64,000 nt of DNA from positions 372,001 to 436,000 of the forward strand of contig NZ_VDUX01000001.1 in assembly GCF_008039565.1 (NCBI RefSeq), written 5' to 3'. The notes under the pieces were generated by a model. The model did not search any database. It saw only the letters and a program-made list of their open reading frames with translations, and was not told the DNA's origin. The stretch comes from Aeromicrobium terrae (GTDB lineage: Bacteria > Actinomycetota > Actinomycetes > Propionibacteriales > Nocardioidaceae). This document shows, piece by piece, positions 1 to 64,000 of this stretch (the stretch's first letter is position 1; every line of letters begins with the position of its first letter). Position numbers and translations under genes: made by a program.

Positions 1-1
1 C

Positions 2-163
2 TGGCGGGCCGGTCCCGGGGCGGGCAGCGGCCTCGGCATGTACATCGTCCGCGGCATCGTCGAGGAGCACGGCGGCTCCATCGACATCCAGGACTCCGAC
101 GGCGGCGGCGCCCTGATCCGGATCTGGCTCCCGGTCAACGAGCCCGACGCCCTGGCTGAATAG
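2..163 (+). CDS. Sensor histidine kinase, C-terminal fragment
   Basis: Only the last 53 residues are in the window; the frame is open at the left edge and ends in TAG. The fragment contains GSGLGMYIVRGIVEEHGGSI, the G-box region of the HATPase_c ATP-binding domain, followed by a strand ending in RIWLPV, the usual end of a two-component sensor kinase. The role is therefore autophosphorylation with ATP in a two-component system. Sensor domain and partner regulator lie outside the window. The pheS start follows 10 bases after the stop, so the gene may be transcribed into pheST. Confidence 0.8.
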   Translation, partial: WRAGPGAGSGLGMYIVRGIVEEHGGSIDIQDSDGGGALIRIWLPVNEPDALAE

Positions 164-173
164 ACTCCTCTTC

Positions 174-1274
174 GTGCCATCGAGCTCCGACTACGACCCC
201 GTCGAGGTCACGCCCCTGCGTGCCGACGAGGTCGAGCGCATGCGTGACGACGCCCTCGCGGCCATCGCCAAGGCGGCGACGCTCGCCGAGCTGAAGCAGG
301 TACGCATCGATCACGCCGGTGACCGCTCGCCGCTCGCACTCGCGAACCGCGAGATCGGCGCGCTGCCGCCGCAGGCCCGCAAGGAGGCCGGCCAGCGCGT
401 CGGCCAGGCCCGCGGCGCCGTCAGCGAGGCGCTCGCGGCGCGGACCGCCGAGGTGGAGGCCGCGGAGCTGGAGCAGTCGCTGGCCGCCGAGGCCGTCGAC
501 GTCACCCTGCCGGTCGACGTGGAGCCGGTCGGATCCCGCCACCCGCTCACGACGATCTCCGAGCACGTCGCCGACATCTTCATCGCCATGGGCTGGGAGA
601 TCGCCGAGGGCCCCGAGGTCGAGGCCGAGTGGCTCAACTTCGACGCCCTCAACCTCGGTCCCGACCACCCGGCCCGCACGATGCAGGACACCTTCTGGGT
701 GAGCCCGGAGAGTGCCGCCATGGTGCTGCGCACGCACACGTCGCCCGTCCAGGCGCGCACGATGCTCACGCGCACGCCCCCGATCTACATCGCCTGCCCG
801 GGCCGGGTGTTCCGCACCGACGAGCTCGACGCCACGCACTCGCCGGTCTTCCACCAGGTCGAGGGGCTGGCCATCGACGAGGGCCTGTCGATGGCCCACC
901 TCAAGGGCACGCTCGACCACTTCGCCCAGGCGATGTTCGGCGACGGCATCACCACGCGGTTCCGCCCCTCGTACTTCCCGTTCACCGAGCCCAGCGCCGA
1001 GGTCGACCTGCTCTGCCACGTCTGCCACAACGTGCCGGGCACCGTCGAGAGCTGCCGCACGTGCAAGGGCGAGGGCTGGATCGAGTGGGGCGGCTGCGGC
1101 GTCGTGAACCCGCGCGTGCTGATCGCCTGCGGCGTGGATCCCGAGCGCTATTCCGGCTTCGCCTTCGGCATGGGTCTGGACCGCACCATCACCGGCCGCT
1201 ACGACATCGCCGACCTGCGCGACCTGTTCGACGGCGACATCCGCTTCACCGAGCCGTTCGGGGTTGGTCTGTAG
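174..1274 (+). CDS. pheS: Phenylalanine--tRNA ligase alpha subunit
   Basis: Class II aminoacyl-tRNA synthetase subunit (366 aa) that forms the alpha2-beta2 enzyme charging tRNA-Phe in the cytoplasm. Residues 1 to about 95 are an Ala/Glu/Arg-rich coiled coil that contacts tRNA. The catalytic core follows, with motif 2 around FRTDELDATHSPVFHQVEGL (near residue 212) and motif 3 GMGLDR near 332. A four-cysteine patch (CHVC near 280, CRTC near 293) could bind zinc; I believe it occurs in other actinobacterial PheS. The GTG start is the first one after the upstream stop and gives a normal length. The TAG stop shares one base with the GTG of pheT, so the two subunits are translationally coupled. Confidence 0.97.
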   Translation: MPSSSDYDPVEVTPLRADEVERMRDDALAAIAKAATLAELKQVRIDHAGDRSPLALANREIGALPPQARKEAGQRVGQARGAVSEALAARTAEVEAAELEQSLAAEAVDVTLPVDVEPVGSRHPLTTISEHVADIFIAMGWEIAEGPEVEAEWLNFDALNLGPDHPARTMQDTFWVSPESAAMVLRTHTSPVQARTMLTRTPPIYIACPGRVFRTDELDATHSPVFHQVEGLAIDEGLSMAHLKGTLDHFAQAMFGDGITTRFRPSYFPFTEPSAEVDLLCHVCHNVPGTVESCRTCKGEGWIEWGGCGVVNPRVLIACGVDPERYSGFAFGMGLDRTITGRYDIADLRDLFDGDIRFTEPFGVGL

Positions 1275-3772
1275 TGCGCGTCCCCATCGAGTGGCTGCGC
1301 GAGCTCGTCGCGCTGCCGGACGACCTCACCGCCGAGCAGATCGCTGCCCGCCTGACCGCGTTCGACCTCAAGCTCGAGGAGATCATCTCCGCCGGGCTGT
1401 CCGGCCCGATCGTGGTCGGCCGCGCCCTGAGCGTCGAGCCGGAGCCGCAGAAGAACGGCAAGACCATCAACTGGTGCCAGGTCGACGTGGGGGAGGACGA
1501 GCCGCGCGGCATCGTCTGCGGTGCCCACAACTTCGGCCCGGACGACCTCGTCGTCGTCGCGCTGCCCGGCGCCACCCTGCCCGGCGACTTCACGATCACC
1601 GCCCGCAAGACTTACGGCCACGTCTCCGACGGCATGATCTGCTCGCCGCCGGAGCTCGGGCTATCCGGCGACTCTGCCTTCCTCCGCCCAGGGCCCGGAA
1701 CCCCTGCCGAGTCGGGCATCCTCGTGCTCGACGCTGAGTCCGCCCAGCCGGGCGACGACGCCGTGGCGCTGCTCGGTCTCGGCGGCGACGTCGTCGACCT
1801 CGAGGTCAACCCGGATCGCGCCTACGCGCTGTCGATGCGCGGCGTCGCCCGTGACGCCGCCCTGGCCTTCGGCCTGCCGTTCTCCGACCCCGCCGATCGC
1901 GACGTCCCGGCCGACGGTGAGGCGTACCCGGTCCGGGTCGACGACCCGGCCGGCTGCCCGGTCTTCGTCGCCCGTGAGGTCACCGGGTTCGACCCCTCGC
2001 GGCCCACGCCGTCGTGGATGGCCCGCCGGATCGAGCAGGCCGGCATGCGGTCCATCTCGCTCGCCGTCGACGTCAGCAACTACGTCATGCTCGAGCTCGG
2101 CCAGCCGAACCACGCCTACGACCGCGCCAAGCTGCACGGTCCGATCGTCGTCCGCCGCGCCGAGGCGGGGGAGAAGATCACCACCCTCGACGACGTCGTG
2201 CGCACGCTCGACCCCGACGACCTGCTGATCACCGACGACGACGGACCGGTCGGCATCGCCGGCGTCATGGGTGCCGCGCACGTGGAGATCGACGACGCCA
2301 CCACGGACATCGTCATCGAGGCAGCGCACTTCGACCCGCCGACCATCGCGCGGAGCGGCCGACGGCACCGGCTGTCCTCCGAGGCGTCCAAGCGCAACGA
2401 GCGCGGCGTCGACACCGAGCTGCAGGCCCGGGCCGCCCAGCGCGTGGCCGAGCTGCTGGTCGAGCACGGTGGCGGACGGATCGAGCCGGGCCTCACCGTC
2501 GTGGGGGCACCGCCGGCACGCGCGTCGGTGACCATCGCCGACGACCTGCCGGCGCGCGTGAGCGGCGTGGCCATCGACGCCGAGACCGCGGTGGCCGCGC
2601 TGACGGCCGGTGGCGGCGAGGTCGTCCACGAGAACGGCACGATCACGCTCACCCCGCCGAGCTGGCGCTTCGACCTGAACGACCCCAACGACCTCGCCGA
2701 GGACGTCCTGCGGGTCGTCGGCTATGACCAGGTCCCGTCGGTCCTGCCGCCTGCTCCGGCGGGCCGAGGCTTGACCCGCGCCCAGGAGCTGCGCCGCTGG
2801 GTCGGCATGGTGCTCGCCGGCGACGGGCTGGTCGAGGTCAAGACGTTCCCGTTCGCCGGTCCTGCCGACTTCGACCGGCTCGGGCTCCCGGCCGACGACG
2901 CGCGGCGCCGCCAGGTGCTCCTCGCCAACCCGCTGTCCGCGGAGCAGCCGGGCATGACCACCACGCTGCTGGCCGGCCTGCTGTCCACCCTCGAGCTCAA
3001 CGTCGGACGCGGTCACAGCGACGTGCAGATCACCGAGACCGGACGCGTCTTCCTGCCGCACGCCGAGGGACTGGCGGCGCCGATCTACGGCGTCGACCGG
3101 CGCCCCACCGAGTCCGAGCTCCAGGCCTTCGCCGACGCCTTGCCAGACCAGCCGCAGCACGTCGCGTTCGTCATGACGGGGGAGCGGCAGCGGTCCGGCT
3201 GGGCCGGCCCCGGTCGTCCGGTCGCCTGGTCCGACGCCGTCGCCGTGGCCCGGCACGTCGTCGAGACCCTGCACCTCGTCCCGGCCGTCGAGGCCGCTCA
3301 GCTCGCTCCGTGGCACCCCGGGCGCTGCGCCGCGATCATGATCGACGGCGTCGTCGTCGGGCACGCCGGCGAGCTGCACCCGGCCGTCGCCCGCGCCTAC
3401 GGCGTCTCGACTCGCGTCATGGGTGCCGAGCTGGACCTCGACGCGCTGATCACCGCGGCGCCCGAGACCGGCCCGCGGCCCCAGTTCTCCGCGTTCCCCG
3501 TGGCGAAGGAGGACCTGGCCCTCGTCGTCGCGGACGACGTCCCGACGGCCACGGTCCAGGCCGCCCTGGAGGGCGCGAGCGACCTCATCGAGTCGGTGCG
3601 GCTGTTCGACGTCTACACCGGCGACCAGGTGCCCGCGGGCCACAAGTCGCTGGCGTTCGCCCTGCGCCTGCGCGCGCCCGACCGCACGCTGACCGACCGC
3701 GAGATCGCCGACGTCCGTCAGGCTGCCGTCACGGCCGCCGAGCGCGACGCGGGCGCCACGCTCCGCGCCTGA
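1274..3772 (+). CDS. pheT: Phenylalanine--tRNA ligase beta subunit
   Basis: Large subunit of the PheRS heterotetramer (832 aa), responsible for tRNA recognition and editing of mischarged Tyr-tRNA. Visible order: N-terminal start MRVPIEWLRELV, EMAP-type tRNA-binding OB domain (about 39-150, with GIVCGAHNF), B3/B4 editing region, B5 domain (about 395-470), catalytic-like core, and C-terminal FDX-ACB anticodon-binding domain (about 740-832). The frame stays open upstream through pheS, but the GTG overlapping the pheS stop fits the family start. Unusual: residues about 133-145 (SAFLRPGPGTPAE) are encoded by a dispersed repeat (1670-1713) and look like an insertion between LGLSGD and SGILVL; removing 13 codons restores an ordinary PheT sequence. 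Confidence 0.97.
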   Translation: MRVPIEWLRELVALPDDLTAEQIAARLTAFDLKLEEIISAGLSGPIVVGRALSVEPEPQKNGKTINWCQVDVGEDEPRGIVCGAHNFGPDDLVVVALPGATLPGDFTITARKTYGHVSDGMICSPPELGLSGDSAFLRPGPGTPAESGILVLDAESAQPGDDAVALLGLGGDVVDLEVNPDRAYALSMRGVARDAALAFGLPFSDPADRDVPADGEAYPVRVDDPAGCPVFVAREVTGFDPSRPTPSWMARRIEQAGMRSISLAVDVSNYVMLELGQPNHAYDRAKLHGPIVVRRAEAGEKITTLDDVVRTLDPDDLLITDDDGPVGIAGVMGAAHVEIDDATTDIVIEAAHFDPPTIARSGRRHRLSSEASKRNERGVDTELQARAAQRVAELLVEHGGGRIEPGLTVVGAPPARASVTIADDLPARVSGVAIDAETAVAALTAGGGEVVHENGTITLTPPSWRFDLNDPNDLAEDVLRVVGYDQVPSVLPPAPAGRGLTRAQELRRWVGMVLAGDGLVEVKTFPFAGPADFDRLGLPADDARRRQVLLANPLSAEQPGMTTTLLAGLLSTLELNVGRGHSDVQITETGRVFLPHAEGLAAPIYGVDRRPTESELQAFADALPDQPQHVAFVMTGERQRSGWAGPGRPVAWSDAVAVARHVVETLHLVPAVEAAQLAPWHPGRCAAIMIDGVVVGHAGELHPAVARAYGVSTRVMGAELDLDALITAAPETGPRPQFSAFPVAKEDLALVVADDVPTATVQAALEGASDLIESVRLFDVYTGDQVPAGHKSLAFALRLRAPDRTLTDREIADVRQAAVTAAERDAGATLRA
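1670..1713 (-). repeat. Dispersed intragenic palindromic repeat, copy 1 (in pheT)
   Basis: On the minus strand the core (1708 down to 1674) begins GGCAGGGGTTCC, continues CGGGCCCTGGGCGG and ends AAGGCAG. It matches four other copies at 11206-11240, 28656-28690, 35098-35126 and 39447-39482. Here it is antisense to the host gene and flanked by GACTC and GAGTC. It adds 13 codons to pheT without shifting the frame. Core identity is seen in the sequence; that it is mobile or was inserted is inference. Confidence 0.75.
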
Positions 3773-3773
3773 C

Positions 3774-4331
3774 TCAGAACTGCACGGCGGGCGGCGTCTC
3801 CTGGCCCTCCGGGGCGTCGTAGAACGTCCGGGCCGAGACGCCGGCGATGCCGGTGAAGAAGAGCCACGGGATCGTCTTCACCAGGTTGTTCAGGCTCGCG
3901 ACCGCGTCGTTGTAGTACTGGCGGGCGAACGAGAGCTTGTCCTCGGTGTCGGCGAGCGCGGCCTGCAGCTCCTGGAAGTTGGCCGACGCCTTCAGGTCCG
4001 GGTACGCCTCCGCCACGGCGAGCACGTCGACGAGGGCTTTGTCGAGCCGCGCCTCGGCGGCCGCCTTCTCCTCGACCGTGCCGCTCTTGGCGGCGCTCGC
4101 GACGCCGGCACGCGCGGCCGTCACCTCGTCGAACACCGCCCGCTCGTGCTGGGCGTACCCCTTCACCGTGTTCACGAGGTTCGGGATCAGGTCGGCGCGG
4201 CGGGTGAGCTGCACGTCGACGCCGCCGAGCGCCTCCTGGGCGGCGATGTCCGCCCGCCGGAGCTTGTTGAACGCGTAGACGCCGAACAGAACCAGCAGGA
4301 CGACGACGGCGATGACGATCCAGATGACCAT
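3774..4331 (-). CDS. LemA family membrane protein
   Basis: 185-aa protein with one N-terminal transmembrane helix (about 3-20, a run of Ile/Val/Leu) followed by a cytoplasm- or surface-facing helical bundle rich in Ala/Glu/Arg, the LemA fold. The conserved RRADLIPNLVNTVKGYA segment and the NFQELQ/LSFARQYYNDAV segments identify the family. Function is unknown in bacteria; LemA proteins are often paired with DUF2207 or TPM-domain membrane proteins, as here: the DUF2207 gene ends 27 bases upstream on the same strand, so the two probably form an operon. It converges on pheT with one base between the stops. Confidence 0.92.
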   Translation of the reverse strand: MVIWIVIAVVVLLVLFGVYAFNKLRRADIAAQEALGGVDVQLTRRADLIPNLVNTVKGYAQHERAVFDEVTAARAGVASAAKSGTVEEKAAAEARLDKALVDVLAVAEAYPDLKASANFQELQAALADTEDKLSFARQYYNDAVASLNNLVKTIPWLFFTGIAGVSARTFYDAPEGQETPPAVQF

Positions 4332-4358
4332 GAGAGCTCCTCGTGAACGGGTGGTGGC

Positions 4359-7661
<3,303 letters not shown>

Positions 7662-7680
7662 TGTCTGCGAAGGTGGAGAG

Positions 7681-8724
7681 ATGAGCACGATCACGGCAGC
7701 AGTCGCCGGCGCCAGCGGGTACGTCGGCGGAGAGGTGCTGCGCACCTTGCTCGCACACCCCGAGGTCACGATCGGCGCGGTCACCGCGTCGTCGAACGCC
7801 GGCGCGCGCCTGGGCGAGCTCCAGCCGCACCTGCTGCCGCTGGCGGACCGGGTGCTCGACCCCACGGACGCCGAGCACCTCGCCGGCCACGACGTCGTCT
7901 TCCTGGGGCTGCCGCACGGCGCCTCCGCCGAGGTCGCAGCGACGCTCGGCGACGACGTGCTGGTCATCGACTGCGGCGCGGACTTCCGGCTCGACAGCTC
8001 CGACGACTGGGCCGAGTTCTACGGCGGCGACGGTGCGCATGATTGGGCCGGCACGTGGCCGTACGGCCTGCCCGAGCTGCCCGGCCAGCGGGAGGCACTG
8101 GCCGGCGCCAAGCGCGTCGCCGTGCCCGGCTGCTTCCCGACCATCTCGACGCTGACGGCCATGCCGGCCGTGCTCGCCGACCTGGTGCACCCCGACCTGA
8201 CGATCGTCGCGCCCACCGGCACGTCGGGCGCCGGCAAGAAGCTGGCGCCCGGGTTCCTCGCCTCCGAGGTGATGGGGCAGGCGAGCGCCTACGGCGTCGG
8301 CGGCGTGCACCGGCACACCCCGGAGATCGAGCAGAACCTGCGGAAGGCCGGCGCGGCCGACCCGGTCGTCTCGTTCACGCCGATCCTCGCGCCGATGGCA
8401 CGCGGCATCCTCGCCACCGTCTCCGCTCCGCTGAAGGACGGCGTCACCGCTGACGACGTGCGGGCCGCCTACGAGAAGGCGTACGCCGACGAGCCGTTCG
8501 TCCACGTCCTGCCTGACGGCACGTGGCCGCAGACCAAGTCCGTCCTCGGCGCGAACCTGGCGCTCGTCCAGGCCACCGTCGACCCGCGCGCGAACAAGCT
8601 CGTCGCCATCGGCGCCATGGACAACCTCGCCAAGGGCACCGCCGGGGGAGCGGTGCAGTCGATGAACCTCGCGCTCGGCCTGCCCGAGACCACCGGTCTC
8701 TCCACGGTCGGAACCGCACCATGA
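7681..8724 (+). CDS. argC: N-acetyl-gamma-glutamyl-phosphate reductase
   Basis: NADPH-dependent reduction of N-acetylglutamyl phosphate to the semialdehyde, third step of the acetylated arginine pathway. 347 aa. GASGYVGGE at residues 10-18 is the Rossmann dinucleotide loop; the catalytic cysteine is C151 in [18 protein letters not shown] supplies the conserved His region. A good ribosome site (GGTGGAG) precedes the ATG at 7681. The stop overlaps the argJ ATG (ATGA), implying coupled translation. Confidence 0.97.
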
Positions 8725-9872
8725 GCGTCACCGCGGCCCAGGGGTTCCGGGCGAGCGGCGTCGCTGCGGGGCTGAAGTCGAGCGGCAAGGCCGACGTCGC
8801 GCTCGTCGTGAACGACGGACCGTCGTCCGCGGCCGCCGCCGTGTTCACCAGCAACCGCTGCAAGGCGAACCCGGTGCTCTGGAGCGAGGAGGCCATCAAG
8901 GCCGGCTCGGCCCGCGCGGTCGTGCTCAACTCCGGGGGCGCCAATTGCTACACGGGCCCGGAGGGCTTCGCCGTCACGCACGCCACCGCCGAGCTCGTCG
9001 CGGAGTCGCTCGGCCTGGGTACCGTCGACGTCCAGGTGTGCTCCACGGGCCTGATCGGGCTCCTGAACGACAAGGACACCCTGCTCGCCGGCGTGCGGAA
9101 CGCCGTGGGTGAGCTCGACGCCGACGGTGGCCAGGCCGCCGCCGAGGCGATCATGACCACCGACTCGGTGCCCAAGCAGGCGGTCGTGTCGGCCGACGGG
9201 TTCACCGTGGGCGGCATGGCGAAGGGCGCCGGCATGCTGGCGCCGGCACTGGCCACGATGCTCGTCGTCATCACCACGGACGCCGACGTCACGGCCGAGC
9301 AGGCCGACGCCGCGCTACGGGCGGCCACCCGCACCACGTTCGACCGCCTCGACTCCGACGGCTGCCAGTCCACCAACGACACCGTGCTGCTGATGGCGAG
9401 CGGCGCGTCGGGCACCACCCCGGACCCGGACGCGTTCGCCGAGGCGGTCCACTCGGTCTGCCACAGCCTCGCGGTGCAGCTGCTCGCCGACGCGGAGGGC
9501 GCCGACCACGAGATCACCATCGAGGTCGTCAACGCGGCCACCGAGGACGACGCCGTGGAAGTCGGCCGGTCCATCGCCCGCAGCAACCTGTTCAAGTGCG
9601 CGATCTTCGGCAAGGACCCCAACTGGGGTCGCGTCCTCGCCTCCGTCGGCACCACGCAGGCGGCGTTCGACCCCGCCGACCTCGACGTCGCCCTCAACGG
9701 CGTGTGGGTGTGCCGGAACAGCGGTCCGTCCGAGTCGCCGGAGAAGGTCGACCTGGAGCCGCGGGCCGTCACCGTCACCGTCGACCTGAAGGCCGGCGAC
9801 GCCACCGCGTCGGTCTGGACCAACGACCTCACCCACGCCTACGTCCACGAGAACTCCGCCTACTCCACGTGA
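8721..9872 (+). CDS. argJ: Glutamate N-acetyltransferase / amino-acid acetyltransferase
   Basis: ArgJ recycles the acetyl group from N-acetylornithine to glutamate and, in the bifunctional type, can also use acetyl-CoA for the first step. 383 aa. The precursor cleaves itself in the [14 protein letters not shown] segment; the new N-terminal nucleophile would be T179 (Ala-Thr bond). ATG 8721 overlaps the argC stop by four bases. No separate argA-type synthase is present in the window, which is compatible with, but does not prove, bifunctionality. Confidence 0.96.
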
Positions 9873-9880
9873 GCGAGACG

Positions 9881-10881
9881 ATGACCGACACCGACGCCAC
9901 CTACCCCGATCCGGCCGAGCTCGAGCCGGACCCCGACTACGGGCTCGACCCGGAGACGTGGAAGCAGGCCACCGACAAGGCCCGCATCCTCGCCGAGGCC
10001 CTGCCGTGGCTGAAGAAGTACCACGGCAAGGTCGTCGTGGTGAAGTACGGCGGCAACGCCATGACGGACGACACCCTCAAGAAGGCGTTCGCCGAGGACA
10101 TCGTGTTCCTGCGGCTCGCCGGCTTCCACCCGGTGGTCGTGCACGGCGGCGGCCCGCAGATCAGCGCGATGCTCGACAAGCTCGGCATCGAGTCGGAGTT
10201 CCGCGCCGGGCTGCGCGTCACGACGCCGGAGGCCATGGACGTCGTCCGCATGGTCCTCACCGGACAGGTGAGCCGGGAGCTCGTCGGGCTGCTGAACCGG
10301 CACGGCGCTCTCGCCGTCGGGCTGTCCGGCGAGGACGCCGGCCTGTTCACCGCCGAGAAGACCATGCCGGTCGTCGACGGCGAGGCGGTCGACGTCGGGC
10401 TCGTCGGCGAGGTGGTCGGCGTGCGCCCGGAGGCGGTGCTGGACCTCATCGAGGCGGGCCGCATCCCGGTCGTGTCGTCGGTGGCTCCAGACGCGGCGGG
10501 CCAGGTGCACAACGTCAACGCCGACACCGCCGCGTCCGCCCTGGCCGTCGCGCTGGGTGCCGAGAAGCTGCTCGTGCTCACCGACGTCGAGGGCCTGTAC
10601 GCCGACTGGCCGAACAGCGACGACGTCATCGGCGAGATCTCGCCGGAGGCGCTCGCGGAGATCCTGCCGGGTCTCGCCAGCGGCATGATCCCGAAGATGA
10701 CGGCCTGCCTGAAGGCGGTCGAGGGTGGCGTCAAGGGCGCCACCGTGGTCGACGGCCGGCAGCCGCACTCGGTGCTGCTGGAGATCTTCACCGACGAGGG
10801 CATCGGCACCCAGGTGCTGCCGAACGCCGGCACCCGCATCCGCACCGCCATGTACTCGACCAGCGGCCCCAAGGAGACACC

Positions 10882-10885
<4 letters not shown>
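9881..10885 (+). CDS. argB: Acetylglutamate kinase
   Basis: Phosphorylates N-acetylglutamate with ATP, usually the step feedback-inhibited by arginine. 334 aa from ATG 9881. Amino acid kinase fold: VVKYGGNAM (phosphate-binding Lys), VVHGGGPQI, the [12 protein letters not shown] nucleotide segment and [11 protein letters not shown] near the C-terminus. The N-terminal 30 or so residues before the kinase core resemble the extension of arginine-sensitive hexameric enzymes. An alternative GTG at 9869 overlaps the argJ stop (GTGA) and would add four residues; I cannot decide between them from the ribosome sites. The stop overlaps the argD GTG. Confidence 0.95.
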
Positions 10886-15512
<4,627 letters not shown>

Positions 15513-15515
15513 ACG

Positions 15516-15527
15516 AGAACCTGTTCT
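15516..15527. promoter_or_regulatory. KstR-like TetR-family operator palindrome
   Basis: AGAACCTGTTCT is a perfect arm pair AGAAC-N2-GTTCT. It fits the AACnnGTT core of KstR, the TetR-type repressor of cholesterol/lipid catabolism in actinobacteria. LexA boxes have four bases between GAAC and GTTC, so this is not a standard SOS box. It lies 11 bases before the ATG of the DapB-like gene and just after the mpg stop. No regulator gene is nearby; binding is inference. Confidence 0.5.
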
Positions 15528-15538
15528 AGTCTCGGGCC

Positions 15539-16621
15539 ATGAGTGCACCGCTGCGCGTCGTCGTCTGGTCCACCGGCACCCTCGGCCGCTTCGCGATCGC
15601 CGGCATCGACCGGCACCCGGACCTCGAGCTCGTCGGCGTCTGGGTGTCGTCACCGGAGAAGGACGGCAAGGACGCGGGGGAGCTCGCCGGGCTCGGCCGC
15701 GACCTCGGCGTCGTCGCCACGACCGACACCGCCGCCCTCCTCGACCTGAAGCCGGACTGCATCGTGCACTGCGCGATGACCGACGACCGGATCTTCGACG
15801 CGATCGACGACCTCGTCGGCTTCCTCGAGGCCGGGGTGAACGTGGTGAGCAGCGGCCCCGTGGCGCTGCTGTTCCCGAATCCCGGCATGCCCGAGGACGT
15901 CTGGCAGCGCATCGAGACCGCCGGCGCGTCCGGCGGCGCCAGCCTGCACGTCAACGGCATCGACCCCGGCTGGGCCAACGACCTCCTGCCGCTCCAGCTC
16001 GCCAGCCTCAGCCAGCGGATCGACGAGATCCGCGTCATGGAGATCGCCGACTACTCGACGTACTACCAGCCGGTCGTCATGCGCGACATCTTCGGCTTCG
16101 GCCGGCCGATCGACGAGAAGCTGATGCTGTGGGAGCCCGGCATCCTGTCGATGGCCTGGGGTCCCGTGGTCCGCCAGATGGCAGCGGCCCTCGGCGTCAC
16201 CCTGGACGAGCCGCTCGTGGAGACGGTCGACCGCCGACCCGCGGACCACGACGTGACGACCGTCAGCGTCGACATCGCCACCGGCACGATGGGCGCCGTC
16301 CGCTTCGAGGTGATCGGCACCGTCGACGGCGTGCCGCGCATCGTCGTCGAGCACGTCACCCGGACGCACCCGGACCAGGTGCCGGAGTGGGCTCAGCCCA
16401 CCGGCGGCGGCAGCTACCGGGTCATCGTCACCGGTGAGCCGATCATGGAGCTCGAGCTGGCCCACCACGGCGAGCACGGCGACCACAACGACAGCGGCAT
16501 GATCGTCACCGCGCAGCGCCTCATCAACGCCGTCCCCGCGGTCGTGGACGCCGAGCCCGGCCTGGTGACCGCTCTCGACCTCCCGCTCGTCACCGGGCGC
16601 GGTCTGATGGCGCGGGAGTAG
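15539..16621 (+). CDS. DapB-like NAD(P)-dependent oxidoreductase
   Basis: 360 aa. The N-terminal Rossmann fold starts VVVWSTGTLGRFAIAGI (loop about residues 10-16) and continues VVSSGPVALLFPNP and HVNGIDPGWANDLLP, as in the dihydrodipicolinate-reductase-like or 2,4-diaminopentanoate/amine dehydrogenase-like family. It is longer than true DapB (about 245-270 aa) and should not be taken as the lysine enzyme. Substrate unknown. In other actinobacteria I associate relatives with catabolic (including steroid) gene sets, which agrees with the KstR-like palindrome directly upstream. ATG 15539 is the only good start after that site. It converges with the DsbA group and overlaps a small antisense-strand ORF by 32 bases. 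Confidence 0.82.
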   Translation: MSAPLRVVVWSTGTLGRFAIAGIDRHPDLELVGVWVSSPEKDGKDAGELAGLGRDLGVVATTDTAALLDLKPDCIVHCAMTDDRIFDAIDDLVGFLEAGVNVVSSGPVALLFPNPGMPEDVWQRIETAGASGGASLHVNGIDPGWANDLLPLQLASLSQRIDEIRVMEIADYSTYYQPVVMRDIFGFGRPIDEKLMLWEPGILSMAWGPVVRQMAAALGVTLDEPLVETVDRRPADHDVTTVSVDIATGTMGAVRFEVIGTVDGVPRIVVEHVTRTHPDQVPEWAQPTGGGSYRVIVTGEPIMELELAHHGEHGDHNDSGMIVTAQRLINAVPAVVDAEPGLVTALDLPLVTGRGLMARE

Positions 16622-16694
16622 CCTGCGGCAGCTCGCACACACCGTCCTCGCAGACCGGCGCGTCGTCGCCGACCATCTCGAACGGACCGGTCAC
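16590..16694 (-). CDS. Small CxxxxC ORF coupled to dsbA-like gene
   Basis: 34 codons. GTG 16694 overlaps the stop of the DsbA/FrnE gene as GTGA, the usual coupling signal in this genome. The product (VTGPFEMVGDDAPVCEDGVC...) has a CEDGVC pair of cysteines, a possible thiol or metal site, next to a thiol oxidoreductase. It could be a tiny partner protein, or a C-terminal extension reached by frameshifting, or chance: it overlaps the convergent DapB-like gene for 32 bases. I do not recognise a family. Confidence 0.4.
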   Translation of the reverse strand: MTGPFEMVGDDAPVCEDGVCELPQATPAPSDRAR

Positions 16695-17329
16695 GCCGCG
16701 TCCTCCGACGCCTTCCGCAGGGCGCGGAGGAAAACCTCCGGCTCCTGGGCGCCCGAGACGCCGAACCGGCCGTCGAGCACGAAGAACGGGACGCCGCCGA
16801 TGCCGTACTCCCAGGCCTGAGCGATGTCGGCGTCGACCGCTGCGGCGTAGGTGCCGTCGGTCAGCGCGTCGACGACGAGCTCCCGGTCGAGCCCGACCTC
16901 GGCGGCCAGGTCGGCCAGGTCCTCGACGCGACCGACGTGCCGACCCTCCTCGAAGTACGCCTTGAGGAGCCGCTCTTTCAGCTCGACCTGCTTGCCGTGC
17001 GCCTTGGCGAGGTGGAGCGCCTGGTGGGCGAGCCGGGTGTTCGTGTGCTGCAGCGCGTCGTAGTCGTAGTGCAGGCCCACCGTCTCGGCGAGCTGCGTCA
17101 TCTGCGCGAGCATCTGCTCGGCCTGCGGTCGCGGGACGCGCTTGTGCAGCGCCAGGAAGTCGGACTCCGAGCCCTCGAAGTCGACCGGCGTGTCCGGCGC
17201 GAGCTCGAACGAGTGGTACTCGACCTCCACGTCGCCCTCGAACTCCTCGACCGCGGACTCGAACCTGCGCTTCCCGACGTAGCACCAGGGGCAGGCGATG
17301 TCGGACCAGATGTCCACCTTCAGGGTCAT
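16691..17329 (-). CDS. DsbA family (FrnE-like) thiol oxidoreductase
   Basis: 212 aa, without a signal peptide, so cytoplasmic. Thioredoxin-fold start VDIWSDIACPWCYVGKRRF gives the active-site CPWC at residues 13-16; the helical insert follows; GIGGVPFFVLDGRFGVSGAQ near 170-190 contains the cis-proline loop. The FrnE subfamily acts in thiol-disulfide exchange or isomerase-like reactions in actinobacteria and Deinococcus. It is divergent from tyrS and is followed, with a four-base overlap, by a tiny cysteine-pair ORF. Confidence 0.93.
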   Translation of the reverse strand: MTLKVDIWSDIACPWCYVGKRRFESAVEEFEGDVEVEYHSFELAPDTPVDFEGSESDFLALHKRVPRPQAEQMLAQMTQLAETVGLHYDYDALQHTNTRLAHQALHLAKAHGKQVELKERLLKAYFEEGRHVGRVEDLADLAAEVGLDRELVVDALTDGTYAAAVDADIAQAWEYGIGGVPFFVLDGRFGVSGAQEPEVFLRALRKASEDAA

Positions 17330-17406
17330 GTCCAGGTCAACCGTGTGCAGGTGCCAACGATTCCCCGGGAGGTCGTGGACCCGACGCTGGACGGCACTGA
17401 GACCAT

Positions 17407-18672
17407 GTGTCCGTGACTGACGTTCTCGACGACCTGGAAACGCGCGGCCTCGTCGCGCACTCCACCGACCGCGACGCGCTCGCGGCCGAGCTCGCCGCGG
17501 GACCGATCACGTTCTATGTCGGCTTTGACCCGACTGCGCCGAGCCTGCACGTCGGCAACCTCCTGCAGCTCCTGACCGCCCGGCGCCTCCAGCTCGCCGG
17601 CAACCGGCCGCTGCTGCTCGTCGGCGGCTCCACGGGTCTCATCGGCGACCCCAAGGAGTCCGGCGAGCGCGTCATGAACACCAAGGAGACGGTGGCCGAG
17701 TGGGTCGACCGGATCCGCGAGCAGGTGTCCCGGTTCGTCGACCTCGAGGGCGACCACGCCGGCACCCTGGTCAACAACCTCGACTGGACCGCGGGCCTCA
17801 GCACCATCGACTTCCTGCGCGACATCGGGAAGCACTTCCCGGTCAACCGGATGCTCGCCCGCGACGTCGTCAGCAGCCGGCTCGAGTCCGGCATCAGCTA
17901 CACCGAGTTCAGCTACGTCCTGCTCCAGTCGCTCGACTACCTCGAGCTGCACCGCCGCCACGGCTGCGTCCTCCAGACCGGCGGCAGTGACCAGTGGGGC
18001 AACATCACCGCCGGCGTCGAGCTCGTGCGTCGGGCCGACGGTCACCGCGTGCACGCGCTCGCGACGCCGCTCATCACCAAGGCCGACGGCAGCAAGTTCG
18101 GCAAGACCGAGGCCGGCACCGTCTGGCTCGACCCCGAGCTCACGAGCCCGTACGCCTTCTACCAGTCCTGGATCCAGGCCGAGGACTCCAAGGTGGGGGA
18201 GTACCTCAAGCAGTTCACGTTCGTCCCGGTCGACGAGATCGACGCCCTCATGGCCGAGCACGCCGAGAAGCCGCAGCTGCGCGCCGCCCAACGCCGCCTG
18301 GCCGCCGAGGTCACCGAGATCGTGCACGGCCGCGCCGAGGTGGAGGCCGCCGAGCTCGCGTCGGTGGCGCTGTTCGGCCGGGGTGAGCTCGCCGACCTCC
18401 CGGAGGCGACCCTCGCGGCCGCGCTCACCGAGGCCGGCGCGGTCGATCTGGCGGCCGCCGACGGACCCACCGTCACCGACGCCCTCACGGCCACCGGACT
18501 GGTGGCGAGCCGGTCCGAGGCGCGGCGCGCGGTGGCCGACGGCGGCGCCTACGTGAACAACCAGCGCGTCGACGACCCCGACCAGCTGCTCTCCGACACG
18601 CAGCTCCTGCACGGATCCTGGGCGGTCCTGCGGCGCGGAAAGCGCGCCGTTTCAGGGGTCCGGCTCACCTGA
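17407..18672 (+). CDS. tyrS: Tyrosine--tRNA ligase
   Basis: Class I synthetase (421 aa) charging tRNA-Tyr. DPTAPSLHVGNLLQL (around 41-50) carries the HIGH-like motif as HVGN; KFGKT at 230-234 is the KMSKS equivalent; TGGSDQWGNI lies between. The C-terminal S4-type domain (about 355-415; SEARRAVADGGAYVNNQRV) binds the long variable arm of tRNA-Tyr. GTG 17407 gives the family N-terminus. It is followed by the rRNA operon; I see no clear terminator between them. Confidence 0.97.
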   Translation: MSVTDVLDDLETRGLVAHSTDRDALAAELAAGPITFYVGFDPTAPSLHVGNLLQLLTARRLQLAGNRPLLLVGGSTGLIGDPKESGERVMNTKETVAEWVDRIREQVSRFVDLEGDHAGTLVNNLDWTAGLSTIDFLRDIGKHFPVNRMLARDVVSSRLESGISYTEFSYVLLQSLDYLELHRRHGCVLQTGGSDQWGNITAGVELVRRADGHRVHALATPLITKADGSKFGKTEAGTVWLDPELTSPYAFYQSWIQAEDSKVGEYLKQFTFVPVDEIDALMAEHAEKPQLRAAQRRLAAEVTEIVHGRAEVEAAELASVALFGRGELADLPEATLAAALTEAGAVDLAAADGPTVTDALTATGLVASRSEARRAVADGGAYVNNQRVDDPDQLLSDTQLLHGSWAVLRRGKRAVSGVRLT

Positions 18673-18716
18673 TCGGCTCATGTGGCTGGGGTCACAGTGT
18701 CGCGATTTGACCAGCG

Positions 18717-18745
18717 TGAATTCACCCCATAATCTTCTACACGTC
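18717..18745 (+). promoter_or_regulatory. rRNA promoter P1
   Basis: TTGACC (18717-18722) and TAATCT (18740-18745) are separated by 17 bases, a near-consensus vegetative promoter, about 415 bases before 16S. Confidence 0.75.
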
Positions 18746-18889
18746 GCCCGCTACGGCGGGGCGCAAGACCGGTCAGGTCGGGCGCCCGGAGCGGATGACC
18801 ACCTCACCGAAACGGTCTTGGATCCGGGTGCTTCGTGCCCCAGGAACCGGCTGCTGACAACGGGGGTGTGACTGAGCGGGACCCCGGTT

Positions 18890-18918
18890 TTGACCGGCGC
18901 AAACGCACAGTGTAAGTT
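18890..18918 (+). promoter_or_regulatory. rRNA promoter P2
   Basis: TTGACC (18890-18895) and TAAGTT (18913-18918) are separated by 17 bases, with the same -35 as P1. The start point would be near 18925, before the conserved leader box. Confidence 0.8.
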
Positions 18919-19080
18919 AGACGAGTTGCCCCGAAGCGGACGGCCGGAAGGCCCAGGCTGAGGTGAGCGTCTGATCCTTGAGAACTCAACAGTGTGCCAA
19001 AAGTCGACGAGATTAATCAGAAATACCCCCGTCGATGACAGCGGAGAGCTTCGGCTCGACGCGTGATCGATGGATCAATT

Positions 19081-19115
19081 CCGACAATTTATTTGTCAGC
19101 AAATAGTTTGTCGGG
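19081..19115 (+). other. AT-rich hairpin in the rRNA leader
   Basis: CCGACAATTTATTTG pairs with CAAATAGTTTGTCGG across the loop TCAG: 15 positions with two mismatches. It stands out in base composition from everything around it. It could be a processing or antitermination structure of the pre-16S leader. Confidence 0.6.
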
Positions 19116-19158
19116 GTCGAACAGATGTTGACCCTGTCCTTCGGGACCGGGGATTTTT

Positions 19159-21013
<1,855 letters not shown>

Positions 21014-21016
21014 TAA

Positions 21017-24120
<3,104 letters not shown>

Positions 24121-24147
24121 CTACACAGATACTGCGCGTCCACTGTG
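24121..24147 (+). other. 23S processing stem, 3' arm
   Basis: Complement of 20988-21013; CGCGTCCACTGTG (24135-24147) is the exact partner arm. The remaining bases to 24192 are the 23S-5S spacer with another small inverted repeat (GGTTCCCGA/TCGGGAACC, 24150-24174). Confidence 0.85.
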
Positions 24148-24192
24148 AGGTTCCCGAGATACGGTCGGGAACCCGATTGATATCTCCATAGA

Positions 24193-24311
24193 GTTTCGGC
24201 GACCATGGCGAGAGGGAAACACCCGGTCACATTCCGAACCCGGAAGTTAAGCCTCTCAGCGCCGATGGTACTGCGCGGGGGACTGCGTGGGAGAGTAGGA
24301 CGTCGCCGGAC
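24193..24311 (+). rRNA. rrf: 5S ribosomal RNA
   Basis: About 119 bases. The ends TTTCGGCGAC and GTCGCCGGAC pair as helix I; the interior has ATTCCGAACCCGGAAGTTAAG and GGGAGAGTAGGACGTCGCC as in other actinobacterial 5S genes. Exact ends are approximate. Confidence 0.95.
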
Positions 24312-24321
24312 AATCTTTAGC

Positions 24322-24351
24322 GCGAGGCCGCTCCTTCGGGGGCGGCCTCGC
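24322..24351 (+). terminator. Intrinsic terminator of the rRNA operon
   Basis: GCGAGGCCGC and GCGGCCTCGC form a perfect 10-bp stem around a TCCTTCGGGG loop, directly after 5S. The following T-tract is weak (TGCATTTCA), as often in high-GC genomes. Confidence 0.85.
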
Positions 24352-24374
24352 TGCATTTCACAGAAGGTGAGTAC

Positions 24375-25250
24375 ATGAACGACGCCAGGAAGCCGCGATC
24401 GAGCGGCGGCAAGCCGCCCCGTCGCGGCGCCGGCTCCGGCGGCCGCCCGGACGGCCGTGGTGCCGGCGGGCGCGGTAGACCTGCAGGTCAGCGCGGTGGC
24501 GGACGAGGTGCCGGCCAGCGCTCGGGTGGTTCTCGACGTGACTACCGCCGCGACGAGCCCGTCGAGCGGACCGCGGACCAGAAGATCTACGACGGCCCGC
24601 CGATCCCGGACGACGTCGGCGCGAAGGACCTCGACAAGCACGCCCGGCAGGCGCTCCAGTCCCTGCCGGAGAAGCTGCAGGAGCGCGTCGCCCGCCACCT
24701 GGTGATGGCCGGTCTCCTCATGCACGAGGACCCCGAGACCGCCTACCTGCACGCCCTCGCGGCCCGGGCGCGCGCCTCGCGCAACGGGCTCATCCGTGAG
24801 GCCTGCGGTGAGACCGCCTACGCGGCCGGCAAGTTCGCCGAGGCGCTGTCGGAGTTCCGTGCCGCCCGCCGGATGAACGGACAGCAGTACTACGCCCCGA
24901 TGATGGCCGACTGCGAGCGTGCGCTCGGTCGCCCGGAGAAGGCGCTCGCGTACGACACCCCGGAGACCCGCTCCCACCTCGACGAGGCCGGCCAGATCGA
25001 GCTGTCGATCGTGGTGGCCGGCGCTCGGCGCGACCTCGGCCAGGTCGACGCCGCACTGCGTCTGCTGGAGACCGAGCCGCTGCACAGCAAGTCACGTGCC
25101 GACTGGGTCGCACGACTGCGCTACGCGTACGCCGACACCCTGCTCGCCGGCGGCCGCACCGAGGAGGCCGTGGAGTGGTTCCACCGCGTGGTGGCCGTCG
25201 ACGGCAACAAGATGACGGATGCCGAGGAACGGCTCGCCGAGCTCACCTGA
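24375..25250 (+). CDS. TPR-like protein with Arg/Gly-rich N-terminus
   Basis: 291 aa. Residues 1-60 are disordered and rich in Arg/Gly (GRGAGGRGRPAGQRGGGRGA), a composition seen in RNA-binding tails. From about 70 on it is helical with TPR-like repeats: RVARHLVMAGLLMHEDPETAYLHA, ACGETAYAAGKFAEALSEFR, LRYAYADTLLAGGRTEEAVEWF. It lacks known catalytic motifs. A good AAGGTGAG site precedes ATG 24375. Homologues sit at the same place upstream of the HAD-tlyA-nadK-recN run in related genomes (from memory). Function unknown; a role with RNA or ribosome-related partners would be a guess. Confidence 0.85.
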   Translation: MNDARKPRSSGGKPPRRGAGSGGRPDGRGAGGRGRPAGQRGGGRGAGQRSGGSRRDYRRDEPVERTADQKIYDGPPIPDDVGAKDLDKHARQALQSLPEKLQERVARHLVMAGLLMHEDPETAYLHALAARARASRNGLIREACGETAYAAGKFAEALSEFRAARRMNGQQYYAPMMADCERALGRPEKALAYDTPETRSHLDEAGQIELSIVVAGARRDLGQVDAALRLLETEPLHSKSRADWVARLRYAYADTLLAGGRTEEAVEWFHRVVAVDGNKMTDAEERLAELT

Positions 25251-25338
25251 TCGTCCACAGCCGCGGCGCCGCGACGGCGTGTCCACACCGCCGGTCGCGG
25301 CCCTCGTGGCACCGGACGGCCTCCGCGATGGTCGGAGG

Positions 25339-25686
25339 ATGCAGACTGATTCCCTCACCTCCGACACCATCAACCTCGTCCAGCTGCGCGGCCGCGTCTC
25401 TGCCGACCCGCTCGCGCGGATGCTGCCCAGCGGCGACGAGGTCGTCTCGTTCCGGCTGATCGTCCCGCGGAGCGCCAACGCCCGGCGTCGCTCGAAGCAG
25501 CGGGTCGACACGATCGAGTGCTCCGCCTGGAACGCGAAGCTCCGCAAGAAAGCACGCTCGCTCGAGGCGGGCGACGAGGTGACCGTGAGCGGTGAGCTGC
25601 GTCGACGGTTCTCCCGAGGCGCGGCCGGCCCGATGAGCTGGGTCAGCGTCGACCTCGACACCTGCGAGCGTGCGGCACGGGACTAG
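25339..25686 (+). CDS. Single-stranded DNA-binding protein-like OB-fold protein
   Basis: 115 aa, a single SSB-type OB fold: NLVQLRGRVSADPLARMLPS, EVVSFRLIVPRS, DTIECSAWNAKLRKKARSLEAGDEVTVSGELRRRF. It lacks the Gly-rich linker and acidic C-terminal tip of a housekeeping Ssb, so it is probably a paralogue rather than the replication SSB. The ATG at 25339 has GGAGG immediately upstream, too close for a normal site; an in-frame GTG at 25306 is an alternative start. It sits between the TPR gene and the HAD phosphatase. Confidence 0.8.
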   Translation: MQTDSLTSDTINLVQLRGRVSADPLARMLPSGDEVVSFRLIVPRSANARRRSKQRVDTIECSAWNAKLRKKARSLEAGDEVTVSGELRRRFSRGAAGPMSWVSVDLDTCERAARD

Positions 25687-25695
25687 CCTCGCCGC

Positions 25696-26697
25696 ATGAG
25701 CCTCGCGTCGTCCGACCAGCCGCTCACCCAGGTGCACGACGCGGCGCTGCTCGACCTCGACGGCGTCGTCTACGTCGGCGCCGACGCCGTGCCGGGAGCC
25801 GTCGAGGCCATCGAGGGCGCACGCGGGGACGGTCTGCGGATCGCCTACCTGACCAACAACGCGTCCCGGACGGCCCGGGAGGTCGCTCAGCACCTGCGCG
25901 ACCTGGGCCTGACCGCCGAGGACACCGACGTCGTGACCGCTGCCGAGGCCGTCGCCCACCTGGTGGCGGACGCCGTGCCCGAGGGCGCGGCGGTGCTGCT
26001 GGTCGGTGGCGAGGGCCTGCGCGAGCCGCTGGAGCGGCGCGGTCTGCGCTGCGTGCAGTCGGCGGACGACCAGCCGGCCGCCGTGGTCCAGGGCTTCCAC
26101 CCCGATCTCGCCTGGCGAGTGCTCGCCGAGGCGTCCTACGCGATCGAACGTGGAGTGCCGTGGTTCGCGAGCAACGCGGACCTCACGATCCCGACCGACC
26201 GCGGCATCGCTCCCGGCAACGGGTCGCTGATCCAGGCGGTGAGCAACGCCACGGGGCAGCGGCCCACGGTCGCGGGCAAGCCCGAGCGAGCCCTCTTCGA
26301 CGAGACGGTCGAGCGGGTCGGGGCCCAGCGTCCACTGATGGTCGGCGACCGGTTCGACACCGACATCGACGGCGCCGTGAACGCCGGGATCGACAGCCTG
26401 GCGGTGCTGACGGGGGTGGGGACGCTCGCCGGACTGCTCGAGCTCGAGCCGGGCCACCGGCCCACCTACGTGGCACACGACGTGTCGGGACTGCTCGAGC
26501 CCCATCCGCCCGTCGAGGTCGGAGACGACGCGGCCACCTGTGGCGACGCCCGGGCGCACGTCGACGACGGCACGGTCGCGTTGAGGTCCGGCGAGCCGGC
26601 GTCGCTGGAGGCCCTGCGCGCCGTGGTGGCGCTCGCGTGGGCGTGGCGCGACCGTTCCGGGTCTGCACCGCGCCTGGATGGGACACTGGAGACATGA
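25696..26697 (+). CDS. HAD-superfamily (NagD-like) phosphatase
   Basis: 333 aa. HAD motif I is LLDLDGVVYVG with nucleophile D20 and acid D22; motif II is YLTNNAS; the lysine motif is in VAGKPERALF; motif IV is MVGDRFDTDIDGAVNAG. A C2 cap lies between motifs II and III. This is the class IIA (NagD / glycerol-3-phosphate phosphatase) group; the Rv1692 homologue, which occupies the same syntenic slot, was described as a glycerol-3-phosphate phosphatase (memory). The last 90 residues are an extra domain. ATG overlap with the next small gene. Confidence 0.92.
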   Translation: MSLASSDQPLTQVHDAALLDLDGVVYVGADAVPGAVEAIEGARGDGLRIAYLTNNASRTAREVAQHLRDLGLTAEDTDVVTAAEAVAHLVADAVPEGAAVLLVGGEGLREPLERRGLRCVQSADDQPAAVVQGFHPDLAWRVLAEASYAIERGVPWFASNADLTIPTDRGIAPGNGSLIQAVSNATGQRPTVAGKPERALFDETVERVGAQRPLMVGDRFDTDIDGAVNAGIDSLAVLTGVGTLAGLLELEPGHRPTYVAHDVSGLLEPHPPVEVGDDAATCGDARAHVDDGTVALRSGEPASLEALRAVVALAWAWRDRSGSAPRLDGTLET

Positions 26698-26939
26698 CCG
26701 AACCGGAGCCGCAGCCCGTCACCGACGCCGCCGAGGCCGACGTCGTCGACACCGTCGACGACGTGCTGGCGCGCGCCCGGGAGGCAGCAGCCGGCCATCC
26801 GGGCCTCGAGGAGGCGCTCCGCCGACTCGACGGACTGGACGAGCTGGACGTCGAGCACCATCCGGAGGCGTTCGACGCGGTCCACCGTGCCCTGCGGGAG
26901 GCGCTGGCCGAGGCCGGGAACTCTCCGGAATCGACGTGA
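26694..26939 (+). CDS. Small conserved acidic protein of the tlyA cluster
   Basis: 81 aa, acidic, helical: an N-terminal Glu/Asp-rich stretch, then AREAAAGHPGLEEALRRLDGLDELDVEHHPEAFDAVHRALREAL. It overlaps the phosphatase stop (ATGA) and the tlyA start (GTGA), so expression is coupled. A short uncharacterised gene lies in the same place in mycobacteria (Rv1693). No functional motif is visible. Confidence 0.85.
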   Translation: MTEPEPQPVTDAAEADVVDTVDDVLARAREAAAGHPGLEEALRRLDGLDELDVEHHPEAFDAVHRALREALAEAGNSPEST

Positions 26940-27751
26940 CGCGTCGGGTCAGGCTCGACGCCGAGCTGGTCCGGCGTGACCTCGCCCGGTCGCGCGAGCA
27001 CGCCGGCACCCTCATCCAGGGCGGTGCCGTCATGGTCGGCGGTAGGGTCGCCACGAAGGCGGCGACGCAGGTCGGCACGGACCAGCCGATCGTCGTCCGC
27101 GCCACCGACGATCCCGCGTGGGCGTCGCGCGGCGCCTACAAGCTGCTCGGAGCACTCGAGGTGTTCGAGCCGCAGGGCCTCGACGTCAGCGGCCGACGCT
27201 GCCTGGACGCCGGTGCCTCCACCGGTGGCTTCACCGACGTCCTGCTCCGCCGCGGGGCCCGCGAGGTCTGCGCGGTCGACGTCGGGTACGGCCAGCTGGT
27301 CTGGGCGCTGCAGTCCGACGATCGCGTCCACGTGTTCGACCGCACAAACGTGCGCACGCTCGAGCCCGGCGACATCGGCGGTGAGGTCGACCTCGTCGTC
27401 TCGGATCTGTCGTTCATCTCCCTTACCGTGGTGATGCCGGCACTCACCCGCGTGTGCAAGCAGGAGGGCGACATCGTGCTGATGATCAAGCCGCAGTTCG
27501 AGGTGGGCCGCGCGAACCTCGGCAAGAACGGCGTCGTCCGGGACCCGGCTCTCCACGCCGACGCCGTGCACCGCGTCTGCCTCTCCGCCCAGGAGCACGG
27601 CTGGGGTACGCGCGCCCTGGCGCCCAGTCCACTGCCCGGTCCCGCCGGCAACGTCGAGTACTTCTGCTGGCTCCGCACGGACGCCGACGCCCCGAGCGAC
27701 CAGGCGGCCCGCGAGGTCGTCGCGGCCGGACCGCTGGAGGCCCCGCGATGA
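26936..27751 (+). CDS. tlyA: TlyA-family rRNA 2'-O-methyltransferase
   Basis: 271 aa. N-terminal S4 RNA-binding domain (about 3-64: RLDAELVRRDLARSREHAGT, GGAVMVGGRVATKAATQV), then an FtsJ/RrmJ Rossmann methyltransferase (LDAGASTGGFTDVLL SAM-binding motif near 91-103; DLVVSDLSFISL with the catalytic Asp; MIKPQFEVG with the catalytic Lys). In mycobacteria TlyA methylates 16S C1409 and 23S C1920 and confers capreomycin sensitivity. Start GTG overlaps the preceding stop. Confidence 0.95.
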   Translation: MTRRVRLDAELVRRDLARSREHAGTLIQGGAVMVGGRVATKAATQVGTDQPIVVRATDDPAWASRGAYKLLGALEVFEPQGLDVSGRRCLDAGASTGGFTDVLLRRGAREVCAVDVGYGQLVWALQSDDRVHVFDRTNVRTLEPGDIGGEVDLVVSDLSFISLTVVMPALTRVCKQEGDIVLMIKPQFEVGRANLGKNGVVRDPALHADAVHRVCLSAQEHGWGTRALAPSPLPGPAGNVEYFCWLRTDADAPSDQAAREVVAAGPLEAPR

Positions 27752-28698
27752 GGACCGTGCTGATCATCATCCACGCCGCGCGCGAAGAGGCGGCGAAGGT
27801 CGCCGCCGCGTTCGCCACCGACGTCCGCTCCGCCGGCATGGGTGTCCGCGTCCTCGACTCGGACGCCGACGCGCTGGCGCAGGCTGGTCTGGAGGACCCG
27901 GAGGTGGTCGCGGCGGAGGCCGGGGCCGCGCGCGACTGCGAGCTGGCCGTCGTCTTCGGTGGCGACGGCACCATCCTGCGCGGGGCGGAGATGTGCCGCG
28001 GCACGGGCACGCCGGTGCTCGGCGTCAACCTGGGCCACGTCGGCTTCCTGGCCGAGGCGGACGCCGAGGACGTGCACGCCGTGGTCCAGGGCGTCGTCGA
28101 CCGGACCTACACCGTCGAGGAGCGACTCACCGTCGACGTGTCCGTCAAGGTCGGGGGAGAGGTCGTCGCCACCAACTGGGCGCTGAACGAGGCGTCGGTC
28201 GAGAAGGCGGCGCGCGAGCGGATGCTGGAGCTGGTCGTCGAGATCGACGGCCGCCCGGTGTCCCGGTGGGGCTGCGACGGCGTCGTCTGCGCCACGCCCA
28301 CGGGATCGACGGCCTACAACTTCAGCGCGGGCGGTCCGGTCGTGTGGCCGGAGGTCGCCGCGCTGCTCATGGTGCCGATCAGCGCGCACGCCCTGTTCGC
28401 CCGGCCGATGGTCGTCTCACCGGACTCGACCCTCGCGATCGAGGTCGTGGGGGAGGTCTCGACCGGCGTCGTGTGGTGCGACGGTCGTCGTGCCGCGGAC
28501 CTGCCGGTCGGCGCTCGGGTCGAGGTCGTCCGCGGTGCCGAGACCGTCCGTCTCGCCCGGCTCCACACCGCGCCCTTCGCCGATCGCCTGGTGCGCAAGT
28601 TCGACCTGCCGGTCACGGGCTGGCGCGGCTCGGCGGAGCGACGGAACGGAACATCGGCAGGGATGCCGGGCCCTGGGCGGCAGGATGGCACAGCCTGA
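27748..28698 (+). CDS. nadK: NAD kinase
   Basis: Phosphorylates NAD to NADP. 316 aa. The GGDG motif is at about 71-74 (VVFGGDGTILRG), followed by GVNLGHVGFLAE, the NE-containing NWALNEASVEK and the diglycine segment CATPTGSTAYNFSAGGPVV. Homologues end at about RKFDLPVTGWRG; here a further 20 or so residues follow, and the last 14 (from TSAGMPGPG on) are encoded by a dispersed repeat copy (28656-28690). ATG 27748 overlaps the tlyA stop. The stop shares one base with recN. Confidence 0.96.
   Translation: MRTVLIIIHAAREEAAKVAAAFATDVRSAGMGVRVLDSDADALAQAGLEDPEVVAAEAGAARDCELAVVFGGDGTILRGAEMCRGTGTPVLGVNLGHVGFLAEADAEDVHAVVQGVVDRTYTVEERLTVDVSVKVGGEVVATNWALNEASVEKAARERMLELVVEIDGRPVSRWGCDGVVCATPTGSTAYNFSAGGPVVWPEVAALLMVPISAHALFARPMVVSPDSTLAIEVVGEVSTGVVWCDGRRAADLPVGARVEVVRGAETVRLARLHTAPFADRLVRKFDLPVTGWRGSAERRNGTSAGMPGPGRQDGTA
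28656..28690 (+). repeat. Dispersed intragenic palindromic repeat, copy 3 (3' end of nadK)
   Basis: Begins GGCAGGGATGCC, continues GGGCCCTGGGCGGCAGG and ends ATGGCA. TGCCG and CGGCA arms enclose GGCCCTGGG. It encodes the C-terminal extension of NadK in a different reading frame from the argD and pyrG copies, and its AGGATGG (28682-28688) is the only ribosome-site-like string before the recN ATG. Confidence 0.75.
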
Positions 28699-30383
28699 TG
28701 TGGCAGCACCTCACCCTGTCGTCCCTGGGCGTCATCGACTCCGCCGAGCTCGAACTCGGACCCGGGTTCACCGTCATCACCGGTGAGACGGGTGCCGGCA
28801 AGACCATGGTCGTCACGGCGCTCGGGCTCCTGCGCGGCGACCGCGCGGATCTCGGACTCGTGCGCACCGGCACCGACCGCGCCCGCGTCGAGGCCGAGAT
28901 CGCCGTGCCCGAGGGGTCGAGCGTCGAGGAGACGGTCGTCGACGCCGGCGGTCAGCTCGACGACGGGGTCGTCGTCCTCGCGCGCTCGCTGTCGGCACAG
29001 GGCCGGTCGCGAGCCTTCGCCGGCGGCGCCACCGTGCCGGCCGGTCTGCTCGCCGAGGTCACCGACGAGCTCGTCGCGGTGCACGGCCAGTCCGACCAGC
29101 ACCGGTTGCTTCGCGCGGCCGCCCAGCGCGAGGCGCTCGACCGGTTCGCCGGAGAGCCGGTCAAGGACGCCCTGGCCGAGTACGTCCCGGCCTACACCCG
29201 CCTGCGGGCGATCGAGCGTCGGCTCGACGAGCTCCGCACCCACGCACAGGAACGGGCCCGCGAGCTCGACCTGCTCCGGCACGGTCTCGACGAGATCGCC
29301 GCCGTGGAGCCGGTGACCGACGAGGACGAGGACCTCAAGGTCGAGGCCGGGCGGCTCGGGCACGTCGAGGCGCTCGTCCGGGCCGCTCTCGGTGCCCACG
29401 AGGCCCTGGCGAGCGACGACGACGCCGGGTCCGCGCGTGACCTCGTCGCCGCCGCGTCCGCCGCGCTCGACGAGGCCGCCGGCCACGACCCTGACCTCGA
29501 CGCGCTCGCCGCGCGCGTGCGCGAGGTCAGCATCGTGGTCGACGACGTCGCCGGAGAGCTCAGCGCGTACGCCGACGGAGTCGAGGTCGACCCGGCCCGG
29601 CTGGCCGTCGTGCAGGAGCGCATCGCGGCCCTCACCACCCTGCAGCGCAAGTACGGCCCCACGCTTGCCGACGTCCTGACGTGGCAGGAGAAGGCCGCGG
29701 CGCGTCTCACCGAGCTCGACTCCGACGACGACACCGTGGCCGGGCTGGAGGCCGAGCGCGACCGGCTCGAGCCGGAGGTCCGGCGGATGGCCGCCCGACT
29801 CAGCGAGCTGCGCGCCGAGGCGGGGGAGCGGCTCAGCGGGCTGGTGGACACCGAGCTGGCCCAGCTGTCGATGCCGTCGGCCCACCTCGTGGTGCGGGTC
29901 GACAGTGCTGACGGTGCCGCGCTCACCGCTCACGGCACCGACGACGTCGAGCTGCTGTTCTCGGCCAACGCCGGCTCGCCGGAGCGTCCGCTCGCGAAGG
30001 GCGCCAGCGGGGGAGAGCTGTCCCGTCTGATGCTGGCTCTCGAGGTCGTGCTCGCCGACCGCACCACGGTCCCCACGCTCGTGTTCGACGAGGTGGACGC
30101 CGGCATCGGCGGCAAGGCGGCGGTGGAGGTCGGCCGGCGGCTCTCTCGGCTCGCCGAGCACGCCCAGGTCCTCGCCGTCACCCACCTGCCGCAGGTCGCG
30201 GCGTTCGCCGACCACCACTTCCGGGTCACCAAGGACGACGACGGCATCGTCACCAGCAGCTCGGTCGTCCGGCTCGACGAGTCGGACCGGGTCGACGAGC
30301 TGGCCCGCATGCTCGCGGGTCAGGAGGACTCCGCCACGGCGCAGGCGCACGCCCGCGAGCTGCTCGAGCTCGCCCGCGGCTAG
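28698..30383 (+). CDS. recN: DNA repair protein RecN
   Basis: SMC-like ATPase (561 aa) acting in double-strand break repair. Walker A GETGAGKT lies at about 29-36; a long Ala/Glu/Arg coiled-coil region fills the middle; the ABC signature is [19 protein letters not shown]; Walker B is [16 protein letters not shown] near 460-472, and [14 protein letters not shown] carries the switch His. No SOS box is visible upstream, since the gene is embedded in the tlyA-nadK operon. It converges with the cyclase gene with a four-base overlap of the stops. Confidence 0.96.
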
Positions 30384-31219
30384 AGAACCGCGACCTCCCA
30401 GAGGCGGTGCACGCCGGGCAGACCCTTCAGCTCGGTGTCGCGCCCGTCCACCAGGACGACGTCCTCGACGTCCTTGAGCGCGACGCGGATGTCGTCGCTG
30501 ACCAGGATCTCGCCGCCGCGGGCCTGCGACGCGACCCGGGCCGCCATCGCCACGTTGCGGCCGAACAGGTCGCCGTCGCGCTCGATGGCCGTGCCGCAGT
30601 GGATGCCGACCCGCACCCGGATCGGGGTGCGCCGGAGCCGACGATCGTTGCTCTCCTCGATGGCGTCCTGGATCGAGATGCCGGCCCGCACGGCGTCGGC
30701 CGGCTCGCGGAACGCCATCATGAACCCGTCGCCCTGCGACTTCACGATGTGCCCGCCGAACGCAGAGACGCGGTCGTGGACGACCTTGTCGTGGGCGCTC
30801 AGCACCTTGACCCACTGCTTGTCGCCCAGCGTCTCGTTGAGGTGGGTCGAGTCCTCGATGTCGGAGAACATGATCGTGACGGCGCCGTCAGGCCCGGCGA
30901 GCTTGGCGATCTCGGTCCGGTCCTCCTGCGTCCACCGGGAGAAGTCCTCCATCGAGGACATCAGCAGCCCGGAGACGCCGTGGTCGCGGACCAGGGCAGC
31001 GGTCTCCACGGCCGTCTCCACCACGGCCTTCACCCGCTGCGCCCGACGCTCCCGGCGCGGCTGGCTGCGGCCCTGTCGACGGGCCACCTCGGTGAGCCGC
31101 TGCACCTCGTGCTCGGCCTTCGCCAGACGACGCCGCGTGACCACCAGCAGGCCGGTGACGGCCACCAGCAGCAGCGAGAGCACGACGACGGCCACGAGCA
31201 CGGATTCACCCTCGCACAC
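30380..31219 (-). CDS. Class III adenylate/guanylate cyclase, membrane-anchored
   Basis: 279 aa. One N-terminal transmembrane helix (about 7-28), a basic linker, then a cyclase homology domain (about 110-279): [12 protein letters not shown] (first metal Asp), [11 protein letters not shown] (second metal Asp in the GDG turn), [27 protein letters not shown] (transition-state Asn/Arg). All expected catalytic positions look intact, so cAMP production is likely; nucleotide choice cannot be read with certainty. It lies opposite to and between recN and steA, interrupting an otherwise same-strand run. The GTG start at 31219 is uncertain. Confidence 0.9.
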
Positions 31220-31282
31220 GGGGCATGACGCGCGTGCCGACCTCCCTGGAATCGACGAAGTCGCGTGGCAGCATGGACGGCG

Positions 31283-32443
31283 ATGCCTTCCTGGACCCGT
31301 CGACCCACGTCAGCGGACCAAGCCCCCGGATTCACCGGCGTGGCGCGGTTCGCCCGCCCTGGCGACGACGCCGCCACCCGACTGCGTGAGGGCGACATCG
31401 CCGTCGTCGAGCTCGCCGACATGGACCGGAGCCAGGCGCAGGCCCTGGTGGAGCGGAAGGTCCGCGCCGTCGTGAACGCCGCGGCCTCGAGCACCGGGGC
31501 GTTCCCGAACCTCGGCCCGCGGGTGCTGGCGGACGCCGGCATCACGCTGGTGGACCAGGTCGGCCAGGGCATCTGGACCCGGCTCAAGAACGGCGACACC
31601 ATCCGGATCGACGGCAACCGCGTCTTCAAGGGCGACGTGCTCGTCGCCCAGGGCGTGTCGCAGGACGACGCGTCGGTGACGGCCAGCCTGGGAGCAGCCG
31701 AGCAGGGTCTGGCCACCCAGCTCGAGTCCCTGATGGCCAACGCCACCAACCACCTGCACCGTGAGCGCGACCTGCTGCTCGAGGGCGCTCGCGTGCCGTA
31801 CCTCTCACCGCGGCTGCGTCGCCGCCCCGTGGTGGTGGTGAGCCAGCAGCACGAGTGGCGCACGGACCTCCGGCGCCTGCGGGGCTGGATCCGCGACCAC
31901 GACCCGGTGCTGATCGGCGCGGCCGACGGTGCCGACGCCCTCCTGGACGCCAAGCTCCAGCCGCACGTCGTCCTCGGCTCGCTGGACGACCTGTCCGACC
32001 GCGCCGTCCGCTCCGGCGCCACGGTCGTGGTCACGTCGACCACCGACCAGGGCACCGGCGGCGCGGAACGGTTCGAGCGCTTCAAGGTCGACCCGGTGCG
32101 GTTCGTGGCCACCGGAGCGCCCAGCGATCTCGCCATCCTGCTCGCGGAGGCCAACGACGCCCCGGTGATCATCGAGGTGGGTGCCGCCAAGAACCTCGTG
32201 CAGATGTTGGAACGCGGACCGGCCGACGTCGCGAGCACGTTCCTCACCCGGCTGCGCGCCGGGTCGAAGCTGGTCGACGCCAAGGCCGTCGGGCACTTCG
32301 CCGCGGAGTCGATGCCGGTGTGGCCGGTGCTGCTCATCCTGCTCGCCGGTGTCGTCGCCGTGGCCGTCGCCGTCGGTGTCACACCCGTCGGCCAGGACTG
32401 GTTCGACGACGCCCAGAACTGGATCGAAGGACTTCTTCCGTGA
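31283..32443 (+). CDS. steA: SteA-like septum-associated protein
   Basis: About 386 aa, homologue of corynebacterial SteA / Rv1697, reported to work with SteB in cell separation and envelope maintenance. The sequence resembles a pyrophosphokinase-related fold: [69 protein letters not shown] (near 210-235), [17 protein letters not shown] single C-terminal transmembrane helix (about 345-365) anchors it. I start at ATG 31283; a GTG at 31265 is also in frame. It overlaps the steB start by four bases. Confidence 0.85.
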
Positions 32444-33312
32444 TCAACTTCCGCTACCACCTCGTCTCGATCGCCGCGATCCTCCTCGCGCTGGCGGCCG
32501 GCATCGCGCTCGGCTCGGGTCCGCTCGACGACGCGACGTCGGGCCTGACGGACGACAACGGGAGCGACACCGCGGCCGACCCGGGACTGGCACGGTTCGA
32601 GACCGGCTACGCGGGACTCACCTCCGGCGCGTTGCTGAAGGACAAGCTGAAGGGTCACAGCGTCGTCGTCCTGACCTTGCCGGGTGCCCGCGCCGAGGAG
32701 ACCAAGGACATCCGCGCCGACCTGGAGAAGGCCGGGGCCACCGTCACGGGCGAGGTGCAGCTCACCGCGAAGCTCATCGACCCCAGCAACCGGCAGTTCG
32801 CCGAGGGCGTGGCCCAGCAGGCCGGCGAGGGGGTCAAGGGCGTCACGAGCGCCGGTGACAGCTACGGACGCATCGGAGCGGCGCTCGGGCGGTCCGTGCT
32901 CGGCACGCCCGGCCGGCCGATCGACTCGGTGGCCACCACGATCAGCTCGGCGTTCACCGAGGGCGACCTGGTCACCTACGCCGCGAAGCCGAAGACCGTC
33001 GCCGACCTGGCCGTCGTGGTCGCGTCACCGTCGAAGGTGGGGGAGACCGGCCAGGTCGTGGCTCAGTTGGTCAAGGCCGTGGACGCGTCGGGCAAGGGTG
33101 CCGTCCTCGCCGGGCCGTCGTCCTCGAGCCGTGACGGCGGCAGCGTGGCGGCTCTCCGTGACAACGACGCGTCCGCCCAGGTCTCGTCGGTCGACGTCAC
33201 CGACACCGCCGCCGGCCGGGTCGTGGTCGCGCTCGCCCTGGCCCGTGAGGCCGCCGGCCAGAGCGGCGCCTGGGGCACCTCGCGCAGCGCCGACGGCGCC
33301 GTCCCGCGCTGA
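32440..33312 (+). CDS. steB: SteB / MctB-like envelope protein
   Basis: 290 aa. Starts [24 protein letters not shown], one N-terminal membrane anchor (about 5-24), then an extracytoplasmic coiled and alpha/beta domain. The family includes Rv1698 (proposed copper channel MctB) and corynebacterial SteB, which partners SteA. The overlap with steA (GTGA) supports the pair acting together. Whether it is a channel or a SteA partner cannot be told from sequence. Confidence 0.85.
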   Translation: MINFRYHLVSIAAILLALAAGIALGSGPLDDATSGLTDDNGSDTAADPGLARFETGYAGLTSGALLKDKLKGHSVVVLTLPGARAEETKDIRADLEKAGATVTGEVQLTAKLIDPSNRQFAEGVAQQAGEGVKGVTSAGDSYGRIGAALGRSVLGTPGRPIDSVATTISSAFTEGDLVTYAAKPKTVADLAVVVASPSKVGETGQVVAQLVKAVDASGKGAVLAGPSSSSRDGGSVAALRDNDASAQVSSVDVTDTAAGRVVVALALAREAAGQSGAWGTSRSADGAVPR

Positions 33313-33378
33313 ACCGCTCTTCGTCGGAGTGTTGCCGAGGGCGGGTGACCAGATCATTGATAGGCTGGAGTCCCGTGA

Positions 33379-35750
<2,372 letters not shown>

Positions 35751-35752
35751 CC

Positions 35753-36676
35753 ATGAGCGACCTTGACCGCGCCGTCCTCGACTACCTGAGTCACCTGGGC
35801 GTGGAGCGCGGCCTGGCCGACAACACGCTGAACAGCTACCGGCGCGACCTGCGCCGCTACGCGACCCATCTCGCCGGGCGGGGCATCGACGCTCCGGGCG
35901 CCATCGCCGAGACAGACGTGCTGTCCTTCCTGGGCGCCCTGCGCACCGGCGACGCCGACCACCCGCCGCTGGGCGCCGCGAGTGCCGCCCGCGCCGTCGT
36001 GGCGGTCCGCGGCTTCCACAAGTTCCTGCTGCGCGAACGACTCGTCGAGGCGGACGTCTCCGCGGCCGTGAAGCCGCCGCGCCCAGCGTCGCGGCTGCCG
36101 AAAGCCCTGCCGCTCTCCGACGTGGAGGCCATCCTCGCGGCCGCCGGAGCCCCCGGCACCACGCTGGCGAAGCGCGACCAGGCGTTGCTCGAGGTGCTCT
36201 ACGGCACCGGGGCACGGATCTCCGAGGCCGTCGGCCTCGACGTCGACGACCTCGACCTGACCGACGGGAGCGTGCTGCTGCGCGGCAAGGGCGGCAAGCA
36301 GCGCATCGTGCCGATCGGCAGCTTCGCGCGGGCGGCGGTGGAGGACTACCTCACGGCCGGCCGGTCGGCGCTCGTCTCGGCCAAGGCGTCGACGCCCGCG
36401 GTGTTCCTGAACGCCCGCGGCGGACGCCTCAGCCGCCAGAGCGCCTGGGTCGTCCTGGTGAAGGCGGCACAGCGTGCCGGGATCACCACGGAGGTGTCAC
36501 CGCACACGTTGCGGCACTCGTTCGCCACCCATCTGCTCGACGGCGGAGCGGACGTCCGCGTCGTGCAGGAGCTGCTCGGTCACGCGTCGGTGACGACCAC
36601 CCAGGTGTACACGTTGGTGACCGTCGAAAAGCTCCGAGAGATTTATGCGACGGCTCATCCACGTGCCTCACGGTGA
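35753..36676 (+). CDS. xerD: Tyrosine recombinase XerD
   Basis: Site-specific recombinase that resolves chromosome dimers at dif together with XerC. 307 aa. N-terminal SAM-like domain ([22 protein letters not shown]) and catalytic domain with Arg in [13 protein letters not shown] (near 153), Lys in [17 protein letters not shown] near 251-255, GHAS and the nucleophile Tyr near 287 in TQVYTLVT. Length and context (pyrG-Nudix-xerD-parA-scpAB) mark the housekeeping enzyme, not a prophage integrase. Confidence 0.94.
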
Positions 36677-36725
36677 GCGGTAGAGTGGCGCGAAATCGAC
36701 CGGTCGAGGGGTGTGAAGGATCAGC

Positions 36726-37574
36726 ATGAGCCAGGAACTCGGACCCACCGGTCGTCCGATCCCTGACCTGCCCGCGCCGGGCCCGCGCAAGCCGGGCCAG
36801 CCCGCCACCGTCATCGCGATGTGCAACCAGAAGGGTGGCGTCGGCAAGACCACGACCACCATCAACTTGGGTGCCGCGCTGGTCGAGGCCGGGCGCCGCG
36901 TGCTGCTGGTCGACTTCGACCCGCAGGGCTCCATGACGGTCGGTCTCGGCATCAGCGCCCACGACCTCGAGCAGAGCATCTACCACGTCCTGATGGACCG
37001 TGAGCTGAGCATCAAGGACATCATCAGCCCGACGAAGGTCGAGGGCCTCGATCTCGCTCCGGCGAACATCGACCTCTCCGCGGCGGAGATGCGCCTGGTC
37101 ACCGAGGTCGGCCGCGAGCAGGTGCTCTCGCGCGTGCTGCACCCGATCCTGCACGACTACGACGTCGTGCTCATCGACTGCCAGCCGTCGCTCGGCCTGC
37201 TCACCGTGAACGCGCTCACCGCGTCGAACGGCGTCATCATCCCGCTGGAGTGCGAGTACTTCGCACTGCGCGGCGTGGCGCTGCTCAAGGAGACCATCGA
37301 GAAGGTCCGTGACCGCACCAACTTCGGTCTGCAGATCATCGGGCTGCTCGGCACCATGTTCGACGGGCGCACGCTGCACGACCGCGAGGTGCTGGCCACG
37401 CTCGTCGAGGGCTGGGGCGACCTCGTCTTCCACACCGTCATCCGCCGCACGATCAAGTTCTCCGACGCCACAGTGGCGGGGGAGCCCATCACCGAGTTCG
37501 CGCCGACGTCCCCGGGCGCGTCGTCGTACCGCCAGCTGGCCCGAGAGGTGCTGAGTCGATGCCCCGGCGCGTGA
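36726..37574 (+). CDS. ParA/Soj-like ATPase of the scpAB cluster
   Basis: 282 aa. Deviant Walker A CNQKGGVGKTTTT at about 34-46, LLVDFDPQGSMT (switch I), VLIDCQPSLGLLTVNAL (Walker B) and EFAPTSPGASSYRQLA. A 15-20 residue Pro-rich N-terminal tail precedes the ATPase. No parB or parS-like site follows: the partner is instead a small DNA-binding-like protein overlapping its 3' end, then scpAB. It is therefore the orphan ParA (Rv1708 position) rather than the oriC ParA. GAAGGA precedes ATG 36726; a TAGAGT -10-like box lies at 36681-36686. Confidence 0.93.
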   Translation: MSQELGPTGRPIPDLPAPGPRKPGQPATVIAMCNQKGGVGKTTTTINLGAALVEAGRRVLLVDFDPQGSMTVGLGISAHDLEQSIYHVLMDRELSIKDIISPTKVEGLDLAPANIDLSAAEMRLVTEVGREQVLSRVLHPILHDYDVVLIDCQPSLGLLTVNALTASNGVIIPLECEYFALRGVALLKETIEKVRDRTNFGLQIIGLLGTMFDGRTLHDREVLATLVEGWGDLVFHTVIRRTIKFSDATVAGEPITEFAPTSPGASSYRQLAREVLSRCPGA

Positions 37575-37888
37575 ACCTGCCGGGTGCGGACGAGCTCTTC
37601 CGCGCCACCGCCCCGGCTCCGGGCACCGAGGCCGCCGCCGCTGCCGCGCAGGAGCCCTCGCCGGGCTCGGCCTCGAGCGGTCGGGTCAAGCACGACGAGA
37701 AGATGACCGTCTACCTCACGTCCGAGGAGCTGATCGCGGTCGAGCAGGCGCGGCTGAAGCTGCGCGGCGAGCTGGGCCGCAACGTCGACCGTGGCCGCCT
37801 GGTGCGCGCGGCCCTCGCGATCGCGCTCGCCGACCTGGAGGCACACGGCACCGACAGCGACATCGCCCGCCGGCTCAGCGCCTCATGA
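37559..37888 (+). CDS. Small protein with possible ribbon-helix-helix domain
   Basis: 109 aa. Residues 1-50 are Ala/Pro-rich and probably disordered; 51-105 read KMTVYLTSEELIAVEQARLKLRGEL...DRGRLVRAALAIALADLE, which has the strand-helix-helix pattern of a CopG-like domain. It overlaps the parA end by 16 bases and the scpA start by four, so it is translated with both. By position it may be the DNA-binding partner of the upstream ParA ATPase (inference). Confidence 0.8.
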   Translation: MPRRVNLPGADELFRATAPAPGTEAAAAAAQEPSPGSASSGRVKHDEKMTVYLTSEELIAVEQARLKLRGELGRNVDRGRLVRAALAIALADLEAHGTDSDIARRLSAS

Positions 37889-38754
37889 GTCTCGCGGAGA
37901 TCGAGGAGCCGGCAGGGCCGTCGGGCTTCTCGGTGAACCTCGGAGTGTTCGAGGGCCCGTTCGACCTGCTGCTGTCGCTGATCTCCAAGCACCAGCTCGA
38001 CATCACCGAGGTCGCGCTCTCGAAGGTCACGGACGAGTTCATCTCCTACATCAAGGAGCTGGGCGGCGACCTGGAGCAGACCACGCACTTCCTGCTCGTC
38101 GCGTCCACGCTGCTCGACCTCAAGACCGCGCGGCTGCTGCCGCAGGGCGACGTCGAGGACGAGGAGGACCTTGCGCTGCTGGAGGCGCGCGACCTCCTGT
38201 TCGCCCGCCTGATGCAGTACCGCGCGTTCAAGCAGGTGGCGTCGATCATCTCCGCCCGGCTCGCGTCGGAGCAGAACCGGCACCCGCGGTCGGTCACCCT
38301 GGAGCCGCGGTTCGCCGACCTTCTGCCGGAGGTCATCGTCTCCGTCGGCCCGCACGACCTCGCCCGGCTCGCGGCGGCCGCCCTGGAGCCGAAGCCCGTG
38401 CCGGTGCTCTCCCTGGCGCACCTGCACGCGCCCCAGGTGAGCGTGCGGGAGCAGGCCCACCTGGTCGTCGACCGGCTGCGCCGCGAGCGCTCCACGACGT
38501 TCCGCGCGCTCACCGCCGACGCCGACCTGGTCACCACGGTCGCCCGGTTCCTCGCCGTCCTCGAGCTGTTCCGCGAAGGCATGATCGGGTTCGAACAGGC
38601 CACCCCGCTGGGCGACCTGCACCTGCGCTGGACCGGCAGCGACGAGGGCGACATCGACGTCGGCGAGGAGTTCGACGCACCGTCCGTGCCCGACGAGACC
38701 CCACCCCCGGCGCTCGCCGCCGTGACCGACGTACCTGAGGACGCCGATGCCTGA
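37885..38754 (+). CDS. scpA: Segregation and condensation protein A
   Basis: Kleisin subunit bridging SMC heads in chromosome condensation. 289 aa. N-terminal FSVNLGVFEGPFDLLLSLISKHQLDITEVALSKVTDEF is the hallmark; an acidic middle (GDVEDEEDLALLEARDLL) and a C-terminal winged-helix part (RATVVTRFLAVLELFREGMIGFEQ-like) follow. ATG overlaps the previous stop; the end overlaps scpB by eight bases. Confidence 0.96.
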   Translation: MSLAEIEEPAGPSGFSVNLGVFEGPFDLLLSLISKHQLDITEVALSKVTDEFISYIKELGGDLEQTTHFLLVASTLLDLKTARLLPQGDVEDEEDLALLEARDLLFARLMQYRAFKQVASIISARLASEQNRHPRSVTLEPRFADLLPEVIVSVGPHDLARLAAAALEPKPVPVLSLAHLHAPQVSVREQAHLVVDRLRRERSTTFRALTADADLVTTVARFLAVLELFREGMIGFEQATPLGDLHLRWTGSDEGDIDVGEEFDAPSVPDETPPPALAAVTDVPEDADA

Positions 38755-39439
38755 CGCACCCGACACCACGGCCGCGGAGCCGGACACGGCCGAGAGCCCA
38801 GGACCGGTGCCGCAGCTCGAGCTGCAGATGCTCGAGCTGAAGCCGGCGCTGGAGGCCGTGCTGATGGTCGCCGACCAGCCCCTGGACCACCTGACCCTGG
38901 CTCAGGCCGTCGGCCACCCGCCGCGCGACGTCGAGCAGGCGCTCGCCGCGCTCGCCGACGAGTACACCGAGCAGGGGCGGGGCTTCGAGCTGCGCAACGT
39001 CGGCGGCGGCTGGCGGTACTTCACCCGCGAGGAGTTCGCCCCGGCGGTGGAGCGGTTCGTGCTCGAGGGACAGCAAGCGCGGCTCACCCAGGCAGCGCTC
39101 GAGACCCTGGCCGTGGTCGCGTACCGCCAGCCGGTCAGCCGGTCGCGGGTGTCCGCCATCCGCGGCGTGAACGTCGACGGCGTCGTCCGCACGCTCGTCA
39201 CCCGCGGTCTGATCGAGGAGGCCGGCACCGACGCCGAGAGCGGTGCCATCCTGTACCGCACGACCAGCTACTTCCTCGAGCGGATGGGCATGGCCGACCT
39301 CTCCGAGCTGCCCGACATCGCCCCGATGCTGCCCGAGCTCGACGACCTCGACGACGAGGAGGAGGTCGTCGCGGCCCCCGAGGAGCCGGCCGACGATCTC
39401 GTCGACCACGCCGAGGAGACCGGTGAGCGGACCGACTGA
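38747..39439 (+). CDS. scpB: Segregation and condensation protein B
   Basis: 230 aa, second kleisin-associated subunit of the SMC complex. Tandem winged helices: LKPALEAVLMVADQPLDHLTLAQ (about 26-48), FELRNVGGGWRYFTREEFAP, and QAALETLAVVAYRQPVSRSRVSAIRGVNVDGVVRTLVTRGLI. An acidic C-terminal tail follows. The end overlaps the proposed rluB start by 17 bases. Confidence 0.96.
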   Translation: MPDAPDTTAAEPDTAESPGPVPQLELQMLELKPALEAVLMVADQPLDHLTLAQAVGHPPRDVEQALAALADEYTEQGRGFELRNVGGGWRYFTREEFAPAVERFVLEGQQARLTQAALETLAVVAYRQPVSRSRVSAIRGVNVDGVVRTLVTRGLIEEAGTDAESGAILYRTTSYFLERMGMADLSELPDIAPMLPELDDLDDEEEVVAAPEEPADDLVDHAEETGERTD

Positions 39440-40202
39440 CGACCCTGGCAGGGGTCCGGGGCCCTGGGCCGGAGATGGGCAGGGCATCCGTCTGCAGAAG
39501 GTGCTCGCCCAGGCCGGGATCGGCAGCCGCCGCCGCTGCGAGCAGCTCATGGCGGAGGGCCACGTGTCGGTGAACGGCGAGGTCGTGACCCAGATGGGCG
39601 TGCGCGTCGACCCGGCCGTCGACGTCATCCATGTCGACGGCAAGCGGCTGCCCCCGGCCTCGGACCACGTCTACCTGGTGCTGAACAAGCCGCGCGGCGT
39701 CGTGTCGTCGATGGCGGACGAACGCGGGCGACCCGATCTCCGCACGGTGCTCACCGGACGGTCGGAGCGCCTGTTCCACGTCGGCCGGCTCGACACGGAC
39801 ACCTCCGGTCTGCTGGTGCTCACCAACGACGGCGAGCTGGCGCACCGCCTGGCCCACCCGTCGTTCGAGGTCACGAAGACCTACGTCGCTCTCGTCGAGG
39901 GCGGGGTGAAGGCGTCCACCGCGACACGACTCCGCGAGGGCGTCGACCTCGACGACGGTCCGGCCGCGGTCGACCGCTTCCGGATCATCGACCGCGCGCA
40001 AGGCCGTTCCATGGTCGAGCTCGACCTGCACAGCGGCCGCAACCGCATCGTCCGCCGCCTGCTCGACGCGGTCGGCCACCCGGTCATCGAGCTCACCCGC
40101 ACCGCCTTCGGGCCGCTGCGTCTGGGCGACCTGGCGCTGGGCAGCGTCCGCGACCTGACCCGCGACGAGCTCGGGGAGCTCTTCGATAGCGTGGAGGCAT
40201 GA
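39423..40202 (+). CDS. rluB: 23S rRNA pseudouridine synthase, RluB type
   Basis: 259 aa from GTG 39423. S4 domain (RLQKVLAQAGIGSRRRCEQLMAEGHVSVNG), then the RsuA/RluB catalytic domain with HVGRLDTDTSGLLVLTNDGEL (catalytic Asp) and LHSGRNRIVRRLLDAVGHPV. The first 20 residues before the S4 domain (including DDPGRGPGPWAGDGQG) are mostly encoded by a dispersed repeat copy (39447-39482). No later start would keep the S4 domain, so the repeat is translated. It overlaps scpB and tyrA. Confidence 0.93.
   Translation: MSGPTDDPGRGPGPWAGDGQGIRLQKVLAQAGIGSRRRCEQLMAEGHVSVNGEVVTQMGVRVDPAVDVIHVDGKRLPPASDHVYLVLNKPRGVVSSMADERGRPDLRTVLTGRSERLFHVGRLDTDTSGLLVLTNDGELAHRLAHPSFEVTKTYVALVEGGVKASTATRLREGVDLDDGPAAVDRFRIIDRAQGRSMVELDLHSGRNRIVRRLLDAVGHPVIELTRTAFGPLRLGDLALGSVRDLTRDELGELFDSVEA
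39447..39482 (+). repeat. Dispersed intragenic palindromic repeat, copy 5 (5' end of rluB)
   Basis: Begins GGCAGGGGTCC, continues GGGGCCCTGGGCC and ends GGGCAG, with a GGCCC-T-GGGCC palindrome. One base longer than the other copies. It lies just after the scpB stop, in the translated N-terminal leader of RluB. Confidence 0.7.
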
Positions 40203-41260
40203 CAGCTCCCGCATCGGTCCTGGTGATCGGGTGCGGGCTCATCGGCACCTCGACGGCGCTGGCGCTGCGTGAGCACGACGTCGACGTGCACCTGCGCGAC
40301 ACGGATCCGCAGCACCTCGAGGCCGCCGTCGCGCTGCAGGCCGGTACCGCGGACCCGATCGATGCTCCGGTCCTCGTCGTCGTGGCGGTACCGCCCTCGG
40401 CCGTCCCCGACACGGTGCGCGCCGCCCTGACCGAGTTCCCGCGCGCCATCGTCACCGACGTCGCCGGCGTGAAGCTCCCGATCTTCGCCGCGCTCGAGGG
40501 GGCCGACGGCCGCGAGCGCTTCGTCGGCGGCCACCCGATGGCCGGCACCGAGGGCTCCGGTCCCACGGCCGGCTCCGCACGCCTCTTCGAGGGTCGTTCC
40601 TGGGTGATCGTGCCGGGGCAGGACTCCCGGTCGGACGCCGTCCAGCGCGTCACGCACCTCGCCGAGACCGTGGGGGCCGTCCCGGTCTTCCTCGACGCCG
40701 CCGCCCATGACGACGCCGTCGCCCTGGTCTCGCACGTCCCGCACGTGATGTCCGGCCTCGTCGCCGGTCTCCTGAACGGCGCACCGCGGGCCCACCTCGA
40801 CCTCGCCGGGCCCGGGCTCCGCGACGTCACCCGGATCGCCGGCAGCGGCACCGACCTGTGGCTCGACATCCTCGGCCACAACGCCGCGGCCGTGCGCGGT
40901 CAGCTGCTGTCGCTGCGCGAGACCCTCGACCGCGTCATCGGCGCCCTCGGCGACGAGGTCGTCGTCCCCCAGCTCGCCGACGTCCTCGACGCCGGCCGAG
41001 CCGGCACCCGCCGGCTGCCCGGCAAGCACGGTGAGGCGCGCGCCGACACCGTCAGCGTCTTCGTGCCGATCGCGGACCGTCCGGGCGAGCTGTCGCGTCT
41101 CTTCGCCGATACGGGACAATCAGGGGTGAACGTCGAGGACCTTCGCATCGACCACGAGCGTGGCCGCCCGGTGGGTCTCGTCGAGATCGCCGTCGTCGCC
41201 GACGGTGCGGACGTCCTCGTCGACGCCCTCACCGACCGCGGCTGGCCCGCCTACCGCTGA
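40199..41260 (+). CDS. tyrA: Prephenate dehydrogenase with ACT domain
   Basis: NAD-dependent oxidative decarboxylation of prephenate toward tyrosine. 353 aa. SVLVIGCGLIGTSTALAL (Rossmann loop about 7-14), GGHPMAGTEGSGPTAGSARLFEGR with the catalytic His, and a C-terminal ACT domain (about 280-350: VSVFVPIADRPGELSRLFADTGQSGVNVEDLRI) that usually binds tyrosine for feedback. ATG overlaps the rluB stop. Confidence 0.95.
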   Translation: MTAPASVLVIGCGLIGTSTALALREHDVDVHLRDTDPQHLEAAVALQAGTADPIDAPVLVVVAVPPSAVPDTVRAALTEFPRAIVTDVAGVKLPIFAALEGADGRERFVGGHPMAGTEGSGPTAGSARLFEGRSWVIVPGQDSRSDAVQRVTHLAETVGAVPVFLDAAAHDDAVALVSHVPHVMSGLVAGLLNGAPRAHLDLAGPGLRDVTRIAGSGTDLWLDILGHNAAAVRGQLLSLRETLDRVIGALGDEVVVPQLADVLDAGRAGTRRLPGKHGEARADTVSVFVPIADRPGELSRLFADTGQSGVNVEDLRIDHERGRPVGLVEIAVVADGADVLVDALTDRGWPAYR

Positions 41261-41273
41261 TCCAGGAGCACGT

Positions 41274-41945
41274 GTGACCACCTTCGTCATCGCCGTCGAC
41301 GGGCCCTCCGGGTCCGGCAAGTCGAGCACGGCCCGCGGCGTCGCCCAGCGACTCGGCCTGGCCTACCTCGACACCGGGGCGATGTACCGCGCGATGACCT
41401 GGGCGCTGCTCCAGCGCGGCACCGACCTCACCGACGCCGACGCCATCGCGCGCGACGCCGAGGACGTCGTGATCGTGTCCGGCACCGACCCGTCGGACCC
41501 GACGATCGAGGCCGACGGCACGGACGTGGCGCTGCCGATCCGCAGCAGCGAGGTCACCGGGAGCGTCAGCCTGGTCGCCGCCGTCCCGCACGTCCGCGAG
41601 CTGCTGGTCCAGCTGCAGCGCAGCACGATCGCGGCCGCGGAGCAGGGCATCGTGGTCGAGGGCCGCGACATCGGCTCCACGGTGGCCCCGGACGCCACGG
41701 TCAAGGTGTTCCTGGTGGCGGACGCCGCCGCGCGGGCCGCACGGCGCACCGCCGAGCTCGGCGGCGCCGACGCCGCTGCGACGCAGGAGGCCCTCGCCCG
41801 CCGCGACCACATCGACTCCACCCGCACGTCCTCGCCGCTGGCCAAGGCGCCCGACGCGGTCGAGATCGACGGCACGCACCACACGCTCGAGGAGGTCGTC
41901 GACCAGGTCGTCGCCCTCGTCGAGCAGGTGAGGGAACCGCGATGA
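41274..41945 (+). CDS. cmk: Cytidylate kinase
   Basis: Phosphorylates CMP and dCMP. 223 aa. P-loop DGPSGSGKS at 9-17, YLDTGAMYRAMTWALL, GRDIGSTVAPDATVKVFLVADAAARAARR, and a lid with RRDHIDSTRTSSPL. GTG 41274 has an AGGAG site seven bases upstream. It overlaps the acyltransferase gene by four bases. Confidence 0.96.
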   Translation: MTTFVIAVDGPSGSGKSSTARGVAQRLGLAYLDTGAMYRAMTWALLQRGTDLTDADAIARDAEDVVIVSGTDPSDPTIEADGTDVALPIRSSEVTGSVSLVAAVPHVRELLVQLQRSTIAAAEQGIVVEGRDIGSTVAPDATVKVFLVADAAARAARRTAELGGADAAATQEALARRDHIDSTRTSSPLAKAPDAVEIDGTHHTLEEVVDQVVALVEQVREPR

Positions 41946-42622
41946 GCGGGCTGCCCGACCGTCATCTCCGGACCGTCCGACGCTTCGGGGCACGCTGGCT
42001 CGACCGGAAGTACGACGTCCACCAGCGCGGCGAGGGTCATGTGCCGGCGCACGGGCCCGCCATCCTCGCGTCGAACCACATCGGCTGGCTGGACGGACCG
42101 CTCATCTTCCTGAAGGCTCCCCGGCCGGCGCACGCGCTGGTCAAGCACGACGCCTTCACCGGCGCCACCGGGCACCTGCTCAACCTCTCGGCCCAGATCC
42201 CGGTCCACCGAGGTCGCTCGGACGTCGGCGCGCTCCGCAAGGCCGCCGATGCCCTCGAGGCCGGGCAGGTCGTCGCCATCTACCCGGAGGGACGACGCGG
42301 CGACGGCGAGCTGCACCAGATCAAGGGCGGCGTCGCCTGGCTCGCGCTGGTCTCCGGGGCACCCGTCGTGCCGGTGGCGATCTTCGGCTCGCGGGAGGCC
42401 GGCGCCGACTCCGAGTCCCGCCCCCCGAAGGGCGCCCGCATCGACGTCGTCTACGGCGAGCCCCTCCAGTTCCCCGTGCAGCCGTTCCCGCGCACCACGG
42501 AGATGATCGCGGACGTCACCGAGCAGATCCGCGAGCACATGGTCGCGCACCTCGACTGGGCGAAGAGCGTCACCCGACGCGGCACGCCAGGCCCGCTGCC
42601 GAAGGGGTCGACCGTTGTCTGA
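41942..42622 (+). CDS. 1-acyl-sn-glycerol-3-phosphate acyltransferase family protein
   Basis: 226 aa. PlsC-type motif [12 protein letters not shown] (HX4D, about 45-51), motif [26 protein letters not shown], and motif [10 protein letters not shown]. This membrane-associated family acylates lysophosphatidate or related acceptors. It is part of the cmk-plsC-der order common in actinobacteria. It overlaps der by eight bases. Confidence 0.93.
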
Positions 42623-43946
42623 GGCATCCCAGGCGGTCCAGCCCGTCCTCGCGGTCATCGGACGCCCCAACGTCGGCAAGTCCACGCTCGTCAACCGGAT
42701 CATCGGGCGCCGGGAGGCCGTCGTCGAGGACGTCCCCGGCGTCACGCGTGACCGCATCGCCTATGACGCGCTGTGGAACGGCAAGGCCTTCACCGTCGTC
42801 GACACCGGCGGGTGGGACCCGGACGCCCGCGGCCTCGCCGAGCGCATCGCGGCCCAGGCCCAGGTGGCGGTGCAGCTGGCCGACGTCGTGCTGTTCGTCG
42901 TCGACGCGACGGTCGGCATCACGGACGCCGACGAGGCCGTGGTCAAGATCCTGCGGTCCGCCAAGAAGCCGGTCCTTCTGGCGGCGAACAAGGTCGACGA
43001 CGAGCGGACCGAGCTGGAGGCCGCGTCGTTGTGGAACCTCGGCCTCGGCGAGCCGTACCCCGTGTCCGCGATGCATGGACGGGGGAGCGGTGACCTGCTC
43101 GACGCGGTGCTCGCGGCCCTGCCGGACGCCCCCGCGGAGTCCGAGGAGGTCGGCGGGCCACGGCGCGTGGCGATCGTGGGCAAGCCGAACGTCGGCAAGT
43201 CCAGCCTGCTGAACAAGCTCGCCGGCGAGGAGCGTGCGGTCGTCGACGACGCGTCGGGCACCACGGTCGACCCGGTCGACGAGCTCGTCGAGCTGGGCGG
43301 ACGCACCTGGCGGTTCATCGACACCGCCGGCATCCGTCGCAGGGTGCGCGAGGCGTCCGGGCACGAGTACTACGCCAGCCTGCGCACGAGCTCCGCGGTG
43401 GAGCGCGCCGAGGTCGCCGTGATGATCGTCGACGCGAGCCAGCCGCTCACCGAGCAGGACACCCGCATCATCAGCAGCGTGGCCGAGTCCGGGCGCGCCC
43501 TCGTCATCGCGTTCAACAAGTGGGACCTCGTGGACGAGGAGCGCCGCTACTACCTCGACCGGGAGATCGCCCGCGAGCTCGTGCAGATCCAGTGGGCGCC
43601 GACGGTCAACGTGGCCGCCAAGACCGGCTGGCACGTCGACCGCCTGGTCCGTGCCCTCGACACCGCGCTGGACGGGTGGGAGACACGCATCGGCACCGGT
43701 GCGTTGAACTCGTTCCTCGGCCGGCTCGTGTCCGAGCACCCGCACCCGGTGCGGGGTGGCAAGCAGCCCAAGATCCTGTTCGGAACGCAGGCTTCCGTCG
43801 CACCGCCGACGTTCATCCTGTTCACGTCCGGCAAGCTCGAGGCCGGCTACCTGAGGTTCGTGGAGCGGCGCCTGCGCGAGGAGTTCGGCTTCGTCGGCTC
43901 GCCCATCCACATCCAGCAGCGCCCGCGGGAGAAGCGGAAGCGCTGA
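42615..43946 (+). CDS. der: Ribosome biogenesis GTPase Der
   Basis: 443 aa with two tandem G domains: GRPNVGKS (16-23) with DTGG and NKVD in the first; GKPNVGKS (189-196), DTAGIRRR and NKWDLV in the second; a KH-like C-terminal domain from about 350. Acts in 50S assembly. The start is a TTG (42615) overlapping the plsC-like gene; it gives the usual N-terminus. Last gene of the long operon; the stop is only nine bases from the convergent tRNA gene. Confidence 0.96.
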
Positions 43947-43955
43947 CGCACTCGG

Positions 43956-44029
43956 TCGGGCTGACAGGATTTGAACCTGCGACCCCGTGACCCCCAGTCA
44001 CGTGCGCTACCAAACTGCGCCACAGCCCG
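43956..44029 (-). tRNA. tRNA-Pro (GGG anticodon)
   Basis: Minus-strand cloverleaf: acceptor arms CGGGCTG and CAGCCCG with discriminator A; D arm GCGC-AGTTTGGTA-GCGC; anticodon stem CGTGA/TCACG around CTGGGGG (anticodon GGG); T arm GCAGG-TTCAAAT-CCTGT. 74 bases; CCA is not encoded. Confidence 0.97.
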
Positions 44030-44077
44030 TGTACCAGCGGCAACCCTATCTCAGGTCGAGGCGGGAGCGCGCACGGG

Positions 44078-44443
44078 TCACCGTCCGCGGAACCGGTCCA
44101 GGCGGCGGCGGTCGCGCTTCGTCGGACGGCCGGCTCCGGGGTCGCGTCGCGGCATCACGGGCCGCTCGGCGCGGGGCGGTGGAGGAGGGGAGTGGTCCTC
44201 GAAGCACGCGGCGGCGACGGCCGCCCCGACCCGCTTGCTGATCACGCGCTGCACGACCACGACGCGCTGACCGCCCGGCGTGGTCGCCTCGATCCGGTCG
44301 CCCACGTGGACGGGCTGCGCAGGCTTGGCGCGGGAGCCGTTGACGTGCACCAGACCGCCACGGCAGGCTGCCGTGGCCGCGGACCGCGTCTTGTACAGGC
44401 GCACGGCCCACACCCAGGCGTCGGCGCGAGCCGTGTCGGCCAC
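44078..44443 (-). CDS. S4-domain RNA-binding protein, Hsp15-like
   Basis: 121 aa. S4 domain WVWAVRLYKTRSAATAACRGGLVHVNGSRAKPAQPVHVGDRIEA in residues 8-55, then a basic tail rich in Arg/Pro. Resembles Hsp15 (HslR), which binds stalled 50S subunits carrying nascent chains. It starts one base after the rocD stop on the same strand, so it is likely cotranscribed with rocD; its 3' end faces the tRNA-Pro gene. Confidence 0.88.
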   Translation of the reverse strand: MADTARADAWVWAVRLYKTRSAATAACRGGLVHVNGSRAKPAQPVHVGDRIEATTPGGQRVVVVQRVISKRVGAAVAAACFEDHSPPPPPRAERPVMPRRDPGAGRPTKRDRRRLDRFRGR

Positions 44444-44444
44444 G

Positions 44445-45650
44445 TCAGGCCTTGAGCGCGGCCGCGAGGGCGTCGATCGCGTGGTCGATCTCCTCCCGGG
44501 TGATCACCAGCGGGGGAGCGATGCGCAGCGTGCGCTCGTGCGTCTCCTTGCAGAGCACGCCCTGGTCCCGCAGCGCCATGGAGACCTCGCGCCCGGTCTT
44601 GTTGGTGGGGTCGATGTCGACGCCCGCCCAGAGGCCACGCCCGCGGACAGCGGCGATGCCGAGCCCGGTGAGGTCGTTCAGCCGCTGGTGCAGGTGCGCG
44701 CCGAGCTCGGCCGACCGCTCCTGGAAGTCGCCCTTGTCCAGCAGCTCGACGACGGCACGGCCGACGGCGCACGCCACCGGGTAGCCGCCGAACGTGGAGC
44801 CGTGCTGGCCGGGCTTCAGGACGCCCAGGACGTCGCGGCGGCCGACCACGGCGGACACGGGCACGATGCCGCCGCCGAGGGCCTTGCCGAGCGTGTAGAG
44901 GTCGGCCCGGACACCCTCGTGGTCGAGCGCGAACAGCTCGCCGGTACGGGCGAGACCCGACTGGATCTCGTCGGCGATCATCAGCACGTTGTTCTCGTCG
45001 CACGCCTCGCGGACGGACGCCCAGAAGCCCTCCGGCGGGACGATGACGCCGGCCTCGCCCTGGATGGGCTCCATCAGCACGGCGGCGGTGTTGGGACCGA
45101 TGGCGGCGCGGACCGCGTCGGCGTCGCCGTAGGGCACGGTCACGAAGCCGGGCGTGAAGGGCCCGTAGTTGTCGTGGGCCACCGGGTCGTCGGAGAAGGA
45201 CACGATGGTGGTGGTGCGGCCGTGGAAGTTCCCGGCGGCCACGATGATCTCGGCGGAGTCGAACTCGACGCCCTTCACCTCGTACGCCCACTTGCGGGCC
45301 ACCTTGATCGCCGACTCTACGGCCTCCGCGCCCGTGTTCATCGTGAGCACCATCTCGGTGCCGGTGAGCGTCGCCAGCTCCTCACAGAACAGGCCGAACT
45401 GGTCGTTGTGGAACGCGCGCGACGTGAGGGTCAGCCGGTCGAGCTGCTCGTGCGCCGCGCGGATGAGATCAGGGTGCCGGTGACCGAAGTTCAGGGCCGA
45501 GTACCCCGAGAGGAAGTCGAGGTACCGGTTGCCGTCGACGTCGGTGACCCAGGCGCCCTCCGCCTCGGAGATCACGACGGGCAGCGGGTGGTAGTTGTGG
45601 GCTCCCCACTGCTCGTCCCGAGTGATGTAGTCGCCTGAAACGGTAGCCAT
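44445..45650 (-). CDS. rocD: Ornithine aminotransferase
   Basis: PLP enzyme turning ornithine and 2-oxoglutarate into glutamate-5-semialdehyde and glutamate, the catabolic counterpart of the arg operon. 401 aa. NYHPLPVVISEAEGAWVTDVDGNRYLDFLSGYSALNFGHRHP, NTGAEAVESAIKVARKW, FHGRTTTIVSFS, IADEIQSGLARTG and the PLP Lys in LGKALGGG (near 252). The N-terminal YHPLPVV segment distinguishes ornithine transaminases from ArgD, which is encoded separately at 10882. No ARG box is seen upstream. Confidence 0.95.
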   Translation of the reverse strand: MATVSGDYITRDEQWGAHNYHPLPVVISEAEGAWVTDVDGNRYLDFLSGYSALNFGHRHPDLIRAAHEQLDRLTLTSRAFHNDQFGLFCEELATLTGTEMVLTMNTGAEAVESAIKVARKWAYEVKGVEFDSAEIIVAAGNFHGRTTTIVSFSDDPVAHDNYGPFTPGFVTVPYGDADAVRAAIGPNTAAVLMEPIQGEAGVIVPPEGFWASVREACDENNVLMIADEIQSGLARTGELFALDHEGVRADLYTLGKALGGGIVPVSAVVGRRDVLGVLKPGQHGSTFGGYPVACAVGRAVVELLDKGDFQERSAELGAHLHQRLNDLTGLGIAAVRGRGLWAGVDIDPTNKTGREVSMALRDQGVLCKETHERTLRIAPPLVITREEIDHAIDALAAALKA

Positions 45651-45660
45651 GACGCCAGGC

Positions 45661-45666
45661 TATCCT
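45661..45666 (+). promoter_or_regulatory. Candidate -10 box for a leaderless copper-block transcript
   Basis: TATCCT ends six bases before GTG 45673, so transcription would start at the initiation codon. The -35 region is poor. Confidence 0.45.
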
Positions 45667-45672
45667 CGGGCC

Positions 45673-46200
45673 GTGCCCAGCCCACAACCTCAGAGCGTGC
45701 TCGGTCCACGGACGTGGCCCGTCCGGACGCTCCGAGGGGCCGCGGCGGCCCTCGTGGTCACCGCGCTGGCCGCTGGAGCGCACCTGACGGCAGGCGGCCG
45801 GGCCCGGCCCGAGGTGCTGCTCGCGGTGCTGATCGGTGCCTGGGTGGCGTCCACCGCCCTCGCCTCGCGACGCCTCACCACGGCCCAGCTCGTCGGCCTC
45901 CTGGTGCTCGGCCAGGTCGTCGTGCACACGCTCGGCACCACCGAGCCGGCGTCGGGGCGCGACCTCGCGATGCTGCTCGCCCACGTCACCGGCACCGCCG
46001 CCAGCGCATGGGTCCTGCGCCGCGGCGAGGACCTCCTGTCCACGGTCGCCGACCGGCTCGTGCTGCGCTACGCGTCGCCCATCGTGGCCGGGGTCTCCGT
46101 GCCAGACCACGTCGCGGCGGTCACCGGTTCCTGGACGCCCACCGGTTCACGTCGAGTCCACGACGCCGAGGAACGAGGACCACCGGTCGGCGCTCGCTGA
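45673..46200 (+). CDS. Four-helix membrane protein of the copper block
   Basis: 175 aa. Hydrophobic segments at about 22-40, 48-66, 72-90 and 100-118; then a polar, basic tail. I do not recognise a named family; similar small membrane proteins precede ycnI-copC-copD genes in related actinobacteria (memory). GTG 45673 is preferred over an earlier ATG at 45649 because a TATCCT -10 lies six bases before it. Confidence 0.7.
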   Translation: MPSPQPQSVLGPRTWPVRTLRGAAAALVVTALAAGAHLTAGGRARPEVLLAVLIGAWVASTALASRRLTTAQLVGLLVLGQVVVHTLGTTEPASGRDLAMLLAHVTGTAASAWVLRRGEDLLSTVADRLVLRYASPIVAGVSVPDHVAAVTGSWTPTGSRRVHDAEERGPPVGAR

Positions 46201-46229
46201 CCCATCCACCTCGTCCTCGAAGGAACCTC

Positions 46230-46889
46230 ATGTCACGTACCCCTGCGCGGCTGTGCGCTGCGCTGTTCTCGTCCGCCCTGGTCCTGGTCGCCTCCGCGGC
46301 CTCGGCCCACGTCACCGTCTCGTCGCCCGACGCCGCTCCCGGAGGCTTCGGGAAGATCGTCTTCCGGGTGCCCACGGAGTCGCCGGACGCCTCCACCACC
46401 AAGGTCCGCATCACCCTGCCGAAGGACACGCCGTTCGCGTTCGTGAACGCCCAGGCCAAGCCCGGCTGGACGGTCGACGTGAAGGAGGAGAAGCTCGCGA
46501 AGCCGACGAAGGTCGGCGACTCCACCCTCACGAAGGCCGTCCGGACGGTCACCTGGACGGCGACCGGCGACGGCATCGCCCCCGGGGAGTTCGACGAGTT
46601 CGCCCTGTCCGGAGGCCCGTTCCCGGACGACGTGAAGACGCTCCGCTTCGACGCCGAGCAGACCTACTCCGACGGCGAGATCGTCGCGTGGGACCAGGTC
46701 GGTCGCGACGGCGGCGAGCCGGAGCACCCGGCCCCGACGCTCACCCTGGCGGTGGCCACCGACGACCAGGCGTCCGACGACGCCGAGTCCGGCTCGGACG
46801 GGACGACGCGGACGCTGGCGATAGCCGCGCTCGCGCTGGCCGCGGTCGGACTCGTGCTGACGCTGCGTCAGAATCGACAGCGTGCGTAG
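46230..46889 (+). CDS. YcnI-like copper-binding protein (DUF1775)
   Basis: 219 aa. Signal peptide (about 1-26, ending ASAAS-AHV) leaves a mature N-terminal His, the copper ligand in YcnI. The DUF1775 domain (27-150) contains SSPDAAPGGFGKIVFRVPTES and KPGWTVDVKE with the conserved Trp. A C-terminal helix (about 190-210) and basic tail anchor it outside. GAAGGA precedes ATG 46230. It overlaps copC by eight bases. Role: copper chaperone or acquisition in the envelope. Confidence 0.9.
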   Translation: MSRTPARLCAALFSSALVLVASAASAHVTVSSPDAAPGGFGKIVFRVPTESPDASTTKVRITLPKDTPFAFVNAQAKPGWTVDVKEEKLAKPTKVGDSTLTKAVRTVTWTATGDGIAPGEFDEFALSGGPFPDDVKTLRFDAEQTYSDGEIVAWDQVGRDGGEPEHPAPTLTLAVATDDQASDDAESGSDGTTRTLAIAALALAAVGLVLTLRQNRQRA

Positions 46890-47379
46890 ATCCCTCGTCG
46901 TCCTGCTCGCCGGAGCGGTGGTCCTGCTGGCCGCCGCGCCGGCGAGCGCGCACGCCTCGTTGATCCGCACCAGCCCGGCGGACGGCTCGAAGGTCGCCAC
47001 CGCACCCCGCGCGGTGGCGCTGACGTTCAGCGAGAACGTCGGCTCGGCGTTCGTGGCCGTCACCGCGCCAGACGGCTCACCGGTGCGGACGTCGCAGGTC
47101 CGGGCCGTCGACGAGAAGGTCACCGCGTCGGTCGCGGCCACCGACCAGCGCGGCCGCTACACACTCGCGTACCGCGTCGTCTCGGCCGACGGCCACCCGG
47201 TCTCCGGCAGCGTCACGTTCACGACCACCACCGGACGCACGGTGACCCAGGCCGACGCGCCGGCCGAGAAGTCCTTCGTGCACCGCCACCGGTCCCACCT
47301 GGTGATCGGGATCCTCGCCGGCCTCGTGGCCATCGGGCTGATCCTCGCGCCGCTCCTGCGACGGAGGACGAGCTCATGA
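46882..47379 (+). CDS. copC: CopC-domain copper-binding protein
   Basis: 165 aa. Signal peptide ending PASA, mature protein starts HASLIRTSPADGS with the N-terminal His ligand; ALTFSENV and YRVVSADGHPVSGSVTF carry the second conserved His. A C-terminal helix (about 140-158) anchors it to the membrane, as usual in actinobacteria. Overlaps copD by four bases. Confidence 0.93.
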   Translation: MRRSLVVLLAGAVVLLAAAPASAHASLIRTSPADGSKVATAPRAVALTFSENVGSAFVAVTAPDGSPVRTSQVRAVDEKVTASVAATDQRGRYTLAYRVVSADGHPVSGSVTFTTTTGRTVTQADAPAEKSFVHRHRSHLVIGILAGLVAIGLILAPLLRRRTSS

Positions 47380-49334
47380 GCCGCGCGACGCGCCTCGTGC
47401 TGACCGGTCTCGGCATCGGCGTCCTCGTCATGGTCGCCGCCCTCGAGATCGGCCAGGGTGCCCCGCAGCCGTCCCCGCCCGGCATCCCGGACCCGGGGTC
47501 GTTCGTCGGCTGGGCGCTGCCGACCGCGACCTTCCTGTCCCGGCTGTGCGGCGTCGCGGTCATCGGCTTCCTGCTCGCCCCCGTGTTCCTGCTGCCCAGC
47601 ACGCGCGACGAGGCAGAAGGTCTCTCGATCACGTCGGTCCACGTCGCCGGCCGCTGGGCCTGGGGCTGGGCCGCGACGTCGCTGGCCGTCTTCGTGCTCA
47701 CCGTCAGCGACGTCTTCGCGCGACCGCTGACCGATCTCTCGCCGCGGCTGGTGTCCTCCCTCGCGTTCGAGACGTCCCTGGGCCGCGCCCTGCTGGTCCA
47801 GGCGGGCGTGGCTGTCGTCCTCGCGGTCGCCTGCCGCTGGACCCTCGGGCTGCGCGCGCTGGCCCTCTGGCTGGGCGTCGCGCTGGCCGCCCTGCTGCCG
47901 GTCTCGCTCACCGGTCACTCCTCGAGCGCCGACTCGCACGACCTCGCCACCACGAGCCTGTTCCTCCACGTCGTCGGCATCTCGCTCTGGGTGGGCGGGC
48001 TCGTGGCGCTCGGCTGGGTCGCCGTGCGGGGGAGCAAGCGCCTGCCGGAGGCGGTGCAGCGCTACTCGACGCTCGCCCTCTGGGCGTTCGGAGTGGTCGC
48101 CGCGTCCGGGGTCGCGAACGCGTCCGTGCGGCTCGTCGGCTGGGGTGACGTCTTCGGCACCTGGTACGGCCGACTCGTCGTCGGCAAGGTCGTCGCGCTC
48201 GGCATCCTGGCCGGGTTCGGCTGGGCCCAGCGCCGCCGGATCATCCGGCAGGGGACCGGCTTCCTGCGGCTGATGGCGTCGGAGGTCATGGTCATGGCCG
48301 CCACCATCGGCCTGGCCGTCGCCCTCGGCCGCACGCCGACGCCCGCGAGCGAGGTCGTGCCCACGCGAGCGGAGGAGCTGATCGGCGGGTCGATGCCGGC
48401 CGCGCCGAGTGTCAGCCGCTTCATCCTCGGCTTCGAGCCGACCGGCGTCGCGCTCGCCGTCGTGGGCCTCGGCTTCGCGCTCTACCTCAAGGGCCTGCTC
48501 GTGCTCCGGCGCCGGGGCGACGCGTGGCCGGTCGGACGCACCGTCTCCTGGTACGTCGGCCTGCTGGTCGTCGCCTGGGCCGGCTTCGGCGGGCTCGGGC
48601 AGTACTCGCACGTGCTCTTCAGCGCCCACATGGTGTCGCACATGATGCTGTCGATGGTCGCGCCGATCTTCCTCGTCCTCGGCGCCCCGATCACGCTGGC
48701 GCTGCGCACGCTGCCCGGACCGCGCCGTCCGGGCGAGGTGTCGCCCCGCGGGATGCTGACGGCCGTCCTGCACTCCCGGTTCGTGCGCCTCGTCACCCAT
48801 CCGCTGGTGGGCCCGGCGCTGTTCATCGGCAGCCTGTTCGGCCTGTACTTCACCCCGGTCTTCGGCGACCTCATGGACAGCCACTGGGGCCACGCCGCCA
48901 TGCAGCTGCACTTCCTCGGCGTCGGGGCGCTGTACTTCTACGTCCTGGTCGGGGTGGACCCGTCGCCGCGGCAGCTGCAGCCCATCGTGCGGTTCGGCCT
49001 GCTGCTCGTGACCATCCCGTTCCACGCGTTCTTCTCGATCGCGGTGATGTCGTCCAACACCGTCATCGCCGGCGACTACTGGCGCGCGATCGACCGCCCG
49101 TACGCCACCGACCTGCTGCACGACCAGTACGTCGGCGGCAGCATCTCCTGGGCCATGGGCGAGATCCCGCTGCTCCTCGTGATGGGCGCGATCTTCGTGC
49201 AGTGGATCCGGTCCGACGCGCGGGAGGCACGACGCCTCGACCGCGCCGCCGACCGGGACGAGGACGCCGAGCTCGCCGCCTACAACGCGCGGCTCCGCGA
49301 TCTCGCCGAGCATGGAAAACGGCGGGAACCCTGA
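47376..49334 (+). CDS. CopD-CtaG fusion, copper transport / cytochrome oxidase assembly
   Basis: 652 aa polytopic membrane protein. The first half (about 1-330) is CopD-like, with HSSSADSHDLATTSLFLHVVGISLWVGGL; the second half (about 360-620) is a caa3-type CtaG domain with SHVLFSAHMVSHMMLSMVAPIFLVLGAP and HFLGVGALYFYVLVGVDPSPR, rich in conserved His and Met. The fusion is common in actinobacteria and probably delivers copper across the membrane to cytochrome oxidase. The stop codon lies in the loop of a strong hairpin (49318-49347). Confidence 0.92.
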   Translation: MSRATRLVLTGLGIGVLVMVAALEIGQGAPQPSPPGIPDPGSFVGWALPTATFLSRLCGVAVIGFLLAPVFLLPSTRDEAEGLSITSVHVAGRWAWGWAATSLAVFVLTVSDVFARPLTDLSPRLVSSLAFETSLGRALLVQAGVAVVLAVACRWTLGLRALALWLGVALAALLPVSLTGHSSSADSHDLATTSLFLHVVGISLWVGGLVALGWVAVRGSKRLPEAVQRYSTLALWAFGVVAASGVANASVRLVGWGDVFGTWYGRLVVGKVVALGILAGFGWAQRRRIIRQGTGFLRLMASEVMVMAATIGLAVALGRTPTPASEVVPTRAEELIGGSMPAAPSVSRFILGFEPTGVALAVVGLGFALYLKGLLVLRRRGDAWPVGRTVSWYVGLLVVAWAGFGGLGQYSHVLFSAHMVSHMMLSMVAPIFLVLGAPITLALRTLPGPRRPGEVSPRGMLTAVLHSRFVRLVTHPLVGPALFIGSLFGLYFTPVFGDLMDSHWGHAAMQLHFLGVGALYFYVLVGVDPSPRQLQPIVRFGLLLVTIPFHAFFSIAVMSSNTVIAGDYWRAIDRPYATDLLHDQYVGGSISWAMGEIPLLLVMGAIFVQWIRSDAREARRLDRAADRDEDAELAAYNARLRDLAEHGKRREP

Positions 49335-49347
49335 GGTTCCCGCCGTT
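49318..49347. terminator. Bidirectional terminator between copD-ctaG and sodA
   Basis: AACGGCGGGAACC and GGTTCCCGCCGTT form a perfect 13-bp stem with the loop CTGA, which contains the TGA stop of the fusion gene. A-rich and T-containing flanks on the left suit termination of sodA as well. Confidence 0.85.
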
Positions 49348-49361
49348 CTCGCTGGTTCAGC

Positions 49362-49979
49362 TCAGAAGAGCACCTGGCCGCCGCCGGTGGCCGCGGTGAA
49401 GCGCTCCTGGGCGTCGGCCCAGTTGGCGATGTTCCAGAACGCCTTGACGTAGTCGCCCTTGACGTTGAGGTAGTCGAGGTAGAACGCGTGCTCCCACATG
49501 TCGAGCTGGGAGATCGGGATCAGCGTCGCCGGGATGTTGCTCTGCTGGTCGTAGAGCTGCACGATGACGAGCTTCTGGCCGAGCGTGTCCCACGCGGTGA
49601 TCGCCCAGCCGGACCCCTGGATGCCGAGCGCGGTGGCCTCGAACTGCGCGCGGTAGGCGTCGAACGAGCCGAAGTGCTCGTCGATCGCCGCGCCGAGCTC
49701 GCCGTCGGGCTTGTCGCCGCCCTCGGGGGAGAGGTTCTTCCAGAAGATCGAGTGGTTGATGTGGCCGCCGAGGTTGAACGCGAGGTTCTTCTCGAGCAGG
49801 TTGATCGTGTCGAAGGACTCCGAGGCGCGCGCCTCCTCGAGCTTCTCGAGGGCGGTGTTCAGGCCGTTGACGTAGTTCTGGTGGTGCTTGCTGTGGTGCA
49901 GCTCCATGATCTGACCCGAGATGTGGGGATCAAGGGCACCGTAGTCGTACGGCAGGTCGGGCAGTGAGTAGTCAGCCAC
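49362..49979 (-). CDS. sodA: Superoxide dismutase, Mn/Fe family
   Basis: 205 aa, cytoplasmic. Metal ligands H28 (MELHHSKHH), H near 76 ([10 protein letters not shown]), and D/H in [11 protein letters not shown] near 160-164. The Gly in GGH and Gln in GIQGSGWA are the pattern of Mn-type enzymes. The frame is open further upstream, but GTG 49979 has a strong GAGGAGG site and gives the family N-terminus [15 protein letters not shown]. Confidence 0.95.
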
Positions 49980-50130
49980 GCATCCTCCTCGGCAAAGTGT
50001 TGAGTTCTCCTGCCAGTCTGTCAGTCTCGTCCGAGGAAGCAAGACCGGGTCGGGCACCGGCACGCCCAGGCTGATCCGGGGGCCGAGGTCGCTACTCTTG
50101 TCCGAGCATTTCCAGCGAGAGGAAACCCCG

Positions 50131-50709
50131 GTGCTCGAGGACAGGATCATGACGATCCCGAACCTGCTCAGCGTGGTTCGACTCGTCCTCGTCCCCGTCT
50201 TCCTGTGGCTCGTCCTCGGGCCGGAGCAGGACGAGCTGGCGCTGCTGGTGCTGATCCTGTCGGGCGTCACCGACTACCTGGACGGCAAGCTCGCCCGCCA
50301 GCTCAACCAGACGTCCACGCTCGGCGCGATCCTCGACCCCGTCGCGGACCGCCTGTTCATCCTCGCGGTCGTGATCGGCCTGTGGATGCGCGACATCATC
50401 CCGTGGTGGCTGGCGGTCATCCTCCCGCTCCGCGACGTCTTCCTGTTCAGCCTCGTGCCGTTCCTGCGCACGCGCGGCTACAGCTCGCTGCCCGTCCACT
50501 TCCTCGGCAAGGCCGCCACCGCCGGCCTGCTCTACGCCTTCCCTCTGCTCCTGCTCGGCGACGGTGAGGGCACGATCGCCGACCTCGCCGACGTCTTCGG
50601 CTGGGCGTTCGCCATCTGGGGCGTCGGGCTCTACTGGTGGGGCGGGGTGCTGTACGCGTTCCAGGTCCGCCGCCTCATGGTCACGACTCCGCGGGTCACC
50701 GCGTCCTGA
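50131..50709 (+). CDS. CDP-alcohol phosphatidyltransferase
   Basis: 192 aa membrane enzyme of phospholipid synthesis. The CDP-OH-P signature is complete: [27 protein letters not shown] (DGxxAR...GxxxDxxxD). Several hydrophobic helices. It could make phosphatidylglycerophosphate or cardiolipin; position (before the DUF881-Sbp genes) matches Rv1822, annotated pgsA2. GTG 50131 with a GAGAGGA site is chosen over an upstream TTG; a TACTCT -10-like box lies at 50093-50098. Confidence 0.92.
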
Positions 50710-50725
50710 CGGCGGGGGAGACACC

Positions 50726-51523
50726 GTGACTCACCCGGCCGGGGCGGTGCGCGAGGCCACGAGCCTGCTGGGCCAGATCGCCGACACGGCGCTCGACGAC
50801 GACTACTACGTCTTCCGGGGCTCCGACGCGCCGCGGACGCGGTGGGACGGCGCCTGGGTCGCCGTGCTCATCGTCCTGTTCGCGATCATCATGACCGCGG
50901 CGGCGGTGCAGACGCGGGAGGACCGCCCCGCGACCGAGCTGGAGCGCCGCACGCTGGCGCAGGACATCGAGGCGCGCCGCCAGGTGCTGGAGTCGCGCCA
51001 GAGCACGGCCTCGGAGCTCCGCGACGAGGTCGAGTCGCTCCGGGCGTCGGCCGCCCGCGTCGACCCGCGCACGGAGGACCTGCGACTCGTCGCCGCCGAC
51101 GTCCCGGCCGAAGGTCCGGGCATCGTCGCCACCGCCTCGGGCAGCCCCGACGACGTGGTGGGCGGCCGGATCAGCGACAACGACCTGCAGCTCCTGGTCA
51201 ACGGGCTCTGGTACGCCGGCGCCGAGGCGATCGCCGTCAACGGCAACCGGCTCGGCTCGCTGTCGTCCATCCGCACGGCGGGCGACGCGATCACCGTGAA
51301 CTTCCGCTCCATCGGCCCGCCGTACACCGTCATCGCCCTCGGCGACCCCGACACCCTGACCGAGCGGTTCTCCGAGAACCAGGGCGGCGCCTATTGGGAG
51401 GCGCGGGCCAAGAGCTCGGGACTCCGTCTCTCCATGACACCATCGTCCGAGGTCTCCGTGCCCGCCGTCCCGGCCGGCCGGCTCGACCTGAAGCACGCGA
51501 CCGCGCTGGAGGTGGACCGATGA
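50726..51523 (+). CDS. DUF881 membrane-anchored protein
   Basis: 265 aa. Cytoplasmic N-tail, one transmembrane helix (about 48-66: WVAVLIVLFAIIMTAAAV), coiled coil (about 70-115), then the extracytoplasmic DUF881 domain: LRLVAADVPAEGPGIVATAS, ISDNDLQLLVNGLWYAGAEAIAVNGNRL and PYTVIALGDPDTLTERF. Function unknown; always paired with Sbp and a second DUF881 in actinobacteria. GGGGGAG precedes GTG 50726. Overlaps sbp by four bases. Confidence 0.9.
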   Translation: MTHPAGAVREATSLLGQIADTALDDDYYVFRGSDAPRTRWDGAWVAVLIVLFAIIMTAAAVQTREDRPATELERRTLAQDIEARRQVLESRQSTASELRDEVESLRASAARVDPRTEDLRLVAADVPAEGPGIVATASGSPDDVVGGRISDNDLQLLVNGLWYAGAEAIAVNGNRLGSLSSIRTAGDAITVNFRSIGPPYTVIALGDPDTLTERFSENQGGAYWEARAKSSGLRLSMTPSSEVSVPAVPAGRLDLKHATALEVDR

Positions 51524-51852
51524 TCCCGGTGATCGGGCTCGTGATCGGCGTCGGCGTGGGGCTCTGGATGCAGCCCACCGTGCCGCTGTCGCTCCAGCCG
51601 TACCTGCCGATCGCCATCGTCGCCGCGCTGGACGCCGTCGTCGGCGCCCTCCGCGCCCTCGGCGAGAAGCGCTTCGACGACCGGGTGTTCGTCGTTTCCT
51701 TCATCTCCAACGTGGTCATCGCCGCGGCCATGGTCTTCCTGGGCGACCAGCTCGGCGTCGGGTCACAGCTCTCCACGGGAGTCATCGTCGTCCTCGGCAT
51801 CCGTATCTTCGCCAACGCCGCGGCCATCCGCCGCAGGATCTTCCATGCCTGA
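51520..51852 (+). CDS. sbp: Small basic membrane protein Sbp (DUF1290)
   Basis: 110 aa, three hydrophobic helices with short basic loops: MIPVIGLVIGVGVGLWMQPTVP, YLPIAIVAALDAVVGALRALGEKRFDD, VSFISNVVIAAAMVFLGDQLGVG. Matches the conserved DUF1290 family, also found next to cell-division genes in Firmicutes. Flanked by two DUF881 genes with overlaps on both sides. Function unknown. Confidence 0.92.
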   Translation: MIPVIGLVIGVGVGLWMQPTVPLSLQPYLPIAIVAALDAVVGALRALGEKRFDDRVFVVSFISNVVIAAAMVFLGDQLGVGSQLSTGVIVVLGIRIFANAAAIRRRIFHA

Positions 51853-52564
51853 CGTGAAGGGTCCGCTCGCTCGGCTGCGCCGCTGGTCCACGCCGACCAC
51901 GCCGCACCTGGCCGTCGGCGTGCTCATCGGCCTGCTCGGCTTCGGGATCACCGTCCAGGTCGGTCAGGACGAGGAGACCGACTACTCCTCGGTGCGCGGC
52001 GTGGAGCTGGTGGAGCTGCTGAAGTCGATCGACGCCGCCAACGAGCGCCTCGCCGGCCAGATCGACGACCTCACGGCCACACGGAACGACCTGCAGAACA
52101 GCACCCAGCGCTCGGCGGAGGCCGAGCAGCAGGCACGCAAGCGGGCGGAGCAGCTGGCCATCCTCGCCGGGTCCGCCGGCGCGAGCGGCCCCGGAGTCGT
52201 GGTCACCATCCGCGACCCGGAGAAGGCCGTCTCGGCCGGGCAGCTCCTGGACGCGATCGAGGAGCTCCGCGACGCGGGCGCCGAGGCCATCGTGATCAAC
52301 GGCACCGCCCGGGTCGTCGCCCAGACGTACTTCCTCGACGACGAGGGCTCCATCCGGGTCGGCGGCCGCGAGATCAAGCGACCGTTCGTCATCGAGGCCA
52401 TCGGCGACCCGGACACCATGGCGGAGGCGGTACGGTTCCGCGGCGGGCTCATCGACCGCATCGCGAACGTGGGCGGAACGGCCACGGTCACGGAGAAGAA
52501 GAAGCTGACGATCACGGCTCTGGCCGACGTCAAGAGCCCCGAGTACGCTCAACCCACATCCTGA
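51845..52564 (+). CDS. Second DUF881 membrane-anchored protein
   Basis: 239 aa. Basic N-tail, one transmembrane helix (about 21-38), coiled coil (about 55-110, rich in Gln/Glu/Arg), DUF881 domain from about 113 (GPGVVVTIRDPEK, LLDAIEELRDAGAEAIVINGTAR, PFVIEAIGDPDTMAEAVRFRGG). Differs from its neighbour paralogue in loop lengths. Eight-base overlap with sbp; the gcvH start follows 42 bases after its stop. Confidence 0.9.
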   Translation: MPDVKGPLARLRRWSTPTTPHLAVGVLIGLLGFGITVQVGQDEETDYSSVRGVELVELLKSIDAANERLAGQIDDLTATRNDLQNSTQRSAEAEQQARKRAEQLAILAGSAGASGPGVVVTIRDPEKAVSAGQLLDAIEELRDAGAEAIVINGTARVVAQTYFLDDEGSIRVGGREIKRPFVIEAIGDPDTMAEAVRFRGGLIDRIANVGGTATVTEKKKLTITALADVKSPEYAQPTS

Positions 52565-52606
52565 CCCGGCGGCATCGAGCCGGGCCGAAACGCGCAAGGA
52601 GCAGCG

Positions 52607-52984
52607 GTGATCCCAGAGGACCTGTACTACAGCGAGGAGCACGAGTGGGTGCGGGTCGACGACGACGTCGCCACCGTCGGGATCACCGACTACGCCCAGG
52701 AGCAGCTCGGGGACATCGTCTACGTCGACCTCCCGCAGGTGGGGGAGAAGCTCGAGGCCGGCGCCGTCATCGGCGAGCTGGAGTCCACCAAGTCGGTGAG
52801 CGACGTCTTCTCCCCGCTGAGCGGCGAGGTCGTCGCCCGCAACGACTCCCTGGACAGCGGTCCGGAGGTCATCAACTCCGACCCGTACGGCGAGGGCTGG
52901 CTGCTCAAGGTCCGTCCGGCCGACGAGGACCCCACGGAGTCTCTGCTCACGCCCGAGGCCTACGGAGCACTCGTCGAGCAGTGA
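52607..52984 (+). CDS. gcvH: Glycine cleavage system H protein
   Basis: Lipoyl carrier of the glycine cleavage complex. 125 aa. LYYSEEHEWVRVDDDVATVGITDYAQEQLGDIVYVDLP, lipoylated lysine K62 in ELESTKSVSD, and EGWLLKVRP. GTG start with AAGGA eight bases upstream. It is 2.8 kb from gcvP and is not preceded by a riboswitch. Confidence 0.96.
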   Translation: MIPEDLYYSEEHEWVRVDDDVATVGITDYAQEQLGDIVYVDLPQVGEKLEAGAVIGELESTKSVSDVFSPLSGEVVARNDSLDSGPEVINSDPYGEGWLLKVRPADEDPTESLLTPEAYGALVEQ

Positions 52985-53066
52985 TCGTTTCCGCCCGGTG
53001 GTGACGTTCCCGGATGCTAGGTTGGACACGTCGCCAGCACGCCGAACCCCGCAGGAGTGATCGCCG

Positions 53067-53507
53067 ATGTCATCGCCCGATGACGCCGCCCGGCCGGGCC
53101 CGCCGGCGGAGCAGACCACGCACATCCCGTTGATCGATGCGGACACCGAGGAGATGTCGGCGAGCGACGTCGACGCGGTCGAGAACCTCCCCGCCGGCAG
53201 CGCGATGCTGCTGGTGCAGCGCGGCCCCGACGCGGGCGCGCGGTTCCTGCTGGACACCGACGTCGTGACCGTCGGCCGGCCCCCCGACAGCGACATCTTC
53301 CTCGACGACATCAGCGTGTCCCGCCGGCACGCCACCTTCAGCCGGTCGGCCGACGGGTACGTCGTCGCCGACCTCGGCAGCCTCAACGGCACCTACGTCA
53401 ACCGCGACCGCATCGACGCGGACGTCAACCTCACCGGCGGCGACGAGGTGCAGATCGGCAAGTACCGGTTGATCTACTTCGCCGGGGCATCGAAGGGCCA
53501 GGCGTGA
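53067..53507 (+). CDS. garA: FHA-domain regulator GarA/OdhI-like
   Basis: 146 aa. C-terminal FHA domain (about 55-130) with GRPPDSDIFLDDISVSRRHA and DLGSLNGTYVNRDRI, the phosphothreonine-binding Arg, Ser and Asn. GarA/OdhI binds and inhibits 2-oxoglutarate dehydrogenase and controls glutamate metabolism; Ser/Thr kinases switch it off by phosphorylating an N-terminal Thr pair. Here that pair is in EQTTHIPLID (around 16-25), replacing the mycobacterial ETTSVF. A TAGGTT -10-like box at 53018-53023 suggests its own promoter. Overlaps the MerR gene by four bases. Confidence 0.92.
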   Translation: MSSPDDAARPGPPAEQTTHIPLIDADTEEMSASDVDAVENLPAGSAMLLVQRGPDAGARFLLDTDVVTVGRPPDSDIFLDDISVSRRHATFSRSADGYVVADLGSLNGTYVNRDRIDADVNLTGGDEVQIGKYRLIYFAGASKGQA

Positions 53508-54223
53508 CCGAGGCCGAGGCCCTGCCGGAGCTGGGCATCGGCAAGGTCCTGGAGGAGCTGAGAGGCGAGTTCCCGACGCTCTCCATCAGCAAGATCCGCT
53601 ACCTGGAGGACCAGGAGCTCATCCAGCCCAAGCGCACGCCCGCCGGCTACCGCAAGTTCACGTTCGGCGACGTCGAGCGCCTGCGCTTCGTCCTGCGCCA
53701 GCAGGCCGCCCCCAACTTCTGGCCGCTGAGCCACATCCGTCAGGTCCTCGACGAGATGGACCGCGGCCTGGTGCCGGACGCCACCGTCGGCCGCACGTCG
53801 CGGGTGCCGCAGCTGCGGCTCGCCGAGGACGGGCTGCCGTCCGCGGAGACGTTCCGGGAGGGTCGCAGCCAGCTGCGCCTCAGCCGAGAGGAGCTGCTCG
53901 AGTCGTCCGGCCTGGACGGCGACGTCCTGGACGCGGTGGAGGAGTTCGGCCTCATCACGCGCCGCCCCACGCAGACCTACTACGACGGCGCCGACCTCCA
54001 GGTCGCGTCACTCGTCGCGGAGTTCGCCGAGCTCGGCCTGGAGCCTCGGCACCTGCGGCACTTCGGCACGGCGGCCGACCGCGAGGCCGGACTGATCGAC
54101 CAGGTCGTCACGCCGCGCTCCCGCACCCAGGACCCGGACGCCGCGGCCGAGACGGTGGCGGCGCTCGCCGCGCTCTCGGTCCGGCTGCACACCGTCCTGG
54201 TGCTGAATCGACTCCGCGGCTGA
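53504..54223 (+). CDS. MerR-family regulator, FtsR-like
   Basis: 239 aa. N-terminal MerR-type winged helix (about 8-80): LGIGKVLEELRGEFPTLSISKIRYLEDQELIQPKRTPAGYRKF. The C-terminal half is a dimer/effector region without cysteine metal ligands. It is the positional homologue of Rv1828 and corynebacterial FtsR, an activator of ftsZ. GTG overlaps the garA stop. Confidence 0.9.
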   Translation: MTEAEALPELGIGKVLEELRGEFPTLSISKIRYLEDQELIQPKRTPAGYRKFTFGDVERLRFVLRQQAAPNFWPLSHIRQVLDEMDRGLVPDATVGRTSRVPQLRLAEDGLPSAETFREGRSQLRLSREELLESSGLDGDVLDAVEEFGLITRRPTQTYYDGADLQVASLVAEFAELGLEPRHLRHFGTAADREAGLIDQVVTPRSRTQDPDAAAETVAALAALSVRLHTVLVLNRLRG

Positions 54224-54227
54224 GCCG

Positions 54228-54695
54228 ATGCGTGAGGTCGAGGTCGTCGGGGTGAGGGTGGAGATGCCCACCAACCAGCCCTTGGTGCTCCTGCGGGAGC
54301 TGGAGGGCAACCGCTACCTCCCGATCTGGATCGGCGCCGTGGAGGCGTCGGCCATCGCGTTCGCCCAGCAGGGCACCCAGACACCGCGACCGCTCACCCA
54401 CGAGCTCATGCAGCGCCTCGTCACCGCGCTGGGCGACGAGCTGCACGAGGTGAGCATCGACGACCTCGACGAGGGCGTCTTCTTCGCCACCCTGCACTTC
54501 GAGTCCGGTGCGCAGGTCGAGGCCCGGCCGTCCGACTCCATCGCCCTGGCCCTCCGCACCGGCGCCCGCATCGTGTGCGCGGAGGACGTCCTGGACGCCG
54601 CCGGCATCACCTCGACACGCGAGGAGGACGAGGAAATCGAGAAGTTCCGCGAGTTCCTCGACGAGGTCGAGCCCGAGGACTTTGAGGCGCCCTGA
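54228..54695 (+). CDS. DUF151 (bifunctional nuclease-like) protein
   Basis: 155 aa. MPTNQPLVLLRELEGNRYLPIWIGAVEASAIAFAQQG and ARPSDSIALALRTGARIVCAEDVLDAAGI identify the DUF151/BFN family; plant members have nuclease activity, bacterial roles are unknown. An acidic C-tail (EEDEEIEKFREFLDEVEPEDFE) follows. Positional homologue of Rv1829 between two MerR genes. Confidence 0.92.
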   Translation: MREVEVVGVRVEMPTNQPLVLLRELEGNRYLPIWIGAVEASAIAFAQQGTQTPRPLTHELMQRLVTALGDELHEVSIDDLDEGVFFATLHFESGAQVEARPSDSIALALRTGARIVCAEDVLDAAGITSTREEDEEIEKFREFLDEVEPEDFEAP

Positions 54696-54698
54696 GCG

Positions 54699-54777
54699 CG
54701 CGCAGCGCGCGAACGGGCGACTCAGGCTAGCGAAGCGGGAGCGCGTCGCGCCGCAGGCGCCCGTTGCGAAGCCTGGT
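54699..54777. repeat. Nested inverted repeats after the DUF151 gene
   Basis: GCGCGC-A-GCGCGC at about 54696-54710, AACGGGCG (54712-54719) paired with CGCCCGTT (54758-54765), and CAGGCT (54723-54728) paired with AGCCTG (54770-54775). The arms interlock rather than nest cleanly, so alternative folds are possible. Likely roles: terminator of the garA-DUF151 transcript, or a REP-like element. Confidence 0.6.
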
Positions 54778-54788
54778 GAGCGGCCACG

Positions 54789-54856
54789 ACGACCCAGCTC
54801 CAAGCCTCAACATGAGGTTGAGACTTCGCGACACGCCGAGGCGCACGCTGGGTCGT
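54789..54856. promoter_or_regulatory. Long inverted repeat enclosing a MerR-type dyad
   Basis: ACGACCCAGC (54789-54798) and GCTGGGTCGT (54847-54856) are perfect complements 48 bases apart. Between them lies CCTCAACATGAGGTTGAGA (54805-54823), arms CTCAAC and GTTGAG, with the 19-bp form of MerR/SoxR-type operators. The right arm touches the -35 box of the promoter for the second MerR gene. Autoregulation is inference. Confidence 0.6.
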
Positions 54857-54884
54857 TGACCCGCCAAACCCTCACCCTTACCTT
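54856..54884 (+). promoter_or_regulatory. Promoter of the second MerR gene
   Basis: TTGACC (54856-54861) and TACCTT (54879-54884) with a 17-base spacer. TTGAGACT follows at once, repeating the half-site TTGAGACT of the upstream dyad. Confidence 0.55.
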
Positions 54885-54959
54885 GAGACTGCTGCCGGAT
54901 GACCACGGATGTAGTTTCGTGGAGGTAGTCTTCCCCATACGACCTCTGGAAGGCACACC

Positions 54960-55541
54960 ATGATCGAGCGACGCGACGACGCTCCAGAGTCCACGGCCGC
55001 CGCGGCATCCGCGGGGGACCAGGGCCTTCTCTTCAACGATGACCTCGCCCCGATGCCGGAGGACACCGGCTTCCGCGGCCCCACGGCGTGCAGCGCCGCA
55101 GGCATCACCTACCGGCAGCTCGACTACTGGGCCCGCACCAAGCTCGTGGAGCCCACGGTGCGCTCGGCCACCGGCTCGGGTACCCAACGGCTGTACTCGT
55201 TCAAGGACATCCTGCTGCTCAAGATCATCAAGCGTCTCCTCGACGCCGGCGTCTCGCTGCAGCAGATCCGCGTCGCCATCGACCACCTCCGCTCGCGCGG
55301 CACCGACGACCTCACCCAGGTCACGCTGATGAGCGACGGCGCCAGCGTCTACGAGTGCCGCTCGGCGGACGAGGTCGTCGACCTCCTCCAGGGCGGCCAG
55401 GGCGTCTTCGGCATCGCCATCGGCGGTGTCTGGAAGGAGATCGAGGGGTCGCTCCACGAGCTGCCCAGCGAGCGCGCCATGGAGATCCCGGCGGCCGACG
55501 ACGAGCTCGCCGCTCGCCGACGCGCCCGTCTCGGCAGCTAG
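54960..55541 (+). CDS. MerR-family regulator (Rv1830-like)
   Basis: 193 aa. A disordered N-terminal 40 residues, then a MerR helix-turn-helix variant: GPTACSAAGITYRQLDYWARTKLVEPTVRSATGSGTQRLYSFKDILLLKIIKRLLDAGVSLQQIR (about 40-105). The C-terminal part (VYECRSADEVVDLLQGGQGVFGIAIGGVWKEIEGSL) is the conserved sensor region of the Rv1830 group. It sits directly upstream of the riboswitch and gcvP. GGAAGG precedes ATG 54960. Targets are unknown from sequence; the dyad at 54805 may be its own site. Confidence 0.9.
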   Translation: MIERRDDAPESTAAAASAGDQGLLFNDDLAPMPEDTGFRGPTACSAAGITYRQLDYWARTKLVEPTVRSATGSGTQRLYSFKDILLLKIIKRLLDAGVSLQQIRVAIDHLRSRGTDDLTQVTLMSDGASVYECRSADEVVDLLQGGQGVFGIAIGGVWKEIEGSLHELPSERAMEIPAADDELAARRRARLGS

Positions 55542-55571
55542 AACCCGGCCAGGTTCCGCAGGACGGTCGGG

Positions 55572-55577
55572 TAGGCT
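55572..55577 (+). promoter_or_regulatory. Candidate -10 box for the gcvP riboswitch transcript
   Basis: TAGGCT lies 18 bases before the aptamer, giving a start point near 55584. No good -35 is seen. Confidence 0.4.
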
Positions 55578-55594
55578 GTTCCTGCTGTCGAACG

Positions 55595-55670
55595 CGCGTG
55601 GGAGAGTCCGCACACGCGGCGCCGAAGGGGCAATTCCTCCCCGGAACCTCTCAGGCACCCGGACCACGCG
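55595..55670 (+). ncRNA. Glycine riboswitch aptamer
   Basis: P1 arms CGCGTGG (55595-55601) and CCACGCG (55664-55670) are exact complements. Conserved internal strings are present: GGGAGAGTCC, GCCGAAGGGGCAA and CCTCTCAGGCACCCGGACC. One complete aptamer is visible; the following 45 bases do not form a clear second one. It precedes gcvP and should switch it on with glycine. Confidence 0.93.
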
Positions 55671-55717
55671 AGCGAGGCGATTCTGGAGCGACGTCCCCCG
55701 GACGGCGTGACAGAAGG

Positions 55718-55743
55718 GGAGGGGAGCAGCCCTCGACCCCTCC
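55718..55743 (+). promoter_or_regulatory. Expression-platform hairpin before gcvP
   Basis: GGAGGGG (55718-55724) pairs with CCCCTCC (55737-55743), ending exactly before the GGAG ribosome site (55744-55747) of gcvP. No U-tract follows, so translational control is more likely than termination. Confidence 0.5.
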
Positions 55744-55752
55744 GGAGACGCC

Positions 55753-58578
55753 ATGAGCAGCCAGACCGATCCGTTCGTCCGCCGCCACATCGGGCCGCGT
55801 CCGGCCGACCAGCAGCAGATGCTGTCGACGCTCGGGTACGAGTCGCTCGACGCGCTCATGCAAGCCGCCATCCCGGCGGGCATCCGTCAGGACCTGGACG
55901 GGCTGCCGGCCGCGCTGAGCGAGGCGGAGGCGCTGTCGACGCTGCGCGAGCTTGCCGAGCGGAACCGGCCGGGCGTCGCGATGATCGGCCTCGGCTACCA
56001 CCCGACCATCACGCCGGCCGTCATCCGGCGGAACGTGCTCGAGGACCCCAGCTGGTACACCGCGTACACGCCGTACCAGCCCGAGATCTCCCAGGGCCGG
56101 CTCGAGGCGCTGCTGAACTTCCAGACGATGGTCGCCGACCTCACCGGCCTGACCACGGCGAACTCCTCGCTCCTCGACGAGGGCACGGCCGCCGGTGAGG
56201 CGCTCACGCTGATCCGCCGGGCCACCAAGGGCAAGGACGGCCAGCCGGTCGTCATCGACGCCGGTCTCCTGCCGCAGACGCAGGCCGTGATCGCGACGCG
56301 TGCCGAGGCGATGGGCATCGAGCTCGTCACGGCCGACCTGGCAGACGGCGTGCCCGACGTGGAGGCCGCGGGCATCGTCATCGCCTACCCGCGCGCCGAC
56401 GGCCGGATCGTCGATCCGTCCCCGGCCATCGAGGCTGCGCACGCGACGGGCGGTCTCGCCGTCGTCGTGGCCGATCCGCTCGCGCTGGTCCTCCTGACGT
56501 CGCCCGGCTCGCTCGGAGCCGACGTCGTCGTCGGGTCCTCGCAGCGGTTCGGCGTCCCGATGTTCTACGGCGGCCCGCACGCGGGCTTCATGGCGGTTCG
56601 CGAGGGCCTGGAGCGGCACCTCCCGGGACGCCTGGTCGGTGTCTCGGTCGACTCCGCGGGGCGTCCGGCCTACCGGCTCGCGCTGCAGACCCGTGAGCAG
56701 CACATCCGCCGTGAGAAGGCCACGTCCAACATCTGCACCGCGCAGGTCCTGCTCGCCGTGGCGGCGTCGATGTATGCCGTCTACCACGGCCCGGACGGGC
56801 TGCGCCGCATCGCCGAGCACGTCAACGCGCAGGCCCGTGCCCTCGCGGCGGGCCTGACCGCCGGTGGCGTGGAGCTGGTCTCCGACACGTTCTTCGACAC
56901 TGTCGTCGCCCACGTGCCGGGACGCGCTGCCGACGTGGTGAAGGCCGCGCACGCCGACGGCATCCACCTGCGCCACGTCGACGACGACCACGTCGGCATC
57001 ACGACGGCGGAGACCACCACCGATGCCCACGTCGCCCAGGTGCTGGCCGCATTTGGACTGGAGCAGTCAGATGCGACGGGGGCCGCTTCTCTACCTCAGG
57101 CGCTGGTGAGAACAGACGAGGTCCTACAGCACCCCGTCTTCCACGAGCACCGCAGCGAGACGCAGATGCTGCGCTACCTGCGCAAGCTCAGCGACCGCGA
57201 CTACGCGCTCGACCGCGGGATGATCCCGCTCGGCTCCTGCACGATGAAGCTGAACGCGGCCGCGGAGATGGAGCCGATCAGCTACCCGGGCTTCGCCGAC
57301 CTGCACCCGTTCGTGCCCGCCGAGGACGCCGGCGGGATGATCGAGCTGGTCGAGACGCTCGAGTCCTGGCTCGCCACCGTCACCGGCTATGCGGGCGTGT
57401 CCATCCAGCCGAACGCCGGCTCCCAGGGCGAGCTGGCGGGCCTGCTCGCGATCCGCGGCTATCACCGCAGCCGCGGCGACGACCACCGCGACGTCTGCCT
57501 GATCCCCGGGTCTGCGCACGGCACCAACGCCGCCTCGGCCGTGATGGCGGGCATGCGCGTCGTGATCGTGAAGTCGTCGGAGCGCGGTGAGGTCGACCTC
57601 GACGACCTGCGCGGCCAGTGCGAGGCGCACGCCGACGACCTCGCGGCGATCATGGTGACCTACCCGTCCACGCACGGCGTGTACGAGCACGGCATCCGCG
57701 AGCTCTGCGACATCGTCCACGAGCACGGCGGCCAGGTGTACGTCGACGGCGCCAACCTGAACGCCCTGCTCGGCCACGCCCAGCCGGGTCAGTTCGGCGG
57801 CGACGTCTCGCACCTGAACCTGCACAAGACGTTCTGCATCCCGCACGGCGGCGGCGGCCCGGGCGTCGGTCCGGTCGCGGTGGCCGAGCACCTGGTGCCG
57901 TTCCTGCCCAGCCACCCGCTGCACCCGGTGGCCGACCGGCGCGAGGGCATCGGCGCCATCAGCGCGGCGCCGTACGGCTCGGCCGGCATCCTGCCGATCC
58001 CGTACGCCTACATCGCGATGATGGGCACCGACGGGCTGACCGAGGCCACCTCCGTCGCGGTGCTGTCGGCCAACTACGTGGCCAAGCGGCTGGAGAGCGC
58101 GTTCCCCGTGCTCTACGCCGGCGACCACGGGCTCGTGGCCCACGAGTGCATCCTCGACGTCCGTCCGAGCGTCAAGGCGGCTGGGCTGAGCGTCGACGAC
58201 GTCGCCAAGCGCCTGATCGACTACGGCTTCCACGCGCCGACGATGAGCTTCCCGGTGGCCGGCACGCTGATGGTCGAGCCCACGGAGTCCGAGGACCTCG
58301 GCGAGCTCGACCGGTTCTGCGACGCGATGCTCGCGATCCGCTCCGAGATCGACGCCGTCGCGGCGGGGGAGCACCCGGCCGACGACAACCCGATGGCGAA
58401 CGCACCCCACACGGCGCGCGAGCTCGTCGACTGGTCGCACGGGTACCCGATCGCCACGGGCTGCTTCCCGAGCGGGTCCACCGATGACAAGTACTGGCCG
58501 CCGGTCGGCCGCATCGACCAGGCGTACGGCGACCGCAATCTCGCGTGCTCCTGCCCGCCGGTGGAGGCGTTCGCCTGA
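55753..58578 (+). CDS. gcvP: Glycine dehydrogenase (decarboxylating), P protein
   Basis: PLP enzyme of the glycine cleavage system, 941 aa, the fused single-chain form. N-terminal [17 protein letters not shown] and [26 protein letters not shown]-terminal half with [12 protein letters not shown], the PLP lysine K692 in [17 protein letters not shown], and [10 protein letters not shown] at the end. Works with GcvH (52607) and GcvT and lipoamide dehydrogenase from elsewhere. Expression is probably governed by the glycine riboswitch directly upstream. Confidence 0.97.
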
Positions 58579-58579
58579 G

Positions 58580-59593
58580 CTAGTGCGGGCGCTGGACGCG
58601 CCACACGCTCGGCGACGCGCCGTGCGCCCGCTTGAACGCGCGGCTGAACGCCTCCTCGGACTGGTAACCGACCCGTCGGCCCACGGCGGCGACGCCGAGG
58701 TCGGACGTCCGCAGCAGGTTGGCGGCGACGTGCATGCGCCAGCCGGTCAGGTAGCGGATCGGGGCCAGGCCGAGCACCTCGCGGAACCGCTCGTCGAGCA
58801 GGGACGCCGAGACGCCAGCCTCGCGGGCCAGGCTGGTGACGTCCCACTTCTTCTCCGGCGAGCCGTGGACCGCTGCCAGTGCCGGCGCGAGCACCGGGTC
58901 GCGGAGCGCACGGGCCCACCCGTGGTCGGAGCCGGGCGTGCTCGCCAGGTGCAGCCTCAGCACCTCGACCAGCAGCAGCTCGGGGATCGACGTGGGTGAC
59001 GCGACCCGGTCGTCGGCCACCTGCGCCGTCTGCTGGAGGGCGAAGTCGATGCTGGCGCGCACCCAGTCCCGGGCAGGCCCTGGCGGGGGAGTGACGACGA
59101 AGACGGAGGGGAACACCCGCATGCGCGGGCTGAACAGCGGATCGTCGCAGGCCAGGTAGCCGCAGACGACGTTCGTGGTGCGACCGCCCTCGCCGTGCCG
59201 GATGACCGGCATGGTGTCCCAGGGCGGCGGCTGCAGCAGGGTGCTGATGGAGACCGTGCTCGCCGGGGCAGAACCGCCCATCCGGTGCTGGTCGTTGTAG
59301 GGCAGGACGATGACGTCGCCCTCGTTCGCCCAGTGGCGGTCGCTGTCGTTCGTCTCGATCCAGCACCGGCCAGACGCGACGACGTGGAACAGCAGGACCT
59401 GGGGCGCATCGGGCGCCAGGATCGTCGCGACACCGTTGGACGGCAGGGACTCGTAGGCCCAGCTCTCGCTGTACTCGCCGCGCAGGAAGATGGCGCCCTC
59501 CAGGTGGAGGTCGTCGAGCAGGGGGCCGAGAGCCGTGGGTTCCCGGTCAGGTACGGCGGCCGGAGAGTCATTCCCGGCCAGTGTCCCCGGCAT
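58580..59593 (-). CDS. AraC-family regulator with cupin-type sensor domain
   Basis: 337 aa. N-terminal cupin domain (about 20-200: HVVASGRCWIETN, WANEGDVIVLPYNDQHRMG), then two helix-turn-helices (about 235-335: WDVTSLAREAGVSASLLDERFREVLGLAPIRYLTGWRMHVAANLL and VAAVGRRVGYQSEEAFSRAFKRAHGASPSVWR). ATG 59593 is preferred over GTG 59620 because the palindrome at 59604-59620 then stays upstream. Divergent from the DUF4242 gene, its probable target. It converges with gcvP (one base between stops). Confidence 0.92.
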   Translation of the reverse strand: MPGTLAGNDSPAAVPDREPTALGPLLDDLHLEGAIFLRGEYSESWAYESLPSNGVATILAPDAPQVLLFHVVASGRCWIETNDSDRHWANEGDVIVLPYNDQHRMGGSAPASTVSISTLLQPPPWDTMPVIRHGEGGRTTNVVCGYLACDDPLFSPRMRVFPSVFVVTPPPGPARDWVRASIDFALQQTAQVADDRVASPTSIPELLLVEVLRLHLASTPGSDHGWARALRDPVLAPALAAVHGSPEKKWDVTSLAREAGVSASLLDERFREVLGLAPIRYLTGWRMHVAANLLRTSDLGVAAVGRRVGYQSEEAFSRAFKRAHGASPSVWRVQRPH

Positions 59594-59603
59594 GAGACTG
59601 AGT

Positions 59604-59620
59604 GTGACAGAACCCGTCAC
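59604..59620. promoter_or_regulatory. Palindrome between the AraC and DUF4242 genes
   Basis: GTGAC-N7-GTCAC (17 bp) in the short divergent spacer, a candidate operator for the AraC regulator or another factor acting on both genes. It ends before the AGGAG site of the DUF4242 gene. Confidence 0.45.
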
Positions 59621-59637
59621 CTCTGAAGGAGAACGCC

Positions 59638-59892
59638 ATGCCCCTCTTCATGGATGTCCACGAGAGCCTGCCGGACGGCGCCACCGCCACCGACGTGGCC
59701 AACGCACACAAGGCCGACCTGGAGACCCAGGCCCAGTACGGCGTCGACTACCGGAGCTACTGGGTCGACGAGGCGAACGGCAAGGTGTTCTGCCTGGTCG
59801 AGGCCCCCGACGCCGACGCCGCGATCACCGTCCACCGCGAGGCTCACGGGCTCGTGGCGGACAAGATCTACGAGGTCACTGCGGGCCAGTAG
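59638..59892 (+). CDS. DUF4242 small protein
   Basis: 84 aa. MPLFMDVHESLPDGATATDVANAHKADLETQAQYGVDYRSYWVDEANGKVFCLVEAPDADAAITVHREAHG is the complete ferredoxin-like DUF4242 domain. The Streptomyces member SCO4226 was described as a nickel-binding protein; whether this one binds nickel cannot be read off directly, although His (HESL, HREAHG) and Cys residues are available. Strong GAAGGAGA site. Divergently paired with an AraC regulator. Its 3' end overlaps the hydrolase gene by 17 bases. Confidence 0.9.
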   Translation: MPLFMDVHESLPDGATATDVANAHKADLETQAQYGVDYRSYWVDEANGKVFCLVEAPDADAAITVHREAHGLVADKIYEVTAGQ

Positions 59893-60628
59893 CGCCCCAC
59901 CAGTCGACGATGCGGTCGACGACCGGTGCGGGTGTCTTCGCCCAGCCGACGTGGTGCGTCGTCCCTCCTTCGGGGACGGCGCTCCGCTCGTAGGTCCAGC
60001 GGGTGAGGGCGTGCGGGTCGACCAGCTGGTCGACGAACCGCTGGGTGGCCGGCAGGCGGGCGTAGGTGTCGCCCTCGAGGTCGATCACGAGCGTCGGCGT
60101 CGTGATGGTCTCGGGCACGTCGAACGGCGGGCGTCCCGTCCGGACCATGTGCGCCCACTCGCGCATCAACGTGGCGGCCCCGGGCGCCCCGAACAGCGGC
60201 TTCGGGACGAATCCGCGGACGCGAGCCGCGGCGGTGATCGCGGTGCTCATCGCAAGCAGCGGCAGCCCGCCCTGCGGGTAGTGGCGGAAGTACGGCAGGG
60301 ACGCCCCGACGACCACGAAGGCGTCCGTGGGGTCGTGGTGGAGCTGGTGCCCGGCGCCCATCTGCGCCCCGAGACTGTGGCCCAGGAGCACCACTGGACG
60401 CTCCGGCTGCTCGGACCGCGCCTTCGCCACAGCGTCCGCGATGGTGCCGATCTCGTCCGCGTACGACCAGTCGTTCGACCGCGACGCCGGAGCGTCGTCC
60501 CGCTCGAACCCGCGACGAGGGAGCGCGACAGCGTCCCAGCCGCGCTCCTCGATCGCCGTGGTGACCGCGCGGTAGAACCGCGACGGGACCGACATGGCCG
60601 ACGAGATCAGGACGACGGGGTTGGTCAC
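59876..60628 (-). CDS. Alpha/beta hydrolase
   Basis: 250 aa. Nucleophile elbow VLLGHSLGAQ (Ser near 88), preceded by an oxyanion strand VVLISSAMSVPSRFYR; the acid is probably in TLVIDLEGDTYA and the His in EGGTTHHVGW. Belongs to a group of serine hydrolases annotated as uncharacterised alpha/beta hydrolases. GTG 60628 is chosen (GGGGGTG before it); the longer frame to 60694 has an unlikely basic leader. Substrate unknown. Confidence 0.85.
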   Translation of the reverse strand: MTNPVVLISSAMSVPSRFYRAVTTAIEERGWDAVALPRRGFERDDAPASRSNDWSYADEIGTIADAVAKARSEQPERPVVLLGHSLGAQMGAGHQLHHDPTDAFVVVGASLPYFRHYPQGGLPLLAMSTAITAAARVRGFVPKPLFGAPGAATLMREWAHMVRTGRPPFDVPETITTPTLVIDLEGDTYARLPATQRFVDQLVDPHALTRWTYERSAVPEGGTTHHVGWAKTPAPVVDRIVDWWGATGPQ

Positions 60629-60644
60629 CCCCACATTCTGCTGG

Positions 60645-61349
60645 TCAGATCGACGCCGACAGGATCGGGTCCGACGTGGGAGTCTTCGAGCCACCCTTGG
60701 GCTCGACGGTCACCGCCAGCGCGTCGACACCCTTGATGCCGTCCACGAGCATCATCCCAGGGCCGCGGCCCATGACGCCGGCCGACGTGGTGCGACCGTC
60801 GTGGACGGTCCACAGCTGGTACACCTGGTCCGACCGCAGGGCGCGCAACGAGGTGCCCACCACGACGGCGGCGTCGTGCGACGGGGACGAGATCACGCGC
60901 ACGGAGGCGCCTCCCGTTGACGCGTCGACGGACATCGCCGCGTCTGACGAGGTCAGCACCGCGACCATCTCGTCGCGCTCGGCGCGGAGGTCGTCGGCCT
61001 TCTGGTGCTCGTTGACGAACCCGGCGATGCTCACCGCGGCGACGACGGCTGCCGCCGCGACGGCGATCCGCGGCAGGGCGCGGCGGAGGCGGCTGCGCTG
61101 GGCCATCGCGGTGACCACCGGTCGCTCCTGCGGCGTGGTGGCCGCCATCGCCATCAGCCGGTCACGAAGCTCGGGGGGAGGGGTCTCGGCCTGGGCGCCG
61201 CCGATGCGGCTGGCGGTCTCCGCGAAGCCGCCCAGCTCGGACCGGCACAGCTCGCACTGGGCCAGGTGGGCCTCGAAGACGTTGCGCTCGTCCGGCTCGA
61301 GCGCGTCGAGGACGTACGGAGCCAGCAGGTGGTGGATGTCAGTCGTCAT
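60645..61349 (-). CDS. rskA: Anti-sigma-K factor RskA
   Basis: 234 aa. N-terminal zinc-binding anti-sigma motif FEAHLAQCELCRSEL (HX3CX2C, about 25-39), central transmembrane helix (about 92-112), extracytoplasmic RskA domain (VYQLWTVHDGRTTSAGVMGRGPG). Holds SigK at the membrane until regulated proteolysis. ATG overlaps the sigK stop by four bases. Confidence 0.93.
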   Translation of the reverse strand: MTTDIHHLLAPYVLDALEPDERNVFEAHLAQCELCRSELGGFAETASRIGGAQAETPPPELRDRLMAMAATTPQERPVVTAMAQRSRLRRALPRIAVAAAAVVAAVSIAGFVNEHQKADDLRAERDEMVAVLTSSDAAMSVDASTGGASVRVISSPSHDAAVVVGTSLRALRSDQVYQLWTVHDGRTTSAGVMGRGPGMMLVDGIKGVDALAVTVEPKGGSKTPTSDPILSASI

Positions 61350-61972
61350 GACTCGACTCCCATGCAGTCGCGCAGACGGACCAGGCCGTCGCGCATCCGG
61401 GTCTTGATGGTGGACGTGTTCGCGCCGAGGACCTCGGCGGTCTCCGCGTAGGTGTAGCCCTGGAAGTAGGCGAGCGTGATCGCCTCGTGCTGCAGCTCGG
61501 TCAGGCCCTCCATGCAGCGGCGGACCTGCTCGTGCTCGAGCCTCAGGCTGACGGTCTCGTCGACGACGTCGTGGTCGGGGCCGGGGGTCCAGTCGTAGGT
61601 GCGCTCGCGGTTGGTGGCCGACTGGTCGCGGCGCACGGCGTCCACCGCGCGCCGGTGGGCGAGGGTGAGCACCCAGCTCTTCGCGCGGCCACGCGCCGGG
61701 TCGAAGCGTGCGGCCGTCTGCCAGACCTGGAGGAAGACCTCCTGGGCGACCTCCTCGGCACGCGCAGGGTCGCGGATGACGCGACGGGCGAGTCCGTAGA
61801 CCGAGCTCCCGAGGGAGTCGTAGAGCGCGCCGAACGCGGCGTCGTCGCCGCGGGCGACCCGCTGGAGGAGCTCGTCGTCGCCTGGTGGCGACGTCGGCTC
61901 CGCGGCCACGCCGAGGTGGCGGTTGCTCCTGCTCGCTGCGGGCACGCGGACTCCTGTGGGACGGGGGTTCAC
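61346..61972 (-). CDS. sigK: ECF sigma factor SigK
   Basis: 208 aa. Region 2 (about 35-100: FGALYDSLGSSVYGLARRVIRDPARAEEVAQEVFLQVWQTAARFDPARGRAKSWVLTLAHRRAVDAVR) and region 4 (about 145-200: LTELQHEAITLAYFQGYTYAETAEVLGANTSTIKTRMRDGLVRLRDCM). Group ECF19 (SigK) by its RskA partner. GTG 61972 lies six bases from a possible SigK-type promoter (61978-62004), implying a leaderless autoregulated transcript; an internal GTG at residue 10 is an alternative. Confidence 0.92.
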   Translation of the reverse strand: MNPRPTGVRVPAASRSNRHLGVAAEPTSPPGDDELLQRVARGDDAAFGALYDSLGSSVYGLARRVIRDPARAEEVAQEVFLQVWQTAARFDPARGRAKSWVLTLAHRRAVDAVRRDQSATNRERTYDWTPGPDHDVVDETVSLRLEHEQVRRCMEGLTELQHEAITLAYFQGYTYAETAEVLGANTSTIKTRMRDGLVRLRDCMGVES

Positions 61973-61977
61973 CTGGG

Positions 61978-62004
61978 GTTCGTCGCCGATGCCCCGAGGG
62001 ATGG
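61978..62004 (-). promoter_or_regulatory. Candidate SigK-dependent promoter of sigK-rskA
   Basis: Minus strand: CCATCC (62004-61999), 15 bases, ACGAAC (61983-61978). I recall the mycobacterial SigK consensus as CCATCC and CCGAAT; the -35 is exact, the -10 has two mismatches and the spacer is slightly short. Confidence 0.4.
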
Positions 62005-62059
62005 GTCTGAGCCCGTTCGGGTCACCAGGCTACGCGGCGACGCCGGTACCGTGGACCCC

Positions 62060-63256
62060 ATGAGCTCCACCGCACGGCCGGCGTTCGACCGGCTCGATCC
62101 GTTGTCCCTCGACGACCTGCTCAGCGCCGAGGAGATCGCCATCCGCGACACCGTCCGCTCGGTGCTCGCCGACCGGGTCCAGCCGCAGGTCGCGGGCTGG
62201 TTCGAGCGCGGCGAGGTGGAGAAGCCGCGCGAGCTGATCCGCACGTTCGGCGAGCTGGGTCTGCTAGGCATGCACCTCGACGGATACGGCCTTCCCGGGC
62301 TGTCCTCGGTGGACTACGGCCTCGCCTGCGTCGAGCTCGAGGCGGTCGACTCCGGCGTGCGCTCGATGGTCTCGGTGCAGGGCTCGCTCGCGATGTTCGC
62401 GATCTGGCGTTTCGGCTCGGAGGAGCAGAAGCAGCAGTGGCTCCCGCCCATGGGCACCGGGGAGGCCGTCGGCTGCTTCGGCCTGACAGAGCCCGACCAT
62501 GGGTCCGACCCCGGCAGCATGCGCACCCGTGCCCGCAAGGACGGCGGCGACTGGATCCTCGACGGCACGAAGATGTGGATCACGAACGGCTCGATCGCCG
62601 ACGTCGCGGTCGTGTGGGCCCAGACCGAGGAGGGGATCCGCGGCTTCGTGGTTCCCACCGACACGCCCGGCTTCACCGCCAACACGATCAAGCACAAGAT
62701 GTCGCTGCGCGCGTCCGTGACGTCGGAGCTGGTGCTCGAGGGCGTGCGCCTGCCGGCCGACGCCGCGCTGCCCGACGTCACCGGGCTGAAGGGCCCGTTG
62801 TCCTGCCTCACCGAGGCGCGCTACGGCATCGTCTGGGGCGCCCTGGGCGCCGCTCGCTCGTCGTACGAGACGGCGCTGGAGTACTCCCGCACCCGGCAGC
62901 AGTTCGGGCGGCCGATCGGCGGGTTCCAGCTCACGCAGGCGAAGCTCGCCGACATGTGCCTGGAGCTGCACAAGGGTCTCCTGCTCGCACTGCACCTGGG
63001 CCGCCGCAAGGACTCGGTGGGGCTCACGCCGGAGCAGGTCAGCTTCGGGAAGCTCAACAACGTCCGCGAGGCGCTGGACATCTGTCGCACGGCGCGCACC
63101 ATCCTGGGCGCCAACGGCATCTCGCTGGAGTACCCGGTGATCCGGCACATGAACAACCTCGAGTCCGTGCTCACGTACGAGGGCACCGTCGAGATGCACG
63201 CGCTGGTCCTGGGCCAGGCCCTGACCGGCGAGAACGCGTTCGGCGCCCAGCGGTGA
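62060..63256 (+). CDS. Acyl-CoA dehydrogenase, glutaryl-CoA dehydrogenase type
   Basis: 398 aa flavoprotein. ELEAVDSGVRSMVSVQGSLAMFAIW has the Arg that binds the glutaryl carboxylate in glutaryl-CoA dehydrogenases; CFGLTEPDHGSDPGSM and KMWITNGSIADVAVVWA are FAD/substrate segments; the catalytic Glu lies in TYEGTVEMHALVLGQALTGENAF. Probably converts glutaryl-CoA to crotonyl-CoA in lysine/tryptophan breakdown. ATG 62060 is the family start; the longer open frame overlaps sigK antisense. No electron-transfer flavoprotein genes are nearby. Confidence 0.92.
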   Translation: MSSTARPAFDRLDPLSLDDLLSAEEIAIRDTVRSVLADRVQPQVAGWFERGEVEKPRELIRTFGELGLLGMHLDGYGLPGLSSVDYGLACVELEAVDSGVRSMVSVQGSLAMFAIWRFGSEEQKQQWLPPMGTGEAVGCFGLTEPDHGSDPGSMRTRARKDGGDWILDGTKMWITNGSIADVAVVWAQTEEGIRGFVVPTDTPGFTANTIKHKMSLRASVTSELVLEGVRLPADAALPDVTGLKGPLSCLTEARYGIVWGALGAARSSYETALEYSRTRQQFGRPIGGFQLTQAKLADMCLELHKGLLLALHLGRRKDSVGLTPEQVSFGKLNNVREALDICRTARTILGANGISLEYPVIRHMNNLESVLTYEGTVEMHALVLGQALTGENAFGAQR

Positions 63257-63618
63257 ACGAGACCGTCGTCAACGCGATCGCGCTGCTCGCGGTCGCGGTC
63301 GCCGCCCACGCGGCGTGGCACACGCTGCGCGACGCCCCGTTCAGCAACCCGCTGTTCTACTCGGTGGCGGCCCTGGAGGTGGCGCTCCTCGGGCTGCTCA
63401 TCGGCGGGTCCGTCGCGCTCGGCCGCACCGATCGCGACGTCGACGGCGTGCTGCTGGTCTCGTACCTCGTCACGATCGTGGTGATCCCGCCGGCCGCGGT
63501 CCTCTGGGGCATCGCGGAGAAGAGTCGCTGGGGCACCGGCGTGGTGGTCGTCGCGATGCTCACCACCGCCGTCCTCTGCGTCCGCGTCGAGCAGATCTGG
63601 GACGCGGTCCGTGTCTGA
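63253..63618 (+). CDS. Four-helix membrane protein
   Basis: 121 aa. Helices at about 4-22, 34-54, 65-88 and 97-115; motifs few (AAWHTLRDAPFSNPLFYSVAALEV). No family recognised. GTG overlaps the dehydrogenase stop (GTGA) and its end overlaps the next membrane protein by eight bases, so the two are a coupled pair. Confidence 0.8.
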   Translation: MNETVVNAIALLAVAVAAHAAWHTLRDAPFSNPLFYSVAALEVALLGLLIGGSVALGRTDRDVDGVLLVSYLVTIVVIPPAAVLWGIAEKSRWGTGVVVVAMLTTAVLCVRVEQIWDAVRV

Positions 63619-64000
63619 GCGCGCCTCGACGGCCCACGGGTTCGGCCGCGCGCTGGTGGCCGTCTACGCGGTGTTCGCGGTGGCCGCCTCGGCGCGGTCG
63701 ATCTTCCAGCTGATCACCAAGGCGGACGAGGCCCCGTTCGCGTACGCCCTGTCAGCCGTCGCCGGCGTGGTCTACGTGGTCGCCACCTACGCGCTGGCCA
63801 CTGACCACCGGCGGCTCGCGACCGCCACGATCGGTTTCGAGCTGGTCGGCGTGCTGACCGTCGGGGTCCTGTCCCTGGCGGACGAGTCGCTGTTCCCGGA
63901 CCAGACCGTGTGGTCCGACTTCGGCTCCGGCTACGGCTACGTCCCGCTCGTGCTGCCGTTCGTGGGCCTGTGGTGGCTGCTGCGGAGCCGGGGCGGACAT
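63611..64000 (+). CDS. Membrane protein, truncated by the window edge
   Basis: Frame open for 130 codons from GTG 63611 to the window end. Hydrophobic helices at about 11-28, 45-62, 70-90 and 108-125; acidic loop DESLFPDQTVWSDFGSGYG. Together with the preceding gene it resembles the paired small integral membrane proteins found near acyl-CoA genes in actinobacteria; no named function. The stop lies beyond the window. Confidence 0.75.
   Translation, partial: MSERASTAHGFGRALVAVYAVFAVAASARSIFQLITKADEAPFAYALSAVAGVVYVVATYALATDHRRLATATIGFELVGVLTVGVLSLADESLFPDQTVWSDFGSGYGYVPLVLPFVGLWWLLRSRGGH

Follow-up and report, generated by a model that had tools for sequence, protein, structure and literature searches.

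How did similar short repeats come to lie, in frame, within several unrelated core genes of one bacterial genome? The question was raised by a 64-kb stretch of DNA (the window) from the 3.1-Mb genome of Aeromicrobium terrae, in which a sequence-only reading had placed five copies of a palindromic repeat in pheT, argD, nadK, pyrG and rluB. A degenerate 26-mer pattern recovered exactly these five, against 0.07 matches expected from dinucleotide shuffles. The copies and their host genes, with the evidence in brackets, are as follows:

629..3772, plus strand, ORF with pheT, Phe-tRNA synthetase beta, the true start lying further in (PF01588, PF03483, PF03484, PF17759, PF03147)
1671..1711, outer limits approximate, minus strand, antisense copy of the element within pheT, a T10/A26 variant with core 1683-1708 (degenerate 26-mer, alignments)
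10900..12114, start approximate, plus strand, argD, acetylornithine aminotransferase (PF00202, 6.9e-107)
11203..11243, outer limits approximate, plus strand, element copy in argD; core 11206-11231 (degenerate 26-mer, alignments)
27454..28698, plus strand, ORF with nadK, NAD kinase (PF01513, PF20143)
28653..28693, plus strand, copy of the element where nadK ends (3′) and recN starts; core 28656-28681 (degenerate 26-mer, DNA alignment)
33415..35142, plus strand, pyrG, CTP synthase (PF06418, PF00117)
35098..35138, outer limits approximate, plus strand, C-terminal copy of the element in pyrG; core 35101-35126 (degenerate 26-mer)
39243..40202, plus strand, ORF with rluB, pseudouridine synthase (PF00849, PF01479)
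39444..39484, plus strand, diverged element copy in the rluB ORF, towards its N terminus; core 39447-39472 (degenerate 26-mer)

The sequence confirmed that the argD and pyrG copies are identical over 29 bases and that the pheT and nadK copies have CCGGGCCCTGGGCGG in common, as had been claimed; the rluB copy was the weakest of the five, with 4 mismatches to the strict consensus. The family unit consists of a 26-nt core, GGCRGGGGTKCCGGGCCNYGGGCGGM, followed by some 10-12 nt of variable tail, and is often repeated in tandem with a unit of 36 bp, single net insertions being 36-39 bp. Between species, 21 of the 26 core positions were near-invariant and five were variable. The A. terrae genome holds about 85 copies of this single repeat family: the genome-wide search proposed in the earlier reading gave at least 81 matches at ≤1 mismatch and 0 for a reversed control pattern, and a covariance model gave at least 92 at E ≤ 0.01. 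With a looser 21-mer at ≤3 mismatches, 99 matches were obtained (61, 22, 4 and 12 with 0, 1, 2 and 3 mismatches, respectively), and since the reversed control gave 52, the three-mismatch class is mostly chance. Rfam at the gathering threshold returned 5 matches in the window, none on an element copy. The family was homogeneous in sequence, with a per-base mismatch rate of 0.4-1.1% (239 copies, gathered under mismatch limits that under-count decayed ones); this rate was alike within and outside ORFs, which places conservation at the level of the nucleic acid.

Alignment with homologues revealed that the copies in pheT, argD and nadK/recN are insertions relative to empty sites, the segments being missing from the relatives' genes. 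The pheT copy adds 12 aa relative to G139, G136 and G010 in the protein alignment, and DNA alignment with the close relatives G139 and G136 showed 36 bp to be missing there. The argD copy, a net gain of 36 bp relative to G139, G136 and G021, lies between LLG and GRVFF within the aminotransferase domain; the full 12-aa insert was found only in the window's protein among 24 aligned ArgD sequences and is absent from the solved structure 7nn1, and three tandem copies occupy the argD site of G020. At nadK/recN, 39 bp net were gained directly before CCTGATG, the site being empty in G139, G021 and G136. Empty sites were also aligned for argJ, and the pyrG copy is missing from the homologue of G018, the sole relative aligning at that site, while for rluB the fetched relatives had no homologous stretch and hence no empty site for comparison. 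The pheT loop of G019, G005, G125 and G020 was seen to carry 3-5 residues of their own.

The earlier statement that no copy is intergenic held within the window and failed genome-wide, as 18 of 84 A. terrae copies lay outside the ORFs called by a purpose-made codon-usage predictor trained on window genes, and a further 12 overlapped ORF ends. Copies from other genomes form a partial sample, of which at least 157 were classified as to ORF position. As had been claimed, both strands and several frames were used. In ORFs, the tandem steps of sampled arrays (n=18) were all multiples of 3, 17 being 36 bp and one 48 bp, versus a range of 33-42 bp elsewhere (n=33). Together with the empty sites and the copy searches of genome and genus, these frame statistics support the proposal of a dispersed element in unrelated core genes with the host frame kept. 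Sense and antisense orientations stood at 97:20 among sites in ORFs, and sense frame 0 was used at 79 of the 117. Between co-directional genes no sense bias was observed (19 same direction, 41 opposite), and an RNA-level or transcription-coupled cause of the bias is therefore not favoured; the core consensus is free of stops in all six frames, so that a preference for the encoded peptide is the simpler cause. In frame-0 copies, codon third positions (6 of 21 mismatches) were as conserved as the others. Core genes that carry copies include ligA, ispD, argD and pheT.

As for structure, covariation favours two interleaved, pseudoknot-like helices (positions 3-7 with 16-20 and 10-13 with 23-26) over a simple hairpin. 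None of 500 shuffles matched the crossing helices in number of paired cells, number of doubly changed cells or covariation score; of the five structure measures, two did not stand out (58 and 102 of 500 shuffles as high), and single copies showed no folding advantage over shuffled sequence (z -1.14 to -0.18). The right helix of the rluB copy is a compensated variant, TCCGG...CCGGA. The hairpin CCCGGCR-GGGG-TKCCGGG, the minimum-free-energy fold of one variant, was rejected, since it lacked covariation, having only 1 cell changed on both sides, with 207 of 500 shuffles as high. The term palindromic repeat, in its simple sense, is thus not borne out by covariation.

Most sampled copies (164 of 251) were single. 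At the argJ site five tandem copies were present in G005 and one each in G148, G117 and G019, and array length differed between genomes 90-97% identical over the compared stretches. Partly deleted and decayed copies were found at orthologous sites; flanks were shared at only a minority of sites, and some sites were common to several species.

By pattern search, at least 13 of 49 Aeromicrobium genomes carried the element, several of these carriers being incomplete drafts, versus 0 of 245 sampled genomes from other genera of the same taxonomic family among the matches listed; that is, at least 13 of 294 genomes, all 13 within Aeromicrobium. Among the matches listed for the covariance model, G179 had a single strong copy and seven further non-carriers had weak matches. 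Carriers clustered on a tree of three proteins (4 changes versus a shuffled mean of 11.6), and, given also the sites common to several species, vertical descent could account for much of the distribution. Plasmids and phages had no match to the 41-nt consensus (low-complexity filter on) and viral contigs lacked the exact 26-mer, and a phage or plasmid vehicle was accordingly rejected. For one Proteobacteria-labelled contig among the matches listed, where the repeat stood only at the very end and in tandem form, an artefact of assembly or binning was preferred to an occurrence outside the genus.

In searching for a mobiliser, no Y1 (RAYT-type) transposase (PF01797) was detected in the 49 genus genomes, versus 5 of 14 control genomes. 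The Y2 (IS91-like HUH) transposase was likewise found in 0 of 49, but in none of the controls either. Reverse transcriptase (RVT_1) and IS110 transposase were not found in the A. terrae genome; they occurred in 5 and 13 of the 49 genomes and in 1 and 4 of the 13 carriers, respectively. Near the copies, no mobility gene was recognisable among families common to at least 3 genomes (555 predicted proteins, judged by eye, from a partial sample of the other genomes). The two ends of the consensus, CCCGGC and GGCACAGT, do not form an inverted repeat, and no clear target-site duplication was seen at the empty sites, which are too diverged for base-exact ends.

We consider the family to be probably a small, non-autonomous, genus-specific mobile element with a putative mobiliser. 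Spread would be by transposition: the core as a single strand may fold into the two interleaved helices and serve as substrate for a putative trans-acting enzyme, which would recognise it and insert copies at many sites. An insertion in a gene would survive where it adds a net multiple of 3 bases to a permissive loop, linker or terminus, with a preference for the sense frame encoding GGGAGPxAA; an inserted copy could then expand head-to-tail in 36-bp steps, presumably through slippage or unequal recombination, and decay would be largely via deletion. A functional site under selection, such as a protein-binding DNA or structured mRNA motif serving regulation or chromosome organisation, would explain the near-invariant core positions, the covarying helices and the about equal conservation in and out of ORFs, but we regard it as unlikely, since 36 of 49 genus genomes had no pattern match among the matches listed, the host genes are unrelated to one another, decayed and partly deleted copies occur at orthologous sites, and the in-ORF sense bias is missing between co-directional genes.

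The homogeneous sequence and the head-to-tail arrays of 36-bp steps, differing in copy number in close species, would also suit a minisatellite-like unit of slippage origin, disseminated through gene conversion or recombination with no transposition enzyme; the many single copies at unrelated sites with empty homologues, and the need of gene conversion for flanking homology, which a minority of sites share, make this distinctly improbable. REP/REPIN elements with RAYT are likewise short, folded, GC-rich repeats in tens of copies per genome, yet mobilisation by a RAYT (Y1 tyrosine) transposase is hard to credit here, as PF01797 was detected in the controls only and element copies are often in genes. 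That the family is an artefact of chance or of composition in 70% GC DNA, or reflects a common protein motif, can practically be dismissed: the sequence is GC-rich and some frames give Gly/Ala/Pro-rich peptides, but the counts far exceed expectation (5 versus 0.07 in the window, at least 81 versus 0 in the genome), several frames and both strands are used, and codon third positions are equally conserved.

Among known systems, MIRU of Mycobacterium are actinobacterial short dispersed repeats that form tandem arrays and insert at overlapping stop/start codons, such as those of nadK/recN here; they are longer than the Aeromicrobium unit and lie mostly between genes. The likeness to Rickettsia palindromic elements (RPE) proposed earlier stands for the manner of insertion and fails for membership. 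In the parts consulted of PMC10969869, RPE are repeats of ~150 bp in ten families, inserted often and in frame within unrelated genes and present also outside genes; the Aeromicrobium element shares this habit and is set apart, by that description, by its 36-bp unit, single family, crossing helices, tandem arrays and high-GC actinobacterial host genus. In the same portions MITEs figure as small, non-autonomous insertions capable of in-frame fusion to genes, whereas in our element neither terminal inverted repeats nor a clear target duplication was seen. PARCEL, according to the portions consulted of PMC2996958, are patchily distributed palindromic coding repeats found by protein HMM as sequence-variable domains in tandem tracts, mostly of membrane proteins; the Aeromicrobium element, by contrast, is conserved as DNA and in several frames. 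The literature on Aeromicrobium and on palindromic elements in genes (PMC2635572 included), mostly as listed entries, contained nothing recognised as this 36-bp family.

More speculatively, the element might belong to a new minimal class, with a 26-nt core that forms a pseudoknot, is mobilised by an enzyme not yet described and colonises core genes as in-frame arrays, although we hold this to be somewhat doubtful. Small size and a benign encoded peptide would then account for the colonisation of core genes and the growth of in-frame arrays, and such an element would be a natural linker-inserting system for proteins. In this high-GC genus of actinobacteria the RPE-like habit comes with a unit roughly one quarter of RPE length, and the 13 carrier genomes, with their empty-site relatives and the differing array lengths of similar genomes, make element movement, protein tolerance and the possible seeding of new protein segments testable, which was difficult in obligate intracellular bacteria. 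Natural replicates are provided by ArgD, ArgJ, CobQ and the cysO-cysM junction, where insertions either recur or persist at one position.

All five copies that the sequence-only reading had described, in pheT (antisense), argD, nadK/recN, pyrG and rluB, were found again where it had placed them, and a degenerate 26-mer of the core matched five times in the window against 0.07 matches expected by chance.

G000:C1:372001-436000, forward strand: the window, in a genome of 3,135,224 bases in 14 contigs

Further copies, which that reading had proposed to search for, were abundant: GGCRGGGGTKCCGGGCCNYGGGCGGC gave 81 matches at no more than one mismatch in the own genome, the reversed pattern gave none, and a covariance model gave 92 matches. 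At the fetched own loci, 64 copies matched the 26-mer exactly, 19 had one mismatch and one had two; a single match with five mismatches is probably due to chance. The rluB copy had four mismatches.

Set against syntenic stretches of relatives, the copies are insertions. As proposed earlier, host genes were aligned to homologues, with pyrG set against one relative and rluB against none; the segments of pheT, argD and nadK/recN were missing in several of the compared relatives, G139 and G136 among them each time. The net gain was 36 bp in pheT relative to these two (12 extra amino acids relative to G010), 36 bp in argD relative to these and G021, and 39 bp immediately 5′ of the nadK/recN overlap relative to the same three genomes. 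At the pheT insert loop, G019, G005, G125 and G020 held 3–5 residues of their own. In an alignment of 24 ArgD proteins (the genus comprising 49 genomes, and G020 not being among those aligned), the 12 insert columns were all filled only in the protein of the window, aligned relatives having 0–8 residues there; G002 had GGQPGAANG, seemingly a copy that has lost part of its length. The acetylornithine aminotransferase structure 7nn1 also lacks an insert at this site. G020 carried three in-frame tandem copies in argD at the site of the window's insert. In argJ, five tandem copies added about 60 residues in G005, one copy each was present in G148 and G117 (close to G005) and in the more distant G019, and none was present in the window's species.

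The earlier statement that no copy is intergenic did not hold genome-wide. A gene predictor based on codon usage supplied the ORFs: of the 84 own copies, 54 lay within them, 12 across ORF ends and 18 outside; since the same loci are 93.5% coding, copies outside ORFs were over-represented (p about 6e-6). Among 157 copies sampled from other genomes, 76 were inside ORFs, 71 outside and 10 overlapping. A Pfam scan of ten own-genome hosts with mid-gene copies matched eight (an RNase H/phosphatase fusion, a radical SAM protein, IspD, DeaD helicase, a pyridine nucleotide oxidoreductase, DUF885, an AMP-binding enzyme and LigA) and left two without a match; examples of the encoded peptides were AGVPGPGRQMGT in IspD and AGAPGRGRQI in LigA.

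When neighbouring copies were merged in 120-bp bins, 207 sites remained, of which 117 were in ORFs (97 sense, 20 antisense), and 79 of these 117 were in the sense frame reading GGGAGPxAA. Because the consensus has no stop codon in any of the six frames, we read this bias as a peptide preference. Tandem steps inside ORFs were 36 bp in 17 of 18 pairs and 48 bp in one; the 33 other pairs had steps of 33, 34, 35, 36, 38, 39 or 42 bp. Per-base mismatch rates, capped by the mismatch limits under which copies were collected, were 0.9–1.1% both within ORFs and in intergenic copies and 0.4% in copies overlapping ORF ends, and third codon positions of frame-0 copies took 6 of 21 mismatches. The equal rates inside and outside ORFs, together with this third-position share, indicate that the element sequence itself is conserved, at the DNA or RNA level.

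Among 251 copies, only core positions 4, 10, 18, 19 and 26 varied in more than 5%. Positions 10/26 formed G-C in 222 copies, T-A in 26, C-G in one and other combinations in two; positions 4/19 had G-T in 106, G-C in 76, A-T in 63 and others in six. Two folds were considered, a simple hairpin and a pseudoknot-like pair of crossing helices (3–7 with 16–20, 10–13 with 23–26). In 61 diverse copies the crossing helices had 90.7% of cells paired and 25 cells changed on both sides, and none of 500 shuffles matched them in paired cells, double-changed cells or covariation score, although tests of this sort can come out too high when the copies are related. Two other measures, the number of pairs with changes on both sides (58/500 shuffles) and of further pair types (102/500), were not unusual, and pair 5–18 was unpaired in 39 of the 61 sequences. 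The simple hairpin gave no covariation signal of this kind. Taken singly, copies had no clear folding advantage over shuffles (z -1.00, -1.14 and -0.18) in a calculation covering folds other than the pseudoknot. The invariant core and the covarying helices suggest that a folded single strand of the core may be recognized by a protein acting in trans.

A search of the 49 genus genomes gave no Y1 transposase (RAYT), with working controls; reverse transcriptase occurred in five, one a carrier of the element, and IS110 transposase in 13, including four carriers. Both were absent from the window's genome. Y2 transposase had no match in the genus, but also none in the control genomes. The predicted genes near copies included no recognizable shared mobility gene.

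In the taxonomic family sample 13 of 294 genomes matched, all within the genus, with none among 245 genomes of other genera; of 396 genomes sampled across the phylum, 2 matched, both in the genus. The covariance model found 10–92 copies in 12 carriers and one in the thirteenth, G182 (71% complete). Seven further genomes had one or two weak matches each (best E 0.0015–0.0095). A single strong copy (E 2.2e-8) was seen in G179, whose tree neighbours lack the family. In a tree built on ArgJ-ArgB-ArgD, ten carriers formed one clade (support 0.87) and G000 was placed with two non-carriers (support 0.99); the carrier label required 4 changes versus a mean of 11.6 for shuffled labels. There are two readings of this: an element of long standing in this part of the genus that has been lost several times, or one that was acquired repeatedly. 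Among the matches listed, named records with the repeat were Aeromicrobium or genus-less actinobacterial, plus one contig labelled Proteobacteria (L121), which had tandem copies in its first 60 bases, probably an assembly or binning artefact.

The resemblance to Rickettsia palindromic elements (RPE) proposed earlier stands for the way of working and fails for size. As far as the RPE description in PMC10969869 goes, these are repeats of about 150 bp in ten families, nearly half of those in R. conorii being inserted in ORFs; the Aeromicrobium unit works alike by this description but is 36 bp long.

In stretches of G005, G148 and G117 that were 90–97% identical, some copies were partly deleted, some had several substitutions, and array length differed. 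Sites occupied in different species were argD, argJ, cobQ, an Lhr-type helicase and the cysO-cysM junction (the last three named from sequence reading), which reflects repeat insertion or retention. At the putative cysO-cysM junction, where orientation was opposite between species, the element was seen in five species (L022 at G000:C2:256776, L035, L044, L047 and L148), and in both orientations it would lengthen the putative CysO past its C-terminal GlyGly. Copies at L114:3115, L255:13345, L249:9895 (minus strand) and L252:9517 had the middle replaced or expanded and are perhaps a longer related form. Two other stretches of G005, L246:13190-13290 (many matches in G148 and G117 among the matches listed) and L246:16050-16190 (likewise in G148, G117 and G019), are not this element and are perhaps other dispersed repeats. 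A glycine riboswitch aptamer was located at window positions 55589–55676.
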